This document shows positions 1-64,000 of a stretch of DNA of 64,000 nucleotides, piece by piece. The stretch's first letter is position 1, and every line of letters starts with the position of its first letter. Source of the DNA: Tridacna crocea (taxonomy: Eukaryota > Mollusca > Bivalvia > Cardiida > Cardiidae); NCBI GenBank assembly GCA_943736015.1, contig OX031072.1, positions 12,241,501-12,305,500 on the forward strand, in the 5' to 3' direction. Position numbers and translations under genes: made by a program. A model generated the notes under the pieces. It saw only the letters and a list, made by a program, of their open reading frames with translations, was not told the origin of the DNA and did no database searches.

Positions 1-1
1 G

Positions 2-82
2 GAAGAGCCAACAAAGCGACAAGTAACGTCAAATACCGAAAGGGAGATGACTGAAGCCGAGAAAAGGGCATTACAGAAACAG
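2..82 (+). CDS. Possible 3' part of a coding exon at the window edge (unidentified)
   Basis: An open frame enters from the window edge (first full codon at base 2) and reads as a charged helix-like segment containing EMTEAEKRALQKQ. A possible donor, CAG followed by GTTCTT, lies at 82/83. The composition looks more coding-like than the flanking DNA, but the donor is weak and the frame could also simply run on to the stop at 331. I do not recognise the protein. It could be the end of an upstream exon or chance. Confidence 0.2.
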
Positions 83-202
83 GTTCTTATGATTGTTACA
101 GTTACTATCGAGTCATGCTGTACAGTTTCATTGTTCGTTTACCTGAAGACGAATGTTACAGGCGTCTGTGTCGAAAGCATTTCGGCGGTTTACGTCCAAA
201 AC

Positions 203-239
203 CTCGTAACTGCAGCTTGTTACAAGCTGCAGTTACGAG
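203..239. repeat. Perfect 18-bp inverted repeat inside a decayed foldback element
   Basis: Two 18-base arms (CTCGTAACTGCAGCTTGT and its complement) are separated by a single T. Flanking sequence (about 160-270) also pairs loosely, for example GGCGGTTTACG with AAGTAAACCG, so this is probably the heart of an old palindromic MITE. Confidence 0.6.
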
Positions 240-1029
240 TTTTTTTAAGTAAACCGACGATTTGTAGACTACTGGGCATATCGAGTTCAAATGATCGGTT
301 TTTATTTGAATGGGTAGAAATTTTTGTGTGACAATGAGAAAATCTTGTTTAACAACACATTCCTCATGATGCTTTTCCTCATGATATTTCCTCCTCACAG
401 TCGTGAAGAGAATTTCTGTTTGATAGAATGTCATTTAACCCTCAGAGAGAGTCTGTCGGTTGGCGGGGTTCTAAAATTTCGGTGCGCAGCGAAAAACTGT
501 TAATACTTTGTAAAATTTCTGTAGTTAGGAAGGTTGCTTTTAATATTATTTTGGCATCTTAGCATAAAAAAAAGACTGGCAAAAAGGAGAGAGAGAGAGG
601 AGAGAGCGAAATACCGTACTTAGCGGTTAGATCTGTCCCATGGCCTACGCGATATAAGAAATTCAACAGGAATAGAATCATTGGCCTTTTTTATCATTAT
701 TATTTTTAGTCTACGTGTTATTTTATCTACATCTAAGTTTTTAAAAGCCATCTTTGGTGGTTAAAAATGATCAACCTTTTTCAAAACGTTTTCTCAAAAA
801 CTTGCAAACCAAAAATCAAGTGCGACTTTGTGAACCAATAAAAGATAGATATTCCTAAAACTGCTTAGTGCGACTCAATGAACTTTTAAGGATAGTGTGG
901 TCTGATCTTGGATCTAAACTGCACGATCGGTAGATATTTTCCCCCAATACCTTGGAAACATACATGTAGCAGAATTTGGAGTTTTAATGTCGACTGGAAA
1001 GAATGAAGAATCCTAAACTAGATCTACCC

Positions 1030-1031
1030 AT

Positions 1032-1070
<39 letters not shown>

Positions 1071-1071
1071 T
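1030..1071. repeat. (ATTT)n microsatellite
   Basis: About ten uninterrupted tetranucleotide units. Confidence 0.95.
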
Positions 1072-1285
1072 GGTGTAGTATAGTATTTATCGCCGTTTCA
1101 ACATTATTTCAGTTAAATCGCGGCGATCAGTGCACCTATCCATGCTTTCCTGAAGTTTCTTTTATCAGTGCTCCGCACAGTGAACATTCTGTCCAAGTTA
1201 CTGGCTGCTTCCTCGGAAAGAAATTGGTCGAGCCGAAGAACTAGCAACCTCCTGTTGTTGAGTCATGTACACCACCTAGTACCGA

Positions 1286-1630
1286 TTAACCCTTTGGATG
1301 CTAAACGCGACTCACTGTTTGAGGACAGTGTAGATCAAGATCAGACTGCAAGAAAAAATCTGCTTGAAAGTTTCATGTTAGTTATTTAGCAGGTTGATGG
1401 TTAAGATTTACCCGATAATATGAAAACATAGTGTTGGTGGATGAAGATCTACTAACGTTAAAAGTTCTCCAAATACAAAAACATAGATCATCATAAGGCT
1501 TGATTCCTATACGCTACCGACTAACCCTTAAGCTGCTAAGCGCGTATCACTGACCTTTTGCGGACAATGCAGATCAAGATCATACGGCACAGAACGTGCA
1601 GTCTGATCTTGGATCTACTCTGTCCGATAA
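1286..1630. repeat. Two copies of a small palindromic TTAA-end repeat (family 2)
   Basis: Copies begin near 1286 (TTAACCCTTTGGATGC) and near 1521 (CTAACCCTTAAGCTGC). Each leads into GTAGATCAAGATC-type sequence that is echoed as GATCTTGGATCTAC, giving a central palindrome. Other copies are near 5165, 8964, 9855, 22105, 47547, 51353 and 55910. The better-preserved copies suggest a full element of about 100-145 bp ending in GGGTTAA, which again points to a TTAA target. Confidence 0.6.
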
Positions 1631-1906
1631 AATTAATGATCGGACTGGAACCCAGGCTGGGCACCCCGTGTGCCGGTTCTCTGCTATCTAATCTTAATCT
1701 GAATTGTTTGTAAAAGGTTATCTGATTGCCATTTACCTTGTCTTTCTGACTAAAGTTAGTTTGGGTTAACACTGTAGGCATCATGCCATTTGATGTAAGC
1801 TTATCTGCACGAGCAATACTGCATCGCCCAGAAAGAAAATTGGAATGGGCTATTGGGCGCCCCTCAATAAACGGAAATGATATGTAAACGAGGCTTACAC
1901 GTAAAC

Positions 1907-4900
1907 ATGGCTGACAAAAGACGACCCAAACGCCGAACCGATAAGGTATCAGCTCAATATTTGCTCATGTTTGGGATTTATGCGGCAATTAATTTGTGTA
2001 CTTGTTTGATTAAATGTTTTGCAAATTTTTAGCTGTCTATATTCGATACAACTCTTACGGGTGGAGAGTTAGCTCAGGTAATATGTCCCGAATTGTGTGA
2101 AATGTAGTGGGTGGGGTAAAAATGCCTGTCGGCATATTCTCGGCATTTAATGCTGTCGATCTTGACAGGTCAATGTTTAGCCTACAGGTATATCGTTTTT
2201 TATGTTTCTAACTCGTTCATTTGATATTTAGAAAAAGATCAAAAAGACCCATGTGCATCTTAAACAAACTTTCTTTGCAAAATAATCAGTCTTTACTTTC
2301 ATTTTCAGTTGGAAGAAAAATGTACAAAAGAAGAATATGCAGTGGCGAAACATGTCAGATTCAACACACAGGAACACATTGGCCGTTTGGCTGGAATGAC
2401 AGTCAAGTGTTTCACAGGTAAAAGGAAAACCTCTATTACTATACCACTATTAAGTTTCAAGTTTGTTTTCCAAATGATATCTTAAAAATCAACTTTTGAA
2501 ATTTGAAATCGTTGTGGGAAAATGGAAAATGCTGGTTACCAATTCAATGAATAACTAAGACCTTGCATGGAATTTTAATGTCTACTCTTGAAAAATCTCC
2601 ATAAATTTAGCTCTTCTTATTACGGCCCCTTTTAGAAATTTTGCACCCCTTGGGGATTAACTCTTTACCTCATAATCCCAAATTTTAATGACCCAGAAGT
2701 GAACTCCTTTTGAAGACACTGTGGGAAAAGGACAAGATGCTGGTAACCTGCATTTTTTTTTTTTTTTTTTTTGTTTTCCCTCAATGTTTTCTCTTCATTA
2801 TCAAAGACAAATTTCATCATTTGAACCGCATTTGAATTGTTATCTGCAAATGCTTTCAGTTTTATCAAGGGTGAAATTTTGTCATTAGTTAAAAGGTTAA
2901 ATGAAGAATCTTTGGTATTTACTCTAGAGTTAAAAGTAGCATGTATATTTATTAGTTTGATACCAAAGTATTTAATTGGTATCTAATCATATTTTACAGC
3001 ATCAGATGCAGTGAACTGTTTACTTGACTCACAATGGGCTAGGGGTAATGCAGACCCAGACTCTGAGATCATCCTGACTGACAGAAAAAGTTGTGTGAAT
3101 CTCATGAATAGGTATGATACACTCTTTTTAATCTTTCATTTGTTTTTTTGTGTGTCTTTATTTATCTGTTGAGCTCAGTGTACCCCTGACTTGGGAGTTC
3201 ACTGTGATTTTATGTCTGTTCTTACCTGCATGGCAGCCATTCTGTCCCTATTCTGAAAGATATGTGCATTGTTTCCAATGGCTGTATGTGCCAGTCCTTT
3301 CATTGTCACCTTACAGTAGCATCTGAGATTGATAATCTGAACAAAAAAAACCCAAAATAATTTAGAAATTGTTCAAGTGCCATTTTTTTTCTTTCTTAAT
3401 GTAAATTTCTATTGATATTCTTCCAAGGGGATTAAAACTAGGCTTGATATATCTACTGTGCATATTCAAGACTGAGCAGGCTGTTAGGGGTTGGTACTTT
3501 TTTGCAGATGCATTAAGCCTCCTTTTCATAGCACAAGGATCACTTACCTATGACCATTATGCTTGTATAAATATGTAAACCTGCTTTCTAATTACTTCAG
3601 ATTTCTTCAGAAGGGCCTTTTTCACAGAGCTGACAAAGTAGAAAGTAAGAGGGACAAGGAAAAGAAGAAAAAGAAAAAAGAGATAGAAGAAAAAGAGAAG
3701 ATGAAGGAAGAGGAAGAATCAAAGGCAGCAGAAAACACTTCAGAAGTAAGTGTAATCCTTTACCAAACTACAAAATTTTGGACTTTCAAAATTGAAAGCA
3801 TTTGCACATGAAAAAATGAATATGACTCAAGAATTTGAAATTTGTTTTGGTAGGCCAGAAAACAATGTGGGATAAGGCGAAATGGCTGGTTATCTTTTTC
3901 CTACAATGTTTACAAAAGAATCTTTTTCAGGGTCATAGAAACAAGGGATTGTTTAGGAAAGGGTCAAGTCTTTACCAAAGAATCGCAAGTTTAACAAACC
4001 TTAACCCTTTCCCAAACTGCAAATTTTGGACCAGACCAAATTGAAAGCATTTTGCAAGTGACAAATTAACAGTTGCTAAAAAGATGATTTTTCTATATTA
4101 CAGGGTAGAAAACATTGTGGGAAAAAGGAGAAAATGCTGCTTACCAGCATTTTTTCCTTTTTCCCAAAGTGTTTTCTAAAGGCTTCTATTCCTGACCGGC
4201 AAAAACCAGAGATTGTTTGGGAAAGGGTTAAGGAACAAGGCTCTGGAAAATACTCTAAGAAAACCAGAAAAATCATTACTCTTTTTCCCGCACAATTTTT
4301 TCGACTCCTTCAGTGACATATTCTATCACTAAAACCACAATTAAGTCTTTGAAGTAAGATGAGTCCGACGTTTTTATGAACAGGCAAAGAGTTGAACCCT
4401 TCACCAGATGACAAAATTATTTAACTCTTTACCAAATGACAAAATTTTAAACTTGTCCAAATCGAAAGCATTTGCAGATGACAAAATAAAAGTGACTGAA
4501 AATTTGAAATTTGTTTTGTGAAGGGTAGAAAATATTGTGGGAAATGGAGAAAATGTTGGTTACCAGCATTTTCTCCTTTTCCCACAATGTTTTCAAAAGG
4601 CTTCTATCTCAGGGTCGTAAAAACCAGGGATTGTTTGGGAAAGGTTTAAAGTAGAACTTAGTAGAGCATTGTGACTTGCTTAATGTATCACAGACATGTA
4701 TTTACCCCTTTTTCCTAGAGTGCCACTCATATTCATGTAAGCATTTCCTTCTTTTCACAAAACTTTTTCAAAGCAGTTCCCTAAAAATCTACTGCCTTTA
4801 CCGTTAAAAGTCACTTTTTTATGCAGTTTTTACTTAGGCTGTGTGTTAAACTGAACTTGGCATATTGCATACAGTAATGGGTTTTATTTGAGGTTTACTT

Positions 4901-7900
4901 TCATCTGTTGCAGGAAAAAATTACCAACAAAGAAAGACGATTAAAAAAGCAAGCTGAAAAGGAAGCTGAAGAAGCAAAAAAAGAAGAGAAAAAAGTATGA
5001 TCAACAGAATTTGCAAGCCTTTGAAATCTATTTTCAGTTTGTCCATTTGCTTGGTCTAAGACAAGTGGCTACATTATGTGTACAGCTCTAGAAACAAACT
5101 GACCAGATATGACATTCTTGCCTCTCTAGAGTACATGTGCTTTTTTTTTACTCTTTCTGTACTTTAGGCAACTTTGGATGCTTTTATGGACATTGTTGAT
5201 CAAGATCACACTGCACAGAGTATGCAGTCTGATATCTGATCTACACTATCCACTGCTGTATTCTAGTTTATGACTGAGTTGTCTCTCGATCTTGCAGAGG
5301 AACTGTATTTGTAGCCTTTGAGAAAGTACAATTTATTTGTTCAGTAACGAAAAAGCTAATGCAGACAAAATACTATTGCAATAGATAGTGTTCAACTCTT
5401 TACCATAACAAAAGTGTATCCATATGGACAGCTTGTTAACCTATTACCACTCAATCCCTACTTTTGACGCCCCTGAGAAAGAAGCCTTTTGAAAACACTG
5501 TGGGAAAAGGAGAAAATGCTGGTAACCAGCATTTTCTCCTTTTCCCACAGTGTTTTCTACCCTTTCCAGAACAAATTTCTATTTTTCAGTCACCTTTTTT
5601 TCGTCGTCTGCAAATGCTTTCAATTTGGACCAGTCCAAAATTTTCTCGTGTGGTAATGAGTTAAGACTACAAATTTGACTAAAGTGATGGGATTTTACTT
5701 TGATATGCTGGTGATCAGCATTTTATTATTAGTCCCCTACTGGCCAAGTGATTTCTCTGTCCTTCATTTTTCAAGAACTTGTATACAACTGACAATTTTT
5801 TGCATTAGATGAAATAAAAAAAAATCTTTGACACTGATTGTGAATCTTCTCTCCATCATTTTTCAGAAAGAGACAGCAAACAAACAGAAAAAGTACAAAT
5901 TAAATATGAGTGAAGATCAGAGATTTGTTGATGGTAATGCTGTAAGTAGCTATTTTTCTCGTATTATCTAAAACTTTATCAATTATTGGAGCTATGCTCT
6001 GTGAACAGGGGGCTTAACTCTTTACCAAACGATAAATTTTAAGCTGGTCCAAACTGAAAGCATCTGCAGACAACAAAATAAAAGTGACATGAAATATGAA
6101 ATTTGTTTTGTGAAGGGAAGAAAACATTGTTGGAAAAGGAGAAAATGCTGCTTACCAGCATATTCTCCTTTTCCCACAATGTTTTCAGAAGGCTTCTTTC
6201 TCAGGGTCGTTAAAAGTCAGGGTTGTATGGTAAAGGGTTAATGCATCTGCTAGAAGAATCGACCCTTGTCAGGCTGCCCAGGCTGACACATATCAAAACT
6301 TCTTGCTACATGTAGATTTTCTGTATGGCAAAGGACTATTCTGCTTCCATATCCAGTTTGGGAATCCTTATTATGTGATTATGCAGAAATTAAATTTTAG
6401 CAAAAGAACTTCACATATTGAAACTGTCACAAGTGCTAAAAAATAATTATGGAAAAAAGACTAAACATTTCTCAGAATGTTTTTTGTAGCATTTGAATCA
6501 AAGCATTAGAATCAAAGTATTTTTCTTTTATTGAGGTTGTTCTGGGTTGTCTCACTTTTAAGTTTTCCTGTGCACCTTAATTGTGCTGAAATTTCCATTA
6601 CTTTGTACTTTTACAGATATATGTATGGATTTACGACCCAATAAGACCCAAGACATTTTTCATAGGCTTTTTAATGCGTAAGTAATAAGTTTTAAACTTC
6701 TTGTATTGTTTTGTGTTTATAGTTTTGATTAGTTGTGTATCTTCTGTTAGAAGATATTTTTTATGTACCCTCTTCTAAAGTGTTTTGTATTCTTTTATTT
6801 GACAGGAATTTAAAACAGTTATTGTTGTTTGCCTAGACATTAGTTGATTAGGTGAATCCACATGAAGATAAACTTTAAATGGCATTGTATGTTTAAATTG
6901 TGCATATAAATTATTTTCATGCAATACTTTCCTGTCTATCTTAGATTGAAAAATTTTTGCGCTAGGGCTTTGCTGTGCCTTGCCTTATTGTAACCTAAAG
7001 CAACCAGCACTGCCCTCATTGATTGAACCATGGTTCTCAGTATAATTGAATGTGTGATCCTCTTGGAAAAAATGCTTCCATATTTGTATACACATACAGT
7101 GTATCCTTTAGGAGCATTTGTTTATAGAAGTTTCATTTGAACTTTCATCAATGGTCTATAATACACTATATCAAGAATGAAATCTCAATTCTTGTTTAGC
7201 ATGTGATCTAATTGTCATGTATTGTATTTCAAGCTTATGTGCATATCTGTATTTCAGTATTGGGAGCAGCTGGCCTATGTTTATTCCCTCTATGGCCTGA
7301 CTGGATGAGAATAGCTGTGTACTACGCAAGTTTACTTGGAGCGTCTTTTGTGGGTCTTATGCTGTTTCTTATTGTGTGTAAGTAAAATGTAAACTTTTCA
7401 AGCAGAGTAAACATGCATTTAGATTAGTTGATGCCAAATTAGCATGGTAACCCAGGTTGTGAGTTGCGATCCTACTTCAAAATCTTTTCTGTTTTTGATG
7501 ATAGTCATTGCAACAGCATTTATTTTCCGATCACCACATATCATACATTTAATTACAAACTATTTTATGGGGAGCAGCCAGTGGCTTGGAAAGAGTTGTG
7601 TATGTGGTGGTAGTAAAAATAATTTACTTTGTGAAAACGCACTGCTCCTTTCCTCAAAGTGTTTTCTTAAACTACTGGTTGAGGTATAGAAGTCATCTTT
7701 GTTTGGTTCGAAGTCATTTTATAATTATTCTTTACATTTAACGCCCGCCCGGATGGCTCAGTGGTGAGTATGTCGGACTCACGACCTGGTTGTTGTGAGT
7801 TCGGTACCCGGTTGAGGCGAACTTTCTTTCTTGCGTTTTTTTGCCTCTCACCTCTGCTAAAGCATGTGAGAAAAGTATTAGGTGGCTTTGGGAAGAAAGA

Positions 7901-9511
7901 TGTGTTATTACTGGTATGAGAATGCCAGGAAACACATGTGCATCACCGATCACCATGATATGAGCTGTTAAAGTGGCATTAAACCCAAATACAACCAACC
8001 AACCAATTGCATTTAAAGGGCATGAGCTATAAACTTGACCTTTTGCCCTTCAACCTTCAACAGACTATCCTGAGTTTAACCCTTTAACACATAAATCAAG
8101 CTTTTAAGGACCCTGAGAAAGAAGCCTTTTGAAAACATTGTGGGAAAAGAAGAACATGCTCGGAACCAGCAATTTCTCCTTTTCGCTCAATTTATTCTAC
8201 ACTTCCTAAGACAAATTTTCAGTCACTTTTATATTGTTGTCTGCAAATGTTTTCAATTTGAACCAGTCTAAAATTTTGTCGTTTGGTAAAAAGTTAAAGA
8301 CTGTGAGAAATATATCTTTTGAAAACCTCTTGAGAAAAATAAAAAGCTGGTAACCATTATTTTGTTCTTTTCCCATATTTTGAAGAGGCCTCTTCACCAG
8401 GGTCATTATATCCCCGCAAAACAACTGTTTTCTTGGGTATACTGGAATCAACCTCTCTGTCCGTGTGTGTGTCTGTCCGTCCATGTGTCTGTGTACAAAA
8501 GAATAGCAATTGCCTGTTTCTGTTAAAGTGCTGGCGGGGTATTAAGTCACATTTAGTGACAGCTCTAGTTAAAAAGTGGGACTGTTTGTAATAAGTTTAC
8601 TTTGTGCTATTTTACTGGTTGTCTTTGTTATATAATTGCCCCAAGATGCTATTATATGTAATGATATCTGTTACTGTAATTGGTAACAACTTAAATTTAG
8701 CAGATTGGAGGTTCATTTGATGCCTTGTTTATGCATTTTTGAAAAATGTGGAATCTGTAAAGGGTGCTGAGGTTGACCAAGGCCTCCATAAATGGGATTG
8801 CATGGACAAGTTTAGGGAAAAAAAAACATCTTCACAAGACAGCAATATTGAAAGCCTCTGTAGGCGACAAATATGTGACTCATGTAGTGGAATTTGTCAT
8901 TCGAAGAGTGGGAAACAATGTGGGAAAAGGGTCAAACAATTTTACAGTTTTATACTTTGACAATTAACCCTTTAGCTGCTAAACATGAATCTCTGACCAA
9001 TAGCAGAAAGTGTAGATCAAGATCAGACTGCACAGAACATGCATTCTGATCTTGGATCTACACCTTTCAAGAAAATTTTTTTTCTCACTCCAAAAATAAA
9101 TTGAAACAGTATTATTAAGGTTTTTACTGTAGGTTGGAAAGAAAGGTATGTTTTTCCATTTCAGTGCGAGTCATCATATTCTCCATTGTGTGGATGGCAA
9201 CCTTCGGTAAACATCATTTATGGATTTTCCCGAACCTAACCGAGGATGTTGGTATTATAGACTCATTCAGACCTTTATTAAAACATGATGTGTACCCTCC
9301 CCCTGAAGTATATGAGGAACAATTGAAAGAAAAGGAAAGAAAAGAGAAGAAAGAAAAAGAAAAGAAGGAAAAAGATGAAAGCAAAGAAGATAACGAGACT
9401 GAAAATGAAGATAAGAATGAGAATGGATTTGAAATGGTAGAATCTAAAGATGAAAGTGAGGGTGAAGAGCAAGATGACGAGGAACATGACAGTGAAATTG
9501 ACGAAAGTTGA
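1907..9511 (+). CDS. SEC62: Translocation protein SEC62
   Basis: Coding exons: 1907-1945, 2309-2417, 3000-3111, 3601-3745, 4914-4994, 5867-5941, 6617-6677, 7258-7377 and 9165-9511. All junctions are GT-AG and keep frame, giving 362 aa. SEC62 is an ER-membrane partner of SEC61/SEC63 in post-translational protein import. A basic N-terminus is followed by the conserved cytosolic domain (AVNCLLDSQWARG, FLQKGLFHRADKV). A lysine/glutamate-rich linker (about 105-170) leads to YVWIYDP and then two membrane segments (about 200-221 and 226-258). Next come HHLWIFPNLTEDVG and IDSFRPL, both family hallmarks, and a highly acidic tail. F336-E-M-V339 in an acidic context matches the LIR position (FEMI) by which mammalian SEC62 acts in ER-phagy; function here is inferred. 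Introns are loaded with TTAA MITEs. Identity is secure; the short first exon is supported by frame and phase. Confidence 0.95.
2657..2900 (-). mobile_element. TTAA palindromic MITE (piggyBac-like), SEC62 intron
   Basis: TTAACTCTTTACC at the left and AAAAGGTTAA at the right bound a diverged copy. The left half of the hairpin is intact. The right half is disrupted by a long poly-T tract. Confidence 0.7.
3750..3967 (+). mobile_element. TTAA-family MITE abutting the SEC62 exon 4 donor
   Basis: The left end (CCTTTACCAAAC) begins only about 6-8 bases after the GT donor at 3746. The internal left-arm sequence (GAAAGCATTTGCA) and right end (GGAAAGGGTCAA) are recognisable. The hairpin is decayed. Confidence 0.65.
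4001..4231 (+). mobile_element. TTAA palindromic MITE, SEC62 intron 4
   Basis: Bounded by TTAACCCTTTCCCAAAC and GGGAAAGGGTTAA, with a central hairpin around 4100-4170. Confidence 0.85.
4421..4649 (+). mobile_element. TTAA palindromic MITE, SEC62 intron 4
   Basis: Well-preserved copy. TTAACTCTTTACCAAATG opens it and GGAAAGGTTTAA closes it. The central TTACCAGC palindrome is intact. Confidence 0.88.
5436..5664 (-). mobile_element. TTAA palindromic MITE with a perfect 33-bp hairpin, SEC62 intron 5
   Basis: Inverted orientation, bounded by TTAACCTATTACC and GGTAATGAGTTAA. Bases 5491-5557 form a perfect stem of 33 bp with one central base. This copy has CACTGTGGG on one arm and CCCACAGTG on the other, where most copies have CATTGTGGG/CCCACAATG, so both arms changed together. 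Confidence 0.92.
6014..6241 (+). mobile_element. TTAA palindromic MITE, SEC62 intron 6
   Basis: TTAACTCTTTACCAAACG at the left and GGTAAAGGGTTAA at the right, with a hairpin of a few mismatches in the middle. Confidence 0.88.
7742..8007 (+). mobile_element. tRNA-derived SINE, SEC62 intron 8
   Basis: The head carries a Pol III A-box-like GGATGGCTCAGTGGTGAG and a B-box-like GAGTTCGGTACCCGG. The body ends in GTGGCATTAAACCC and a short (AACC)n tail near 7990-8007. This fits a full-length SINE sitting in the SEC62 sense direction. Confidence 0.8.
8076..8297 (-). mobile_element. TTAA palindromic MITE, SEC62 intron 8
   Basis: Bounded by TTAACCCTTTAACAC and GGTAAAAAGTTAA. A second, truncated copy begins at the same right-hand TTAA and runs to about 8410. 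Confidence 0.75.
8400..8570. repeat. Dispersed repeat with a 'GCTGGCGGGGTATTAAGTCACA' edge (copy 1)
   Basis: The block TGGGTATACTGGAATCAACC, CTGTCCGTCC-type runs, and then a CTGGCGGGGTATTAAGTCAC edge recurs in the opposite orientation at 18720-18890. That identifies a dispersed element of at least 170 bp. Its type is unknown. Confidence 0.5.
8964..9070. repeat. Family 2 palindromic repeat, SEC62 intron 8
   Basis: Starts TTAACCCTTTAGCTGC and contains the GTAGATCAAGATCAGACTGC arm with its near-complement. Confidence 0.65.
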
Positions 9512-11199
9512 TGTCTGAAAGTCTAATCAGAGTTGTGAACCACCAAGTTGTTGGGAAAAGGGGTTAAGTCTCTCACAGTAACCTAGATTAAGTTGCTTTT
9601 GATGTGATAAAAAGGTTAATTGCATATTAGCTCTGTACCACTCTACAAAAATGTAGACTTGTCAAACTTGAAATATTTGCAGACATCATTTCAAATACAG
9701 CTCAAATCGTGGAATTTGTTCTTTACATGGTAGAAAACTTTGTGAAAAAAGAAAAAAATGATAGTTTCCTTTTCCCCCCGTGTTTTCAGAAGGCCTCTTT
9801 CTCTTAATTGTTAAAAATCAGGATTGTGTGATAAAAGGTTAATCAGGCTCGGGTCAAAGTTTAGAATCGGCAGTCATTGTAGATCTGAGATCAGACTGCA
9901 CATTCTGAACTTGATCTAGGTTTTCTACAAAGGCTATTTGACCCATTACCACACAATCCCTACTTTTCCCACAGTGTTTTCTACCATTCCCAAGACAAAT
10001 TTCAATGTTTAAGTCACCTTTTTTTTTTTTTGTCATCTGCAAATGCTTTCAATTTGAACCAGTCTAAAATTTTGTCATGTAGTAAAGAGTTAAATTACCC
10101 TAGCTAGTGAAAGAATCTGTTCATAAGATAACCCTGCGGCAGATAACATTGAAAAAATCATAAAGAAAATCAAAATGTTGAGAGATATATTAATGCCAGT
10201 ATGAACATTGTGGCAAAAGGATGAACTACTTTTTATGTTCATGTTGTTGAGTTTCAGATATTCCTCCTTTTGTCACAGTGTTTTCTTAAGAGATCTGTTG
10301 TAAAGAACAAGAAGGTATTCGTGACATGGAAAAGTGAAAGGGCTACTACAAGTATACAAGTATACAAAAAATTGGTTGCATTGTGTTACTGACTTTGACA
10401 TTGCCCTTGGTGATGATTCTGTATATTGCATGATGAAAAATCTACCACCATACTTCAGCTTATTTTATTAATTTTTTAAACCTTTCATTGTATGCGGGCA
10501 TTATATGAAATAATGGAACAGACCACAAAATTTTACTTATGTCCAAAAATAAAAGCGTTTGCAATTAACAAATGGTCAGGTTTGTCTTTGATCAGGTAAA
10601 AAAACTTTGGGAGAAAATAGTTGTTACTAGCATTTTCCCATCTGTTTCTATGTTTGGTTAGTTACAAGCTGTGATTGATTAAGCATTTAACACCATAAAA
10701 TGTTAGTGTGGATTCGTTTCTTCAGTGTTTACAAAAAGTTGCACAATTTAAGAAATTTATGAGCATTTTGCCCAATTGATATTATCAAAAAAAAACCAAA
10801 ACAAATAAGTACATGTACTGTGAAAAGTCATTTATGAACTATACAATTGAATATGCTTTCTGTTATCAGTATTAGTAGCTTGGCTATTGAATGTGTAAAA
10901 CCTGGTTTGAGTGCTCTCTTAACATTGCATGACAAGGCTTTTTTTACATGTATAAAATTAAACTATTTTCATATTACATGTAAGCCGTGGCTCAGATTTC
11001 GGGTTGGAAAGGTAGTAACCTTTGTACTGGTATTTTTTCCTTTTTAAAACTTGGAATTGTGATTGAAAAGCATAACTTTACATGTTCAAAACTATGTTCT
11101 GTAATTTTGTGCCATAATACGTATTGTCTTGAATAGGGGCCTTTGGTACTAATGACAATTTTCTCTCCATTTCCTACATTTGGAACCACTTATTTCCGA

Positions 11200-11430
11200 C
11201 AGGGAGTCCCGTGTGGCTCAATGGTAAAGGGTAGGTAAAGTGTGGGACTTGTGGCCTGGAGTCCCCATCCTTCAGCTCTCACTGGATCCACTCTGGTTTT
11301 AGTGGGAGTGCCCTTGGGAAAGACACTTCAGAGCCCAAGCAAAATACTGGTGAAACCTAAGAAATACACTAACATGTGAGCTGTTGCTGTGATATGACTG
11401 AAATATTGGTGAAAGGGGAGTGAAACACAT
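11200..11430 (+). mobile_element. tRNA-derived SINE (second family), copy 1
   Basis: An A-box-like GTGTGGCTCAATGGTAAAGG is followed by a body shared with 47038-47255, including GAGCTGTTG and TGACTGAAAT blocks. The two copies identify a dispersed family. Confidence 0.7.
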
Positions 11431-11434
11431 AGAC

Positions 11435-11681
11435 TTAACTCTTTACCAGGTAACAAAATTTTAGACTTGTCCAAAATGAAGGCTTTTGCAGACGAAAAAT
11501 TAAATGTGACTGAAATGATGAAATTTGTATGCGGCAGGGTAGAAAACATTTTGAGAAAAGGAGAAAATGCTGGTTACCAGTATTTTCTCCTGTGACCAGT
11601 ATTTTCTCCTTTTCCAAAAATGTTTTCGAAAGCTTTCTGCACCAGAACTGTTAAAAGTCTGGCTTGTGTGGTAAAGAGTTT
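11435..11681 (+). mobile_element. TTAA palindromic MITE with duplicated hairpin arm
   Basis: Starts TTAACTCTTTACCAGG. The right arm of the hairpin (CCAGTATTTTCTCC) occurs twice in a row, which suggests slippage or repair at the cruciform tip. The right end reads GGTAAAGAGTTT. Confidence 0.8.
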
Positions 11682-12009
11682 GAGTGCAGTAGCATTTTCT
11701 CTGTTTCCCCCATTTTTTTTTTATTCTTCTTCTTCTACAGCTAAAATCCCTATATTTGAAACATACCACCTTTTTATCTGCAAATGCTTTGAATTTTGAT
11801 TGGGTTAAAGATTTTGTATTCTTCTATAGATTTAAAGGGAATTTAAAAGAATGAAATGGCTAAATTACAGTGCACCAAAGTTGATCAAAGTTGGCGATTC
11901 TATAGTTCCATCAGTCTTTAGAAAACAATTTATGCACCTTAGTATACTATATATAAATCTTCACAGATCAACAAAAAATATTGACAAAGGGAACAATTTT
12001 TCTGTTTTT

Positions 12010-13310
12010 AGCTCACCTTAGCACATGCTCAAGGGGAGCTTTTAGGATCACCCAGTTTCCACTGTGCGTCGTCAACAATTCTTTAAACATCAACTCCTCC
12101 TAAACCTCTGGGCCAACTTAGACCAAACTTGGCTGGAATGTTCCTTGGGAGGTCCTCTTCACAGTATGCGACAGGGTAAATGTTCCAAGGGAGCTTTTAG
12201 GATCACTCGGTGTCCGTCATGCGTCATCAGAAATCCTTTAAACATCAACTCCTCCCAAATCACTGGGCCAATTTGGACCAAACTTGGCTGGAATGTTCCT
12301 TGGGAGGTCCTCTTTAAAAACTGTTCACAGAATTCTGTCAAAAACTCTGGTTGCCTTGGAAACCAAATGGAATTTTCTAAGAAATTCTTTAAAAATCTTC
12401 TCAGAAACCACTGGTCAGATTTCGAAATAATTTGTTCTTTTGGAGACCCTTTTCAAAGATTGTTCATGAAATTTTGATCCCTCAAGAAACATGGCTCTGG
12501 TGAATGGAGGGTACTTGCACTTTAAACAGAAATTAAGAAATTCTTAAACATTCTTCTCTCAATTGGCTGGTCAGATTTTGAATTAATTTCCAAGAGATGT
12601 TCCTTTGGTGACCCTTTTTAAAAATGTTCATGAAATTTTGATCTGTCAAGAAACATGGCTCTGGTGAATGGAGGCTACTTGCACTTTACACAGAAATTAA
12701 GAAATTCTTAAAAATTCTTCTTCTCTCAATTGGCTGGTCAGATTCTTAATTAATTTCACAGAGATGTTCCTTGCGTGACCCTTTTAAAAATGTGTTTGCA
12801 AAATTTTGATCCATCAATAAACATGGCTCTGGTAAATGGAGGCTACTTGCACTATGTGGAAATGAAGAAATTCTTGAAAATTCTTTTTCTCTGAAACCCC
12901 TGGTCTGATTTTAAAATAATTTCATAGCAATGTTCCCTAGGTGACACTTTCCCAAATTGTACGCGAAATTTGGCAGGTCAAGAAACATGGCTCTGGTGAA
13001 TGGGGGCTACTTGCACCATATGGACATGAAGAAATTCTTGAAAATTCTTCTTCTCTTGAATGGCTGGTCCGATTTTAAAATAATTTCACAGCAATGTTCC
13101 TTAGGTGACAGTTTCCAAAAGTTGTTCACGAAATTTTGATCTGTCAAGAAACTTGGCTCTAGTGAATGAGGGCTACTTGCACTATACGGAAACTGAGAAA
13201 CTCTTAAAAAATCTTCTTTTCTGAAACTGCTGGTTAGAATTTGAAAAGACTTTTACAGGTGACCTTTTGAAAATTGCTTGGTAAAATCATGATTTATTTC
13301 CAATGTTTCA
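12010..13310 (+). mobile_element. Diverged Helitron-like element with internal tandem repeats
   Basis: The left edge AGCTCACCTTAGCAC matches the elements at 60941, 62466 and 63552. After a duplicated leader (GGGCCAA...TTGGACCAAACTTGGCTGG), about five degenerate units of 180-190 bp follow. Each contains CAAGAAACATGGCTCTGG and GAATGGAGGCTACTTGCAC. The terminal hairpin seen in the right-hand copies is not visible here, so the copy is old or 3'-truncated. Confidence 0.6.
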
Positions 13311-14463
13311 ATAAAAAAAAAATGGTATGGTACTCTCAGATTCTGGTGAGCGATCCAGGTCTATCTTTGCCCTCTTGTTCTTTTTCTAAACAACTGATTT
13401 TATCTATCAAATTGCGGGAAAAATTAGCAAAGTTATGATGCAATGAATATTCATGATAGTTGTGGATAGAAGATTCAATTAAGAGTGTGGAGATGTTTGT
13501 TAGAGGATGTTGATAAAGCTTTGTGTTCAAGATGTATTTATTTGTGAATTTTAAGAAAAATAAAAGTATTGCTTGCTATTATCAACAAAATATGTTGATG
13601 TCATTTCTTCCTTCACTTTAGTTGATGTCATTTCTTTCTTCACATGTTGTCTCTAACACATTACCGCCCTCAAACAAATATGCTGCAGATGACTTCCAAT
13701 GCACCCTTTGAAAACACCATTGTAATCTGAAAAAAGTGTAAATATGCAAATACATGTGAAACATTTTAGTAAAAAGAGAATTCTGTTGTTTCAAGCACCT
13801 TCTCCTGTTGCCACAGTGCTTGCAAATGTGGTCAAGTGGAAGACAAACAAGTTTTTATACCCCCCAAGTAGTGGTAGGGTTAAACTGGAATCTCCATGGC
13901 TGTCTGTGTCCATTTGTCTGTCCATAGATACAAATTTGTATGGGGGAATACTTCTAAACATACTGAACTCAAATTTACACACAGGGTTCATACATATATG
14001 TTGTACATGTGCAATTTTCAAAACCTTGCTGTGATTTTTTAAGGAATTATCTCCTCTTAATCTTTTTTCAACTCTTACTTTCATACTAAACCATTCTGCA
14101 TTCTGTAACAAAGACCTGTGTTTGTAACAAGGAGCTGGTGGCGGGTATAATCATGTTTAGCAATAGCTTTAGTCTTTATTTACTATTTCTTTGACAGATG
14201 ACAAAACTGCATTATCATGTTGAAAATATTTGAGCCATACTTTGTGAAAAGGGGGCTTAATGCATCTTCTAAAAATATTGACCCAGGTCAGCCTGTGCAA
14301 TCAGCACAAGCTGATTTGAGCCAAAAGTTTTCACTATTGATCGACTTTGTGTATATCACAGAACCAGTCTATCTCATGATAAGGTTTTTTGTTCAAAATA
14401 ATGGATATAATAGATTCATAATTTTGTGATGGCTTGCTTGGTACCATGGATCAAAGAGATGCA

Positions 14464-14690
14464 TGAACTCTTTACCACACAAACCCCACTTTCTACAACC
14501 CTGAGAAAGAAGCCCATTGAAAACATTGTGAGAAAAGGAGAAAATGCTGGTAACCTTTTCCCACAATTCTTTCTACCCTTCCCAAACCAAATTTCAACTT
14601 TCAGTCGCATTTATTACCGGTATGTCGCCTGCAAATGCTTTCAATTTGGACTAGTCTATATAATAATTTTGTCATTTGGTAAGGAGTTAA
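14464..14690 (-). mobile_element. TTAA palindromic MITE (hairpin truncated)
   Basis: Bounded by GAACTCTTTACCAC and GGTAAGGAGTTAA. The central right arm lost its CAGCATTTTCTCC segment. Confidence 0.75.
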
Positions 14691-15889
14691 GCCCCTTTTT
14701 GGCAGAACATGGCTCATTTCCAGAAGTCAAATAAAATGGGACTCAATTAAAGGGATCAACTTGGAAAATTAAGAACATGCTGGTTAAAAGTACAAGCATT
14801 CTACCATGCTTTCAAAACCCATTCTTCCAAGGGCTATAAAAAGATAGAATTATTTGGGAAAAGGTTGAATCCTCCTTTTTCCCACAATGCCTTCGAAAGC
14901 TTTCTCTTTTCCAGTCTCTTTGGCAGTCACTTACAAGTGTGGTAAAAGGTTAACAAACAATCCATAGTTGTGACAAATCCCAGGCATAAGCATTTCAAAA
15001 AAAATATGGAAAAAGCAATAAATTGATTAATTCCAACATTATTTCACAGCCAAACCTCATTATTATTCAGCATATTGGTCATCTGGAAATACTTTCAGTT
15101 TGGAAAAAAAGCATACATCCGTGTTGTAAAGAGTCATAAGTGTATGTCAATAGATACAATATAGTTTAATAAAATATATACCTCAATGTACATAAAAAAG
15201 TTTCATAAAAAAAGACATTGCCTTTAGTAGTTTACCATACAACTATATGTTCGACTTGAGTTTGCATTTGCAGATGACAAATCTTAGGTGTCTTTCACAA
15301 TGGAATTTGTCCTTGAAAGGCAAGAACATTTTTGTGGGAAAAGGAGAAAATGCCAGTTATTTGCAAAGCATTCTTCTTTGAACTAACCAGGATTCAAGTA
15401 CGATATTATGCTTTAACCACAAGTTAATCACTGACCAAACATCCTTCATTTCCACAGTATCTATGTCCTGTTCAAGAGAACCAGCAGATCTGAGAATTAC
15501 TGAACCTACTGTAATAGTTCAATAGGAGCATTATTTTTCAATTCTTTACCAAGTGATAAAATTTTTGACAAATTGAAATTTAAAGTATCTGTATACAGCA
15601 AACACATGTAGCTCAAATAATGATTTCCATCTTTGAAAGGGAAGACTATTATGTAGAAAAAGGAAAAACTGCTGGTTACCAGCATTTTCTCCTTTTCCCA
15701 CAATGTTTCAAAAGCTGTCTTCATTAGGGTCTTTAAAACTCAGTTTTGATTGACTATATGGCATATTAACCTTATTTTCAACATTATTTCAGTTATGTAG
15801 TGGTGGTCTGTGCACCTATCCATGCCTTTCTGGAATTTCATTAACCAGTACTCAACAAAATATTTTTTTGAAGCCATTGACTGCAATGA

Positions 15890-16050
15890 CCAGCTGACAA
15901 AGCAATGGCTTGCTGTGAGAGAGTAATGAATCCTGGCACAAATTTTACTATCATCAATCCTCTGAGAGAAATAAGCATAGCTGGGAATCGAACCAGCAAT
16001 CTGTGTTCTTCATTCATGTAAAGTACTGATTGAGCTACCTTGGCTATTCA
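15890..16050 (-). mobile_element. Reverse-strand tRNA-like SINE fragment
   Basis: GGGAATCGAACCAGCAATC is a complemented B-box region and TTGAGCTACCTTGGC a complemented A-box region. Related pieces occur at 23900-24030 and 36264-36540. Confidence 0.55.
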
Positions 16051-16935
16051 TTAAAAATTGGAACTATATGTGGTCAAGGGTCAATACATGCACCGAAAGT
16101 TTTTCACTGACTTTAAACATCAGAATCAATAAATGATGACAAATTACAAATTTAACTATGACCTCAGGAAACAACTTAATATTTCAAAAATATTCATGCT
16201 GTACTTTGAAACCAGTAATGTATGTCAGGTACTAATTTTTGTTGATTTTGTAGGTAGGTAAGTCCATGAATTCAAGTTGTTGACAAAGACCAGACGATGA
16301 CCCACTCTAACTCGGGCTAGGTATCTTGAAAACCAGGCATTGGTTGGGAAAGGGTTAAAATTACATATTTCTACTGAAATTTCTGGTAGTAAATATCTTA
16401 TAGTAATGCCATTATTTTTTCTATAAAAAGTCCTCTCTCCATTGTCTCAGCATGTCATATTCTTCCAAGAATGACCTGTAAAGGCTAGGACTCTGAAGTG
16501 CTTTCACAAAGGCCACTTCCACAAAAAGCCAAGTACCTCGGGTGCAGACTGAACACAGGAACGCTGGATTACTGATTCTTTACCCCTGCCACTGGGCAAC
16601 ATCAGAACCCAGTATGTCTAAAACCAACCTATATGGTAACATGTAAGTAACGCTTTACCAGACAAACAATATTTTAGATTAGCTCATGTTGAAAGCATTT
16701 GCAGACCAGAAAATCAAGATAATTATGGCTCAAACGATCGGTCTAGTTTTAGAAAGGCAGGAAAACATTGTGAGGAAAGGAAATAATGGTGATAACCAGC
16801 CTTTCTATATTCCCAATGTTTTTGGTGACCCTCGAATCATAGTAATCATATGGCTGTCTGGTAAAGGACTAACAATGTATCCATATTGGAGTAAAGACTA
16901 ATATCAATTACAGTAACAATCACAAGAATCTTTAT

Positions 16936-19900
16936 CTAAGGAGAAGGCATACACTTAAATCTCTCAAAAGCTGCTTTTTCCAAACCCTCTCTCTCAGAAG
17001 GATGTGCTATTTTAATGAGTTCATAGGCTCTTTGTCGAAGATTTTTTCCAAACATGTTGGCTATACCATATTCAGTGACGATGTAGTGAACATGAGCTCT
17101 GGTTGTTACCACTCCAGCACCTGTATACAATAAAACAAGAACTAGCGAATGTATGCAATAAAACAAGAACCAGCGAATGTATGCAATAAAACAAGAACCA
17201 GCGAATGTATGCAATAAAACAAGAACTAGCAACTGTATACAATAAAACAAGAACGAGCAACTGTATACAATAAAAAAAGAACTAGCACCTGTATACAATG
17301 TAAATTTACATCAAAAAAGAGGCTATAATGGATCCTGTTGCCAGAGCATGGCTCACATGTTTTCAATAAAAGTTGAGACAGCATTTTCCTTTAACCCATT
17401 ACCACACAATCCCTACTTTTGACCACCCTGGGAAAGAAGCCTGTAGAAAACATTGAGGGAAAAGGAGAAAATGCTGGTAACCAGCATTTTCTCCTTTTCC
17501 CGCAATGTTTTCTACCCTTCACAAAATTAATTTTGAATTTTCAGTCACTTTTATTTTGTTGTCTGCAAATGCTTTGGATTTGGACAAACCTAAATTATTG
17601 TCGTGTGGTAATGAGTTAACATTTTTCAAGGTCTTTTGCTGCAAATTTGCTTGGAAAATAAATATCAACTCTCAACCAAACAGCAAAATTTTTCTGCCGT
17701 AAAAATTGAAAACATTTGAGGACAACAAACCAACAGTTGCTCAAGAAAAATATTTGTCTTTAAAACAATATAAAACATTGTCTAAGAAGGGGAAAAAACC
17801 CAAAAAATGTTCAAAGGCCTTCTATTTCAAGGTCATCAAAACTTCAAAACTTGGGATTTGTGTGCTTAATGGTAATTTACAGTCCAAAAATACAGTTTAT
17901 ATAGGTTATGAAGATTACAATATAATATGAACAAACCATCTTTCAGTGTAGGAACAATTCTTGATACTCCATTCTCAGTTGTTGATGTGCAAGCAATGAT
18001 TGGTCTACCCTCACCATCCAAACTCTGAGCTGCTCCTCGAATGAAATCTATCTGGCCACCAAAACCTTTCAAAAAAAGAACAAAGTTACTGTGAAATGTT
18101 TTACTTTCTTAAACATACAACAGTTCCATTGCTTTGCTAGATGATTATATGACCTTGACCAAACAAACACACTGGTGTGGGAGGCTTTTGAAAACGGTAT
18201 GGAAAAAAGACAAAATGCTGGTAATTTGCACCTCCTTCTTTCTCAAAATTATTTTGTACTCCCTCTGTAACAAATTTCATCAATTATGCCACATTCAGTT
18301 TGTTGTCTGCAAAATTTTCAAAATTGGACCAGTCTTAAATTCTGTTGTTCTGTAAAGAGTTAACTCTTTACCAAACAATAGTTTTAGACTTATCCAAAAT
18401 GAAAACATTTGCAGACCACAAAATTAACATGACTCAAAATTTGAAGTTGCTCTTGGGAAGGGTGGATAACATTGTTTTTCAGACCAAAGTTCACCTGTGA
18501 TCTTGACCTTTCAGTCATATGATCCAAAAACAACAGGGCACCTCCTTGGGTCATAAGCAACACTTATATATAATTTTAGGGTCCTAGGTCAAACAGCTTT
18601 TGATTTAGAGCACAGAAAAACAGTTTACAGACTGACTGATGGACTGACAGATATGGTGAAACAAGTATACTTGCTCTTTCTCATAGGTTATGGGGCATAA
18701 ATATGACTGAATCCCTGACAAAACAAGGCACGATCTGTCACTGAATGTGACTTAATACCCCCGCCAGCACTTTGACAGAAACAGGCAATTACTAGTATTT
18801 TGTACACAGACGGACAAATGGATGGATACGTGGAAAGACAGGCTCATTCCAGTATACTCCCTGAAAACATTCATTTTGCTGGGTTATAATGATTGTCAGA
18901 AAAAGTGCTTAATATTCAATAAGTACATTTTATTCTACTATATTACATTTCATGTGTCTTTTTTCAGAAATGTTATGGATAAAGAAATGACATCATTTAA
19001 GCTAGGGGGAATTATTTCCAAGTCACAGTGAATATTTTCCTCCTGCCAAAAACCTGGTTAATTGACTTGAGATCACTAGTTTTAAAAGTCGCATTCTTTG
19101 ACAAAATAATCAGACAAATATAACATAATTTATTTCACCAGCTTGTGTGTATATGGGCCTCAAAAGGGAAAGGTTCCCGAAAATAACTTGTGCCGTTAGC
19201 TGATGAAATAAACTCTATTTACTTACCAGAGTACATGTATGTTCCCAATGAATCAGAGCATACTTGCCCTGTGATATCTATCTCTAAACATGTATTGATG
19301 GCAGTGACACGAGGATTTTGACTGATTACAGAAATATTGTTGGTGAAATCACATTCTTGCATACCTATAGAATAAAACAAGAAATATTTGACATATATAA
19401 GAGACTTTAACCCTTTACTAAACAATCCCTGGTTTTAAAGAGCCTTCTGAAAACATGGTGGGAAAAGGAGAAACTGAAACCTTGTGCATATAATAAGCTC
19501 TACTCAAGTAAAATGTCTTTGGACTGGTTAACATTGTTACAAATGGGGAAAATCAAAATGCTGTTTAGCAACATTTTCTTTTACTACATTTGTTTCTGTC
19601 ACCTCCTCCTTCAGTGTGGTAACCACATTGCATGGTATGGTAGATCTTTCTAAGAAATATAAATGTTTTATGTCTTTGTAATACAACATTTTTTAAGGAA
19701 AAGAAAAAGAGTAATTCTACAGGGGTAACTTTCCTAATAAGAACTACACAAAGCATTTTCAATTAATAATTACCTACATGTTTAACTAGAAGAATGCGAA
19801 GGTAAACAGTGACTCAATAGCCCTTCCATCTGCTTGATAAGTTCTCTTAGTACAAAGGAATATTAATCTTCAATGCTTAGTAGACATCGATAAATGTGTC

Positions 19901-22900
19901 TTGTACATCTATGCGAGAAACTATAATTGAGTTAACTCTTTACCAAATGACCTAATTTCAGACTTGTCCAAGTTGGACCCATTGCAGATGACAAAATTGA
20001 TGTGACTCCAAAATTGAAGTTTATTTTGGAAAAGGTAGAAAACATTGTGGGAAAAAGGAAAAAATGCAGGTTACCAGGGTTTTCTCCTTTTCCCATTATG
20101 TTTTCTAAAGGCTTCTTTCTCATGGTCATGAAGACCAGGGATTGTTTGGTAAAGAGATTTCAATCTTTATAAGCTTGACTAAACAAGGAAACTGTATGGA
20201 TGACGAATCAAACATCATATTCTGTGCAGTCTTTCCTTGAACCACAGAACCACCTGCTTTTTGCCTTTGGTGCTAAAACAGATAACCCTTTACCAAAGAA
20301 TCCCTGTTTTTTATGACCCTGAAGACTTTTGAAAACACTGTACAAAAAGGAGAAAATGCTGGTAACCAGCATTTTCTCCTTTTCCCACAATGTTTTCTAC
20401 CCTGCCTGAAACAAATTTCAACTTTCGAAACACATTTGACATCTGCAAGTGCTTTGAATTTGGACCAGTCTGAAATTGTCATTTGGTAAAGGTTTAAAGG
20501 GAGCATTGCTTACACACAAAAGAGTTATCATCCAGGAATGAGTAGAGTTTTTTTGTTCCCATTGCAAAACTAGCCACAATTTTTCCTGTCTGTATAGTTT
20601 TCCTTGCGTTAGTCATGGCTCCTTTCTCAACTAGGTTCACCACTGTATCGCCAATCATCTCAGAATGAAATCCCAGATCTTTGTGATTGTGAAGCTTATG
20701 TAAGACGGCATCTGGTAAATTTCCTATGCCTGTAACAATTAGAGCCATACATAGTTCAAATTATCAATACAATCTCACAAAAGACAGAATCAAATTAATT
20801 TCAGATGTCAAGTAAAATGAAAGCAATATATGACTTAACTCATTACCAAACGAAAATATTTTAGGTTTGTCCAAATCGAAAGCATTTGCAGACGACAAAA
20901 TAAAAGTGACTGAAAATTTAAAACTTGTTTTGCAAAGAGTAGAAAACATTGTGGGAAAAGGAGAAAATGCTGGTTACCAGCATTTTCTCCTTTTCCCACA
21001 ATGTTTTCAAAAGGCTTCTTTCTCAGGGTCGTCAAAAGTAGGGATTGTGTGTTAACGGTTTAAATCATATGATAGATTAAAAGTAAAGAAAAATATACCA
21101 TCTCTAATTTTGAAAAAAAAAATTTCACATTTAATTTGCAGAGCTGGTCTGAATAATATATAACCTACAGGGCTTGACACTAGTAGGTTGCTTGTTTAAA
21201 CCCCAAGCTCAGACTATGCAACCTCCCCCCTCCTCTTTGTCTTGCTCTCTGTCTCTGTCTCTCTCTGAGTAAGGACTGAAATGTTGCAATTTCTAAATTT
21301 CAAGACTGTTTCAATCAGAATCAGAGCAGAACACCAGTAAAGAAGTTCTCCACAGCAACTTTTGGCATCTGCCAGTGTTTCAATCTGTATAAGACTGAAG
21401 TTTTGTTACATTGTAAAAACTCTAACAATTGATATTCTAAATTTGAAAATCAAAATAAACAATTTTTAAGGTTTTGTGTTAAGCACTTGTCACACAAAGC
21501 CATCATAAATTCATTGTAATTTTCGATAAAAAAAGTTGTCTAAAACAGTCACTTGTCACAAAAGGCCATACAATCCCAAGTTTTGATGAACCCGAAAATG
21601 AAGCTTTTGAACACAATGTAGGAAAAGGAGAAAATGCTAGAAACCAACATTTTTCTCCTTTACCCATAATGTTTTCTACTCTATCAGAGACAGAAATCAC
21701 CATTTGATCTTCAAATGCTTTCAATTTGGTCCAGTCCAAAATTTTATCATTTGGTAAAGAGTTCAAAAAAAGATTTGATTGTATTGGTATACCTGTCTGT
21801 ATTGTTGCGCCATCTTCCACTAAATTATCTGATATCAGCCTTGCTATTTCATTGACCTGTGGTGTCCTACTGACAGGTGTTATTTCTGGCAATGGCTCAC
21901 TGTGTTCTATCATACAGTCTATGTTTGACATGTGTATTAACCCATCCCCCAAGGTTCTGGGCATATGTTGATTCACTTGCGCTGAGAAGGAGAAATGTAC
22001 AGTGAAGAATATACTTTCCATACTTTGATTTTTCTTCTACACATTTTCTGCACAATATACATCTTGCCAATTAACTTCGACTGAGAAGAAAAGTTTGAAT
22101 CTTTTGTAGACATAGTATTTCAAGGTCAGACAGCACATAATATGCTGTCTGATTTTGGACCTAAACTGTTTAACATTTGTGGGATATCCTGACCGAAAAT
22201 GACAATGCAATGGCAATATTAAGACCTCTTTGAATACTTGAAAACATCTTTTCCTTAATTCTGTAAATTAAAGGTTAACTTGCCACAAGAAAACATATAA
22301 ATTTGTAAAAATAAAACATTCATTTCTTATCCTTATACAAAACAATTCAGTGCTTCAATGACCGTGAAAAAAAAAAAAGACTTTTGAAAACATTGCGGGG
22401 AAAATAAGAAATGCTGATCAGCACTTTCTCCTTTTCCCACAATGTTTTCAGTACTATTGAAGACAAATTCTATCATTTGAGCCACCTTTAAACTACCAAC
22501 AGCAAACTTTCTCAACCTGGAAAAGTCTTTTGCAGCTTGGCAACGAAATAACCCTTTATCACTGAGCAAAATTTTAGATGTATCCCAATTGAAGGCATCT
22601 GCATACAACAAATTTTGATGTATCTGTATCGATGATTTCTGTCTATGATGTGTAGGAAACATAGTGGAAAACGGAGGAAATGCTGGTAACTAGCATTTTC
22701 TTCTTTTCCCACAATATTTTCTATCCTTCACTAAACAAATTTTAAATTTTCAGTCACTTTTATTTTGTCATCTGCAAATGCTTTCGATTTGGACAAACCT
22801 AAAATTTTGTCATTTGGTAATGTGTTAAGTATAGAAAAGTTGCTTTTTGGAAAATTTGTTCCTCTCATAAATAATACAAAGCTACAGAAGAAATATGTGT

Positions 22901-25900
22901 TATCTTAAAGATCATGTTTTACCTATAATGTATTTTGCATTTTGAACAGCTGCTCTTGTACAGTCCACACTTGTGCCTAGTGAACAAAAGCCATGCTGGT
23001 CTGGTGGGCTCACATGTATCAAAGCAACATCTAAACTGTAACAAATACCAATAGTGCTAATTGTATACGGGAATAGGATAGGCTTCAACATACAAAAAGA
23101 ACATAGTTGTACTCTTCATAAGATTTCATTTACAGTATATAATTAATTAATAAAATAATAATACAATACACCAGGTATCTACCATTTGCTATCAGGCTAG
23201 AATAAATGTCATTTTTCCTGGTTAATTCTGGCAAATTGATTACTAAACCCATTAATACCACAAAATCAAACGTTTTGACAACCTTCAGGTGAAAGCCCTT
23301 TGAAAACATTTGAAAGAAAAAGAAATGAGCACTGCATGCAGTTGCCAATGCTTGGCTGCAGTTGCTCGATTTTATGTCATTAACCCTTTACTCCATAGAT
23401 ACTCATTTCTATGCATTGCTTGTAGGAGCCTTTGGAAAACATTGTTGCAAAAGGTGAAATTGCTCGTGACGAGCAATTTCACCTTTTGTCACAATGTTTT
23501 CTATGCTATCAAAAGGTGCCATATACACATAAGAAATGGCTTCATCCTTGCTATTATTTAGGGTCAATTAGAGATACCATAGAAATGCCTTATGGGGTAA
23601 AGGGTTAACCCATTATCAATGACAATGTTTTAAAATTTAGACTGGTCCAAATTGAAAGCATTTGCAGACGACAAAAGAAAAGTGACTGAAAATTTGAAAT
23701 TTGTTTTGTGAAGGGCAGAAAACATTGTGGGAAAAGGAGAAAATGCTGGTTACCAGCATTTTCTCCTTTTCCAACAATGTTTTCTAAAGGCTTCTTTCTC
23801 AGGGGCGTCAAAAGTAGGGGTTGTGTGGCAATGAGTTATGGAGCATAACCAAACATCATATTCTTTCCAAGCCACTTACTGCTTTCCCACACAACCATTG
23901 CAAAAGCAATGTCTAGGGGTGAGAGGAATGAATCCTGTCATAAAGATTATCACCAATCACCAGAAAGAAACTGGCTGAGCCAGGAATGCAACCAGCAAAC
24001 CAAATCCTGTACAATACCAGCTAAGCTACTAGGGCTCACAAACATAAAGTAAAGAAATAATACTTGTAAATGTTTCTGCGGAATAACAGTGGAATTTCGC
24101 TCAAAAACACTGGCACAGTATCAGCTCTTCCTGCTGCCACTGCCTCTCTGCAGTTGGCACTCATAAACATGGATCTGGATCTGAATATGCCTGCAAAATA
24201 CAAACTCTGATCATGATTTTGTGAATGCACATGTAATATAAAACTGTTTTCTGGTTAGCCATTATCCCTTTACCACAGAATTCACATGTTTTAAGTCATT
24301 ACCAAACAACAATATTTTGAGCTTGTCCAAATCAAAAGCATTTGCAGAGAACAAAGTAAGAGTGACTGAAAATTTGAAATTTGTTATATGAAGAGTAGAA
24401 ACATTGTGGGAAAAGGGAGAAAATGCTGTTTACCAGCATGTTCTACTTTCCAACAATGTGTCCTAAAGGCTTCTTTCCTAGGGTCATCAAAAGTAGGGAT
24501 TGTGTGGTTATGGGTTAAGGAACCTGAAGAAGAGAAAGCTGCAGAAAACATAGTGGGAGAAGGAGTTTTTTCTCCCTTTCCCAGAATCTTTTTAACCCTA
24601 TTAAAGACAAAAGATTTGAGTCACATTTTTCATCTGCACATGCCCAGTCCCTGTATTTCTGCTATGCATTTGTTCACTTGTTTCTTTGTTAGGGACTTTG
24701 TTCGTAAGAATGTTGTTTGATTATGATGCAAGTACAATCTTTTTCACATCAGCAGATCACAGCTTTATGAAAATCAAATTTTGCTACGGATAATTCTCCT
24801 TTTTACATTTTATGTGCCTGTTGGCCCAGCAGCCTGTTTTCTAATCAATAATCTTAATGTTCACTCTTTCTACTAACAAGTATGTCCGTCTACTCTCAAA
24901 ATGTGTTTTTGCTAGATTTAATCGTTTTCCACTATATTCCAACTTTTAACCACTCTTAAAAAGAGAAGCCTTTTGAAAACACTGTGGGAAAAGGAGAAAA
25001 TGCTGGTAACCAGCATTTTCTTCTTTTCTAACAATGTTTTCTATTCTATCAAGGACAAATTTCGTCATTGAGCCACATTTAACTTGTCTTGTGCGAATAC
25101 TTTTAATTAATACTAGTCAAGAATTTACCCTGGTGTAAACAGTTAATCATGTTTAACCCTTAAAGTCTGTTTTATATGCCCTTCAATTCTCAAACTGTGT
25201 TGTATCTAGATTTAATTATGTTTTACCTTCATATTCAGGATTATTATAGTGAGCTGGTCCTACAGTTGGTATATGTATAAGTTCTACATCTTTCAAATTG
25301 TTCTTTCTACCATAATCAGCTAATTTCTGGAGGAGAAAATTTGGCGTTGCTGCACAGCCATGGACAAAAACTCGATGACCTGGAATATAATCGGTGCAAA
25401 AGTATCGATTTATTACTGTACACAAAAATTCCTAATTTCGGAACACAGAAGGGAAAAAGATAAATTGCTGCAATTAGTATTTCTCCAGCTTTCGAAATGG
25501 TAGTGTTGGGCAATCGGTTTAAAATCTCAATCGATTATCGCTTTGTAATCGGAAGACCAAACCAACTAGCTATCGATAGTACAATCGGTTTAGACTCCAT
25601 TTAAATGAGAATGTTTTTTTGCTTAAAATACTGTGACAATACAACACATGTATTGTAAACATGATAGTCTTCATGTATTAAGTTTATAAACATGTTGTAT
25701 TCTGCACTTTTATCAATTGAAATACATTACAATTAAATTTTCTGCTTCAATCAATATCATTCATTTTGTTCCTTATAATTTCCAAACGAGTTAAAAAAGA
25801 ATCAGACATACATTCATACCTAATAGTTCAAACATTTGGAGACGACCCCTCTTCCCCCCCCCCCCCCCCCCCACACACACACTTTATTGTCATTTACTAA

Positions 25901-28468
25901 ATCAACATTTTTTCCACTCATGAGCAGAATTTTAGCTTCCACTTACTGCTTTAGGCATAATACCGTAAAACGCCCCTCTGCTATACAGTCAATGCTTACA
26001 TGTGGTATTTTTTTGACTTAAAAGAAGAAATATAATGAAAGTTTCAGCTTCATTCCGTTGAAAAATATTGTATTTGATGTTTACAAAATGAATCCATAAA
26101 CCAATTGCAATTTTTTGACACATAATTTTGATTTTCATGGGTTTTCGCGATCTATAGAGGGGCGTTTTACGGTATTATGCCCTGCTTTATTCAGAAATTT
26201 ATGTAAATTCACTGTTAAAATTCATTGTTAAAGATAAGAAGATAGTTTGAAGTCTCTCTGATCGGACGATGCCACGCTGGTCACTGTAGTGTCATGGGTT
26301 TTCGCGCTTTTTTGGCGATCTATTTTTACTTAACAGTAAGTTTCTGGAGAAGTATTACTACATGATTTGACATTATTTAGCCAGTTTAAATAGCAAGTAA
26401 CTTAAAAAGCTGTCACTTTACACTAGATAAGAGGAATAACACCTTCGTTACTCTCATAAATGACTCGCCAGCTTCATTATCATCCGGGTGTCCTTTGCAT
26501 TTTATACTGATGGTTTACCTTGTTTACCTTGTTTACCTTGTCCTTGAGATCTCGTCTAGGCTTCTGCCTCTAATGATCCTTTTTGATTTCTATTAACTAT
26601 ATTGTCCACTTCCGGTCCATAACAAGAAGGAGAAAATTTAACTGGGTGATTTTTCCACACTTTATTTAAAATTTTTTTTAACTCTTATTTCTGCCAGATG
26701 AATGCAAGTTAGGTTATATGAAGTTCTAGACGATAATTTCATGCCTCAGACTGACAATCAGGCAGATATCTTTCATTGCCAAAGACAGGTAATTTCAAAT
26801 TTCCAAATGTCAAAACCCGGGCCCAGGGAAACTTGCCGAGTTGTCAACTTTCGTCAAGACATTCAAGGACAAAGATTTGTTTGTCATTTTCAGCATATCT
26901 TCATATTTGTTATCCACTATGTTTAATCCAAGATTGTGAGTAATAATAGTCAAAAAACCAAGCGCTAAAAACCAGAATTCAAGTTTTGGCACCAAGCCAG
27001 CATAGCAACCGACTACAATCGATTGCGTGATTTCTCAATCGATTATCGGAATCGGAAGCCAAAACCAACTGACTTTCGACTATAGTCGATCATCGGCCCA
27101 CCACTACGAAATGGATAACCAAAATTTTGTATTCTGCTGCAGCTTCCTACACAACTGCTTTGTATTCAGCATATCCTTATGCCAATCAAAAATTTTTCTA
27201 GATTAATCCAAATTGAGAGCATTTGCAGAAGACAAATGATACTCAAAAAGGGATTTTTTTTAGGGGAGGGGGAGAGGGGGAAGCAGAAAATATTGTGGGA
27301 AGAGGAAAAAATTATGGTTACCAGCATCTTCTCCTTTTCCCACAATTTTTTCAAAAGCCTTCTTCTTTATGGTCATTAAGATACAGGATTGTGTGCAGAT
27401 TTTTTAAAATATTACATGACATCACAGTGATTGATGAAATGCAAACAAGCTCATCTGGTAAAGTCGAAATTGCAGTGCATTAAGTTATTTGATCAATGTT
27501 TCACTATCAAAACGGTATATGTCCAGATTCCCTTTGTGATCATGCAACTATTGGACTGCTTTTGGATGGTTTGGACCAAATCTTGCAAATTTGGATTACA
27601 AAAACTACACTACACAAGCAAAACTGTGCAGCTATTTCTATTGGAAAAATCTGCTATTTAAATCACAGCACTTTCTCCTTTCCTACAATGTTTCTACCCT
27701 ACCACAGAAAGATCCTGTCAATAAAGACACATTTGATTAAACCTCTACAAGTGCTTTCAATATGGACAAGTCTAAAATTGTATTGATAGATATCGACCTG
27801 GTTTACAGTTTAATATCATACATGTAAACACTCAGATATGATACATCCGTAATTCAATAACAAAACTGACCAAATTGTAACTTCTATGGAAATTTAAAAG
27901 TCAACAGGTTGTACTTGCACTCTGTTTTCCACTATCAGTAGGCCATCAATTTTGAGAGAGGAAAAAAAAGCCACTAGCTAAATTTGCCAGTGGATCAAAA
28001 AACGAAATTCCAACCCTGACAGTGGCCTTCACAATTGTAAGAAAAGCTGGTAACCAGAATTTTCTCATTTTCAACAATACTTCCAACCCTGTCAAAGCTG
28101 TTCAGTTCATTTGCAGCATTTATGGATTTGTCGTCTGCAAAATTTAATGCTTTCAATTAACAAGAATGTATAGTTTGTTGTTCGGGAAGGATTAACTGTG
28201 ATTTCTTTGGTATGTAGGCTCGTTGTTTACATCAATTCTAATGAACTAAACCTGTGACAGATAACAATAGATCATTAAATGATTCAGTGCTATCATTGCA
28301 ACCTGATTCAATGGCTTGAACTGCATCTTCAGCTCTTTTCCATGATGGATGTCGATCCGGATTAGGACTTAATGCATCTGGTGAGTAAATGAATAGAAAC
28401 CTTCTGGACAAATTCCCAGATCCTGTCACACCCCGAATAAGTCCCGCAAACGTTTTTGACAGTGGCAT
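16936..28468 (-). CDS. 4-hydroxybutyrate/acetate-type CoA-transferase, predicted mitochondrial
   Basis: Coding exons on the minus strand: 28468-28303, 25379-25227, 24190-24064, 23035-22923, 21981-21793, 20729-20514, 19364-19227, 18065-17937 and 17120-16936. This gives 471 aa. It belongs to the acetyl-CoA hydrolase/transferase family (Cat1, AbfT, Ach1-like), which moves CoA between carboxylic acids through a glutamyl-CoA intermediate. The catalytic glutamate is E273 in LGFHSEMIGD. The CoA-contact loop is GFGGQIDF (about 368-375), and VTEYGIANMFGK is the conserved C-terminal motif. The basic, Ser/Arg-rich N-terminus (about 1-30) looks like a mitochondrial presequence. An in-frame stop lies nine codons upstream of the chosen ATG. 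Exon 1 has a second in-phase donor after 28252 that would add 17 residues; family alignment (AIES-G-HRVFVHG) favours the donor after 28303. Whether the substrate is 4-hydroxybutyrate, acetate or succinate cannot be told from sequence. Confidence 0.92.
17121..17300. repeat. 28-bp minisatellite at a splice acceptor
   Basis: About six units of roughly 28 bp, built on CAATAAAACAAGAACTAGC, start directly at the 3' splice site of the last CoA-transferase exon. Read on the gene strand, several units repeat the acceptor itself (TTATTGTATACAG), so additional AG acceptors lie upstream of the true one. No unique spacers are present. Confidence 0.9.
17391..17619 (-). mobile_element. TTAA palindromic MITE, CoA-transferase intron 8
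   Basis: TTAACCCATTACCAC and GGTAATGAGTTAA bound a well-kept copy. The hairpin at about 17450-17515 has two mismatches. Confidence 0.9.
18155..18482. mobile_element. Two TTAA MITEs sharing one TTAA
   Basis: A decayed inverted copy ends at 18362 with GTAAAGAGTTAA. That same TTAA (18359-18362) begins a direct-orientation half copy (TTAACTCTTTACCAAAC) that stops near 18482 in the middle of the hairpin arm. Confidence 0.7.
18720..18890. repeat. Dispersed repeat, inverted copy of 8400-8570
   Basis: GACTTAATACCCCCGCCAGC, CAGGCAATTACTAGTATTTTG and TTCCAGTATACTCCC mirror the block at 8400-8570. The flanking CTGACAGATATGG and CGGACAAATGGATGG runs resemble the CTGTCCGTCC runs there. Confidence 0.5.
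19932..20157 (+). mobile_element. TTAA palindromic MITE, CoA-transferase intron 6
   Basis: Left end TTAACTCTTTACCAAATG; right end GGTAAAGAGATTT, with the terminal TTAA lost. The hairpin is partly degraded. Confidence 0.78.
20282..20497 (-). mobile_element. TTAA palindromic MITE next to the exon 6 donor
   Basis: Bounded by ATAACCCTTTACCAAAG and GGTAAAGGTTTAA. Its right TTAA ends at 20497 and the exon 6 donor GT is at 20513-20512, so only about 15 bases of independent intron separate them. Confidence 0.85.
20835..21062 (+). mobile_element. TTAA palindromic MITE with a perfect 67-nt hairpin, CoA-transferase intron 5
   Basis: TTAACTCATTACCAAACG opens the copy and AACGGTTTAA closes it. Bases 20942-21008 are a perfect palindrome of 33 bp per arm around one T. 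This is the best reference copy of the family. Confidence 0.93.
21560..21766 (-). mobile_element. TTAA-family MITE, 26 bp from the exon 5 donor
   Basis: The right end GGTAAAGAGTTCAA lies next to the CoA-transferase exon 5 donor (21792-21791). The left end is decayed. The hairpin keeps about 25 paired positions. Confidence 0.75.
22548..22828. mobile_element. Symmetrical TTAA MITE (both halves of one type), intron 4
   Basis: Unlike normal copies, both ends carry the 'CAAATGCTTTC / GAAGGCATCTGC' type of half. The left half reads inward from TAACCCTTTATCACTGAGC and the right half ends GGTAATGTGTTAA. The element is therefore an end-to-end palindrome. This could arise by arm-to-arm conversion or fusion of two copies. 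Confidence 0.6.
23380..23838. mobile_element. Two adjacent TTAA MITEs of different hairpin type sharing TTAA at 23605
   Basis: The first (23380-23608) has the usual ends TTAACCCTTTACTCC and GGTAAAGGGTTAA but another hairpin (23435-23501), built on GAAATTGCTCGT/ACGAGCAATTTC. The second (23605-23838) is a standard direct copy with a GCTGGTTACCAGC centre. They abut with one TTAA between them. Confidence 0.85.
23890..24030 (-). mobile_element. Reverse-strand tRNA-like SINE fragment
   Basis: GAATGAATCCTGTCATAAAG and GCTGAGCCAGGAATGCAACC resemble the pieces at 15920-16010 and 36360-36480. It ends near CCAGCTAAGCTACTAGGGC, a complemented A-box-like stretch. Confidence 0.5.
24292..24519 (+). mobile_element. 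TTAA-family MITE, CoA-transferase intron 2
   Basis: Left end AGTCATTACCAAACAAC, right end GTGGTTATGGGTTAA. The hairpin has several mismatches. Confidence 0.78.
25849..25872. repeat. Poly-C tract followed by (CA)n
   Basis: A run of about twenty C bases leads into CACACACACAC. It lies inside the hAT-like element and is prone to sequencing length error. Confidence 0.9.
25946..26189. mobile_element. hAT-type MITE with 8-bp target duplication, nested
   Basis: Perfect 26-bp terminal inverted repeats start GGCATAATACCGTAAAACGC at 25954 and end at 26181. The element is 228 bp and is flanked by CTGCTTTA at 25946-25953 and 26182-26189. It is inserted within the larger hAT-like element. Confidence 0.92.
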
Positions 28469-28620
28469 GTCAACTCTGTTTACGTTTTTTAAGACTTAAC
28501 CTTCGTCTACGTGACTTGGAGGAAAACAGAGGTGAAGGTCGAATTTTCAATGTTCACATTAGCATAAGCGTTTATGGATAATGATTGACACGGAAGTAAT
28601 GTAAACACGTGACATTTAAG
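28469..28620. promoter_or_regulatory. Bidirectional promoter between the CoA-transferase gene and ALG3
   Basis: Only 152 bp separate the two divergent start codons, so the promoters and both 5' leaders must share this DNA. Visible motifs are an E-box CACGTG (28606-28611), an ETS-like CGGAAGT (28591-28597) and a second TACGTGAC (about 28513-28521). AAGATGGCGGCC at 28618-28629, overlapping the ALG3 ATG, matches the YY1/TISU element used by genes with very short leaders. No TATA box stands out. Confidence 0.75.
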
Positions 28621-31600
28621 ATGGCGGCCTCCGTCAAGAAGCAGATGTGGAGGAAACTGAAAACAGTTTCTCCTCGTTCCTTGTTGAAATATGTCTTTAA
28701 TCCGCATTTCTGTTTGCCAACAATGGCTATTTTGTTTATTGCTGAACTTGTCGTGTCTATCTTTGTCATTAACAAGATCAAGTGTAAGTATTTCCCTGAA
28801 ATTTGTAGAAATCACACTTTTTCATAGAAATCAAGTGTGTGTGTGTGGGGGTGGGGGGGGTGGGGAAGGGGGGGTTGTTTACAAATTGACGGCGTAACTT
28901 GATTTCCATCTCCTTTTCATATCCCGTTACTAGTGCCACATTTACTATGTCTATGTAGAAATGGTTCCAATTTTGATCTAAGGACCATTTAACCCTCTTC
29001 CAAACCGGTCCATGGAAATACCGAATTACACCTGATATACCGAATTATACCTGAATTACACCGAATTACACATAGTAATACCAAATTATACATTCAAAAC
29101 ACTTATTTATTATCATGTGGTAAAGAGTTAACAATTTGTTTTATTTCACAGACACAGAGATAGATTGGGTGGCCTATATGCAAGAGGTAGAAGGGTTCAT
29201 TAATGGCACTTATGATTACACATTGCTCAAAGGTGATACAGGTCCTTTAGTGTAAGTAACAATGATACTGGTATTATGTATATGATCCATGCTGTGGCAA
29301 AAGGGGGCTTCATGCATCTCCGTGATGCATTCACTCGTGTAAGTCATCATATAATTATGGATCCATTTTCTCAAAGAATTGGCTGAATCTTGAGATAGTA
29401 TGCTCAATTACCCTGCAGAAAATTGACCTTGCAGATTGTGCAGGCTGACACGAGGGGAGACTGCAGATCCCAATAAACTCCCTAATTATAGAGAATGGCT
29501 CACTTTTATGTATCATGTATTGGACCAGGGGTGTGGAATTCCTATGCCCGACTTGCCTGACTCTGGACTTTTTGCCTGCGGACAAGTCAATTTTTCTAGA
29601 GTAATTGTCCATGGGCAAATGAATTTTTGAGCCAAACCAGATAATGAAATGTCATATTTACATCGATGATTATCCTCAAACACTCCATTTATTCAGAGTT
29701 TTGCATAATCCATGTTGATATAAACACCTTTAAGGTACAAACTAAATGTATTGACCCGGTGTAAGGCTTCTCGCTACATGCATTTGCTGTGGGGAGAAAA
29801 AAGGACAAGTAAACTTTAAATGCAGACAAGTAGAAAATTCAGTCTAACTTGTCCGTGGGCAAGTGGGAAAATTCCAAAATTGCACACCCCTGTAGACATT
29901 TTGATAAATAAGTCGAATAAAATAAAGTATTCTAAAGAGTAAAGACTGATGGGTTTTCTACTTGGCTCCGTGGTGAGGTTGTAGAATACAGAATCCTAGG
30001 GCTGTGGGTTTGAATTAATTCTTTGCCAAACAATCCCTGGTTTTTATGACCCTGAGGAACAAGCCTTCTGAAAACATTGTGGGACAAGGAGAAAATACTG
30101 GTATCCAGCATTACATCATTTTCCCACAATAGTTTGTACTCTTCTAAAGTCAAGTTTCAATATTTGAGTCACATTTATTTTGTCTGCAAAAGCTTTCAAT
30201 TTGGAGTTAAGCAGAGGTACATGTATATTTTTGTGTAATAGTACTTCTACAGTGGTTAACTTCCAGTGACTAAGTGTACAAAGACTTTCATAAGTGTTAG
30301 GAGGCTTTTGAAAACATTGTGAAAAAATGCAAAATGCTGGTGACCAACGCGTTCTTCTTTTCCCACAATCTATTTGTCCAGAAGTTAAAGACAAATCCCT
30401 TTTGATTTGAAGCTCATTTATTATATTCTATGCAAATGGTTCCAAAGTAGACAAGTTTTAAGATATGGTTAATTGCATTCATCCTTTACCAAACAATCCC
30501 TGGTTTTTACATCCCTGAGATATCAGCCTTTTGAAACATTTCAGGAAAAGGAGAAATGGCTGGTTACCAGCATTTTCTCCTTTTCCTACAATATTTGCTA
30601 CCATGCTGGAAACAAATTTCAATTTTTGAGTTTATTTTGTTGTATGCAAATGCATTTAATTTGGACAAGTCTGAAATTGTGTTGTTTGGTAAATAGTTAA
30701 GAGCAGAAAGCTAGTTATGGTTAACCCTTACTACATTGCAGACTTGCCGAAATTGAAACCACCATGTTTTCTAAAGCTTGTTGTGGATCAAAATGATTAT
30801 AGTTGTGTCTGAAAGACTAGAAAACTTTTTGAGTAAAGGAGAAAATGGGGGATACCATCATTTTCTCCTTAACCCACCATGGTTATTTTAATGGGGTCGT
30901 TAAAGTCAGGATTGTGTGGTAAAGGGTTAAACCTAAAACTGTACATCGATTGTTTTGTTTCTGTATATCAATTAAAGTGGCTATCTGTATTCGACATTTC
31001 AGATACCCGGCTGGATTTGTTTACATCTTCACAGCCCTGTATTATATAACAGATCATGGGAAAAACATTTTACTGGCTCAGTACATATTTGCTGGCCTAT
31101 ACCTTTTAACACTTCTAGTCATTTTTGATATTTACAGAAGGGGAAATAGGGTAAGGGAATTTTTTTTTCAGATAATTTTCCTTGATTTTTGTTTCTCAGT
31201 AGTGTATTTTTTAACAAAAGATTTTGTGTTCCTTAAAACCAAAGAAAGAAATACCAGTTAGCTTTTTCTTAACCCTTTACAATACCACACAGTCCAGAAT
31301 TTTAAGAACCCTAGCCAAGAAAACATTAGAAAACATAATAGGAAAAGGAGAAATGATGGTAACCAACATGTTCTCCTTTTGCCACTACTGTACTTTTCTA
31401 CTCCCATCAGAAACAAATTCTACCATAGTAAAAGTTTTTCAGAAAAAAAGCTGATAAACAGCATTTTTGCCTTTTCTTACAATGCTTTCTGCTGCTTTCA
31501 GAGGCAACTGACATTGTTTTAGCTGCTCTGTTTTTTTTTTTCTGCAAATGCACTCAATATGGATCAGTCTAATTTTTATCATTTGATGAAGAGTTTAAGA

Positions 31601-34600
31601 ATTAAATGTCAAGTTTTAATTGAAAACAAGTTTTGCACACTACATTGAGAAAATGAATATTTGATTTGTACCTAAACAGTCCAGAGGGACAAGGCTTCTT
31701 GAAACATTGGGAGGATAAGATGAAAAAAGCATCTTCTCTTTTTCCTGTGAGACACATTAATTTCTTTTTCCTGTGAGACACATTAATTTGTTGTGTGTGA
31801 ATCCTTCCTAATTGGGCTAGTCCACAATTGTCTTTTCTGGTAAAGAGTTATGCATGCAGTCTAATTTTAGTCTGTCTTATCCATCATTAATCTTTATGTT
31901 AGATACTTTGACCAAAACAGCTTCAGACTTGTAAATATGAGAATTTTATTTCATTCTGAAAATAAATGTTCAATTGATTTAGTGCTTTAAGGATTGTTTA
32001 CTAAATGTCTCTGTGTTATATTTTCAGGTGCCTCCATTTGTGTTTTTCTTTATGTGCTGTGCATCCTACAGAATTCATTCTATCTATATCCTGCGCATGT
32101 TTAATGATCCAGTTGCCATGCTGTTTCTATATATAGCTGTTGACTGTTTTTTGACAGATAAATGGTCTCTTGGCTGTTTGTTTTATAGGTAAGAAAAATG
32201 TTATCCCAAACTTGCGCTTTATTTACTACAGTTTATGGCCAGTATCTCCCACTAGATGGCATTCCACAAATACACATCTGTCTAATTTGAGCATTCTGGG
32301 TACAGAACAGAATTACTTTTCTATGAGACAAACATCAAACTGAAATAAATGTTTACTCAATAAAACACTACCTGGTGTGATTCATTCAGCTATGATCAGC
32401 AGTTTGGAGAAATCTGGCCGTAAAACAGGCCTGATTTCTCCTCAAATATATTGATAAAAGCCATTTTCTCCATTGCCACTTTATACTGCATATTATTACT
32501 ACAATCCCCCCAACTTTGGGGAGAGTGATGCTTCATATCAGACAGGTCGAATCTTTGAAAGAGTATGACATGCACAGTCAACAGTTTATGTCAGCGCTGC
32601 CTAGGTAGCTCAGATCTTAATATACAGGTCTAGTAATCTAGCGGTTTTAAAACATGGCAGAAAAGATGAGAAAATATTGGTGGCCAGCATTTTATCCTTT
32701 TCCTACAATGTTTTCTACCCTATCAATAATCAGTTCCAATATTTTAGCCGCATTTACTTTTGGGTCTGCAAATACTTTGAATTATGACCATTCCAAAGTT
32801 TTATAATTTGATAAAGAGACATGTGAGAGAAACCAATGGCTGGAAAATAATATTGTTTGATAGGATTTGTAGCCTGCTATTACAGGTTTTCCCTCAATAT
32901 GATATGTGTATTAGCTGAATAAATATTACAGAAATCTCAGATACACAGATAGGATGAGTGTTTTGTGATTTAACCTTTAACCAAACAATCCCTGGTTTTT
33001 ACGATCGTGAGATAGACAGGTTTTGAAAATATTGTGGGTAAAGGAGAATAATGCTGGTAAATTTCAGTATTTGAGTTAGGTTTGTCGTCTACAATTGCTT
33101 TCAGTTTGGACCGGTCTAAAATTTTGTCCTTTGGTAAAGAGTTAAGTAGTACATGTATCACTTGAGATTTTGTCTGAAACATATGCTGTTGGTACTCTGT
33201 TTGCAATGAAATATTATTTAGGATTTGATGCCTCAGTGATACAGACCTCTGCTGTTAGTGGGAAAGAAAATTAAATGTTTTTGTGTGGTAATTTGGTTCA
33301 ATTTATAGAAATCTCTACTTCATTACAGTTTGGGAGTGTCAGTAAAGATGAATGTTATGCTCTTTGCCCCAGCTCTCCTTGTATTACTGCTTGTAAGCCA
33401 GGGGCCAGTAGGGACGGTGAAGAATCTCATAATATGTGCAATACCACAGGTAAGTTATTATTATAATGATCTTTATTAGAGTCTCATTCATGTACAACAA
33501 TATTTACAAATTACATTATAAGACATGATGGAGTAGGTACATGATCATTCAATACACATTATGAGAGACTGTCAAAAATACTGCATTCTAATCCAGTAAT
33601 TTTCAAATGAGTTTTCATAATTATGTGTTTTATGGCACAATTAAAAACCTATGGAAATGATTCATGCACATTATTAGTTGTACGGTCAGGTGTTAGGGGA
33701 CTTGGAAATTTGTTCATGGCTGTGGTGAATCATGTTGCCCCGAGCCAAAGGTGAGGTGGCTACATGATTCAACACAGCAGTGAACAAGTTTCCAAGTCCC
33801 CTGCCACCTGACCGTACAATGAATTCACAATACTACAAAGTTTTACCCTTTCAAAGCGTGTTAAGGGAAATCTTCCTGTTTAATAATTTCACAAATCGAG
33901 AAGACGACAAAATAAAAATTCCCTTCTGAGTGTCCCAATTCAATGAAAACTGACATCACTGGAAACTGACTTCATTAAAACACACAGTTTGGTGCATAAA
34001 ACTGTCTGATGATGGATCGACACGTGTGTGTTGGATGTTTTGTTGTAAGTATAGTGATGTTTACGGAGCACTCAAAAGAGGAACTGGCTTTACATGGATT
34101 TTGCCAGGGTGCATGATATATATGTTCCCCGCATGTTAACCAATCAGATCACGAGAAATTTCTTTGCAGTATTATAATATTAGTTGTAAAGTCAGATGGC
34201 AGGGGACTTGGAAACTTGTTCACGGCTGTGGTGAATCTTGTCGCCCAGAGCCGAGGGAGGGGTAGTAACATGGTTCACCTCAACAATAACAAGTTTTCAA
34301 CTCCCCTGCCACCTGACTGTACAACAAAATTATTATACTGCAAAATTTTACCATTCCAACATTTGTAAAGCAAATTTTACCTGTGTTTTTGGTTTAAAAA
34401 ATTGAGCATGCTGACAAAGTAGAATTTCCCTTCTGAGGGCCCCAATTCAGTAAAAAAAACTGGCGTCACTGGGAACTGATGTCACTGAAACCTTTGTAAT
34501 ATGTGCTGAACGTGCAGCTCACGGCATAATCTTGGTCTTAATCTTCATCGCCGCCGTCATTGTGGATGTTTTGTTGATATTGTAGTCATGTATAGGCTTC

Positions 34601-37600
34601 TGAAAGAGTAACTGCTTTTACGGTGGTTTTGATATATATCTTTTGGGCATATTATCCAATCAAATCACAAGAAATTTCTTTGTGGTATAATAATGTGGTA
34701 CGTGTTGTGTCAATAGGCAATGTTCATGTGAACAGCTCATGGGAAAAGGGTACTATTTTCTGGGGTATCAGTCACTTCATAGTAACACTTTTTTTCAGAT
34801 TGTGTTAGCAATACCATTTTTAATTGAAAATCCAGTCGGCTACATAGTTATGTCCTTTAACTTGGGACGGCAATTCTTCTATAAATGGACAGTTAATTGG
34901 CGTCTGCTACCAGAAGAGATTTTCTTAAACCGTCAATTCCAGTTGTGCCTGTTACTGCTGCATGTTACCATATTACTTGTTTTCATTTTCATGAAGTGGA
35001 AAAGGTAAGAATTATTTTATTGAAAGTTTCATACAAGAAGGGGTTTTATCATTGCAAAATTAGAAAAAGCATTTTTGGAAAAAATTTAATAGCTGTAAAA
35101 ACATTTATGGTAAATTTTCAAATAATGTGGTACTTATCTAACCTTGTGGGTGAAAGTTGGTAAAAGATAGCAATTTGTGCTACCTTTTCAAAGACAGAAC
35201 TGTCCATGCTGAGTATATGAATGAGCCTTGTCTGTATGTCTGTCTGCAACAGTTCTGGTTGAGTCAATTATCATTGTGCCCTTTTTTTTTTAATGTAGAA
35301 ATTACATCCAAGGTACGCTTGTGCCTGAAATGTTCTTGTTCTCACATGTAGCCACAGCAAGTGTATGTGCTTCTTGAGAAGAAAGATTGTCTAAGGTATA
35401 CAATAAAATGTTTTGGTTACAAGTAGGCTTTGATCAAACCTTACAGTAGATCTGAACTGTAGATCTCAAGATTTACTTGATTGTAGATCTATGATAAAGC
35501 AAATTCTATTATGTTTCCATGTAGTTATTTACTTTTTGCAGAGAAAGCCTTTATGATATAACTTACTTTTGCAAATTTCTTTTTTCAGATTTTTACCCCA
35601 ATTCAACCTTGGGAACTTCCGACGGCCTAGTATTCATCTTACTCCAAATCATATCCTTTTGTGAAAAAAAGGGTCTGGTTACAAAGATAAACTACAGCCT
35701 TAGATTGTCTCATAGATAAAACAAAGATAGCATAATTATGTTCTTCTTGTTGAACTGAAATAGGACAACAAATTTTTGTTGACTTTCTGCATGTGCAGAT
35801 CAAGATCAAGAATGCTCAAACTTTGCATCTCGAACTTTGTTCTACTATTCACTTTCCCACGACATTCTATACAAAAACAAACATGATTTTCTACTCATCA
35901 GGGTTTTGAAATATACTAAACAAAAGAACTTTGCTCTAAAATGAAGATGTAAGCTGGGTTTTGTAGCTTTATGAGGATTAATACGAACTGCTTTTGACTT
36001 TTTTTTCTGGTCTCCATGATACAAATGAAATAAGGTTGAAAACTGTCAAACACCTTCCAAACGAATAAATCCTTAATTCAACTTACAGATTTTACTTCCC
36101 CTGTTCACAGCCAATTTTATAGGAATGTGTTTCAGTAGATCATTGCATTATCAGTTTTATGTGTGGTATTTCCATGCCCTGCACTACCTGCTGTGGTCAA
36201 CAAACCTACCTAATGTGGTCAGGTAAGAGCTATGTTTTTATATTTGAGCCTTTTCCAAACATTCCTCGCTGAGCTCTGGTAGCTCAGTTGGTAGTGTACA
36301 AGCCTTGAGAACAGGGTGTTGCTGGTTTGATTCTCAGCTCTATCACAGCCAGAAAGAAATTGGCCAAGCCTGGAATCAAACCAGTGACACCCTGTTCTCA
36401 AGTCGTTTATATCCCTTGCCAAGCCCCTCAGGACTTGAGAACAGGGGGTGGCTGGTTTGATTCCTGGCTCAGCCATTTTCTTTCTGAGGATTGATTAGAG
36501 TCATTTAGACAAGAATCATTCCTCACTCAATGCTGACGGATTAAAATTGTCTCGATTTATGATATCTGTCTCTGAAAGGGTAGAAAAAGTTGTGGGAAAA
36601 GGAGACAGTGCTGGTTACCAGACAATGCTGGTTACCAGCATTGTCTCCTTTTCCCACAAGGTTTTCAAAAGCTTTCCTTCCCAGGGTCATGAAAACTTGG
36701 GCTTGTTTTCTTAAGAGTAAAGCATCAGAATACTGCCTGTATTCAAGTGACATAGATTTAGCTACCAGAGAATTTATGATTGTTTCATTTTAGTTCTGGA
36801 TTCTTAACCCTTTACCAAAGAACTGCTGATTACGACCCTGAGATAGAAGCCTTTTGAAAACATTGTAGAAAAAGGAGAAAATGCTGGTAACCAGCATTTT
36901 CTCCTTTTCTTACAGTTTTCTACAGTGCTTGAAAAAATTCCAATTTTTAAGTCGGGTTTATTTTGTCGTCTGTAAGTGCTTTCAATTTGGACCAGTCTAA
37001 AATTTTGTCATTTTGTAAACAGTTAAAGAAAATTCTGTTGTATTGTAATAGCCATGTTGTTGTTGTTCTATCACAGTTGTGCCAAATCCCTGACATTTCC
37101 TTATATCTCTCTTAACCCTTTACCAAACAACATAATGAAAGACTAGTCCAAATTGGAAGCATTTGCAGGCGACAAAATTAATGTGACTCTAAAATTGAAA
37201 TTGTTTTGGGAAGCTTAGAAAGCATTGTGGGAAAAGGAGAAAATGTAGGTTTTCCCACAATGTTTTGAGAAGGCCTCATTTTGAGGGTCGTGAAAGCAAG
37301 GGATTGTTTTGTAAAGGGTTAGATATCTACTACTAGGCCAGATAACTTTTAACATAACTTATCTCCCTTCTTTATCAAAATGTTTTTTCTGAAAAATTAC
37401 ACACACCACAAAGTTAGCAGTTCCATGTAATGCTCTAAAATTCATCTTTTTTTTTAAATTTTGTTTCAGAATACTTGTCCTGGGTGTGATAGAGCTTTGT
37501 TGGAATACGTATCCATCAACTGTTTTAAGTAGTTCCATGTTACATGTCTGTCACTTTGTTATGTTAGTCGGACTCTGGTACTGTCCAGATTACACTCCAC

Positions 37601-37635
37601 TTAGGAAAAAGATTGAGGCAAAGAAAATACACTGA
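28621..37635 (+). CDS. ALG3: Dol-P-Man:Man5GlcNAc2-PP-Dol alpha-1,3-mannosyltransferase (ALG3)
   Basis: Coding exons: 28621-28783, 29152-29251, 31003-31150, 32028-32188, 33329-33449, 34799-35004, 35589-35650, 36087-36222 and 37470-37635. This gives 420 aa. ALG3 adds the first lumenal alpha-1,3 mannose to the lipid-linked N-glycan precursor in the ER membrane. The sequence keeps the lumenal-loop block YTEIDW...[12 protein letters not shown] and [16 protein letters not shown]. It also keeps [56 protein letters not shown] and WNTYPST, spread over many hydrophobic segments. It ends KKIH, a KKXX dilysine ER-retrieval signal. Eight exons join by GT-AG introns. The intron inside codon 321 is AT-AC (35651-36086) and is needed to restore TPNQI. 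The ATG lies in a YY1/TISU-like element. Confidence 0.95.
28837..28876. repeat. GT/G-rich tract just after ALG3 exon 1
   Basis: Alternating GT followed by several G runs of four or more, about 55-95 bases after the exon 1 donor. The sense strand could form a G-quadruplex in the pre-mRNA. Confidence 0.7.
28990..29131. mobile_element. TTAA-ended element with short tandem repeats inside, 20 bp before ALG3 exon 2
   Basis: It starts TTAACCCTCTTCCAAAC and ends GTGGTAAAGAGTTAA like the MITE family. The interior is a degenerate tandem array of ACCGAATTACACCTGA-like units in place of the hairpin. The end lies 20 bases before the exon 2 acceptor junction. Confidence 0.55.
30016..30208 (-). mobile_element. 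TTAA-family MITE, ALG3 intron 2
   Basis: Left end TTAATTCTTTGCCAAAC; right part GCTTTCAATTTGGAGTTAA is shortened. The hairpin is imperfect. Further decayed copies follow at about 30300-30460. Confidence 0.7.
30478..30929. mobile_element. Two TTAA-family MITEs, ALG3 intron 2
   Basis: An inverted copy (30478-30700) ends GGTAAATAGTTAA. A diverged direct copy (30720-30929) starts TTAACCCTTACTACATTG and ends GGTAAAGGGTTAA about 75 bases before exon 3. Confidence 0.75.
32972..33147 (-). mobile_element. TTAA-family MITE lacking half of its hairpin, ALG3 intron 4
   Basis: Bounded by TTAACCTTTAACCAAAC and GGTAAAGAGTTAA. The right arm of the palindrome is deleted after GCTGGTAA. Confidence 0.8.
33660..34700. 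repeat. Two tandem copies of a ~500-bp dispersed element, ALG3 intron 5
   Basis: Each copy starts near TTAGTTGTACGGTCAGGTG or TTAGTTGTAAAGTCAGATGG. Each carries an inverted pair GGGGACTTGGAAACTTGTTCA / TGAACAAGTTTCCAAGTCCCC about 100 bp apart, then shared downstream sequence. Each ends near AGAAATTTCTTTGCAGTATAAT. A third copy is at 53590-54075 in YEATS4. It is probably a non-autonomous DNA transposon whose edges I cannot fix. Confidence 0.65.
35651..36086 (+). other. U12-type AT-AC intron of ALG3
   Basis: The intron starts ATATCCTTTT, matching the minor-spliceosome donor consensus ATATCCTT. It ends TTCAACTTAC. TCCTTAAT at 36070-36077 matches the U12 branch site, with the branch A about 10 bases from the 3' end. 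Splicing here joins AATC to AGATT and restores TPNQI as in other ALG3 proteins. The next plausible GT-AG alternative shifts the frame. Confidence 0.9.
36264..36540 (+). mobile_element. tRNA-derived SINE with a partly inverted duplicate, ALG3 intron 8
   Basis: A-box-like GGTAGCTCAGTTGGTAG and B-box-like GGTTTGATTCTC appear on the plus strand. They are followed by an inverted piece (GGAATCAAACCAGTGACACC) and then another direct piece (GGTTTGATTCCTGGC). It looks like SINE copies inserted into or rearranged with each other. Confidence 0.65.
36804..37026 (-). mobile_element. TTAA palindromic MITE, ALG3 intron 8
   Basis: TTAACCCTTTACCAAAG to TTTGTAAACAGTTAA. The hairpin core is intact over about 24 bp per arm. 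A damaged direct copy lies just upstream (36576-36722); its loop is duplicated and its stem reads GGAGACAGTGCTGG...GCATTGTCTCC. Confidence 0.85.
37112..37321 (+). mobile_element. TTAA-family MITE with deleted hairpin tip, ALG3 intron 8
   Basis: Left end TTAACCCTTTACCAAAC, right end TTGTAAAGGGTTAG. The tip of the palindrome between AAATGTAGG and TTTTCCCAC is gone. Confidence 0.82.
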
Positions 37636-37725
37636 GAAAAGTTTTGTATTTGGAGTAGCTTAACCCTTTCCCAAACAACAAATTTTAGACTCTTCCAAAC
37701 TCAATGAGTTTGCAGACGACAATTC

Positions 37726-40272
37726 CAAAGGATGTGGGTAAACTTATGAAGAAAAAAGACCCCTCGAGAACACACATGAAATTTATATGAAAGAATACTA
37801 CACATGTCTAGTTTATCCATCCGAAGTATTTAAGAAATTGACAGAGTCCAAAGGGGCGTTTCAGAGCTCTAAAGTATGGAGGGCTGGATGGGTCATAATT
37901 GTATATATGATTTTGCTCTATCAATTGGATCTGATTTCTTTGTGAATTCTATGAGAAAATGTTTGAATATCCCAGAAACAATTACAATGAACCATTTTGA
38001 AGTGAAAAAATATTAACATGTTGCGACAAACATTGTTAAAATCTCCTTTGTTTGAGCTGTACAAAGACCCAAGTCTTTCGAACATGCATTTACGATTTTG
38101 AGACAAAGAATTCCAACAAAATGAACAAATTAATATTTTCTTTTGAAAATTAGGTCTGCTACATCATTTTGATATCCTATAGAATGTTAAAAGGATGTAT
38201 GGTGTATTGTTTAGAGAATAATTCAATTTTTGATTGACTGTGATTCATGATTATGAATATTTTTAAAAGGACTCTCTTTCATTTTCATCGTCATTTTCAA
38301 GTTCAGATTCAGTCCAATGATCTATCTGCACTGCGTCATCAACATGATTGAAAAATTCCTTTGATATTATGGGCTTTTGAGATTGATGTCGGTAATATGA
38401 TAGGTGTCATATCACAGATGCAATATGAGCACAACATGTGACAACTCTTGTCCGGGCTTTACATGTACAATAAAATGAAATATTGGAGTAATTCCAGCAA
38501 TATACTCTTTCCACAAACTGAAGCTTTGAAGATGTGTGCCTGGACTGGATTTTGGCCCTAATCAAACCTTGGTGTTCCCTGTGAACTAGAATCTTATAAT
38601 CACCCTCATCATCTACGTGCTCTGTCATGTACGATTGAGTAGTTTTATTTAGTATACTCCTAAAGTTTAAATCTCGTAAATCAATAATATTAAGCTTTGG
38701 GAAATCTTGTAGTTCACTTTCATCAATATCTTTCCAAATGCCTCTTTCTTTTGTCCAGTTTTTTGGACTGTACTCTTTGCTGCAAAGGATTTTCTGCTCA
38801 GATTACAAAACATGTTTTTTGAAACAATGTTGAAAACATAAAGAATTGGTTTCAAGATGACAGTGTCATGGTAGTTTACAAGGGCTATTGTGATTGTCTC
38901 GAGTTTTTAGCAGAACTTGGAATAAAAGCCGAAATGCCCTACTTTCTGCCAAAAGGCAAGAAGCAACACACTACTTGAGAAGGGAATGAATCGAGGTATG
39001 TCACGAAGGTAAGGTGGGTGATTGAAAGTGCCAATGGGAGAAAACAGTGGAAAGCTCTCAGTAACAGGTTGCAAAATGTACTCATTCCCAGCGTTAGAGA
39101 TTTTGTTCATATTGTCTGCACCCTGTGCAATGCTTTCCGCCCACCATTGGCTTCTAGCTCAAACACTGATCAAGTAGTTGCTGAAAGAATGTTGACTCTT
39201 TGCAGCAAAGAAAATCCTTTGCATTAAAGAGTACAGTCCGAAAAGATGGACAAAAGGAGAGTCATTTGGAAAAATATTGATGAAAGTGAACTACAAGATT
39301 TCCCAAAGCTTAATACCGGTATTACTGAATTACAAGATTTAACTTTTGGAGTATACCAAATAAAACTAGCTCAATCGTACATGACAGAGCACTTAGATGA
39401 TGAGGGTGATTATAAGATTCTAGTTCACAGGGAACACCAAGGTTTGATTAAGGCCAAAATCCAGTCCAGGCACACATCGTCAAAGCTTCTCAGTTTGTGA
39501 ATAGAGTATATTTTTGGAATTACACCAATATTTCATTGGTATTGTACATGTAAAGGTGGAGCAAGTGTTGTCGGATGTTGTGCCCATAGTGCATCTGTGA
39601 TATGGTACCTATCATATTACCGAATTCAATGTCAAAAGCCCATAATATCAAAGGAATTTTTCAATCATGTTGATGACGCAGTGCAGATAGACCGTTGGAC
39701 TGATTCTGTACTTGAAAATGAAGATGAAAATGAATAAAGATAGTCCTTTTAAAAGTATTCATAATCATGAATCACAGTCAATCAAAATTGAATTATTCTC
39801 TAAACAATACACTACACATCCTTTTAACATTCTATAGGATATCAAATTGATGTAGCAGACCTAATTTTCAAAAGAAAATAGTCTATTAATTTGTTCATTT
39901 TGTTGGAATTCTTTGTCTCAAAATCGTAAATGAATGTTCGAAAGACTTGGGTGTTTATTTTAACAATGTTTGTCGCAATATGTTAATATTTTTTCACTTC
40001 AAAATGATTCATTGTAATTGTTTCTGGGATATTCAAACATTTTCTCGTAGAATTCACAAAGAAATCGGATCCAATTGATAGAGCAAAATCATATATACAA
40101 TTATGACCCATCCAGCCCTCCATACTTTAGAGCTCTGAAACGCCCCTTTGGACTCTGTTAATTTCTTAAATATTTCAGATGGATAAAGTAGACATGTGTA
40201 GCATTCTTTCATATAAATTGCATGTGTGTTCTCGAGGGGTCTTTTTCTTCATAAGTTTACCCACATCCTTTG
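37726..40272. mobile_element. Foldback transposon with long inverted arms and DDE-transposase remnants
   Basis: The ends are CAAAGGATGTGGGTAAAC (37726) and its complement (ending 40272). Arms of about 1.05 kb (37726 to about 38800, and about 39220 to 40272) are imperfect inverted copies around a spacer of about 0.4 kb. Both arms carry the decayed C-terminal region of the encoded protein, with a SWIM-like CxC...CxH pattern (YCTCKARTRVVTCCAHIASV on the minus strand of the left arm). The spacer holds the end of a DDE-type transposase. All frames have stops or gaps. Confidence 0.82.
38850..39226 (+). pseudogene. DDE-superfamily transposase C-terminal remnant
   Basis: The plus strand reads LEFLAELGIKAEMPYFLPKG, a stop, then SRYVTKVRWVIESANGRKQW, IPSVRDFVHIVCTLCNAF, and a tail. 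This is the pattern around the last acidic residue of DDE_Tnp_4-like transposases (R+..E..NGR.KQW). A stop after HTT and the missing N-terminus make it dead. The exact superfamily is uncertain. Confidence 0.65.
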
Positions 40273-42090
40273 ATAAAAATGGCAGAAAGTTCTCCAAATG
40301 GGTAGAAAATACTGTGGGAAAAGGAGAAATTGCTCGTTATGAGCAATTTCTCCTTTTCCCAAAGTGTTTTCAAAAGACTTGTACTGCAGACACGTAAAAA
40401 CAAGGGCTTGTTTGGGAAAGGGTTAAGATGAAAACCTGTGAAAACCAGTTAATCCAGTACCAGACAATCCCATATTTTAATGACCCTTCAAAAGAAGGCT
40501 TTGGAAAAATTGTGGAAAAAGGAGGAAATGCTGGTAACCAGCATTTTCTCCTTCCCACAATATTTTCTATCATTTTAGAGACCAATTTGAGCAACCTTTT
40601 ATTTGTGTCCATATTTTAATTAATTTTGGTTCAGTCTAAAATTTTGTTGTTTGGTAGAGTTATTTCCCTTGCAAAAACGTTTTTTATTATTTTTATCTAA
40701 AATGATGTTTTAGGTTAACATTATTTTTCTACACGCACTTGTGCAAAGCACATGTTTTAGTATCACAGATAATTTTATCTTTATTTTTACTTAAACTCTT
40801 TACCATTTGATTAATATTAGATGTAAAGGTATCCACCCTTAAAGGCATTGGAGACAAAAAATTAAAAAGTTGCCTACTCTATGAGATTTGTCAATAAAAG
40901 ACTAGAAAACACTGTTGCAAACAGGGGAGAAGCTAGTCATTTTTTTTTCCCGTAGTTATTTCCATGGTTGTAAATACAGATAATTTTTCCTTTCCTTCTG
41001 AAGAATGTCCTTTGAGGAATTTGTAATATTTTATGGTACCAGTAGTTCAAAACTTGGTCTGTGCAGTGTATGTGGATAAAAAAGTTTTGCTCTAAGTTTC
41101 ATTTTATCATCCAGAACTGTACTATTTTGAATTTCTTTCAAGTATTTTCCAGTTACTGTCCTATAATTATTGATCCTTTATCTACTATATCAATTAAATC
41201 TGAACTTTTGATTGATAGCAATATTCTATTATAACAATCTTTTATCCATCAACGCTTTATCAAACATTAATATATTTTAATAACTTGTGGAAAAATACTT
41301 TATAAAATGTTAAGTAAAAAGGAGAAAATGCTGGTAGGCAGTATTTTCTCCTTTTCAACATTTTTTCCTACAATGTCAGAGCCAAATGTCATAACCTCAG
41401 ACACTTTACTTGCAAAGGTTTTCAGTTTAGAGAAATAAATTTTGTCATTTAAGCTTTGAAATAGATACCTTGTCTACTTGCTGGGCTTGTTTTTGTATTC
41501 AATTCCTTTTCATCAAATTTTTTGTCCCTTTAACCAAACAATAAAACTTTAGACTTGTCTGAATTGAAAGCTTTTCAAGACTAAAAAGTTATTGTGGCCC
41601 AGATTACCAGCAAGGCAAGAAAACATTGTGGGGAAGAAAAAGCATGCTGGTTATCAGCATTTTCTCTTTTTGCCACAGTGTTTTCAGAAGCGTTCTTCTT
41701 TAGGGCCTCACAGCATGAATTTGTGCAGTGAAGGTTGAACTTTTAACTGTGCTACTATATTTTTCTCAATTTCTGATTCAAAATATGGAAAGTGATTCCA
41801 TTAAAAGAGCATTTGCTTTTTAGAAGCTATTGCTTCTTCAGGTTCAGTTTCTTTTTCTTAGTGCAATTTTTGCCGTAAAAACAGCCTGTATGATGAATGG
41901 TTTAGGTGAAAAAATCAGCCATATTTGCCATATTTATCGACCCAGTTACACAAAGTTGTCTGTAGATGCAAATTATTTATTGTATTTTAGGGAATAAAAG
42001 TTAAAAACTTATTGCATGCACTTTTCCTTTTTTCTACAATGTAAATTCTTATCAAGCTGTGTATTATGTATTGTGTGGCTTGCAACACGG

Positions 42091-42308
42091 GAAAAGGGTA
42101 TTTGGACATTTGTGTAAAGTGTCGTCTCGGATCAGCCTGCGCAATCTGAGACAGCACTTCACAACTAAATTAGATATTGTTCTTCAGTAGACTAGCATGA
42201 AACAGAAAATTGCCTAAAAACAGAAAGTGTTGTTTCGGATTAGCCTGCATGGACTGTGCTGGCTGATCCGAAACGACACTTTATGCAATTGTCCAAATGC
42301 CCCTTTTC
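42091..42308. mobile_element. Palindromic MITE with 'GAAAAGGG' ends
   Basis: GAAAAGGGTATTTGGAC at the left mirrors GTCCAAATGCCCCTTTTC at the right. Inner arms also pair (GTGTCGTCTCGGATCAGCC with GGCTGATCCGAAACGACAC). No clear target duplication is visible. Confidence 0.8.
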
Positions 42309-43239
42309 ACATATTATAGGCAGTGTGGTAAAGGATTTAGTACATCATCATGAGCAATACCTCATTTTGCCACAATGATTTGAATTCAAGAGTGGTCTAA
42401 TGCAAGACACAAAAAGATATCTACCAGAGATCATGAGAAAATAGGGCATTGAAAGAAGCCTGTACAATAAAATTATAAGTAACGGAAAAAGAATAAACAA
42501 ACAACAGCATGTAGAAATCCATGTTTGATTTTTCATCACAAAAATGCAAAGATAAAATTGTATCAAGGTAAACAAACATAACAAGAACGTAACAACAATA
42601 TTTCAATTCATCAAATAGTCACAAAGGTCAGTGCCTTGCCAAAACTAGGCTCTTGTAAGTCATTTTCAAATACATGTATACTAACAGAGCTCCAGATAAG
42701 AGGGAGTGATAACATTTTAAATCTGATACTTCTCTTCCAAACCCTATGTTAAGGGTACTCATTAGAATTGTCTGGATGAGAGGAAAATTATTAACATTTT
42801 CAATTATGAAATCAAACTCACTCCCTCTATCTGGAGTTCTGTGCTAATACACATCTAATTTGGGCATTCTGGGTACAGAACCTGACTAGTTTCCTACATG
42901 ACAACTGTTACTTTGAATTTCAAATTAAAATAAACATTTCGTCAATAAAAAACAACATGGTGTGATTCATTACGCTATGATGGGCTAGCATGTATCCCAT
43001 GCAATGGCCATTTATGAAAACAGCCCCAAACAGGCTTTGGTAATAGCTTTGGTGTAAGCCTTACTTTACACAAGCGTATTGGATCAGTGATCTGTCATAG
43101 CAGACAGGTTCAATCTTCATAGAATACGACATGCAGACAATGCACTTTTCCAAGCTTAACACCATTTTTAGACTATATATACATGTATGAGGACTTGCGG
43201 AGCAGGCCAATCAATTAGATTTTTGTTTCAAAAAGTCTT

Positions 43240-43755
43240 AGGAACAAAGTCCGTATCAAAGAAACAAATGGTAGAAATAAGAGACCGGGCGGGATTCGAA
43301 CCCAGACAAAATGGCAATACCTAACCACTCAGCCAAAGAGATATCACCCTGACGCAGTAGTCGGGTATTGTATTTGAATTGGGACGAAGCGAAGCCATGC
43401 ATGAAGGAATGGTCTCCCGTAACACACCTCCTCTTAAAGTCATCATTTATTGATGACTCAAAGCCTTATTTGGCAGGAAGTCTGTTTTTGGACAACAAAT
43501 GGGATTATTGGCTCAATGGCCAATCCCGGACAAGCCCCCATCTTCGAACAAAGTCCTTAACAAAGAAACAAATGAATAAATGCACGGCAGAAATAAGGTA
43601 CCAGGCGGGTTTCCAACCCCAGCAGAACTCCCGGACAAAAGGCTAACACCTTAACCACTGAGCCAAAGAGATATCTCACTGACGGAGTAGTCAGGTATTG
43701 TATTTTAATTGGGACGAAGCCATGCAGGAAGGAGTGGTCTCCCATAACAAAAGGT
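43240..43755 (-). mobile_element. Duplicated tRNA-like SINE block
   Basis: Two units about 305 bp apart share AACAAAGTCC...AAAGAAACAAATG, a tRNA-like part on the minus strand and AGTCGGGTATTGTATT...GGGACGAAG. In the first unit (about 43280-43345) the tRNA-like part keeps an intact B-box, GGTTCGAATCCC, and an A-box-like TGGCTGAGTGG. The second unit's B-box is damaged (TTCCAACC). Confidence 0.7.
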
Positions 43756-44154
43756 CAAAAACATTTAGCGAAGAGGAGAAAGTTCTGGTGAGTGGTAAAT
43801 GTATTTTCTCCTTTGTCCTTAATATTTTCAAAAGCCTTCTTTCTAATTTGTAAAATTTGATTGTTTTGTTTTGTAAAGAAGTTTTTAAGTCCCATGTGAC
43901 CAACACCACGAGCTGGAATTCATCTTTAGATTAAACCTTTGCCAAACAACCCTCAGTTATAACCAACCTGGTGTTTTTGAAAAATATTATGGGTAAAGGA
44001 TAAAATGCTGGTAACCAGCATTTTCTTCTTTACCTGCAATATTTTCAGTCTTGTTCAAGACAAATCCATCATTTGAGCCATTTATTTATTGTTTACAATT
44101 GACTTCAAAAATAGACAAGCCTTAAATTTTTTCACCATGTACGCCATCACCGTT

Positions 44155-44374
44155 ACAATGCCGTCCTCGGTTTTAATAAGCCTGAAAAAGTAGGCTTTTG
44201 AATACATTGTGGGAAAATGAGAAAATGCTGGGAACCAGCATTTTCTCCTTTTCCCACAATGTTTTCTTTTGCATCACTGAGAGAATATATCATTTTGTAC
44301 TTCATTTAATTTGTTAGCTGCAAATGCTTTCAATTTGGTACAGTCAAAATTCTGTCGTTTGGTTAGGAGTTTGA
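44155..44374 (-). mobile_element. TTAA-family MITE ending 4 bp from the ankyrin/SOCS stop codon
   Basis: The hairpin (GTGGGAAAATGAGAAAATGC ... ) is nearly complete. The right end GGTTAGGAGTTTGA stops at 44374; the minus-strand stop codon occupies 44381-44379. The MITE therefore supplies the start of the 3' UTR. Confidence 0.8.
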
Positions 44375-44378
44375 CAAA

Positions 44379-46620
44379 CTACATTTGATCTAAGTCCTCT
44401 AGCAGTAGGTATCCTTTCAAAATGGTGGGTAGCTCAAGCTGATCTATTTGTTTAAAGATTGGAGTTCCGATTGTCCTGCGTATAACATTCCTACAAGCCA
44501 TTTTCAGTGACATTGGATTAAACACCAAGTCATTCAGTAAAGCATACATTGGTCCATACTTTTCACATGCATAGGTCATGACCTCTGGCTCTTGTGCTAA
44601 TTTGTGGTACTTGACCCCAGAATAACACAGTATTTTCACAATCTGAAGGTTGAACTTGGAAATTGCAAAGTATAATGGTAGTAACTTACTATCCCTCACT
44701 ATCAAGTCTGATTTAAAAACAAAAGATCCTGTTTCCTGACCTTCACCTGAAGATGACCTTTTACACTCAAGGTCACAGTTCAGTTTCAGTAAATGTTTAA
44801 CTGCTGGTACATTATTTGATTTCACTGCATAGACAATTGGAGGAATGCCATAGTTATCTCCCTTATTAATGTTCACTCCAGCTTCGATTAGGACATCAAT
44901 ACACTTCATGGTGTCATGAGGCGTTGCATTTTTACCTTTCCAGAAGGCACGCTCTAAATCTACACACACATGCAATGCATTTACACGCTTGCAGTAATCA
45001 GTGCTCTCAATTTTACATCCGGCATCAACCAAAACCTGCATAGCTCTCCAATCTCGTAGACGGGCAGTCCATAGAAGAGGACTATAACCACTACAGTCTT
45101 GAATGTTTAAATCAACACCTTTCTGCTGTACTAACAATTTAAGACAATTCAGTTTACCATTCTCAACTGCAACATGAATAGCGGTGGATCCACTCTCACT
45201 TTGATGGTTTATACCGACTCCTGATTGGATCAGAAATAAAAGCATCTCTTCATGGCCGTAACGAGCAGCATGCATGATTCCATTTTCCTCAAACATGCAA
45301 TCTGTTCCGTTCACATCCGCACCATACTGTATCAACACCTTCAGCAATTTGACGCTGTTCAGTAATATGACTTGTACAAATGCAAGAGAAAGTTTGTCCA
45401 TGCTTTCTAAATAACTCCGGAACCTTCTGTTTCTCAAGTATGATGCCACTGTTTTTTCATCATCTGTTTTAATGGCTTCAAAAAACCTGTAATTGTTAAA
45501 ATAAATCCATAACCATATATATGTATACTATTCTGCATATAAATGACCCTGAATAGTTAACTGATAGCTTCTGAAAACATGCTGAGAAAAGGACAAAATG
45601 CAGATAAAAACAAGCATTTTTCCATTTCCCACAATATTTTATACTGTTCCAAAATCAAATTTCAAAGTTTGTATCCCATTATTTTGTTTTCTGCAAATGC
45701 TTTCAATTTGGAAGAGTCCAAAATTTTGTCTTTTGGTAAAGAGTTAAACCTAAATTATGAATCTAATATTGTCCCTTTTTCCACAATGTTTTCATAAGCC
45801 TCCCTTTGTTCAGGGTCTATAAAACTCAGGATCGTGTGGTCAGGTCGTATGCCACGCACTCGTGAACAATTTGCAGCTCCATTCCTATCCAGTCAATACA
45901 GACCTGTTTTTAGGTCCCTGTTGAAGAAAATGATTGTTTCCATGGATATCATTTTCTATTTCCACAATATTTACCTAATCTTTCAATGATAAATCCTATC
46001 CCATAACATTTTACCAAACAACAAAATGACTGGTCCAAATTGAAAGCTTTTGCAGACGACAAATTAAAGATGGCTCAAATGGCAGACTTTGTCCTTGATA
46101 GAGTAGAAAACATTGTGGGAAAGGGAAAAAATGCTGGTTACCAGCATTTTCTCCTTTTCCCACAATGTTTTCTATAGGCTTCTTTCACAGGGTAGTTAAA
46201 ATTTGGGATAGTGTGGTCAAGAGTTAACTATATGAGTTGCCAGCTGCATTTGCTTTAGATAATGGACAAGCCTAAAATTTTGGCAGTCTAATTTTACTCC
46301 TTACCAACTGTAAAAATCTTGGACTGGTCCAAGTTGAATGTGTTTGCAGTCAACACAATAAACATGACTCAAACATTCATACAAAGAAGAGTAGGAAATA
46401 ATTATGAGAAAAGGAAAAAAAAATGCTGGTTACGAGTTAACAATGTTTTCTAAATTCAATCATCTTTGCAGTCTCTAAAACTTGGGATTGTGTGGTAAGG
46501 ACTGGTGTTGAATACGACCATTGAATACCATGCTATAGACAAAACTTCTTACTTCGGCTCAAGAGCTTGTAGTTCAGCACGAAGCCTCTTTAATTCTTCA
46601 TTACTCTCTGGGGATGCCAT
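44379..46620 (-). CDS. Ankyrin-repeat protein with C-terminal SOCS box (ASB-like)
   Basis: Coding exons on the minus strand: 46620-46553 and 45486-44379, joined by a GT-AG intron in phase 2 (391 aa). The short first exon starts MASPESNEELKRLRAEL, a charged helix. Ankyrin repeats fill roughly residues 75-320, with typical turns such as ENGIMHAARYGHEEMLLFLI, GSTAIHVAVENGKLNCLKLL and GIPPIVYAVKSNN. The last 45 residues fit a SOCS box: a BC-box S349-L-x3-C354-x3-I for elongin B/C and LELPTILKGYLL where a Cullin-5 box is expected. Such proteins are substrate receptors of Cullin-5 ubiquitin ligases; the target is unknown. I cannot assign it to one numbered vertebrate ASB. The frame continues upstream of an internal GTG at 45449, which supports the two-exon model. 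Confidence 0.85.
45541..45747 (-). mobile_element. TTAA-family MITE, ankyrin/SOCS intron
   Basis: The right end TTTTGGTAAAGAGTTAA is clear. The left end is decayed and the hairpin is broken at the tip. Confidence 0.7.
46005..46227 (+). mobile_element. TTAA-family MITE, ankyrin/SOCS intron
   Basis: Left end TTTTACCAAACAAC, right end GTGGTCAAGAGTTAA. The hairpin is nearly perfect. Confidence 0.82.
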
Positions 46621-46709
46621 TTTATTCTGCTTATTTCCTTACATTCTTTTAACAAACTGCAATACAAAAGAAAACATTGCAAGCTAATGTTAACTCTGTC
46701 CAACTCATA

Positions 46710-46939
46710 TTAACCCATTACCACACAATCCCTACTTTTGATGCCCCTGGAAAAGAAGCCTTATGAAAACATTGTGGGAAAAGGAGAAAATGCTGGTAAT
46801 CAGCATTTTCTCCTTTTCCCACAATGTTTTCTAACCTTTCACAAAACTAATTTCAAATTTTCAGTCACTTTCATTTTGTCACATGCTAAAGCTTTTGATA
46901 TGGACAAGCCTAAAATACTGTCGTTTGGTAATGAGTTAA
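46710..46939 (-). mobile_element. TTAA palindromic MITE
   Basis: TTAACCCATTACCACAC to GGTAATGAGTTAA. The 67-nt hairpin has one changed base at the tip (GGTAATCAGC). Confidence 0.92.
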
Positions 46940-47037
46940 CTCCTGCAGACAAATTTTTTTACCTAGCTGGTTACCTCTTTTAGAAACCTTGTGATGAGCT
47001 ATTCCTCCTTTCGCCACAATGTTTTTCTGAATTATTT

Positions 47038-47255
47038 ATTGTGTGGCTCAGTGGTAAAGGGTAAGACTTGTGACCTGGGGGCCCTCAATTTGTGCCTCAA
47101 TGGCCCTATCAGGTCTTTAACAGGAAGGCCCTTGGCCACTATACTCTGAGCCCTAACCTAGCACTGGTGAAATCTAGGAAAAGCATGATCATGTGAGCTG
47201 TTGTAGTGAATTGACTGAAATAATGTTGAAAGTGGCTTAAATTACCATTCAATCA
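47038..47255 (+). mobile_element. tRNA-derived SINE (second family), copy 2
   Basis: GTGTGGCTCAGTGGTAAAGG is the A-box head. The body matches 11200-11430 (CCCTTGG, AGCACTGGTGAAATCTAGG, GTGAGCTGTTG, TGACTGAAAT). Confidence 0.72.
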
Positions 47256-48866
47256 ATTTAAATTGTTGTCAATGGTTATAACGTACCGGTATATGATTGT
47301 TTTCTAAGACATCTGCTTCAAATTTCAATACATGTAAAGAATAAATTAAACAAAATGAACAGTTGTATCGCTAATCAAGCAGGGCATTGGATAGTTAAAT
47401 AATTGTTAACAACTGCAATGTACAAATATTGATATGACAATAAATCCTGGATGACAGTACAATTTTTCCTGGACTGCAAGCTTTCAGGTTACACCCAGAA
47501 CAACTGACTGGATAACAAGTCGACTGCCTCAACCACTATGGAACCATTAACCTTTAGGCTGTTAAGTGTAACTCATTCACCTGTTGTGGACATTGTAGAA
47601 TAAGATCAAACTGCACAGAAAGTGCAATCTGATCTTTGATCTACACTGTCCGACAAGGAGGTATGATTCCAAAGAACATAATTTTGAAATAGCAAAATAT
47701 GGCTTTTTAATATTGAATTGAAAATTTAAGTTTAGTTATTCAGCAGGGTAGTCATTAACAAATATGGATAACTACAATTTTTTTTACTTATCCAGATTGA
47801 AAGCATTCTTGGACAGCAAAATAAAATTGAAGCAAAACTAAAAGCTGCCTATTGTAGGGAATAAAACAGCATTTTCTCACAGCATTTTTGGAGGGGTTTT
47901 GTTTTGCATGGTTGCTCTAACTTAGACTTGTGTAGTAATTGGATGAAGCACAATAAAGAGTGAAATGTCCAATAGATATGCCTCATACAGGTCACCATGA
48001 CATCTATCTCTTGACCAAATGAAATTTTAGACCTGTCAAATTTTAGAACATTTACAGATAACAAATTCAGTGCTGCTAAAACAACAGAATTTCTGTTTGA
48101 AAGGATATAAAACATTGTGGGAAAAGAAGGAAATACTAGTTTCAGGCATTTGCTCCTTTGCCCACCATGTCTTCAGAAGGCTCTTTCCAGAGTGTCATTA
48201 AAAATTGGGATTGTGATGTAGAGATTTAAAGTGCCTTCTAAGTGATTGTGCCATAGTAGTCAGTAGGCCTATCTATAGCTCAGAATCAGATGGCAAAAAA
48301 TGCACCCTTACCTTTGCTTCCTTACTAATTTACTTTGGCCTGGAATTGTCAATTGATTGGCCTTTTTTGTTTTGGACTAAGTCACTTCAAAAATTTATTT
48401 TTCAGAAATGGGGGGTGGGGGGTGAAAAATACACCTAAAGTAGGCATAGAAATTAGAATCCGATGCATTGTTAATTTCAATAAAATCAAAAGATAGCTAC
48501 TTTAAACTGGTAAATACATCGAAACTTAGGCGTAACGACCTCATGATTTTTCGGTAAATTACCTTGATTTTTGAAGGACATTACATTTATTCGCATAATC
48601 CGGACCTTCGTCACTTTAATGTGAAAAGTAAATAGAAAAAATCAATGATACAGCGGAATCAATTTTGTTAACAATGACAATTTCACGTTGTGCTATTTTC
48701 ATGATAGCACCGACAGGCACTGTTTCCCGGCAATGAACACATTTTTTAAAGAAAGAATAATTGCGGTCTATTGAAGTTCTTCAAATAATGGCCATGCAAA
48801 CATACATCCAACTGCAGCACCATTTACAGTGAATTGCAATTATCGCTTTGATACTTTTGCATAAGT

Positions 48867-51800
48867 ATGTCTGATATAAATCAAGACTCAGGAAGCAGAG
48901 TTAAGGTGAAGATGTCGTACCCTTCTAAGTTCGTAACAATCATCACGAAATAGAATTAAACTAATACGTTGTAAACAAATGTTTCAACGATTACAGTTTC
49001 TGCGTTGTTATAGTTTTATTAGTATGGTATTCATGGACAAATGAATGAGAATATACTTGTTAAATGAAAAGCCAACACTTGTTAAATCACAGGAGATTGA
49101 CATTCTATAACGAAAAAATAAATAATCAAATATGAAAAAAAAAATCTCCCCTATATAATATAAACACAAGGAATGCAACGTCTCAATTGCCGGGGCTAGC
49201 ACAAGAAAGCCTTTCCCACCCAAAATCGCCCACGAAAAAAACATTAATCATAATTTCCTTTAGCCTAACCACAGGAATCTGACATTCTATAACCAAAATA
49301 AATGATAAAATATGGAAAAAAAAATCCCCCCTATATAATATAAACACAAGGAACGCAACGTCTCGATTGATGGCGCGAGCATCCGACAGCCTTTCCCAAC
49401 CAAAATCACCCACGAAACAAACATTGATCATAATCTCCTTCAGCCTAGCGATAGACAAGACATTCATGTACCTGCGACATCCGGCGATACCTCAGTAGAC
49501 ACCTTTCAACCGGAGATATCCGTCATGTTTTACAGCTCTATCAGGACATTTTGATTTATCCGGGTGGCCATTCGCTGACGTCACAGAAATTAGCATATAC
49601 CGTATTTTCGTATTACTTATTACTATTATTTTTTTCGTTTTTAAGATACTTATGGACATCACATGATACTACAGATTTTTCTAGAATCTTTAGTATCATT
49701 TGATGTCCATAAATGTCTTAAAAAAAAAGTAATAGTAAATTAGCATGTACCGTATTTTCGTATTACTTAATACTATTATTTTTTTTTTATTTTAAGACAT
49801 TTATGGACATCAAATGATACTAAAGATTCTAGAAAAATCTGTAGTATCATGTGATGTCCATAAGTATCTTAAAAAACGAAAAAAATTATAGTAATAAGTA
49901 ATACGAAAATACGGTATATGCTAATTTCTGTGACGTCAGCGAATGGCCACCTGGATAAATCAAAATGTCCTGATAGAGCTGTAAAACATGACGGATATCT
50001 CCGGTTGAAAGGTGTCTACTGAGGTATCGCCGGATGTCGCAGGTACATGAATGTCTTGTCTATCGCTAGGCTGAAGGAGATTATGATCAATGTTTGTTTC
50101 GTGGGTGATTTTGGTTGGGAAAGGCTGTCGGGTGCTCGCGCCAGCAATCGAGACGTTGCGTTCCTTGTGTTTATATTATATAGGGGGGATTTTTTTTCCA
50201 TATTTTATCATTTATTTTGGTTATAGAATGTCAGATTCCTGTGGCCTAATGATAGACAAAGAAAAATGTACCTGTGACATTCGGCGATTCCTCAGTAGAC
50301 GCCTTGTAACCGTAGATATCGGTCATGTTTTACAATTTTTTTGAAAATTTCTCTCCACCCAGGAGACCATTCGCTGACGTCATAGGAAGGGCCAGGAAGT
50401 GTATTTTTGGATTATGTATAGAGTCAATGTCTTTTCTTTAAAAATGAATACGTCAAATACTTTTGTTAGTTACTTCTAGAAAAATCTAGCGTACCATGTG
50501 ATGTCCATAAATATGTCTATAAATGAAAAAAAATATTTGAGTAGGTCCGGGTAATATCGGACACCCGGGGTAACTTCGGCCACTTCGTTTGTCATTAAAT
50601 ACAGAAAAGAGAATAAGGACAAAGACTGGAAAAATCGATCATAGCTTCACATAAATCCAACAAAAACACAAAACATATGTCATGATGACGTAATCAGAGC
50701 AATGTAAGGGTTAGTTGGATTACGCATCGATGTTGTGAATATGCATATTTTTTCATTTGCAAATGACAAATGGCAAAATAATGTGATTCAAAAATTGAAA
50801 TTTGATTTTGGAAGGAAAGAAAACATTGTGGGAAAAGGAGAAAATGCTGGTTACCAGGATGTTCTCCTTTTCCTACAATGTTTTCAAAAGCTTTCTGTCA
50901 AAGGGTCGTTAAACATTGGAGTTAACTCTTATCCTGCTACTTAACCAAAATAAGATTTTCATTTTGATCGGGAAAACCCAAACAGCAGACAGCAAGAATG
51001 ACGTCGATTATGACAGAACCATATTGTTTTCATTTGAGATCGACTGGTTTAGGTTAGACCCGGTTAAAGACCGACGTTATTTTAGTAAAATCGATACACA
51101 GTCCAGTGTTTTGTCCCATTTTCCCTTCGTACTCCAGATTTTATCTGCTCACGATGTAACAGTGTCAGAAGTATATACGATCATTATTACCTCTTATTGT
51201 ATTTGTGCATCCACCATGACGCATTACTGAAAAGAATGCAGGTCATTTTTGTTAAAAGTGCGTCAAAACGCACAAAATCGTGCGTCAAGGAAAACTCTGC
51301 CCAAATATTGCTAATTCAAAGTAATGATTTTGGAAAAATATTTCCTAGTCAGATAGTGCAGATCCAAGATCAGGCTGCATATTCTGTGCAGTCTAATCTT
51401 AATCTACACTGTCTGCAAAAGGTCAGTGAGTCACGCTCAGCAACTTATGGGTTAAAGACCATTCAAACAAATTATCTATTTTCAGGGTGTTACAATTGTG
51501 AAACCGATAGTGTTTGGTAATGTCGCTCGATACTTTGGCAAAAAGAGAGAAGAGGATGGACATACCCATCAGTGGACAGTGTATTTGAAACCATTCAAAA
51601 ATGAGGTAAAACATACCAATTGTTACTGAATGCTAGTAGAGCCAGACAGGTGATAAATGTAGGTAAAGGCAACATAAACTCTTTATCAAACAACAAATTA
51701 GTAGACTTGTCCAAATTGAAAGCAGTTGCAGACAACAAAATAAGTGTGGCTCAAAAATTAAAATTTGTTGTTGGAAGGGTAGAAAACATTGTGAGAAAAT

Positions 51801-54800
51801 GCTGGTTACCACAATGTTTTCAATAGGCTTCTTTCTCGGGGTCGTTAAAAGTCGGAATCATGTGGTAAAGAGTTAAACAATTACCAAACAGCAATGAGTT
51901 TTTGTATGCCTGATGAGAAGGCCTTTGAAAACATTGTGGGAAAAGGAGAAAAAGCATTTTCTTTTCCATTGATGTTTTTACTAATTCAGAAATTAATCTT
52001 ATTAATTTGCTCACATTATACTGTCAGCTAGAAATGTTTTGATTTTGGAATTTTGTTATTTTGGAAAGAGTTTACAGATCTAATCATGGGCTATTTTAGT
52101 CACTATCTTTCTTTCTCTCTCTCTCTCTTTCTCTCTCTCTCTCAAGCCCCAACAGCCCAGACCTGGCTCAGATCTCCAGCTCTGGTAATTTCTATAGAAG
52201 TACTAGTGTTAAGTACTGTACAAGGAAAGTCCAGGAAAGTTGAATGGGTGGATTGGCGGCAGGGATAGAACTAGAATGTTGAAAACAACATTAATTAAAC
52301 AACTTGTTCAGTCAGCATGCCTGCCTGTCCCTCTCTCACTTTCTCTTTCTCTCTGCTTGCTGACCTCTCCATCTTTGTCTGCCCCCCCCCTCCCTTCCTT
52401 TTCTCTTTCTCTCTGTCACATCACATTTTGTCTCTCTTTTGCCCTCAAATTGTTATATCCTTACCTGAATGGCCTTTGTTGTTATGATAATTTGAATCCC
52501 CTGCATCTAAGTATGTTTCCATCTTTGTTTGTCAGGATATGTCAACATATGTGAAGAAAGTCACTTTCAAGCTTCACGAGAGTTATCCAAACGCAAATAG
52601 AGGTGAGAACTACAAGTTATTCAGACACACTATTCATTAACCCTTTACCTTTCACCCCACAAGGTATTTCTATGGTATCTCTAACTTACCCTAAATAACA
52701 GCAAGGAGGAAGCCTTTTCTTATGACACCTATGATATGAAAGCATAGAAACACAAAAGGGAAAGGCCTTTCGGCACTTGTTATATTCGCGTACCTTTCTC
52801 TTTTTCAGCAAATATTTCCCCATAATGAAGCTAATGAAATAAACTCTATGTCCTGAAATCATTTTGCAACAGACAATTTGGAATTTAGCCTTTTTAACTC
52901 TTTACCAAACAATCCATGGTTTTTACCACCCTGAGATAGAAGCCTTTTGAAAATATTATGGGAAAGGGAGAAAATGCTGGTAACCAGCATTTTCTCCTTT
53001 TGCAGTAATGTTTCCTACCTTGCTAGAAACTCAATTTATGAGTGACGTTTATTTTATTTTGTTTATTTTGTCATCTGCAACTGCTTTTGATTTGGAACAG
53101 TCTAAAATTTTGTTGTTTGGTAAAGAGTTTACTATGGATGAGTAGCATGAATTAAGATTAAATGGCTGAATACCATTTTGTGTCCAAAATAGACTCTTAA
53201 CCATACGAGAAAATTTTAGACTGGTCCAAATTGAATGCATTTGCAGACCACAAAATACATATCACTGAAAAATCAAAATTTGATTTGGGAAGGGTAGAAA
53301 ACATTGTGGGAAAGTAGAAAATGCTGGTTACCAGTATTTTCTCTTTTTCCCATAATGTTTTCAAAAGGCTTCTACCTTAGGATCCTCAAAAGTCATCATA
53401 GTGTGGTAAAGGGTTAAAATCAATGAGTCAAGCTCTGAAAAGGGGATCTAGATCAATGCATATGAGGGAAGTGTAGATTCATATCAGCCTGTGTAGTCTT
53501 GGCAGGCTTATATTGTTCAAAATGTTTTGCTGCCAGTCAGTTTAGCGTGGGAATCAGCCAGTTGTTGGAAAAAAAAATTTATGAATCGATGATTGTATTG
53601 TTTGTTGTACAGTCAGGTGGCAATGGCTCAGAGGCAACATGATTCACCACAGCTATGAACAAGTTTTCAAGTCCTCTGCCACCTGTCCGCACAACAAATT
53701 TAACATTCTGCAAAATTTACCACTTCAACCTTTGTGAAGAAAATTTTACCTGTTTTTTTTTGGTTTATAAAGTTGAGTATGCTGACAAAGTAGAAGCCTC
53801 AGTTCAATGACAACTGACATCACTTGGAACTGATGTCACTGAAATCTTGTTAACATGTGCTAAAACGTGTAGCTTGGCATGTAATCTTGATCTTAATCTT
53901 GATCGATGCTGCCATTTTGGATGTTGTGTTGGTAGTGTAGTCATGTATACAGGCTTCTTGTAAGGGAAACTGTTTCTATGCTAGTTTTGCCAGTGAACAT
54001 GATATATATGCTCAGATCATAATATTATCCGATAAGATAACGAGAAATTTCTTTGCAGTATAATACGATAAATTGTTCAGTAAGATGTAAGATTTAGCTT
54101 CCTATTGTTAGGTCATGGATCATATATTTTTCCTCATTTCAGTTGTAACTAAACCTCCATATGAAGTTACAGAAACTGGGTGGGGAGAGTTTGAAGTCAT
54201 TATTAAGATTTACTTCAATGATCCACATGAGAGACCAGTATGTTAAGATTTTATTCTTATTATCACTTTTTCTTTCACTCATTATCATACAATTTCTACA
54301 CTTGTCCAACTTAAAAACATCTGCAGTGGACAAACTATTTGCAGCGCATGGGATTTGTAATGTCAGAATACTTGAGTAATTTTTTATCGAACTTGTCTGT
54401 GAAGTGATGGAAAAGATTGTGGAAGAGGAGAAAATGCTGGTTACCACACTGTTTTCAATAGTCTCTGTCAAGGTCATTAAAACCACTGTTTGGTAAAGGG
54501 TTAACTAGTATTTACCACAGGAACAGTTATGTCAGGGTCGGGAGACATATTTTTTCCCCATGCGTCCGTCTGTCTGTCCATCCGTCCGTCCGTCACAAGT
54601 CGTGTCCGCTCTATAACTCCAAAACTTGTAAGATGATTTGCTAAAACTTCACTGATTATGTAAAGCACTATGAGATGAAGTGTCATGAACAAGAACTATA
54701 ACTTTTGCCTGTATATTTTTAGAGTCATTTCCCTTTGATTATTTTCCTTACTCATTTTACATATTTCATGTCCGCTTTATAGCTGGAAAACTGTTTGAAA

Positions 54801-57800
54801 AATATGACCAAACCTGTTTAAGAAATATGACCATTATTTCAGTTATAAATTACCTTGGTGACACATCAGTCCTTCTGACACCGAAAAGCGGGGATACATC
54901 TGGTTTTTTTTTCTTCGGTGAAAAGCAAGTTCTAGATATTGTGTTGAAAGTGATTTGTTAACAATTATTTTTTTCATTTTTCAGGTAACAGTATATCATT
55001 TATTGAAACTATTTCAAAGTGAAACAGACATCATGTTGGGGAAAAAGTCCCTCATTGCGGAGTTTTATGATGAAATGGTAAGGAAAAGATTATGTTTGGG
55101 TGATTTATCTACTGAACTCCTTACCAAACAACAAAACTTTGTAGACTTACCCAAATTGAAAGCAGTAGCAGAATACATATCAAGCTTAGCTGAGAACGTG
55201 ATAATTTTCTATGAAAGTGTAAAAAGCCTAGTTGGAAAGTATAAAATGCTGGTTACCAACTTTTTCTCCTTTCCACAAAAGGTTTCAAAAGGCGATTTCC
55301 TTATGGATATTAACCCTTTACCAAACAGTAGCTGTTATTTTTTTTACAACCCTGAGATAGAAGTTCGAAAACATAGTGGGAAAAAGGAGAAAATGCTGGT
55401 AACAAGCATTTTGTGCTTTTCCCCACAATGTTTCTGCCCTGCTGGAAACAAATTTCAAAATTTGAGTTACATTTGTTTTGTCATCTGCCATTGCATTCAG
55501 TTTGGACATGTCTAAAATTTTGTCATTTGTTAAAGGGTTAAAGTTTGCGGTAAAGAGCTGATCAGAGGGTCCTACATTTATTATCTTAACAGTGATCAGT
55601 TAGCATAAATCAGTCTTATAGAATCACAGTGCCACTCCACAGTGATTAAGTTATAAACTTTTAAGCTGAATGAGGTTAAATTAATGTCTTCTGATAGAAT
55701 ATTAAGATATTTTACTCTGGCTTTGGTTTTAGTTTTGGAATTATCTCCCCTTGAACTGGGGAAAAACCAATGTTTGCAATAGTATTTCATTGGGGTATAG
55801 AGTTGATTCAATATGGTAAACTTTATTGAAAAATATTGTTATGTATTTCGATTACATTTGATGGTGACCAAAAGTAAATGACAAGCATTTCAAAGAGGGA
55901 TATAGAGTGCAGATCAAAATCATAGTGCAGTATATGCAGGCTCATCCCAGTCTGCACTCTTGTAGAAAAAAAAAAACATCAAAAGTCAAAATAAGCAAAA
56001 GTCACAGTTAAAATCTTAAAGCTGTCATGTTTTAATTGAATCAGTATAGATTTAGTCCATTTGTGTGACTGTAAAATTGATTTTCTATATTTGCCTTTTT
56101 TTCCAAGGTGTTCAATGAGCCCACAGTGATGATGCAGCATTTATTAAACAGTACAAGATCTCTGTCCATTGGGGCTTATAAACATGATACAGATTGTGAG
56201 TGTTCTATATTGTTAAGTTTCACTTCAATTTTTAATGTAAAAAAATGTAGGTTTCTTGTTATGTATCTTTTCATTATTCTTTTCTGCTTTTCTACTGCTT
56301 TACAAGAAAATGCAGCATTTGTATTGACCAACCTTTCTAAAAGATGCCCATTTACTCATTTTAACCATATGTAGATAATTGTTTTAAGTCAATAAAATAG
56401 CAATATCTATAGCCTAAAAGAATGACCAGAAGTTTCAGATCTGTTATTTGAAATGGATAATAGTCTTGAGAAACTTACGTCAAGTCATAATTGTAAACAG
56501 TGGGAGAATGTATCACTACAGTAATTTACATGGGATGATCAAAAAGATCGTGGACTACCACATTAATTTGAAAACTGCTACACATAGAATTACAAAATTT
56601 TGCATAGGTGAGCATCAGTTATCTGTTAGGTGACTGCAGCTTTCAAATGTCTTCATATTCAAGTAGGTAAAGTATGACGTCATTTTAATGACGTCACATA
56701 TGGCACTAGTGGTCTAAAATATCAGACGAAGTTTTATTTGAGCCTAGAGTAATGTTAAAAATTTAAGTCAAACTCAAAAAGTATTTATTGGAAATCAAAG
56801 CGATTAAGAACCAGTCATACGGGACTCTGACCTCAAGGAATCTGATATTTTTGCATTGATCGGACTGGTTTAGACAAGGGTGTGATACTGTTAAAGATGA
56901 CCCTAAATCTGGCCGTCCATCAACATCAGTCACAGACAAAATCATAACGGCTGTAGAGCAGCATTTAAAACAAGATTGGCAAGATACTGTCAGGAAAATA
57001 GCTTATACATTTGACCTTTCATAGAGAAGTCCCCAGGAGATTTGGACAGGGAATCTTGGAATTTTGCGTAATTGCACAAAGTGGGTACTCCGGCAAATGA
57101 GGCCCAAGAAAATTGGGGTTGGATCGAAATCTTTTAAAGAAATTTCTGAATGTATTAAGGTAGAAGTGTCAAACTTTACTGATCATATTATAACATGCTA
57201 TGGAAGACTGACACAATTTAATGAGACTGAATCTAAACAACAAAACAGTGTTTTGAAACATTCAACATTGCCTTCATTTGATAAAGCTAACCTTTCTTTT
57301 CTAAGTCAATTAGCAAAGTTATCAACATCACATATAAATTTCTGTTCTCCTGTTTTTCTTCTAAATCATGTTGTATCTCTACATACTACAGTCAATACGG
57401 AGTTTTATGCCAGCATTATTCAAATGAGTTTTACATACACGGTACGAAAAACTTAGCCAGAGGTCATTTGGTAGAGTTACACCATTTTGCTCATCAGCAA
57501 TGAATGTTAACTTCAGAGATCAGGTCTTTATCAAACCACTCAACAGGGATATATGACCCAACCCAAATGACTGTGGACTTATCCAAAATGAAAATTATCT
57601 GCTTTTGAAACATGTGCTTATCCCTGCTAAACAATTAGATTTGTATTTGAAAGTGTAGAAAATGTAGCGGGGAAAAAAGAGAAAATGCTGCTCGTCACCA
57701 TTATTTCCTTTTCTTAACATGCATCCAAAATGCTGTCTTCAGGGTCTTTACAACACCAGGATGTTTATAAAACCTATACGAAGCAATCCCAAGTTTTAAT

Positions 57801-58221
57801 GACCTTAAACATGATGCCTTTTGAAAACATTGTGGAAAGAGGAGAAAATGCTGGTAACCAGCATTTTCTCCTTTTTCCACAGTTTTCTACCTTTTGGAAA
57901 AAATAATTTCAATGTTTGAGTGATATGCATTTTATTGTCTTCACATACTTGTGATTTGGAATGGGTTGAATTTTTTTCCTTTGGAAAAGTGTCAAGGGTG
58001 CAGTTGCAATTTTTACAATACTGGTTTCTTTATCAGTTGAGGACAAGAAAGAGAAGACTTTAAATAAGATGATTAATGCCAAGAAGAAGATACGATATGA
58101 GATTACAGAGTTAAACGAAAGACTGAAGCAAAAGAAACAGACAATACAAAAACTGAAAGATGAAATATCAAAGCTGGAAAAACCAGATCAAACAGTGTTG
58201 GAACCGGAGTCACTGACCTGA
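48867..58221 (+). CDS. YEATS4: YEATS domain-containing protein 4 (GAS41)
   Basis: Coding exons: 48867-48905, 51486-51605, 52536-52602, 54143-54237, 54985-55077, 56108-56195 and 58037-58221. This gives 228 aa. The tiny first exon encodes [13 protein letters not shown], ends in phase 0 before GTGAAG, and lines up with the (D)SGGRVKG start of animal GAS41 proteins. The YEATS domain (about 14-145) reads acylated histone lysines in SRCAP/TIP60 complexes. The cage residues known in human GAS41 have counterparts here: H67, S69 and Y70 (LHESY), W89 and F92 (TGWGEF). A conserved KLFQS...LGKKSL...EFYDEM segment links to a C-terminal coiled coil (about 168-218). Intron 1 (2.6 kb) holds a long palindrome. 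ATTAAA at 58290-58295 could be the poly(A) signal. Confidence 0.95.
49090..50420. mobile_element. ~1-kb near-perfect palindrome with flanking partial copies, YEATS4 intron 1
   Basis: The main palindrome covers about 49262-50252, with a symmetry centre near 49757. Arms of over 400 bp are nearly identical (landmarks: CTGACATTCTATAACC, CGCAACGTCTCGATTG, GGCGATACCTCAGTAGACAC, GCTGACGTCACAGAAATTAG). A direct partial copy of the outer arm precedes it (about 49090-49262). A diverged partial copy of the inner arm follows it (about 50240-50395). No protein is encoded. It is either a foldback element or a recent inverted duplication; an assembly artefact must be considered. Confidence 0.8.
50745..50925 (+). 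mobile_element. TTAA-family MITE (5' truncated), YEATS4 intron 1
   Basis: The hairpin (GAAAACATTGTGGGAAAAGG ... ) and right half are present. The left TTAA end is missing. Confidence 0.7.
51353..51455. repeat. Family 2 palindromic repeat, 30 bp before YEATS4 exon 2
   Basis: GTGCAGATCCAAGATCAGGC is mirrored by GTCTAATCTTAATCTACAC. It ends in CTTATGGGTTAA, which gives the right boundary of this family. Confidence 0.65.
51675..52075. mobile_element. Two TTAA MITEs sharing the TTAA at 51873, YEATS4 intron 2
   Basis: A direct copy with a shortened hairpin (51675-51876, ends GGTAAAGAGTTAA) runs into an inverted, more decayed copy that begins TTAAACAATTACCAAAC at the same TTAA. Confidence 0.75.
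52100..52145. repeat. CT-rich microsatellite
   Basis: CTTT and CT repeats. A second CT-rich stretch lies at about 52330-52440. Both are upstream of YEATS4 exon 3. Confidence 0.85.
52894..53417. mobile_element. Two TTAA palindromic MITEs in opposite orientation, YEATS4 intron 3
   Basis: The inverted copy spans 52894-53131 (TTAACTCTTTACCAAAC to GGTAAAGAGTTTA). The direct copy spans 53197-53417 (TTAACCATACGAG to GGTAAAGGGTTAA). Both hairpins are largely intact. Confidence 0.85.
53590..54075. repeat. Third copy of the ~500-bp dispersed element, YEATS4 intron 3
   Basis: TTGTTGTACAGTCAGGTGGC, CACCACAGCTATGAACAAG, GTAATCTTGATCTTAATCTTG and AGAAATTTCTTTGCAGTATA match the two tandem copies at 33660-34700. 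Confidence 0.62.
55310..55541 (-). mobile_element. TTAA palindromic MITE, YEATS4 intron 5
   Basis: TTAACCCTTTACCAAACAG to TTGTTAAAGGGTTAA. A decayed direct copy lies just upstream (about 55110-55300), starting about 33 bases after exon 5. Confidence 0.82.
56870..57110 (+). pseudogene. Mariner-type transposase N-terminal remnant, YEATS4 intron 6
   Basis: The plus strand reads [20 protein letters not shown], then [19 protein letters not shown], then FDLS and a stop. A shifted frame then reads [11 protein letters not shown]. This is the helix-turn-helix and linker pattern of mariner-like transposases (D.P.SGRPST...; ...R.C.KWVPR). The catalytic part is not seen. It is a dead fragment. Confidence 0.72.
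57765..57995 (-). mobile_element. TTAA-family MITE just before YEATS4 exon 7
   Basis: The hairpin GAGGAGAAAATGCTGGTAACC ... is intact over about 20 bp per arm. The ends are decayed. It finishes about 40 bases before exon 7. Confidence 0.7.
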
Positions 58222-58316
58222 TAGTTTCAAAGCCTTTTCTAAAAATGTTTTCTGCTCTTCGTAATACAAAGATCAATTCTTTGCTTGACATTAAATCATT
58301 TGTGACCCATCACTCA

Positions 58317-58547
58317 AAAAGGGACCTTCTGGGAACTGCGAAAAATGTCAACCCTGGTCAGACTGCGCGAATTGCGCAGGCTAACCAGGGTTGACAGTTT
58401 TGGCTTTAATTACATTTTCTGTATGAAAAGTGGTCATTTTACATTGTTATACAATCATTTTTGAATTAACATCTTAAACTGATCTGCTTTCGTTGATCTG
58501 TTTTCATCTAATTGATATACAGAATTCCTAGATGGTCCCTTTTTGCA
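58317..58547. mobile_element. Palindromic MITE with AAAAAGGGACC ends
   Basis: AAAAAGGGACC near 58317 is mirrored by GGTCCCTTTTT at the right end. An inner palindrome (GTCAACCCTGGTCAGACTGC / GCAGGCTAACCAGGGTTGAC) lies near the left end. It is just downstream of the YEATS4 stop, possibly in its 3' UTR. Confidence 0.75.
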
Positions 58548-58660
58548 TGATGGGTAACATTTGCAAATGCTGTTAAGTTGGATATTAAGCATAAAACTTT
58601 GTCTTTTAGAAAAGAGGAAAAAAGGGTCTGCAATGTGATGAAGTTATTGTATTGAGTTAG

Positions 58661-58894
58661 TTAACCCTTATCCTAAGAATCCCTGGTTTTTACAACTCTG
58701 AGACACATGCCATTGCCATCTGAAAACATTGTTGGAAAAGGAGAAAATGCTTGTAACCAGCATTTTCTCCTTTTCCCACAAAGTTTTCTACCCTGCTGGA
58801 AACAAATTTCAATTTTTGAGTTGGGTTTTGTTGTTGTCAGCAAGAGCTTTCAATTTGGACCAGTCTAAAATTTTGTTGTTTTGTAAAGAGTTAA
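58661..58894 (-). mobile_element. TTAA palindromic MITE
   Basis: TTAACCCTTATCC to TTTGTAAAGAGTTAA, with a hairpin of only a few mismatches. Confidence 0.87.
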
Positions 58895-59861
58895 ACCATA
58901 AAACACACTTTAATAAATTAGACACATTTGGTTTTTGGAAACATTGTGGAAATGGTGAAATTGCTTTTTTTTTTTTGTCACAATTTTTTTTTGTTATGAT
59001 TACAAATCAAATTGTCTGAATTTTTTTACCAAACAGTTAGAAATTAGACTTGTGGAAATTAAATAATTTGTAGAATACAACTTAAACATGGCTTAATTGA
59101 TTGGAATTTGTCTATTGAAGCTTACAGAAACATTGTGGGAAAAGAGGAAAATACTGGTTACAGCATTTTCTTCTTTTCCCACGAGGTTTCAAAAGACCTT
59201 TTCCTCTGGTTGTTAAAACAATGGATTTTGTACGGCTTTTTATAGCGTATTCACATCTAAGGTCATTGAGTGCATAAGGATTTCGTGGTAAACACTTAAG
59301 CCACATTTCATTTGTTGTTGGTAAATACTTTCTAATTGGACAAATCTAAAATGTTTGTTTAGTAAAGAGACATGAGTTGGTGTTGGAGATAAAAGCTTAT
59401 TAAACAAGTCTACAAAAATGTTATAAAGTGAGCCATTGGAGAGCTTAATATTATTTTTGTAAACAAGTGTTTTAAATGTTTACCTCGGAAGCCAACAAAT
59501 GTCAGATTCTTTTTATCACATAACTGCACAACAAGAATTACTGTCCATGATGTGTTAAAACGTAGGACATACATGTATTACCTTTAATGAAATTACGTGA
59601 AGCTTATTCGTTTCTTTGACATGATTACAAATTTTGACTGTAAATTTCACTCAAAAACCTAGGTCAGCAATGTTTTAGGGATGAGGTGTATAATTAGAGA
59701 AGGTTAGCCAAATTCTGCTCTATTTGCTTATCTCACATGTGTTTGAGACAAGAAAATTTGTAGTGGTTGTATTACAAGCAAGGGAGTTATGTGATAAGAA
59801 ATAATCTGTATTGTCATATGTTTATTGTATGGAATTTTATAAGGTTATTTAATACGCTTGA

Positions 59862-59995
59862 GTGCAATACTGAATTCTGTTGAAAGAGTACACAGTAGAA
59901 CCGGTCTATATTTTGGACAAGGGCAGAGATGAGTCCAAAATATTGGCTGGTTCTGCCATGTCCAAATCCAACTGAATTCAGTATTTCACCCAAAC
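59862..59995. repeat. Palindromic repeat, ~130 bp
   Basis: GTGCAATACTGAATTCTGTTG is mirrored by CAACTGAATTCAGTATTTCAC. The inner AGAACCGGTCTATATTTTGG pairs with its near-complement. It is probably another foldback MITE. Confidence 0.65.
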
Positions 59996-60225
59996 ATGTT
60001 AAATGACCTCTTTATTTCACATGTTTTGACTTTAATGGAAATGAAAAATATTGTTCCATTTGAGTAAAAAAAATAAAAAATATTTGCAACAAACCTGCTA
60101 TTTACAAAGGACCGACTACTACACTCTTGGATTTAACCAGAATGCCACTTTCTTCCTGGACAAATACTCTGCAGTTGATGATGATGATACTGATGATGAT
60201 AGCTGTGCTTGAGGGATTTAGATAC

Positions 60226-60422
60226 CTCTTTACCACACAATCCTGAATTTTAACGACCCATGAGGAAGCCTTTTGAAAACATTAAGGGAAAAGGAGAAAA
60301 TGCTTTTCCCTTAATGTTTTCTTACCTAAGACAAATGCCGTTACTTGAGACACATCTGAATTGTCGTCTGCAAATGTTTTCAATTTGGACATGTCTACAT
60401 TTTTATAGTGTAGTAAGGATAA
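60226..60422 (-). mobile_element. TTAA-family MITE with short but perfect hairpin
   Basis: The hairpin at 60275-60321 lost its tip but keeps 19-bp perfect arms, with ATTAAGGG/CCCTTAAT where the family has ATTGTGGG/CCCACAAT, so both arms carry the change. Confidence 0.78.
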
Positions 60423-60940
60423 AAGTGGTGAAAGGATAATACATTTCTCAGAGCTGGATCGTAGAGTAATGTTGTAACTTTTGATTTAACAATATTTTGG
60501 TCTTGATCAAATTGCAAGGGATTACTGACGTCATAGAAAAAATAGCTCAAATGATGACCTCTGGTCTTTGATAGATAGAAAACATTTTGAGCCAAAGAAG
60601 AAAATGCTGATAACCACCATTTTCTTTTTTTTTTCCCTCAATGTTTTCAAAAGCGGCTTTCTCCAGGATTTTAAAACTGAGAAATATGATGCATGTTTTA
60701 ATTACCTGGATGAAAAACGTTCCATGACTGTGGAAAAAAGGAGAAAATGCATGTAACCACCAGTTTCTTCTTTCCTCACAATGTTTTCTAACCTTTAAAA
60801 GACAAATAACTTGGGTGTAGACATGTTTAATTTGTAATCTCAAAATGCTTTCCAATAAAATTTAAATGTCTGGTATAGTTCATCTAAGTGGTTAATTTTT
60901 AATAAATAAGACATTTTCTCCTTTTCCCCACCTTCTTTTT

Positions 60941-62014
60941 AGCTCACCTGAGCACGAAGTGCTCATGGTGAGCTTTTGTGATTGCCCAATGTCCGTCGTA
61001 CATCGTCCATCGTCCACAATTTCTTCAAACATCTCCTCCCAAACCAATGGGCCAATTTTGATGAAACTTGGCAGGGATGTTCCTTGGGTGAAGCTCTACC
61101 ACAGTTGTTCAAGAGATTGAATAAATCTGGTTGCCATGGACCAAAAGGAAAAAAATAGCAAAATCTTCGAAAATCATCTTCTCTGAAACTAGAAGACGCA
61201 GAGTTTTGATATTTGGTATTTAGCATCTCCTAGTGGACCTCTACCAAGATTGTTCATATGACCCCTGGGGTCAAAACTGGCCCCGCCCCGGGGATCACAA
61301 GTTTGAAACATAGGAACAAAGAAGGAAAACTTTAAAAATCTTCTTCTCTGAAACTAGAAGGGTCAGAGCTTTGATATTTGGTATGTAGCATCTGCTAGTG
61401 GACCTCTACCAAGATTGGTCATATGATGCCCCTGGGGTCAAAACTGGCCCCGCCTGGGGGTCACAAGTTTGAAACATAGGAACAAAGAAGGAAAACTTTA
61501 AAAATCTTCTTCTCTGAAACTAGAAGGGTCAGTGCTTTGATATTTGGTATGTAGCATCTCCTAGTGGACCTCTACCAAGATTGTTCATATGATGCCCTTG
61601 GGGTCAAAACTGGCTCCGCCCCGGGGGTCACAAGTTTGAAACATAGAAACAAAGAAGGAAAACTTTAAAAATCTTTTTCTATGAAACTAGAAGGGGCAGA
61701 GCTTTGATATTTATTTTGTAGCATCTCCTAGTAAGCCTCTACCAAGACTCTTCATATGATGCCCCTGGAGTCCAAACTGGCCCCACCCCGGGGGTCACAA
61801 GTTTGAAACATAGGAACAAAGAAGGAAAACTTTAAAAAAAAAATTCTCTGAAGCTGGAAATGGTAGAGCATTGATATTTCATTATGTAGCATCTTCTAGT
61901 GGACCTCTACCAAATAGATACGATGATCTTTTCGGAAAAAAAGAATTTTCATGATTGTAGACCTTTACTGCTTAGTACTCGGGTGAGTGATATAGGACCA
62001 TCATGGTCCTCTTG
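60941..62014 (+). mobile_element. Helitron-like tandem-repeat element, copy 1
   Basis: It begins AGCTCACCTGAGCACGAAG with a small hairpin (AGCTCACC...GGTGAGCT). After a 200-bp leader come about five units of 165-185 bp, each with TTTGATATTTGG, GACCTCTACCAAGA and GGGGTCACAAGTTTG. It ends in a perfect hairpin GGACCATCATGGTCC followed by TCTTG. Terminal hairpin plus central tandem repeats fits non-autonomous Helitron/Helentron elements, but the strict CTRR end is not met. Confidence 0.7.
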
Positions 62015-62465
62015 TCTTCCTTTCCTAAAGCAAATTTTCCTTACCCACATTTATTTTGTCAACTCCAAATGCTTTCAATTTGGACAAGTCTAACATTTTT
62101 TCGTTTGGTAAAGAGCTATATGAAAAATGCTGGTAACCAGCATTTTCTCCTTTTCCCACAATTTTTTCCATCCAGGGACAAACCCGATTTAATTGCCATG
62201 TTTAATTCGTGACCTGCAAATGCTTTCTGTTTTCAAGACCCTGGTCTTTTATTTCCCTATTTTTCTCTAAGACTTTGTAGCTGCATCCTTTCTTGTCTTT
62301 CATTGGGGGGGTGGGTGGATGGGGGGGGGATCTTTTGTTGTTCCCAGTCTTTTCATCATCTTTGCCATCATCTCGGTCATCTTTGTTATTGCTCCTTTCT
62401 TTTTAACCAATTTCTTACATTCTTCTTGTATCAACTTTGTTACCATCATAATGAACCCAATTCTT

Positions 62466-63532
62466 AGCTCACCTGAGCACGAAGTGCTCATGGTGAGCTT
62501 TTGTGATCGCCCAATGTCCGTCGTGCGTTGTGCGTCGTGCGTCGTCCAAAATTTCTTTAAACATCTCCTCCTAAACCACTGGGCAAATCTTGATGAAACA
62601 TGGCAGGGATGTTCTTTGGGTGAAACTCTACCAAAGTTGTTCAAGAGATTGAATTCCACTCATAACTCTGGTTGCCATGGCAACCAAAAGGGAAAAAAAA
62701 TGGCAAAATCTTTAAAAATCTTCTTCTCTGAAACTAGAAGGTACAGAGCTTTGATATTTGGTATGAAGGATCTCCTAGTAGACTTCTACCAAGATTGTTC
62801 ATATGATGCCCCTGGGCTCAAAACTGGCCCCTCTTGGGGGGGTCACAAGTTTGAAACATAGGAACAAAGAAGGAAAACTTTAAAATTCTTTTTCCATGAA
62901 AGTAGAAGGGACAGAGCTTTGATATTTCATTATGTAGCATCTCCTAGTGGACCTCTACCAAGATTGTTCATATGATGCCCCTGGGGTCAAAACTGGCCCC
63001 GCTTGGGGGGTCACAAGTTTGAAACATAGGAACAAAGAAGGAAAACTTTAAAATTCTTTTTCCATGAAACTAGAAGGGGCAGAGCTTTGATATTTCATTA
63101 TGTAGCATCTCCTAGTGGACCTCCAACAAGATTGTTCATATGATTGGGTCACAAGTTTGAAACATAGGGACAAAGAAGGAAAACTTTAAATATCTTCTTC
63201 TCTGAAACAGAAGGAGTAGAGCTTTGGTATTTGGTATGAAGCATCTGCTAGTTGACCTCTACCAAGTTTGTTCACATGATGTCCCTGGGATCTAAACTGG
63301 CCCAGCCTCGGGGGTCACAAGTTCGAAACAAAGGAACGAAGAAGGAAAACTTTAAAAATATTTTTCTCTGAAACTGGAAATCATAGAGCATTGATATTTC
63401 ACTATGTAGAATCTTCTAGTGGACCTCTACCAAATACGATACGATGATCTTTTCGGAAAAGAAGAATTTTCATTGTAGACCGTTACTGCTTAGTACTCAG
63501 GTGAGCGATATAGGACCATCATGGTCCTCTTG
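62466..63532 (+). mobile_element. Helitron-like tandem-repeat element, copy 2
   Basis: The left hairpin AGCTCACCTGAGCACGAAG and right end GGACCATCATGGTCCTCTTG match copy 1, and its length is similar (1067 vs 1074 bp). The internal tandem units differ in number and small deletions. Confidence 0.72.
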
Positions 63533-63551
63533 ATTGCATTACCTCCTTTTT

Positions 63552-64000
63552 AGCTCACCTTAGCACAAAGTGTTAAAGGTGAGCTATTGTGATTGCCCTA
63601 TGTCCGGCGTCCATCATAAATTTCTTTGAAACATCTTCTCCTAAACCACTGGGCCAATCTTGATGAAACTCTGCAGGGATCTTCCTTGGGTGAAGCTCAA
63701 TTGTTCAAAGAATTGAATTCCACTCATAACTCAGGTTGCCATGGCAACAAAAAGGAAAAAAATCAAAATCTTTGAAAATCTTCTTTTCTGAAACTAGAAG
63801 GCATAAAGCTTTGATATTTGATACGTGGCATCTCCTACTGGACCTCTACCAAGTTTGTTCAAGTGATGACCCTGGGGTCAAAACTAGCCTCGCCTTTGGA
63901 GGGGGGGGGGTCACAAGTTTGAAACAGCTTTGATATTTGGTATGTGGCATCTCTTAGTAGACTTCTACTTAGTTTGTTCAAATGATGCCCCTGGGGTCAA
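63552..64000 (+). mobile_element. Helitron-like tandem-repeat element, copy 3 (cut by the window end)
   Basis: Starts AGCTCACCTTAGCAC, with the leader and first tandem units visible. The right end lies outside the window. It begins 19 bases after copy 2 ends, so the elements are arrayed head-to-tail. Confidence 0.7.

Follow-up and report, generated by a model that had tools for sequence, protein, structure and literature searches.

A clan of probable piggyBac-superfamily MITEs with a long central hairpin in the bivalve Tridacna crocea

The element in the window and in the genome

The stretch of Tridacna crocea DNA analysed here (64,000 nucleotides of contig OX031072.1; "the window") contains five exon stretches set from Pfam matches (Sec62, two of ALG3, the C-terminus of acetyl-CoA hydrolase, and ankyrin/SOCS-box), together with a dispersed repeat that is built around a palindrome (Table 1). 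A profile of the repeat gives 94 non-overlapping matches in the window, which make up 26.3% of its bases and overlap none of the five exon stretches. Forty-five of them are near full length, i.e., they reach from profile position 15 or earlier to position 215 or later, out of 229; if full length is instead taken as at least 200 aligned positions, there are 39 copies, 13 of which have TTAA at both profile ends. When the window and four 10-kb samples were reversed or shuffled, the profile found no match in them.

An earlier note on this DNA had described about 50-60 copies of one element, on both strands, between 2657 and 60422. The swarm and its presence on both strands hold (47 copies plus, 47 minus), but the number was understated, further copies lie at 264-410 and up to 62232, and there is more than one element, because the copies at 23380-23608 and 40291-40426 represent families with other spacers. 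The two 67-nt palindromes that the note had located are exact, with only the central base unpaired.

Table 1. Copies of the element, palindromes and an empty site in the window
Feature	Positions	Strand	Basis
V1 element, full length, diverged	2657..2900	+
V1 element, full length	4001..4231	-
V1 element, full length, young group	4421..4649	-
V1 element, young group; left TTAACCTATTACC, right GGTAATGAGTTAA	5436..5664	+	profile, end comparison
67-nt palindrome, 33-bp arms, one central base	5491..5557	+	exact
V1 element with paralogous empty sites (window 14224-14295; L010 2715-2782)	6014..6241	-
V1 element, full length	8076..8297	+
Empty-site paralog of the 6014-6241 insertion; single TTAA in GGGGGCTTAATGCATC	14224..14295	.
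V1 element, near full length, hairpin partly deleted	14466..14690	+
V1 element, full length, young group	17391..17619	+
V1 element, near full length	19932..20156	-
V1 element, young group	20835..21063	-	profile, end comparison
67-nt palindrome, 33-bp arms, one central base	20942..21008	-	exact
V2 family element TTAACCCTTTACTCCATAG...TATGGGGTAAAGGGTTAA; hairpin 23435-23501, compensated changes	23380..23608	+
V1 element, near full length, young group; TTAA 23605-23608 common with neighbouring V2 element	23605..23838	-
V1 element, full length	24291..24518	-
V1 element, full length, TTAA at both ends	36804..37026	+
V3 family element (left part and hairpin), TTAACCCTTTCCCAAACAAG...; hairpin 40305-40371	40291..40426	-
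V1 element, near full length	46004..46227	-
V1 element, full length	46710..46939	+
V1 element, near full length	52894..53129	+
V1 element, near full length	53193..53417	-
V1 element, full length	58661..58894	+

With a length of about 230 bp, terminal inverted repeats and a high copy number, the element has the features of a MITE, and its length makes it likely that coding capacity is absent. In the 1.05-Gb genome the motif TTAACCCTTTACC occurs 133,483 times, compared with 48 occurrences of the same motif read backwards. By extrapolation, the genome would hold about 1.5 million fragments, equivalent to 25% (14-50%) of its sequence; if the extrapolation holds, this is a very large genome share for one clan of DNA elements. 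Literature searches with TTAACCCTTTACC and two of its parts returned no such element by title among the matches listed, and searches with four strings of a dispersed repeat in the window returned no papers. A 29-base core of the hairpin had no match in IMG/VR, a scan that may omit records of this genome.

Ends, target site and superfamily

Among those of the 86 near full-length copies that have TTAA at the end in question, the left end continues with CCC in 24 and CTC in 6, and the right end (reverse complement) with CTC in 21 and CCC in 15. The right end given in the earlier note, GGTAAAGGG-TTAA, is replaced by a majority GGTAA(A/T)GAG-TTAA, i.e., CTC. The piggyBac superfamily is described as having a terminal motif CC(C/T)T and terminal inverted repeats of 12-19 bp (PMC2872659). 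Here the left and right consensus sequences both start TTAAC(C/T)C and are identical at 16 of their outermost 22 positions, TTAA included, which agrees with that repeat length; the majority right end is one base off the motif.

Three filled sites have empty paralogs with a single TTAA. An insertion at 844-1070 of locus L031 is empty in eight piggyBac transposon copies (L013-L019 and L033), the insertion at window 6014-6241 is empty at both paralogs listed in Table 1, and that at L004 1501-1730 is empty at L039 1499-1647. The empty-site comparison proposed in the earlier note thus bears out TTAA as the target at three loci, but not at a fourth (L033 3350-3578), where the relatives carry TTTA. 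The L031 insertion is recent: its flanks are 96 to 98% identical to the eight empty copies, and the element differs by 4.8% from the one at window 5436-5664.

There are 118 matches to the PF13843 transposase family in the genome, and the loci of the best 30 were retrieved. A search limited to inverted ends beginning TTAACC, TTAACA or TTAATC recognised an end pair in 13 of these 30; the recognised ends include TTAACCCTTTATATAC, TTAACCCT[T/A]GTCATGC, TTAACCCTTTCAG, TTAACCCATTTATGCCT and TTAACCCTCTAGA, and the co-resident piggyBac transposons that carry recognised ends start TTAACCC. An autonomous partner with the CCCTTTACC ends of the MITE, for which the earlier note had suggested looking, did not turn up among the best 30 of the 118 loci, and the left end of V1 has at most its first 11 bases in common with six autonomous piggyBac elements. 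Because the TTAA target seen in filled and empty paralogs is joined by CCC or CTC ends and by co-resident piggyBac transposons with TTAACCC ends, the swarm is almost certainly a piggyBac-superfamily MITE, and the relationship to piggyBac that had been proposed is supported.

Kolobok is the other superfamily known to duplicate TTAA, and the target would suit a Kolobok MITE. However, Kolobok ends are RR (AG in ten full-length Xenopus elements, AGGRR in T2-MITEs; PMC6004289), whereas the ends here are mostly CCC or CTC, and on this ground we rejected a Kolobok source as extremely improbable. The T2-MITEs of Xenopus do resemble the present element in having a TTAA target and in being a predominant MITE of their host; they differ in starting AGGRR rather than CCC (PMC6004289).

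One piggyBac element, at locus L038, carries a hairpin of its own. Its 13-bp inverted ends, at 360 and 4020, enclose a diverged V4 hairpin (980-1059), which is next to a 496-aa reading frame (1498-2988, minus strand), and part of the hairpin-bearing stretch is repeated in inverted orientation, about 80% alike, across the frame. This arrangement is what would be expected if the element were a member of the lineage ancestral to the hairpin clan, but we consider such a descent improbable: its ends differ from those of the MITE, its right hairpin copy is truncated, no second copy is present among the loci retrieved, and the structure may represent two nested copies of another repeat.

Conservation of the hairpin

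In 209 copies, divergence from the majority is 0.13 for each arm of the hairpin and 0.14 for each end, compared with 0.26 for the left spacer and 0.25 for the right spacer. The same holds between families. The hairpins of V1 (copies 5436 and 17391) and V2 align with a score of 41 against a shuffled mean of 7, and none of 500 shuffles is as good, whereas for the right spacers, trimmed of their outer 20 bases, 265 and 446 of the 500 shuffles align equally well, so that these spacers do not exceed chance. The left spacers, similarly trimmed, give a marginal result (19 and 195 of 500 as good). The left spacers of the four V2 copies are 41-51% alike to the V1 majority, and AGCCTTT adjoins the hairpin in both families; the two left spacers are not wholly unrelated.

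Pairing is retained where the arms have changed. The V1 and V2 consensus sequences (V2 from four copies) differ at 5 of 32 pairs, of which four are changed on both sides with pairing kept and one is changed on one side, from G-C to G-T; the V3 consensus, drawn from three copies, pairs at 30 of 32. Within a set of 132 copies, whose rows include a few near-duplicate loci, there are 88 compensated pair cells compared with 35 expected from column make-up. Both-sided changes of mirror pairs number 142 over the 32 pairs, 1.8 times the 78 expected, while eight shifted controls of 22 pairs give 1.0 to 1.5 times expectation.

Not all of the difference between hairpin and spacer need reflect constraint. 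Hairpins are less diverged even in the youngest pairs of copies (0.043 versus 0.120 for the spacers), whereas neutral decay should be uniform; part of the difference may therefore be an effect of mutation or alignment. CpG decay was rejected as the cause of spacer divergence, because the hairpin-to-spacer ratio is still 0.40-0.56 without CpG columns; it rises to 0.46-0.74 when highly variable columns are removed as well. Taken as a whole, the comparisons suggest that the hairpin is a conserved module, kept with its pairing across families that are largely unalike elsewhere.

Possible roles of the hairpin and comparison with known systems

The explanation that we favor, and consider probably correct as a whole, is that of a non-autonomous clan of MITEs of about 230 bp within the piggyBac superfamily, which would be excised from and inserted at TTAA by a transposase supplied in trans, and in which the hairpin would be a cis-acting module indispensable to every successful family. 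The cis-acting role is inferred because the hairpin and its pairing persist across families whose spacers for the most part fail to align. It would most likely work at the DNA level, in mobilization or amplification, either as a long two-fold symmetric site for the transposase or an accessory protein, or as a strand hairpin arising in replication or repair. That the hairpin has a selected cis role in spreading is a reading we hold tentatively, although it may well be correct. More speculative, and less likely than not, is that the long DNA hairpin is itself the unit of selection of the clan: internal sequence would be nearly all replaced and the ends would drift, while the 33-bp-armed palindrome, kept by compensatory change as a driver of mobilization or amplification, would have let a single clan of MITEs multiply to about a million copies and a quarter of the genome.

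Alternatively, the hairpin may be a passenger without function, which originated a single time, through the capture or formation of an inverted repeat by a piggyBac remnant, and was re-symmetrized now and then in source copies by template switching or hairpin-ended repair. A self-correcting palindrome would yield two-sided complementary changes such as those from V1 to V2 without selection, and slower net change in a palindrome would fit the low divergence of the arms even in young pairs. In a tree built from 84 near full-length copies, a pair is restored by 13 of the 68 one-sided changes that fall on internal branches, and arm mismatch within a copy (0.157) is slightly less than twice the divergence from the consensus (0.188). 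On terminal branches, however, 319 of 358 one-sided changes break a pair and only 22 restore one, and the 33 branch-pairs changed on both sides, 16 of them complementarily, do not exceed the range of 20 to 33 in shifted controls, a result that weighs against the favored reading too; in-situ arm-to-arm correction in dead copies is not clearly seen on this tree. Correction alone, moreover, would not account for arm sequences that are better conserved than those of the spacers. We therefore regard a passenger hairpin as somewhat unlikely.

There is also the scenario, raised in part by the earlier note's Dicer/Drosha substrate, that the hairpin acts as RNA: intronic copies would fold in pre-mRNA and be cut by Dicer/Drosha-like enzymes, and the small RNAs would silence or protect the element. 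In principle, Dicer would readily process perfect stems of 31-33 bp, one copy (window 5436-5668) folds as RNA at -83.3 kcal/mol (z -10.1), and the V2 consensus contains a G.T pair, a single datum. Against this, mispair cells show no strand preference (199 of G.T type, 208 of A.C type), the copies are oriented 47 to 47, and no Rfam family reaches threshold in the window; at loose settings, one copy matched Rfam 40 times up to E 5, with miRNA families foremost and all matches below family thresholds. The substrate proposal thus gains no support, and we find a role as RNA doubtful.

The reasons why some MITEs reach enormous numbers are an open question. Because the hairpin proposed here as a cis-acting module persists, within one genome, across families that differ in their spacers, a role in amplification can be tested directly, by comparing pairing with no pairing. 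A parallel for a DNA-level role comes from piggyBac and piggyBat, whose transposases bind palindromes in the transposon ends as dimers of the cysteine-rich domain; those palindromes are 19 bp (piggyBac) or imperfect (piggyBat) and lie near the ends, unlike the 67-nt palindrome at the center of the present element (PMC11707139).

The precedents known to us are the CMITEs of Acropora corals and a palindrome-centered repeat of the clam Lucina pectinata, and there may be further published cases. CMITEs likewise target TTAA, are related to piggyBac (the ends of one family matched those of a piggyBac element) and have CCCTTT ends in most families. Their internal region is more conserved between families than their ends, and its involvement in transposition is suggested by the authors (PMC2872659). 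They differ in being about 100 bp long, with an estimated 1,600 or so copies in A. millepora, compared with about 230 bp and, by extrapolation, on the order of a million fragments here; the account of their 75-bp internal region does not describe it as a long palindrome, and the 60-bp consensus given looks, by eye only, unlike the present hairpin (PMC2872659). For the Lucina repeat, likened here by description only, the account reports no identified target-site duplication and no superfamily assignment. It is 210 bp long, with 30-bp imperfect terminal inverted repeats and a central 77-bp palindrome at 96%, and is located in the introns and promoters of a bivalve.

Anatomy, age and abundance of the element

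The main family (V1) has a consensus that opens with TTAACCC(T/A)TTACC and continues through a left spacer to position 55, a 67-nt palindrome centred at 89 and a right spacer before closing with GGTAA(A/T)GAGTTAA. Left and right ends are alike at 16 of 22 positions, TTAA counted. On inspection, the two best palindromes match exactly the earlier note's description of 33-bp arms around a single central base. The Kimura distance to the majority has a median of 0.25 and a minimum of 0.08 among the 79 window copies that align over 100 bases or more; the other 15 of the 94 were too short and were dropped. A young group is also present: 16 of 86 near full-length copies, drawn from the window and the fetched loci, a few of which are near duplicates, lie within 13% of the copy in L031.

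A profile of 229 positions, made from 17 window copies, matches the window at 94 non-overlapping places; 45 of these copies are nearly complete, and the 94 together cover 26.3% of the sequence. Reversed and shuffled sequence, searched in the same way, gives no match. Four 10-kb samples from elsewhere contain 0, 18, 6 and 5 copies (0, 31, 9.5 and 9.1% of bases), so density is uneven and that of the window, which lies within contig C17, exceeds all but one of the samples. Measured directly, the element occupies 21% of these 104 kb. In the genome (1,048,827,098 bases, 31 contigs), the exact motif TTAACCCTTTACC has 66,634 forward and 66,849 reverse occurrences, against 28 and 20 for the motif read backwards. 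Scaling from 123 copies versus 11 exact motifs (9 in the window, 2 in the samples) extrapolates to about 1.5 million fragments, or about 25% of the genome (Poisson range 0.8-3.0 million, 14-50%), with a 13-base motif that other families share wholly or partly.

Target site and piggyBac kinship

Among 95 near full-length matches in the window and loci, 39 have TTAA near both ends and sufficient flank. Their flanks were joined and searched against the window and fetched loci, and many of the matches are spurious, with element copies matching one another. Among the matches listed, at least three filled sites have insert-free relatives with a single TTAA, as expected from the proposed TTAA target; at a fourth the relatives read TTTA (see table). 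The copy in L031 is most simply an insertion, because eight paralogs are empty, and a recent one, because it shares 96 to 98% identity with them in the flanks. A copy related to a dispersed repeat, which we take to be common in bivalves, hosts one MITE insertion in L004.

Coordinates of features in the window and in loci (L) fetched from the same genome
Feature	Position	Remarks
piggyBac element	L038 360-4020	13-bp inverted ends at 360 and 4020
Filled site	L031 844-1070	empty in 8 piggyBac transposon copies; site altered in a ninth, L023
Filled site	window 6014-6241	empty at window 14224-14295 and L010 2715-2782
Filled site	L004 1501-1730	empty at L039 1499-1647; one-base change within TTAA in 2 of 5 window relatives
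Filled site	L033 3350-3578	relatives read TTTA
V2 family members	window 23380-23608; L005, L007, L021, L040	
Dispersed repeat	window 12005-12334, 60935-61122, 62461-62657, 63545-63721	begins AGCTCACCT or similar
Two adjacent long inverted repeats	window 49638-49724 and 49749-49915	arms up to 80 bp, flanks repeated; shorter relative at 50474-50536
Inverted repeat	window 33678-33819	66-bp arms; relatives at 34178-34324, 53624-53700
Short palindromic repeat	window 42215-42290	relatives in L040, L013, L023
Ankyrin-repeat protein with SOCS box	window 44379-45524	

Membership of the piggyBac superfamily, as put forward from the window, is well supported. The transposase domain PF13843 has 118 matches in the genome, and 13 of the 30 best loci have a recognised inverted end pair (starts allowed: TTAACC, TTAACA and TTAATC only, so that others would escape); these fall into five end types, all starting TTAACCC. 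A transposase-bearing element with the ends of the MITE, which the earlier note proposed to look for, did not emerge: none of the 13 transposons with recognised ends, among the best 30 of 118 loci, has them as its own. Six representative piggyBac elements have at most the first 11 bases in common with the left end of V1. AB, a 2,765-bp transposon with 16-bp ends TTAACCCTTTATATAC, has all 11, and nothing beyond them connects it with the MITE. AB copies (L014-L019, L023 and relatives) are 98-99.9% identical and four have open 624-aa frames; the transposon is young and perhaps recently active.

Seven further loci (L025-L029, L034, L037) are 96-99.9% alike over 3-4 kb and have a piggyBac-type frame, of 492 aa in five. 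Recognised ends, within the same three starts, are absent, and these loci may be duplicates of a host gene that descends from a transposase.

The piggyBac element in L038 has a 496-aa frame on the minus strand (1498-2988) and, beside it, a diverged hairpin (980-1059), with the surrounding stretch partly repeated inverted across the frame. Should this stretch be part of the element, the hairpin module would have an autonomous carrier; equally possibly, the stretch consists of nested repeats.

Conservation and pairing of the hairpin

Measured against the majority in 209 copies, each arm has diverged by 0.13 and each end by 0.14, the left and right spacers by 0.26 and 0.25. When 75 non-redundant full-length copies are compared in pairs and the pairs sorted into four bins by overall divergence, the hairpin diverges 0.36 to 0.55 times as much as the spacers. 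A division into eight bins gives ratios of 0.38 to 0.75, and removal of CpG and highly variable columns 0.46 to 0.74. The ratio is already low in the youngest bin, which is unexplained by selection on source copies alone and counts against reading the hairpin as a module.

The hairpin is also shared by families with other spacers. Between V1 and V2 it aligns with a score of 41 versus a shuffled mean of 7, and none of 500 shuffles is as good for either of two V1 copies. Without the outer 20 bases, the right spacer aligns no better than shuffled sequence (265 and 446 of 500 as good) and the left is a borderline case (19 and 195 of 500); AGCCTTT adjoins the hairpin in both families. The V2 hairpin consensus draws on four of the five copies, without the gapped one in L005. 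Of its 32 pairs, 5 depart from V1: in two G-C becomes C-G, in two A-T becomes T-A, and in one G-C becomes G-T. V3 (three copies) differs from V1 in four pairs (two compensated, one one-sided, one two-sided but non-Watson-Crick) and from V2 in six (three compensated, three one-sided). The diverged hairpins of L022, with 6 and 3 compensated pairs, and of L038, with 5, agree with this. Across 132 copies, compensated cells number 88 where column make-up predicts 35, and mirror pairs co-changed at 1.8 times expectation, versus 1.0 to 1.5 times for shifted pairs, a control covering the middle 22 pairs only.

What keeps the arms paired can be approached through a tree that relates 84 near full-length copies by their sequence outside the hairpin. 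One-sided changes break 319 pairs and restore 22 on terminal branches; on internal branches 54 of 68 break and 13 restore. Two-sided changes on terminal branches affect 33 branch-pairs, 16 of them complementary, with shifted controls at 20 to 33. Dead copies thus decay without clear repair of the arms, and pairing must be renewed in source lineages. Two explanations are left: rare re-symmetrisation in source copies, or a role for the hairpin in mobilisation or amplification. We prefer the second, by a small margin, because the arms keep their sequence and not their pairing alone. The Dicer- or Drosha-type role that had been suggested gains nothing here: mispairs tolerable in RNA of one strand fill 199 cells and of the other 208, with no strand preference for wobble, and this even split does not point to RNA.

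Described relatives

According to a survey of bivalve transposons published in 2023 (PMC10294476), MITEs make up a considerable share of bivalve genomes; the survey gives them no finer classification. A 210-bp repeat in hemoglobin genes of Lucina pectinata has the same plan, with a central 77-bp palindrome; its describers did not classify it and gave no target site (PMC4732748). The coral CMITEs are piggyBac-related, with TTAA and mostly CCCTTT ends, and have an internal region conserved across families, as the hairpin is here, for which their authors suggested a role in transposition (PMC2872659). Of the elements described so far that came up, the CMITEs are the nearest kind.
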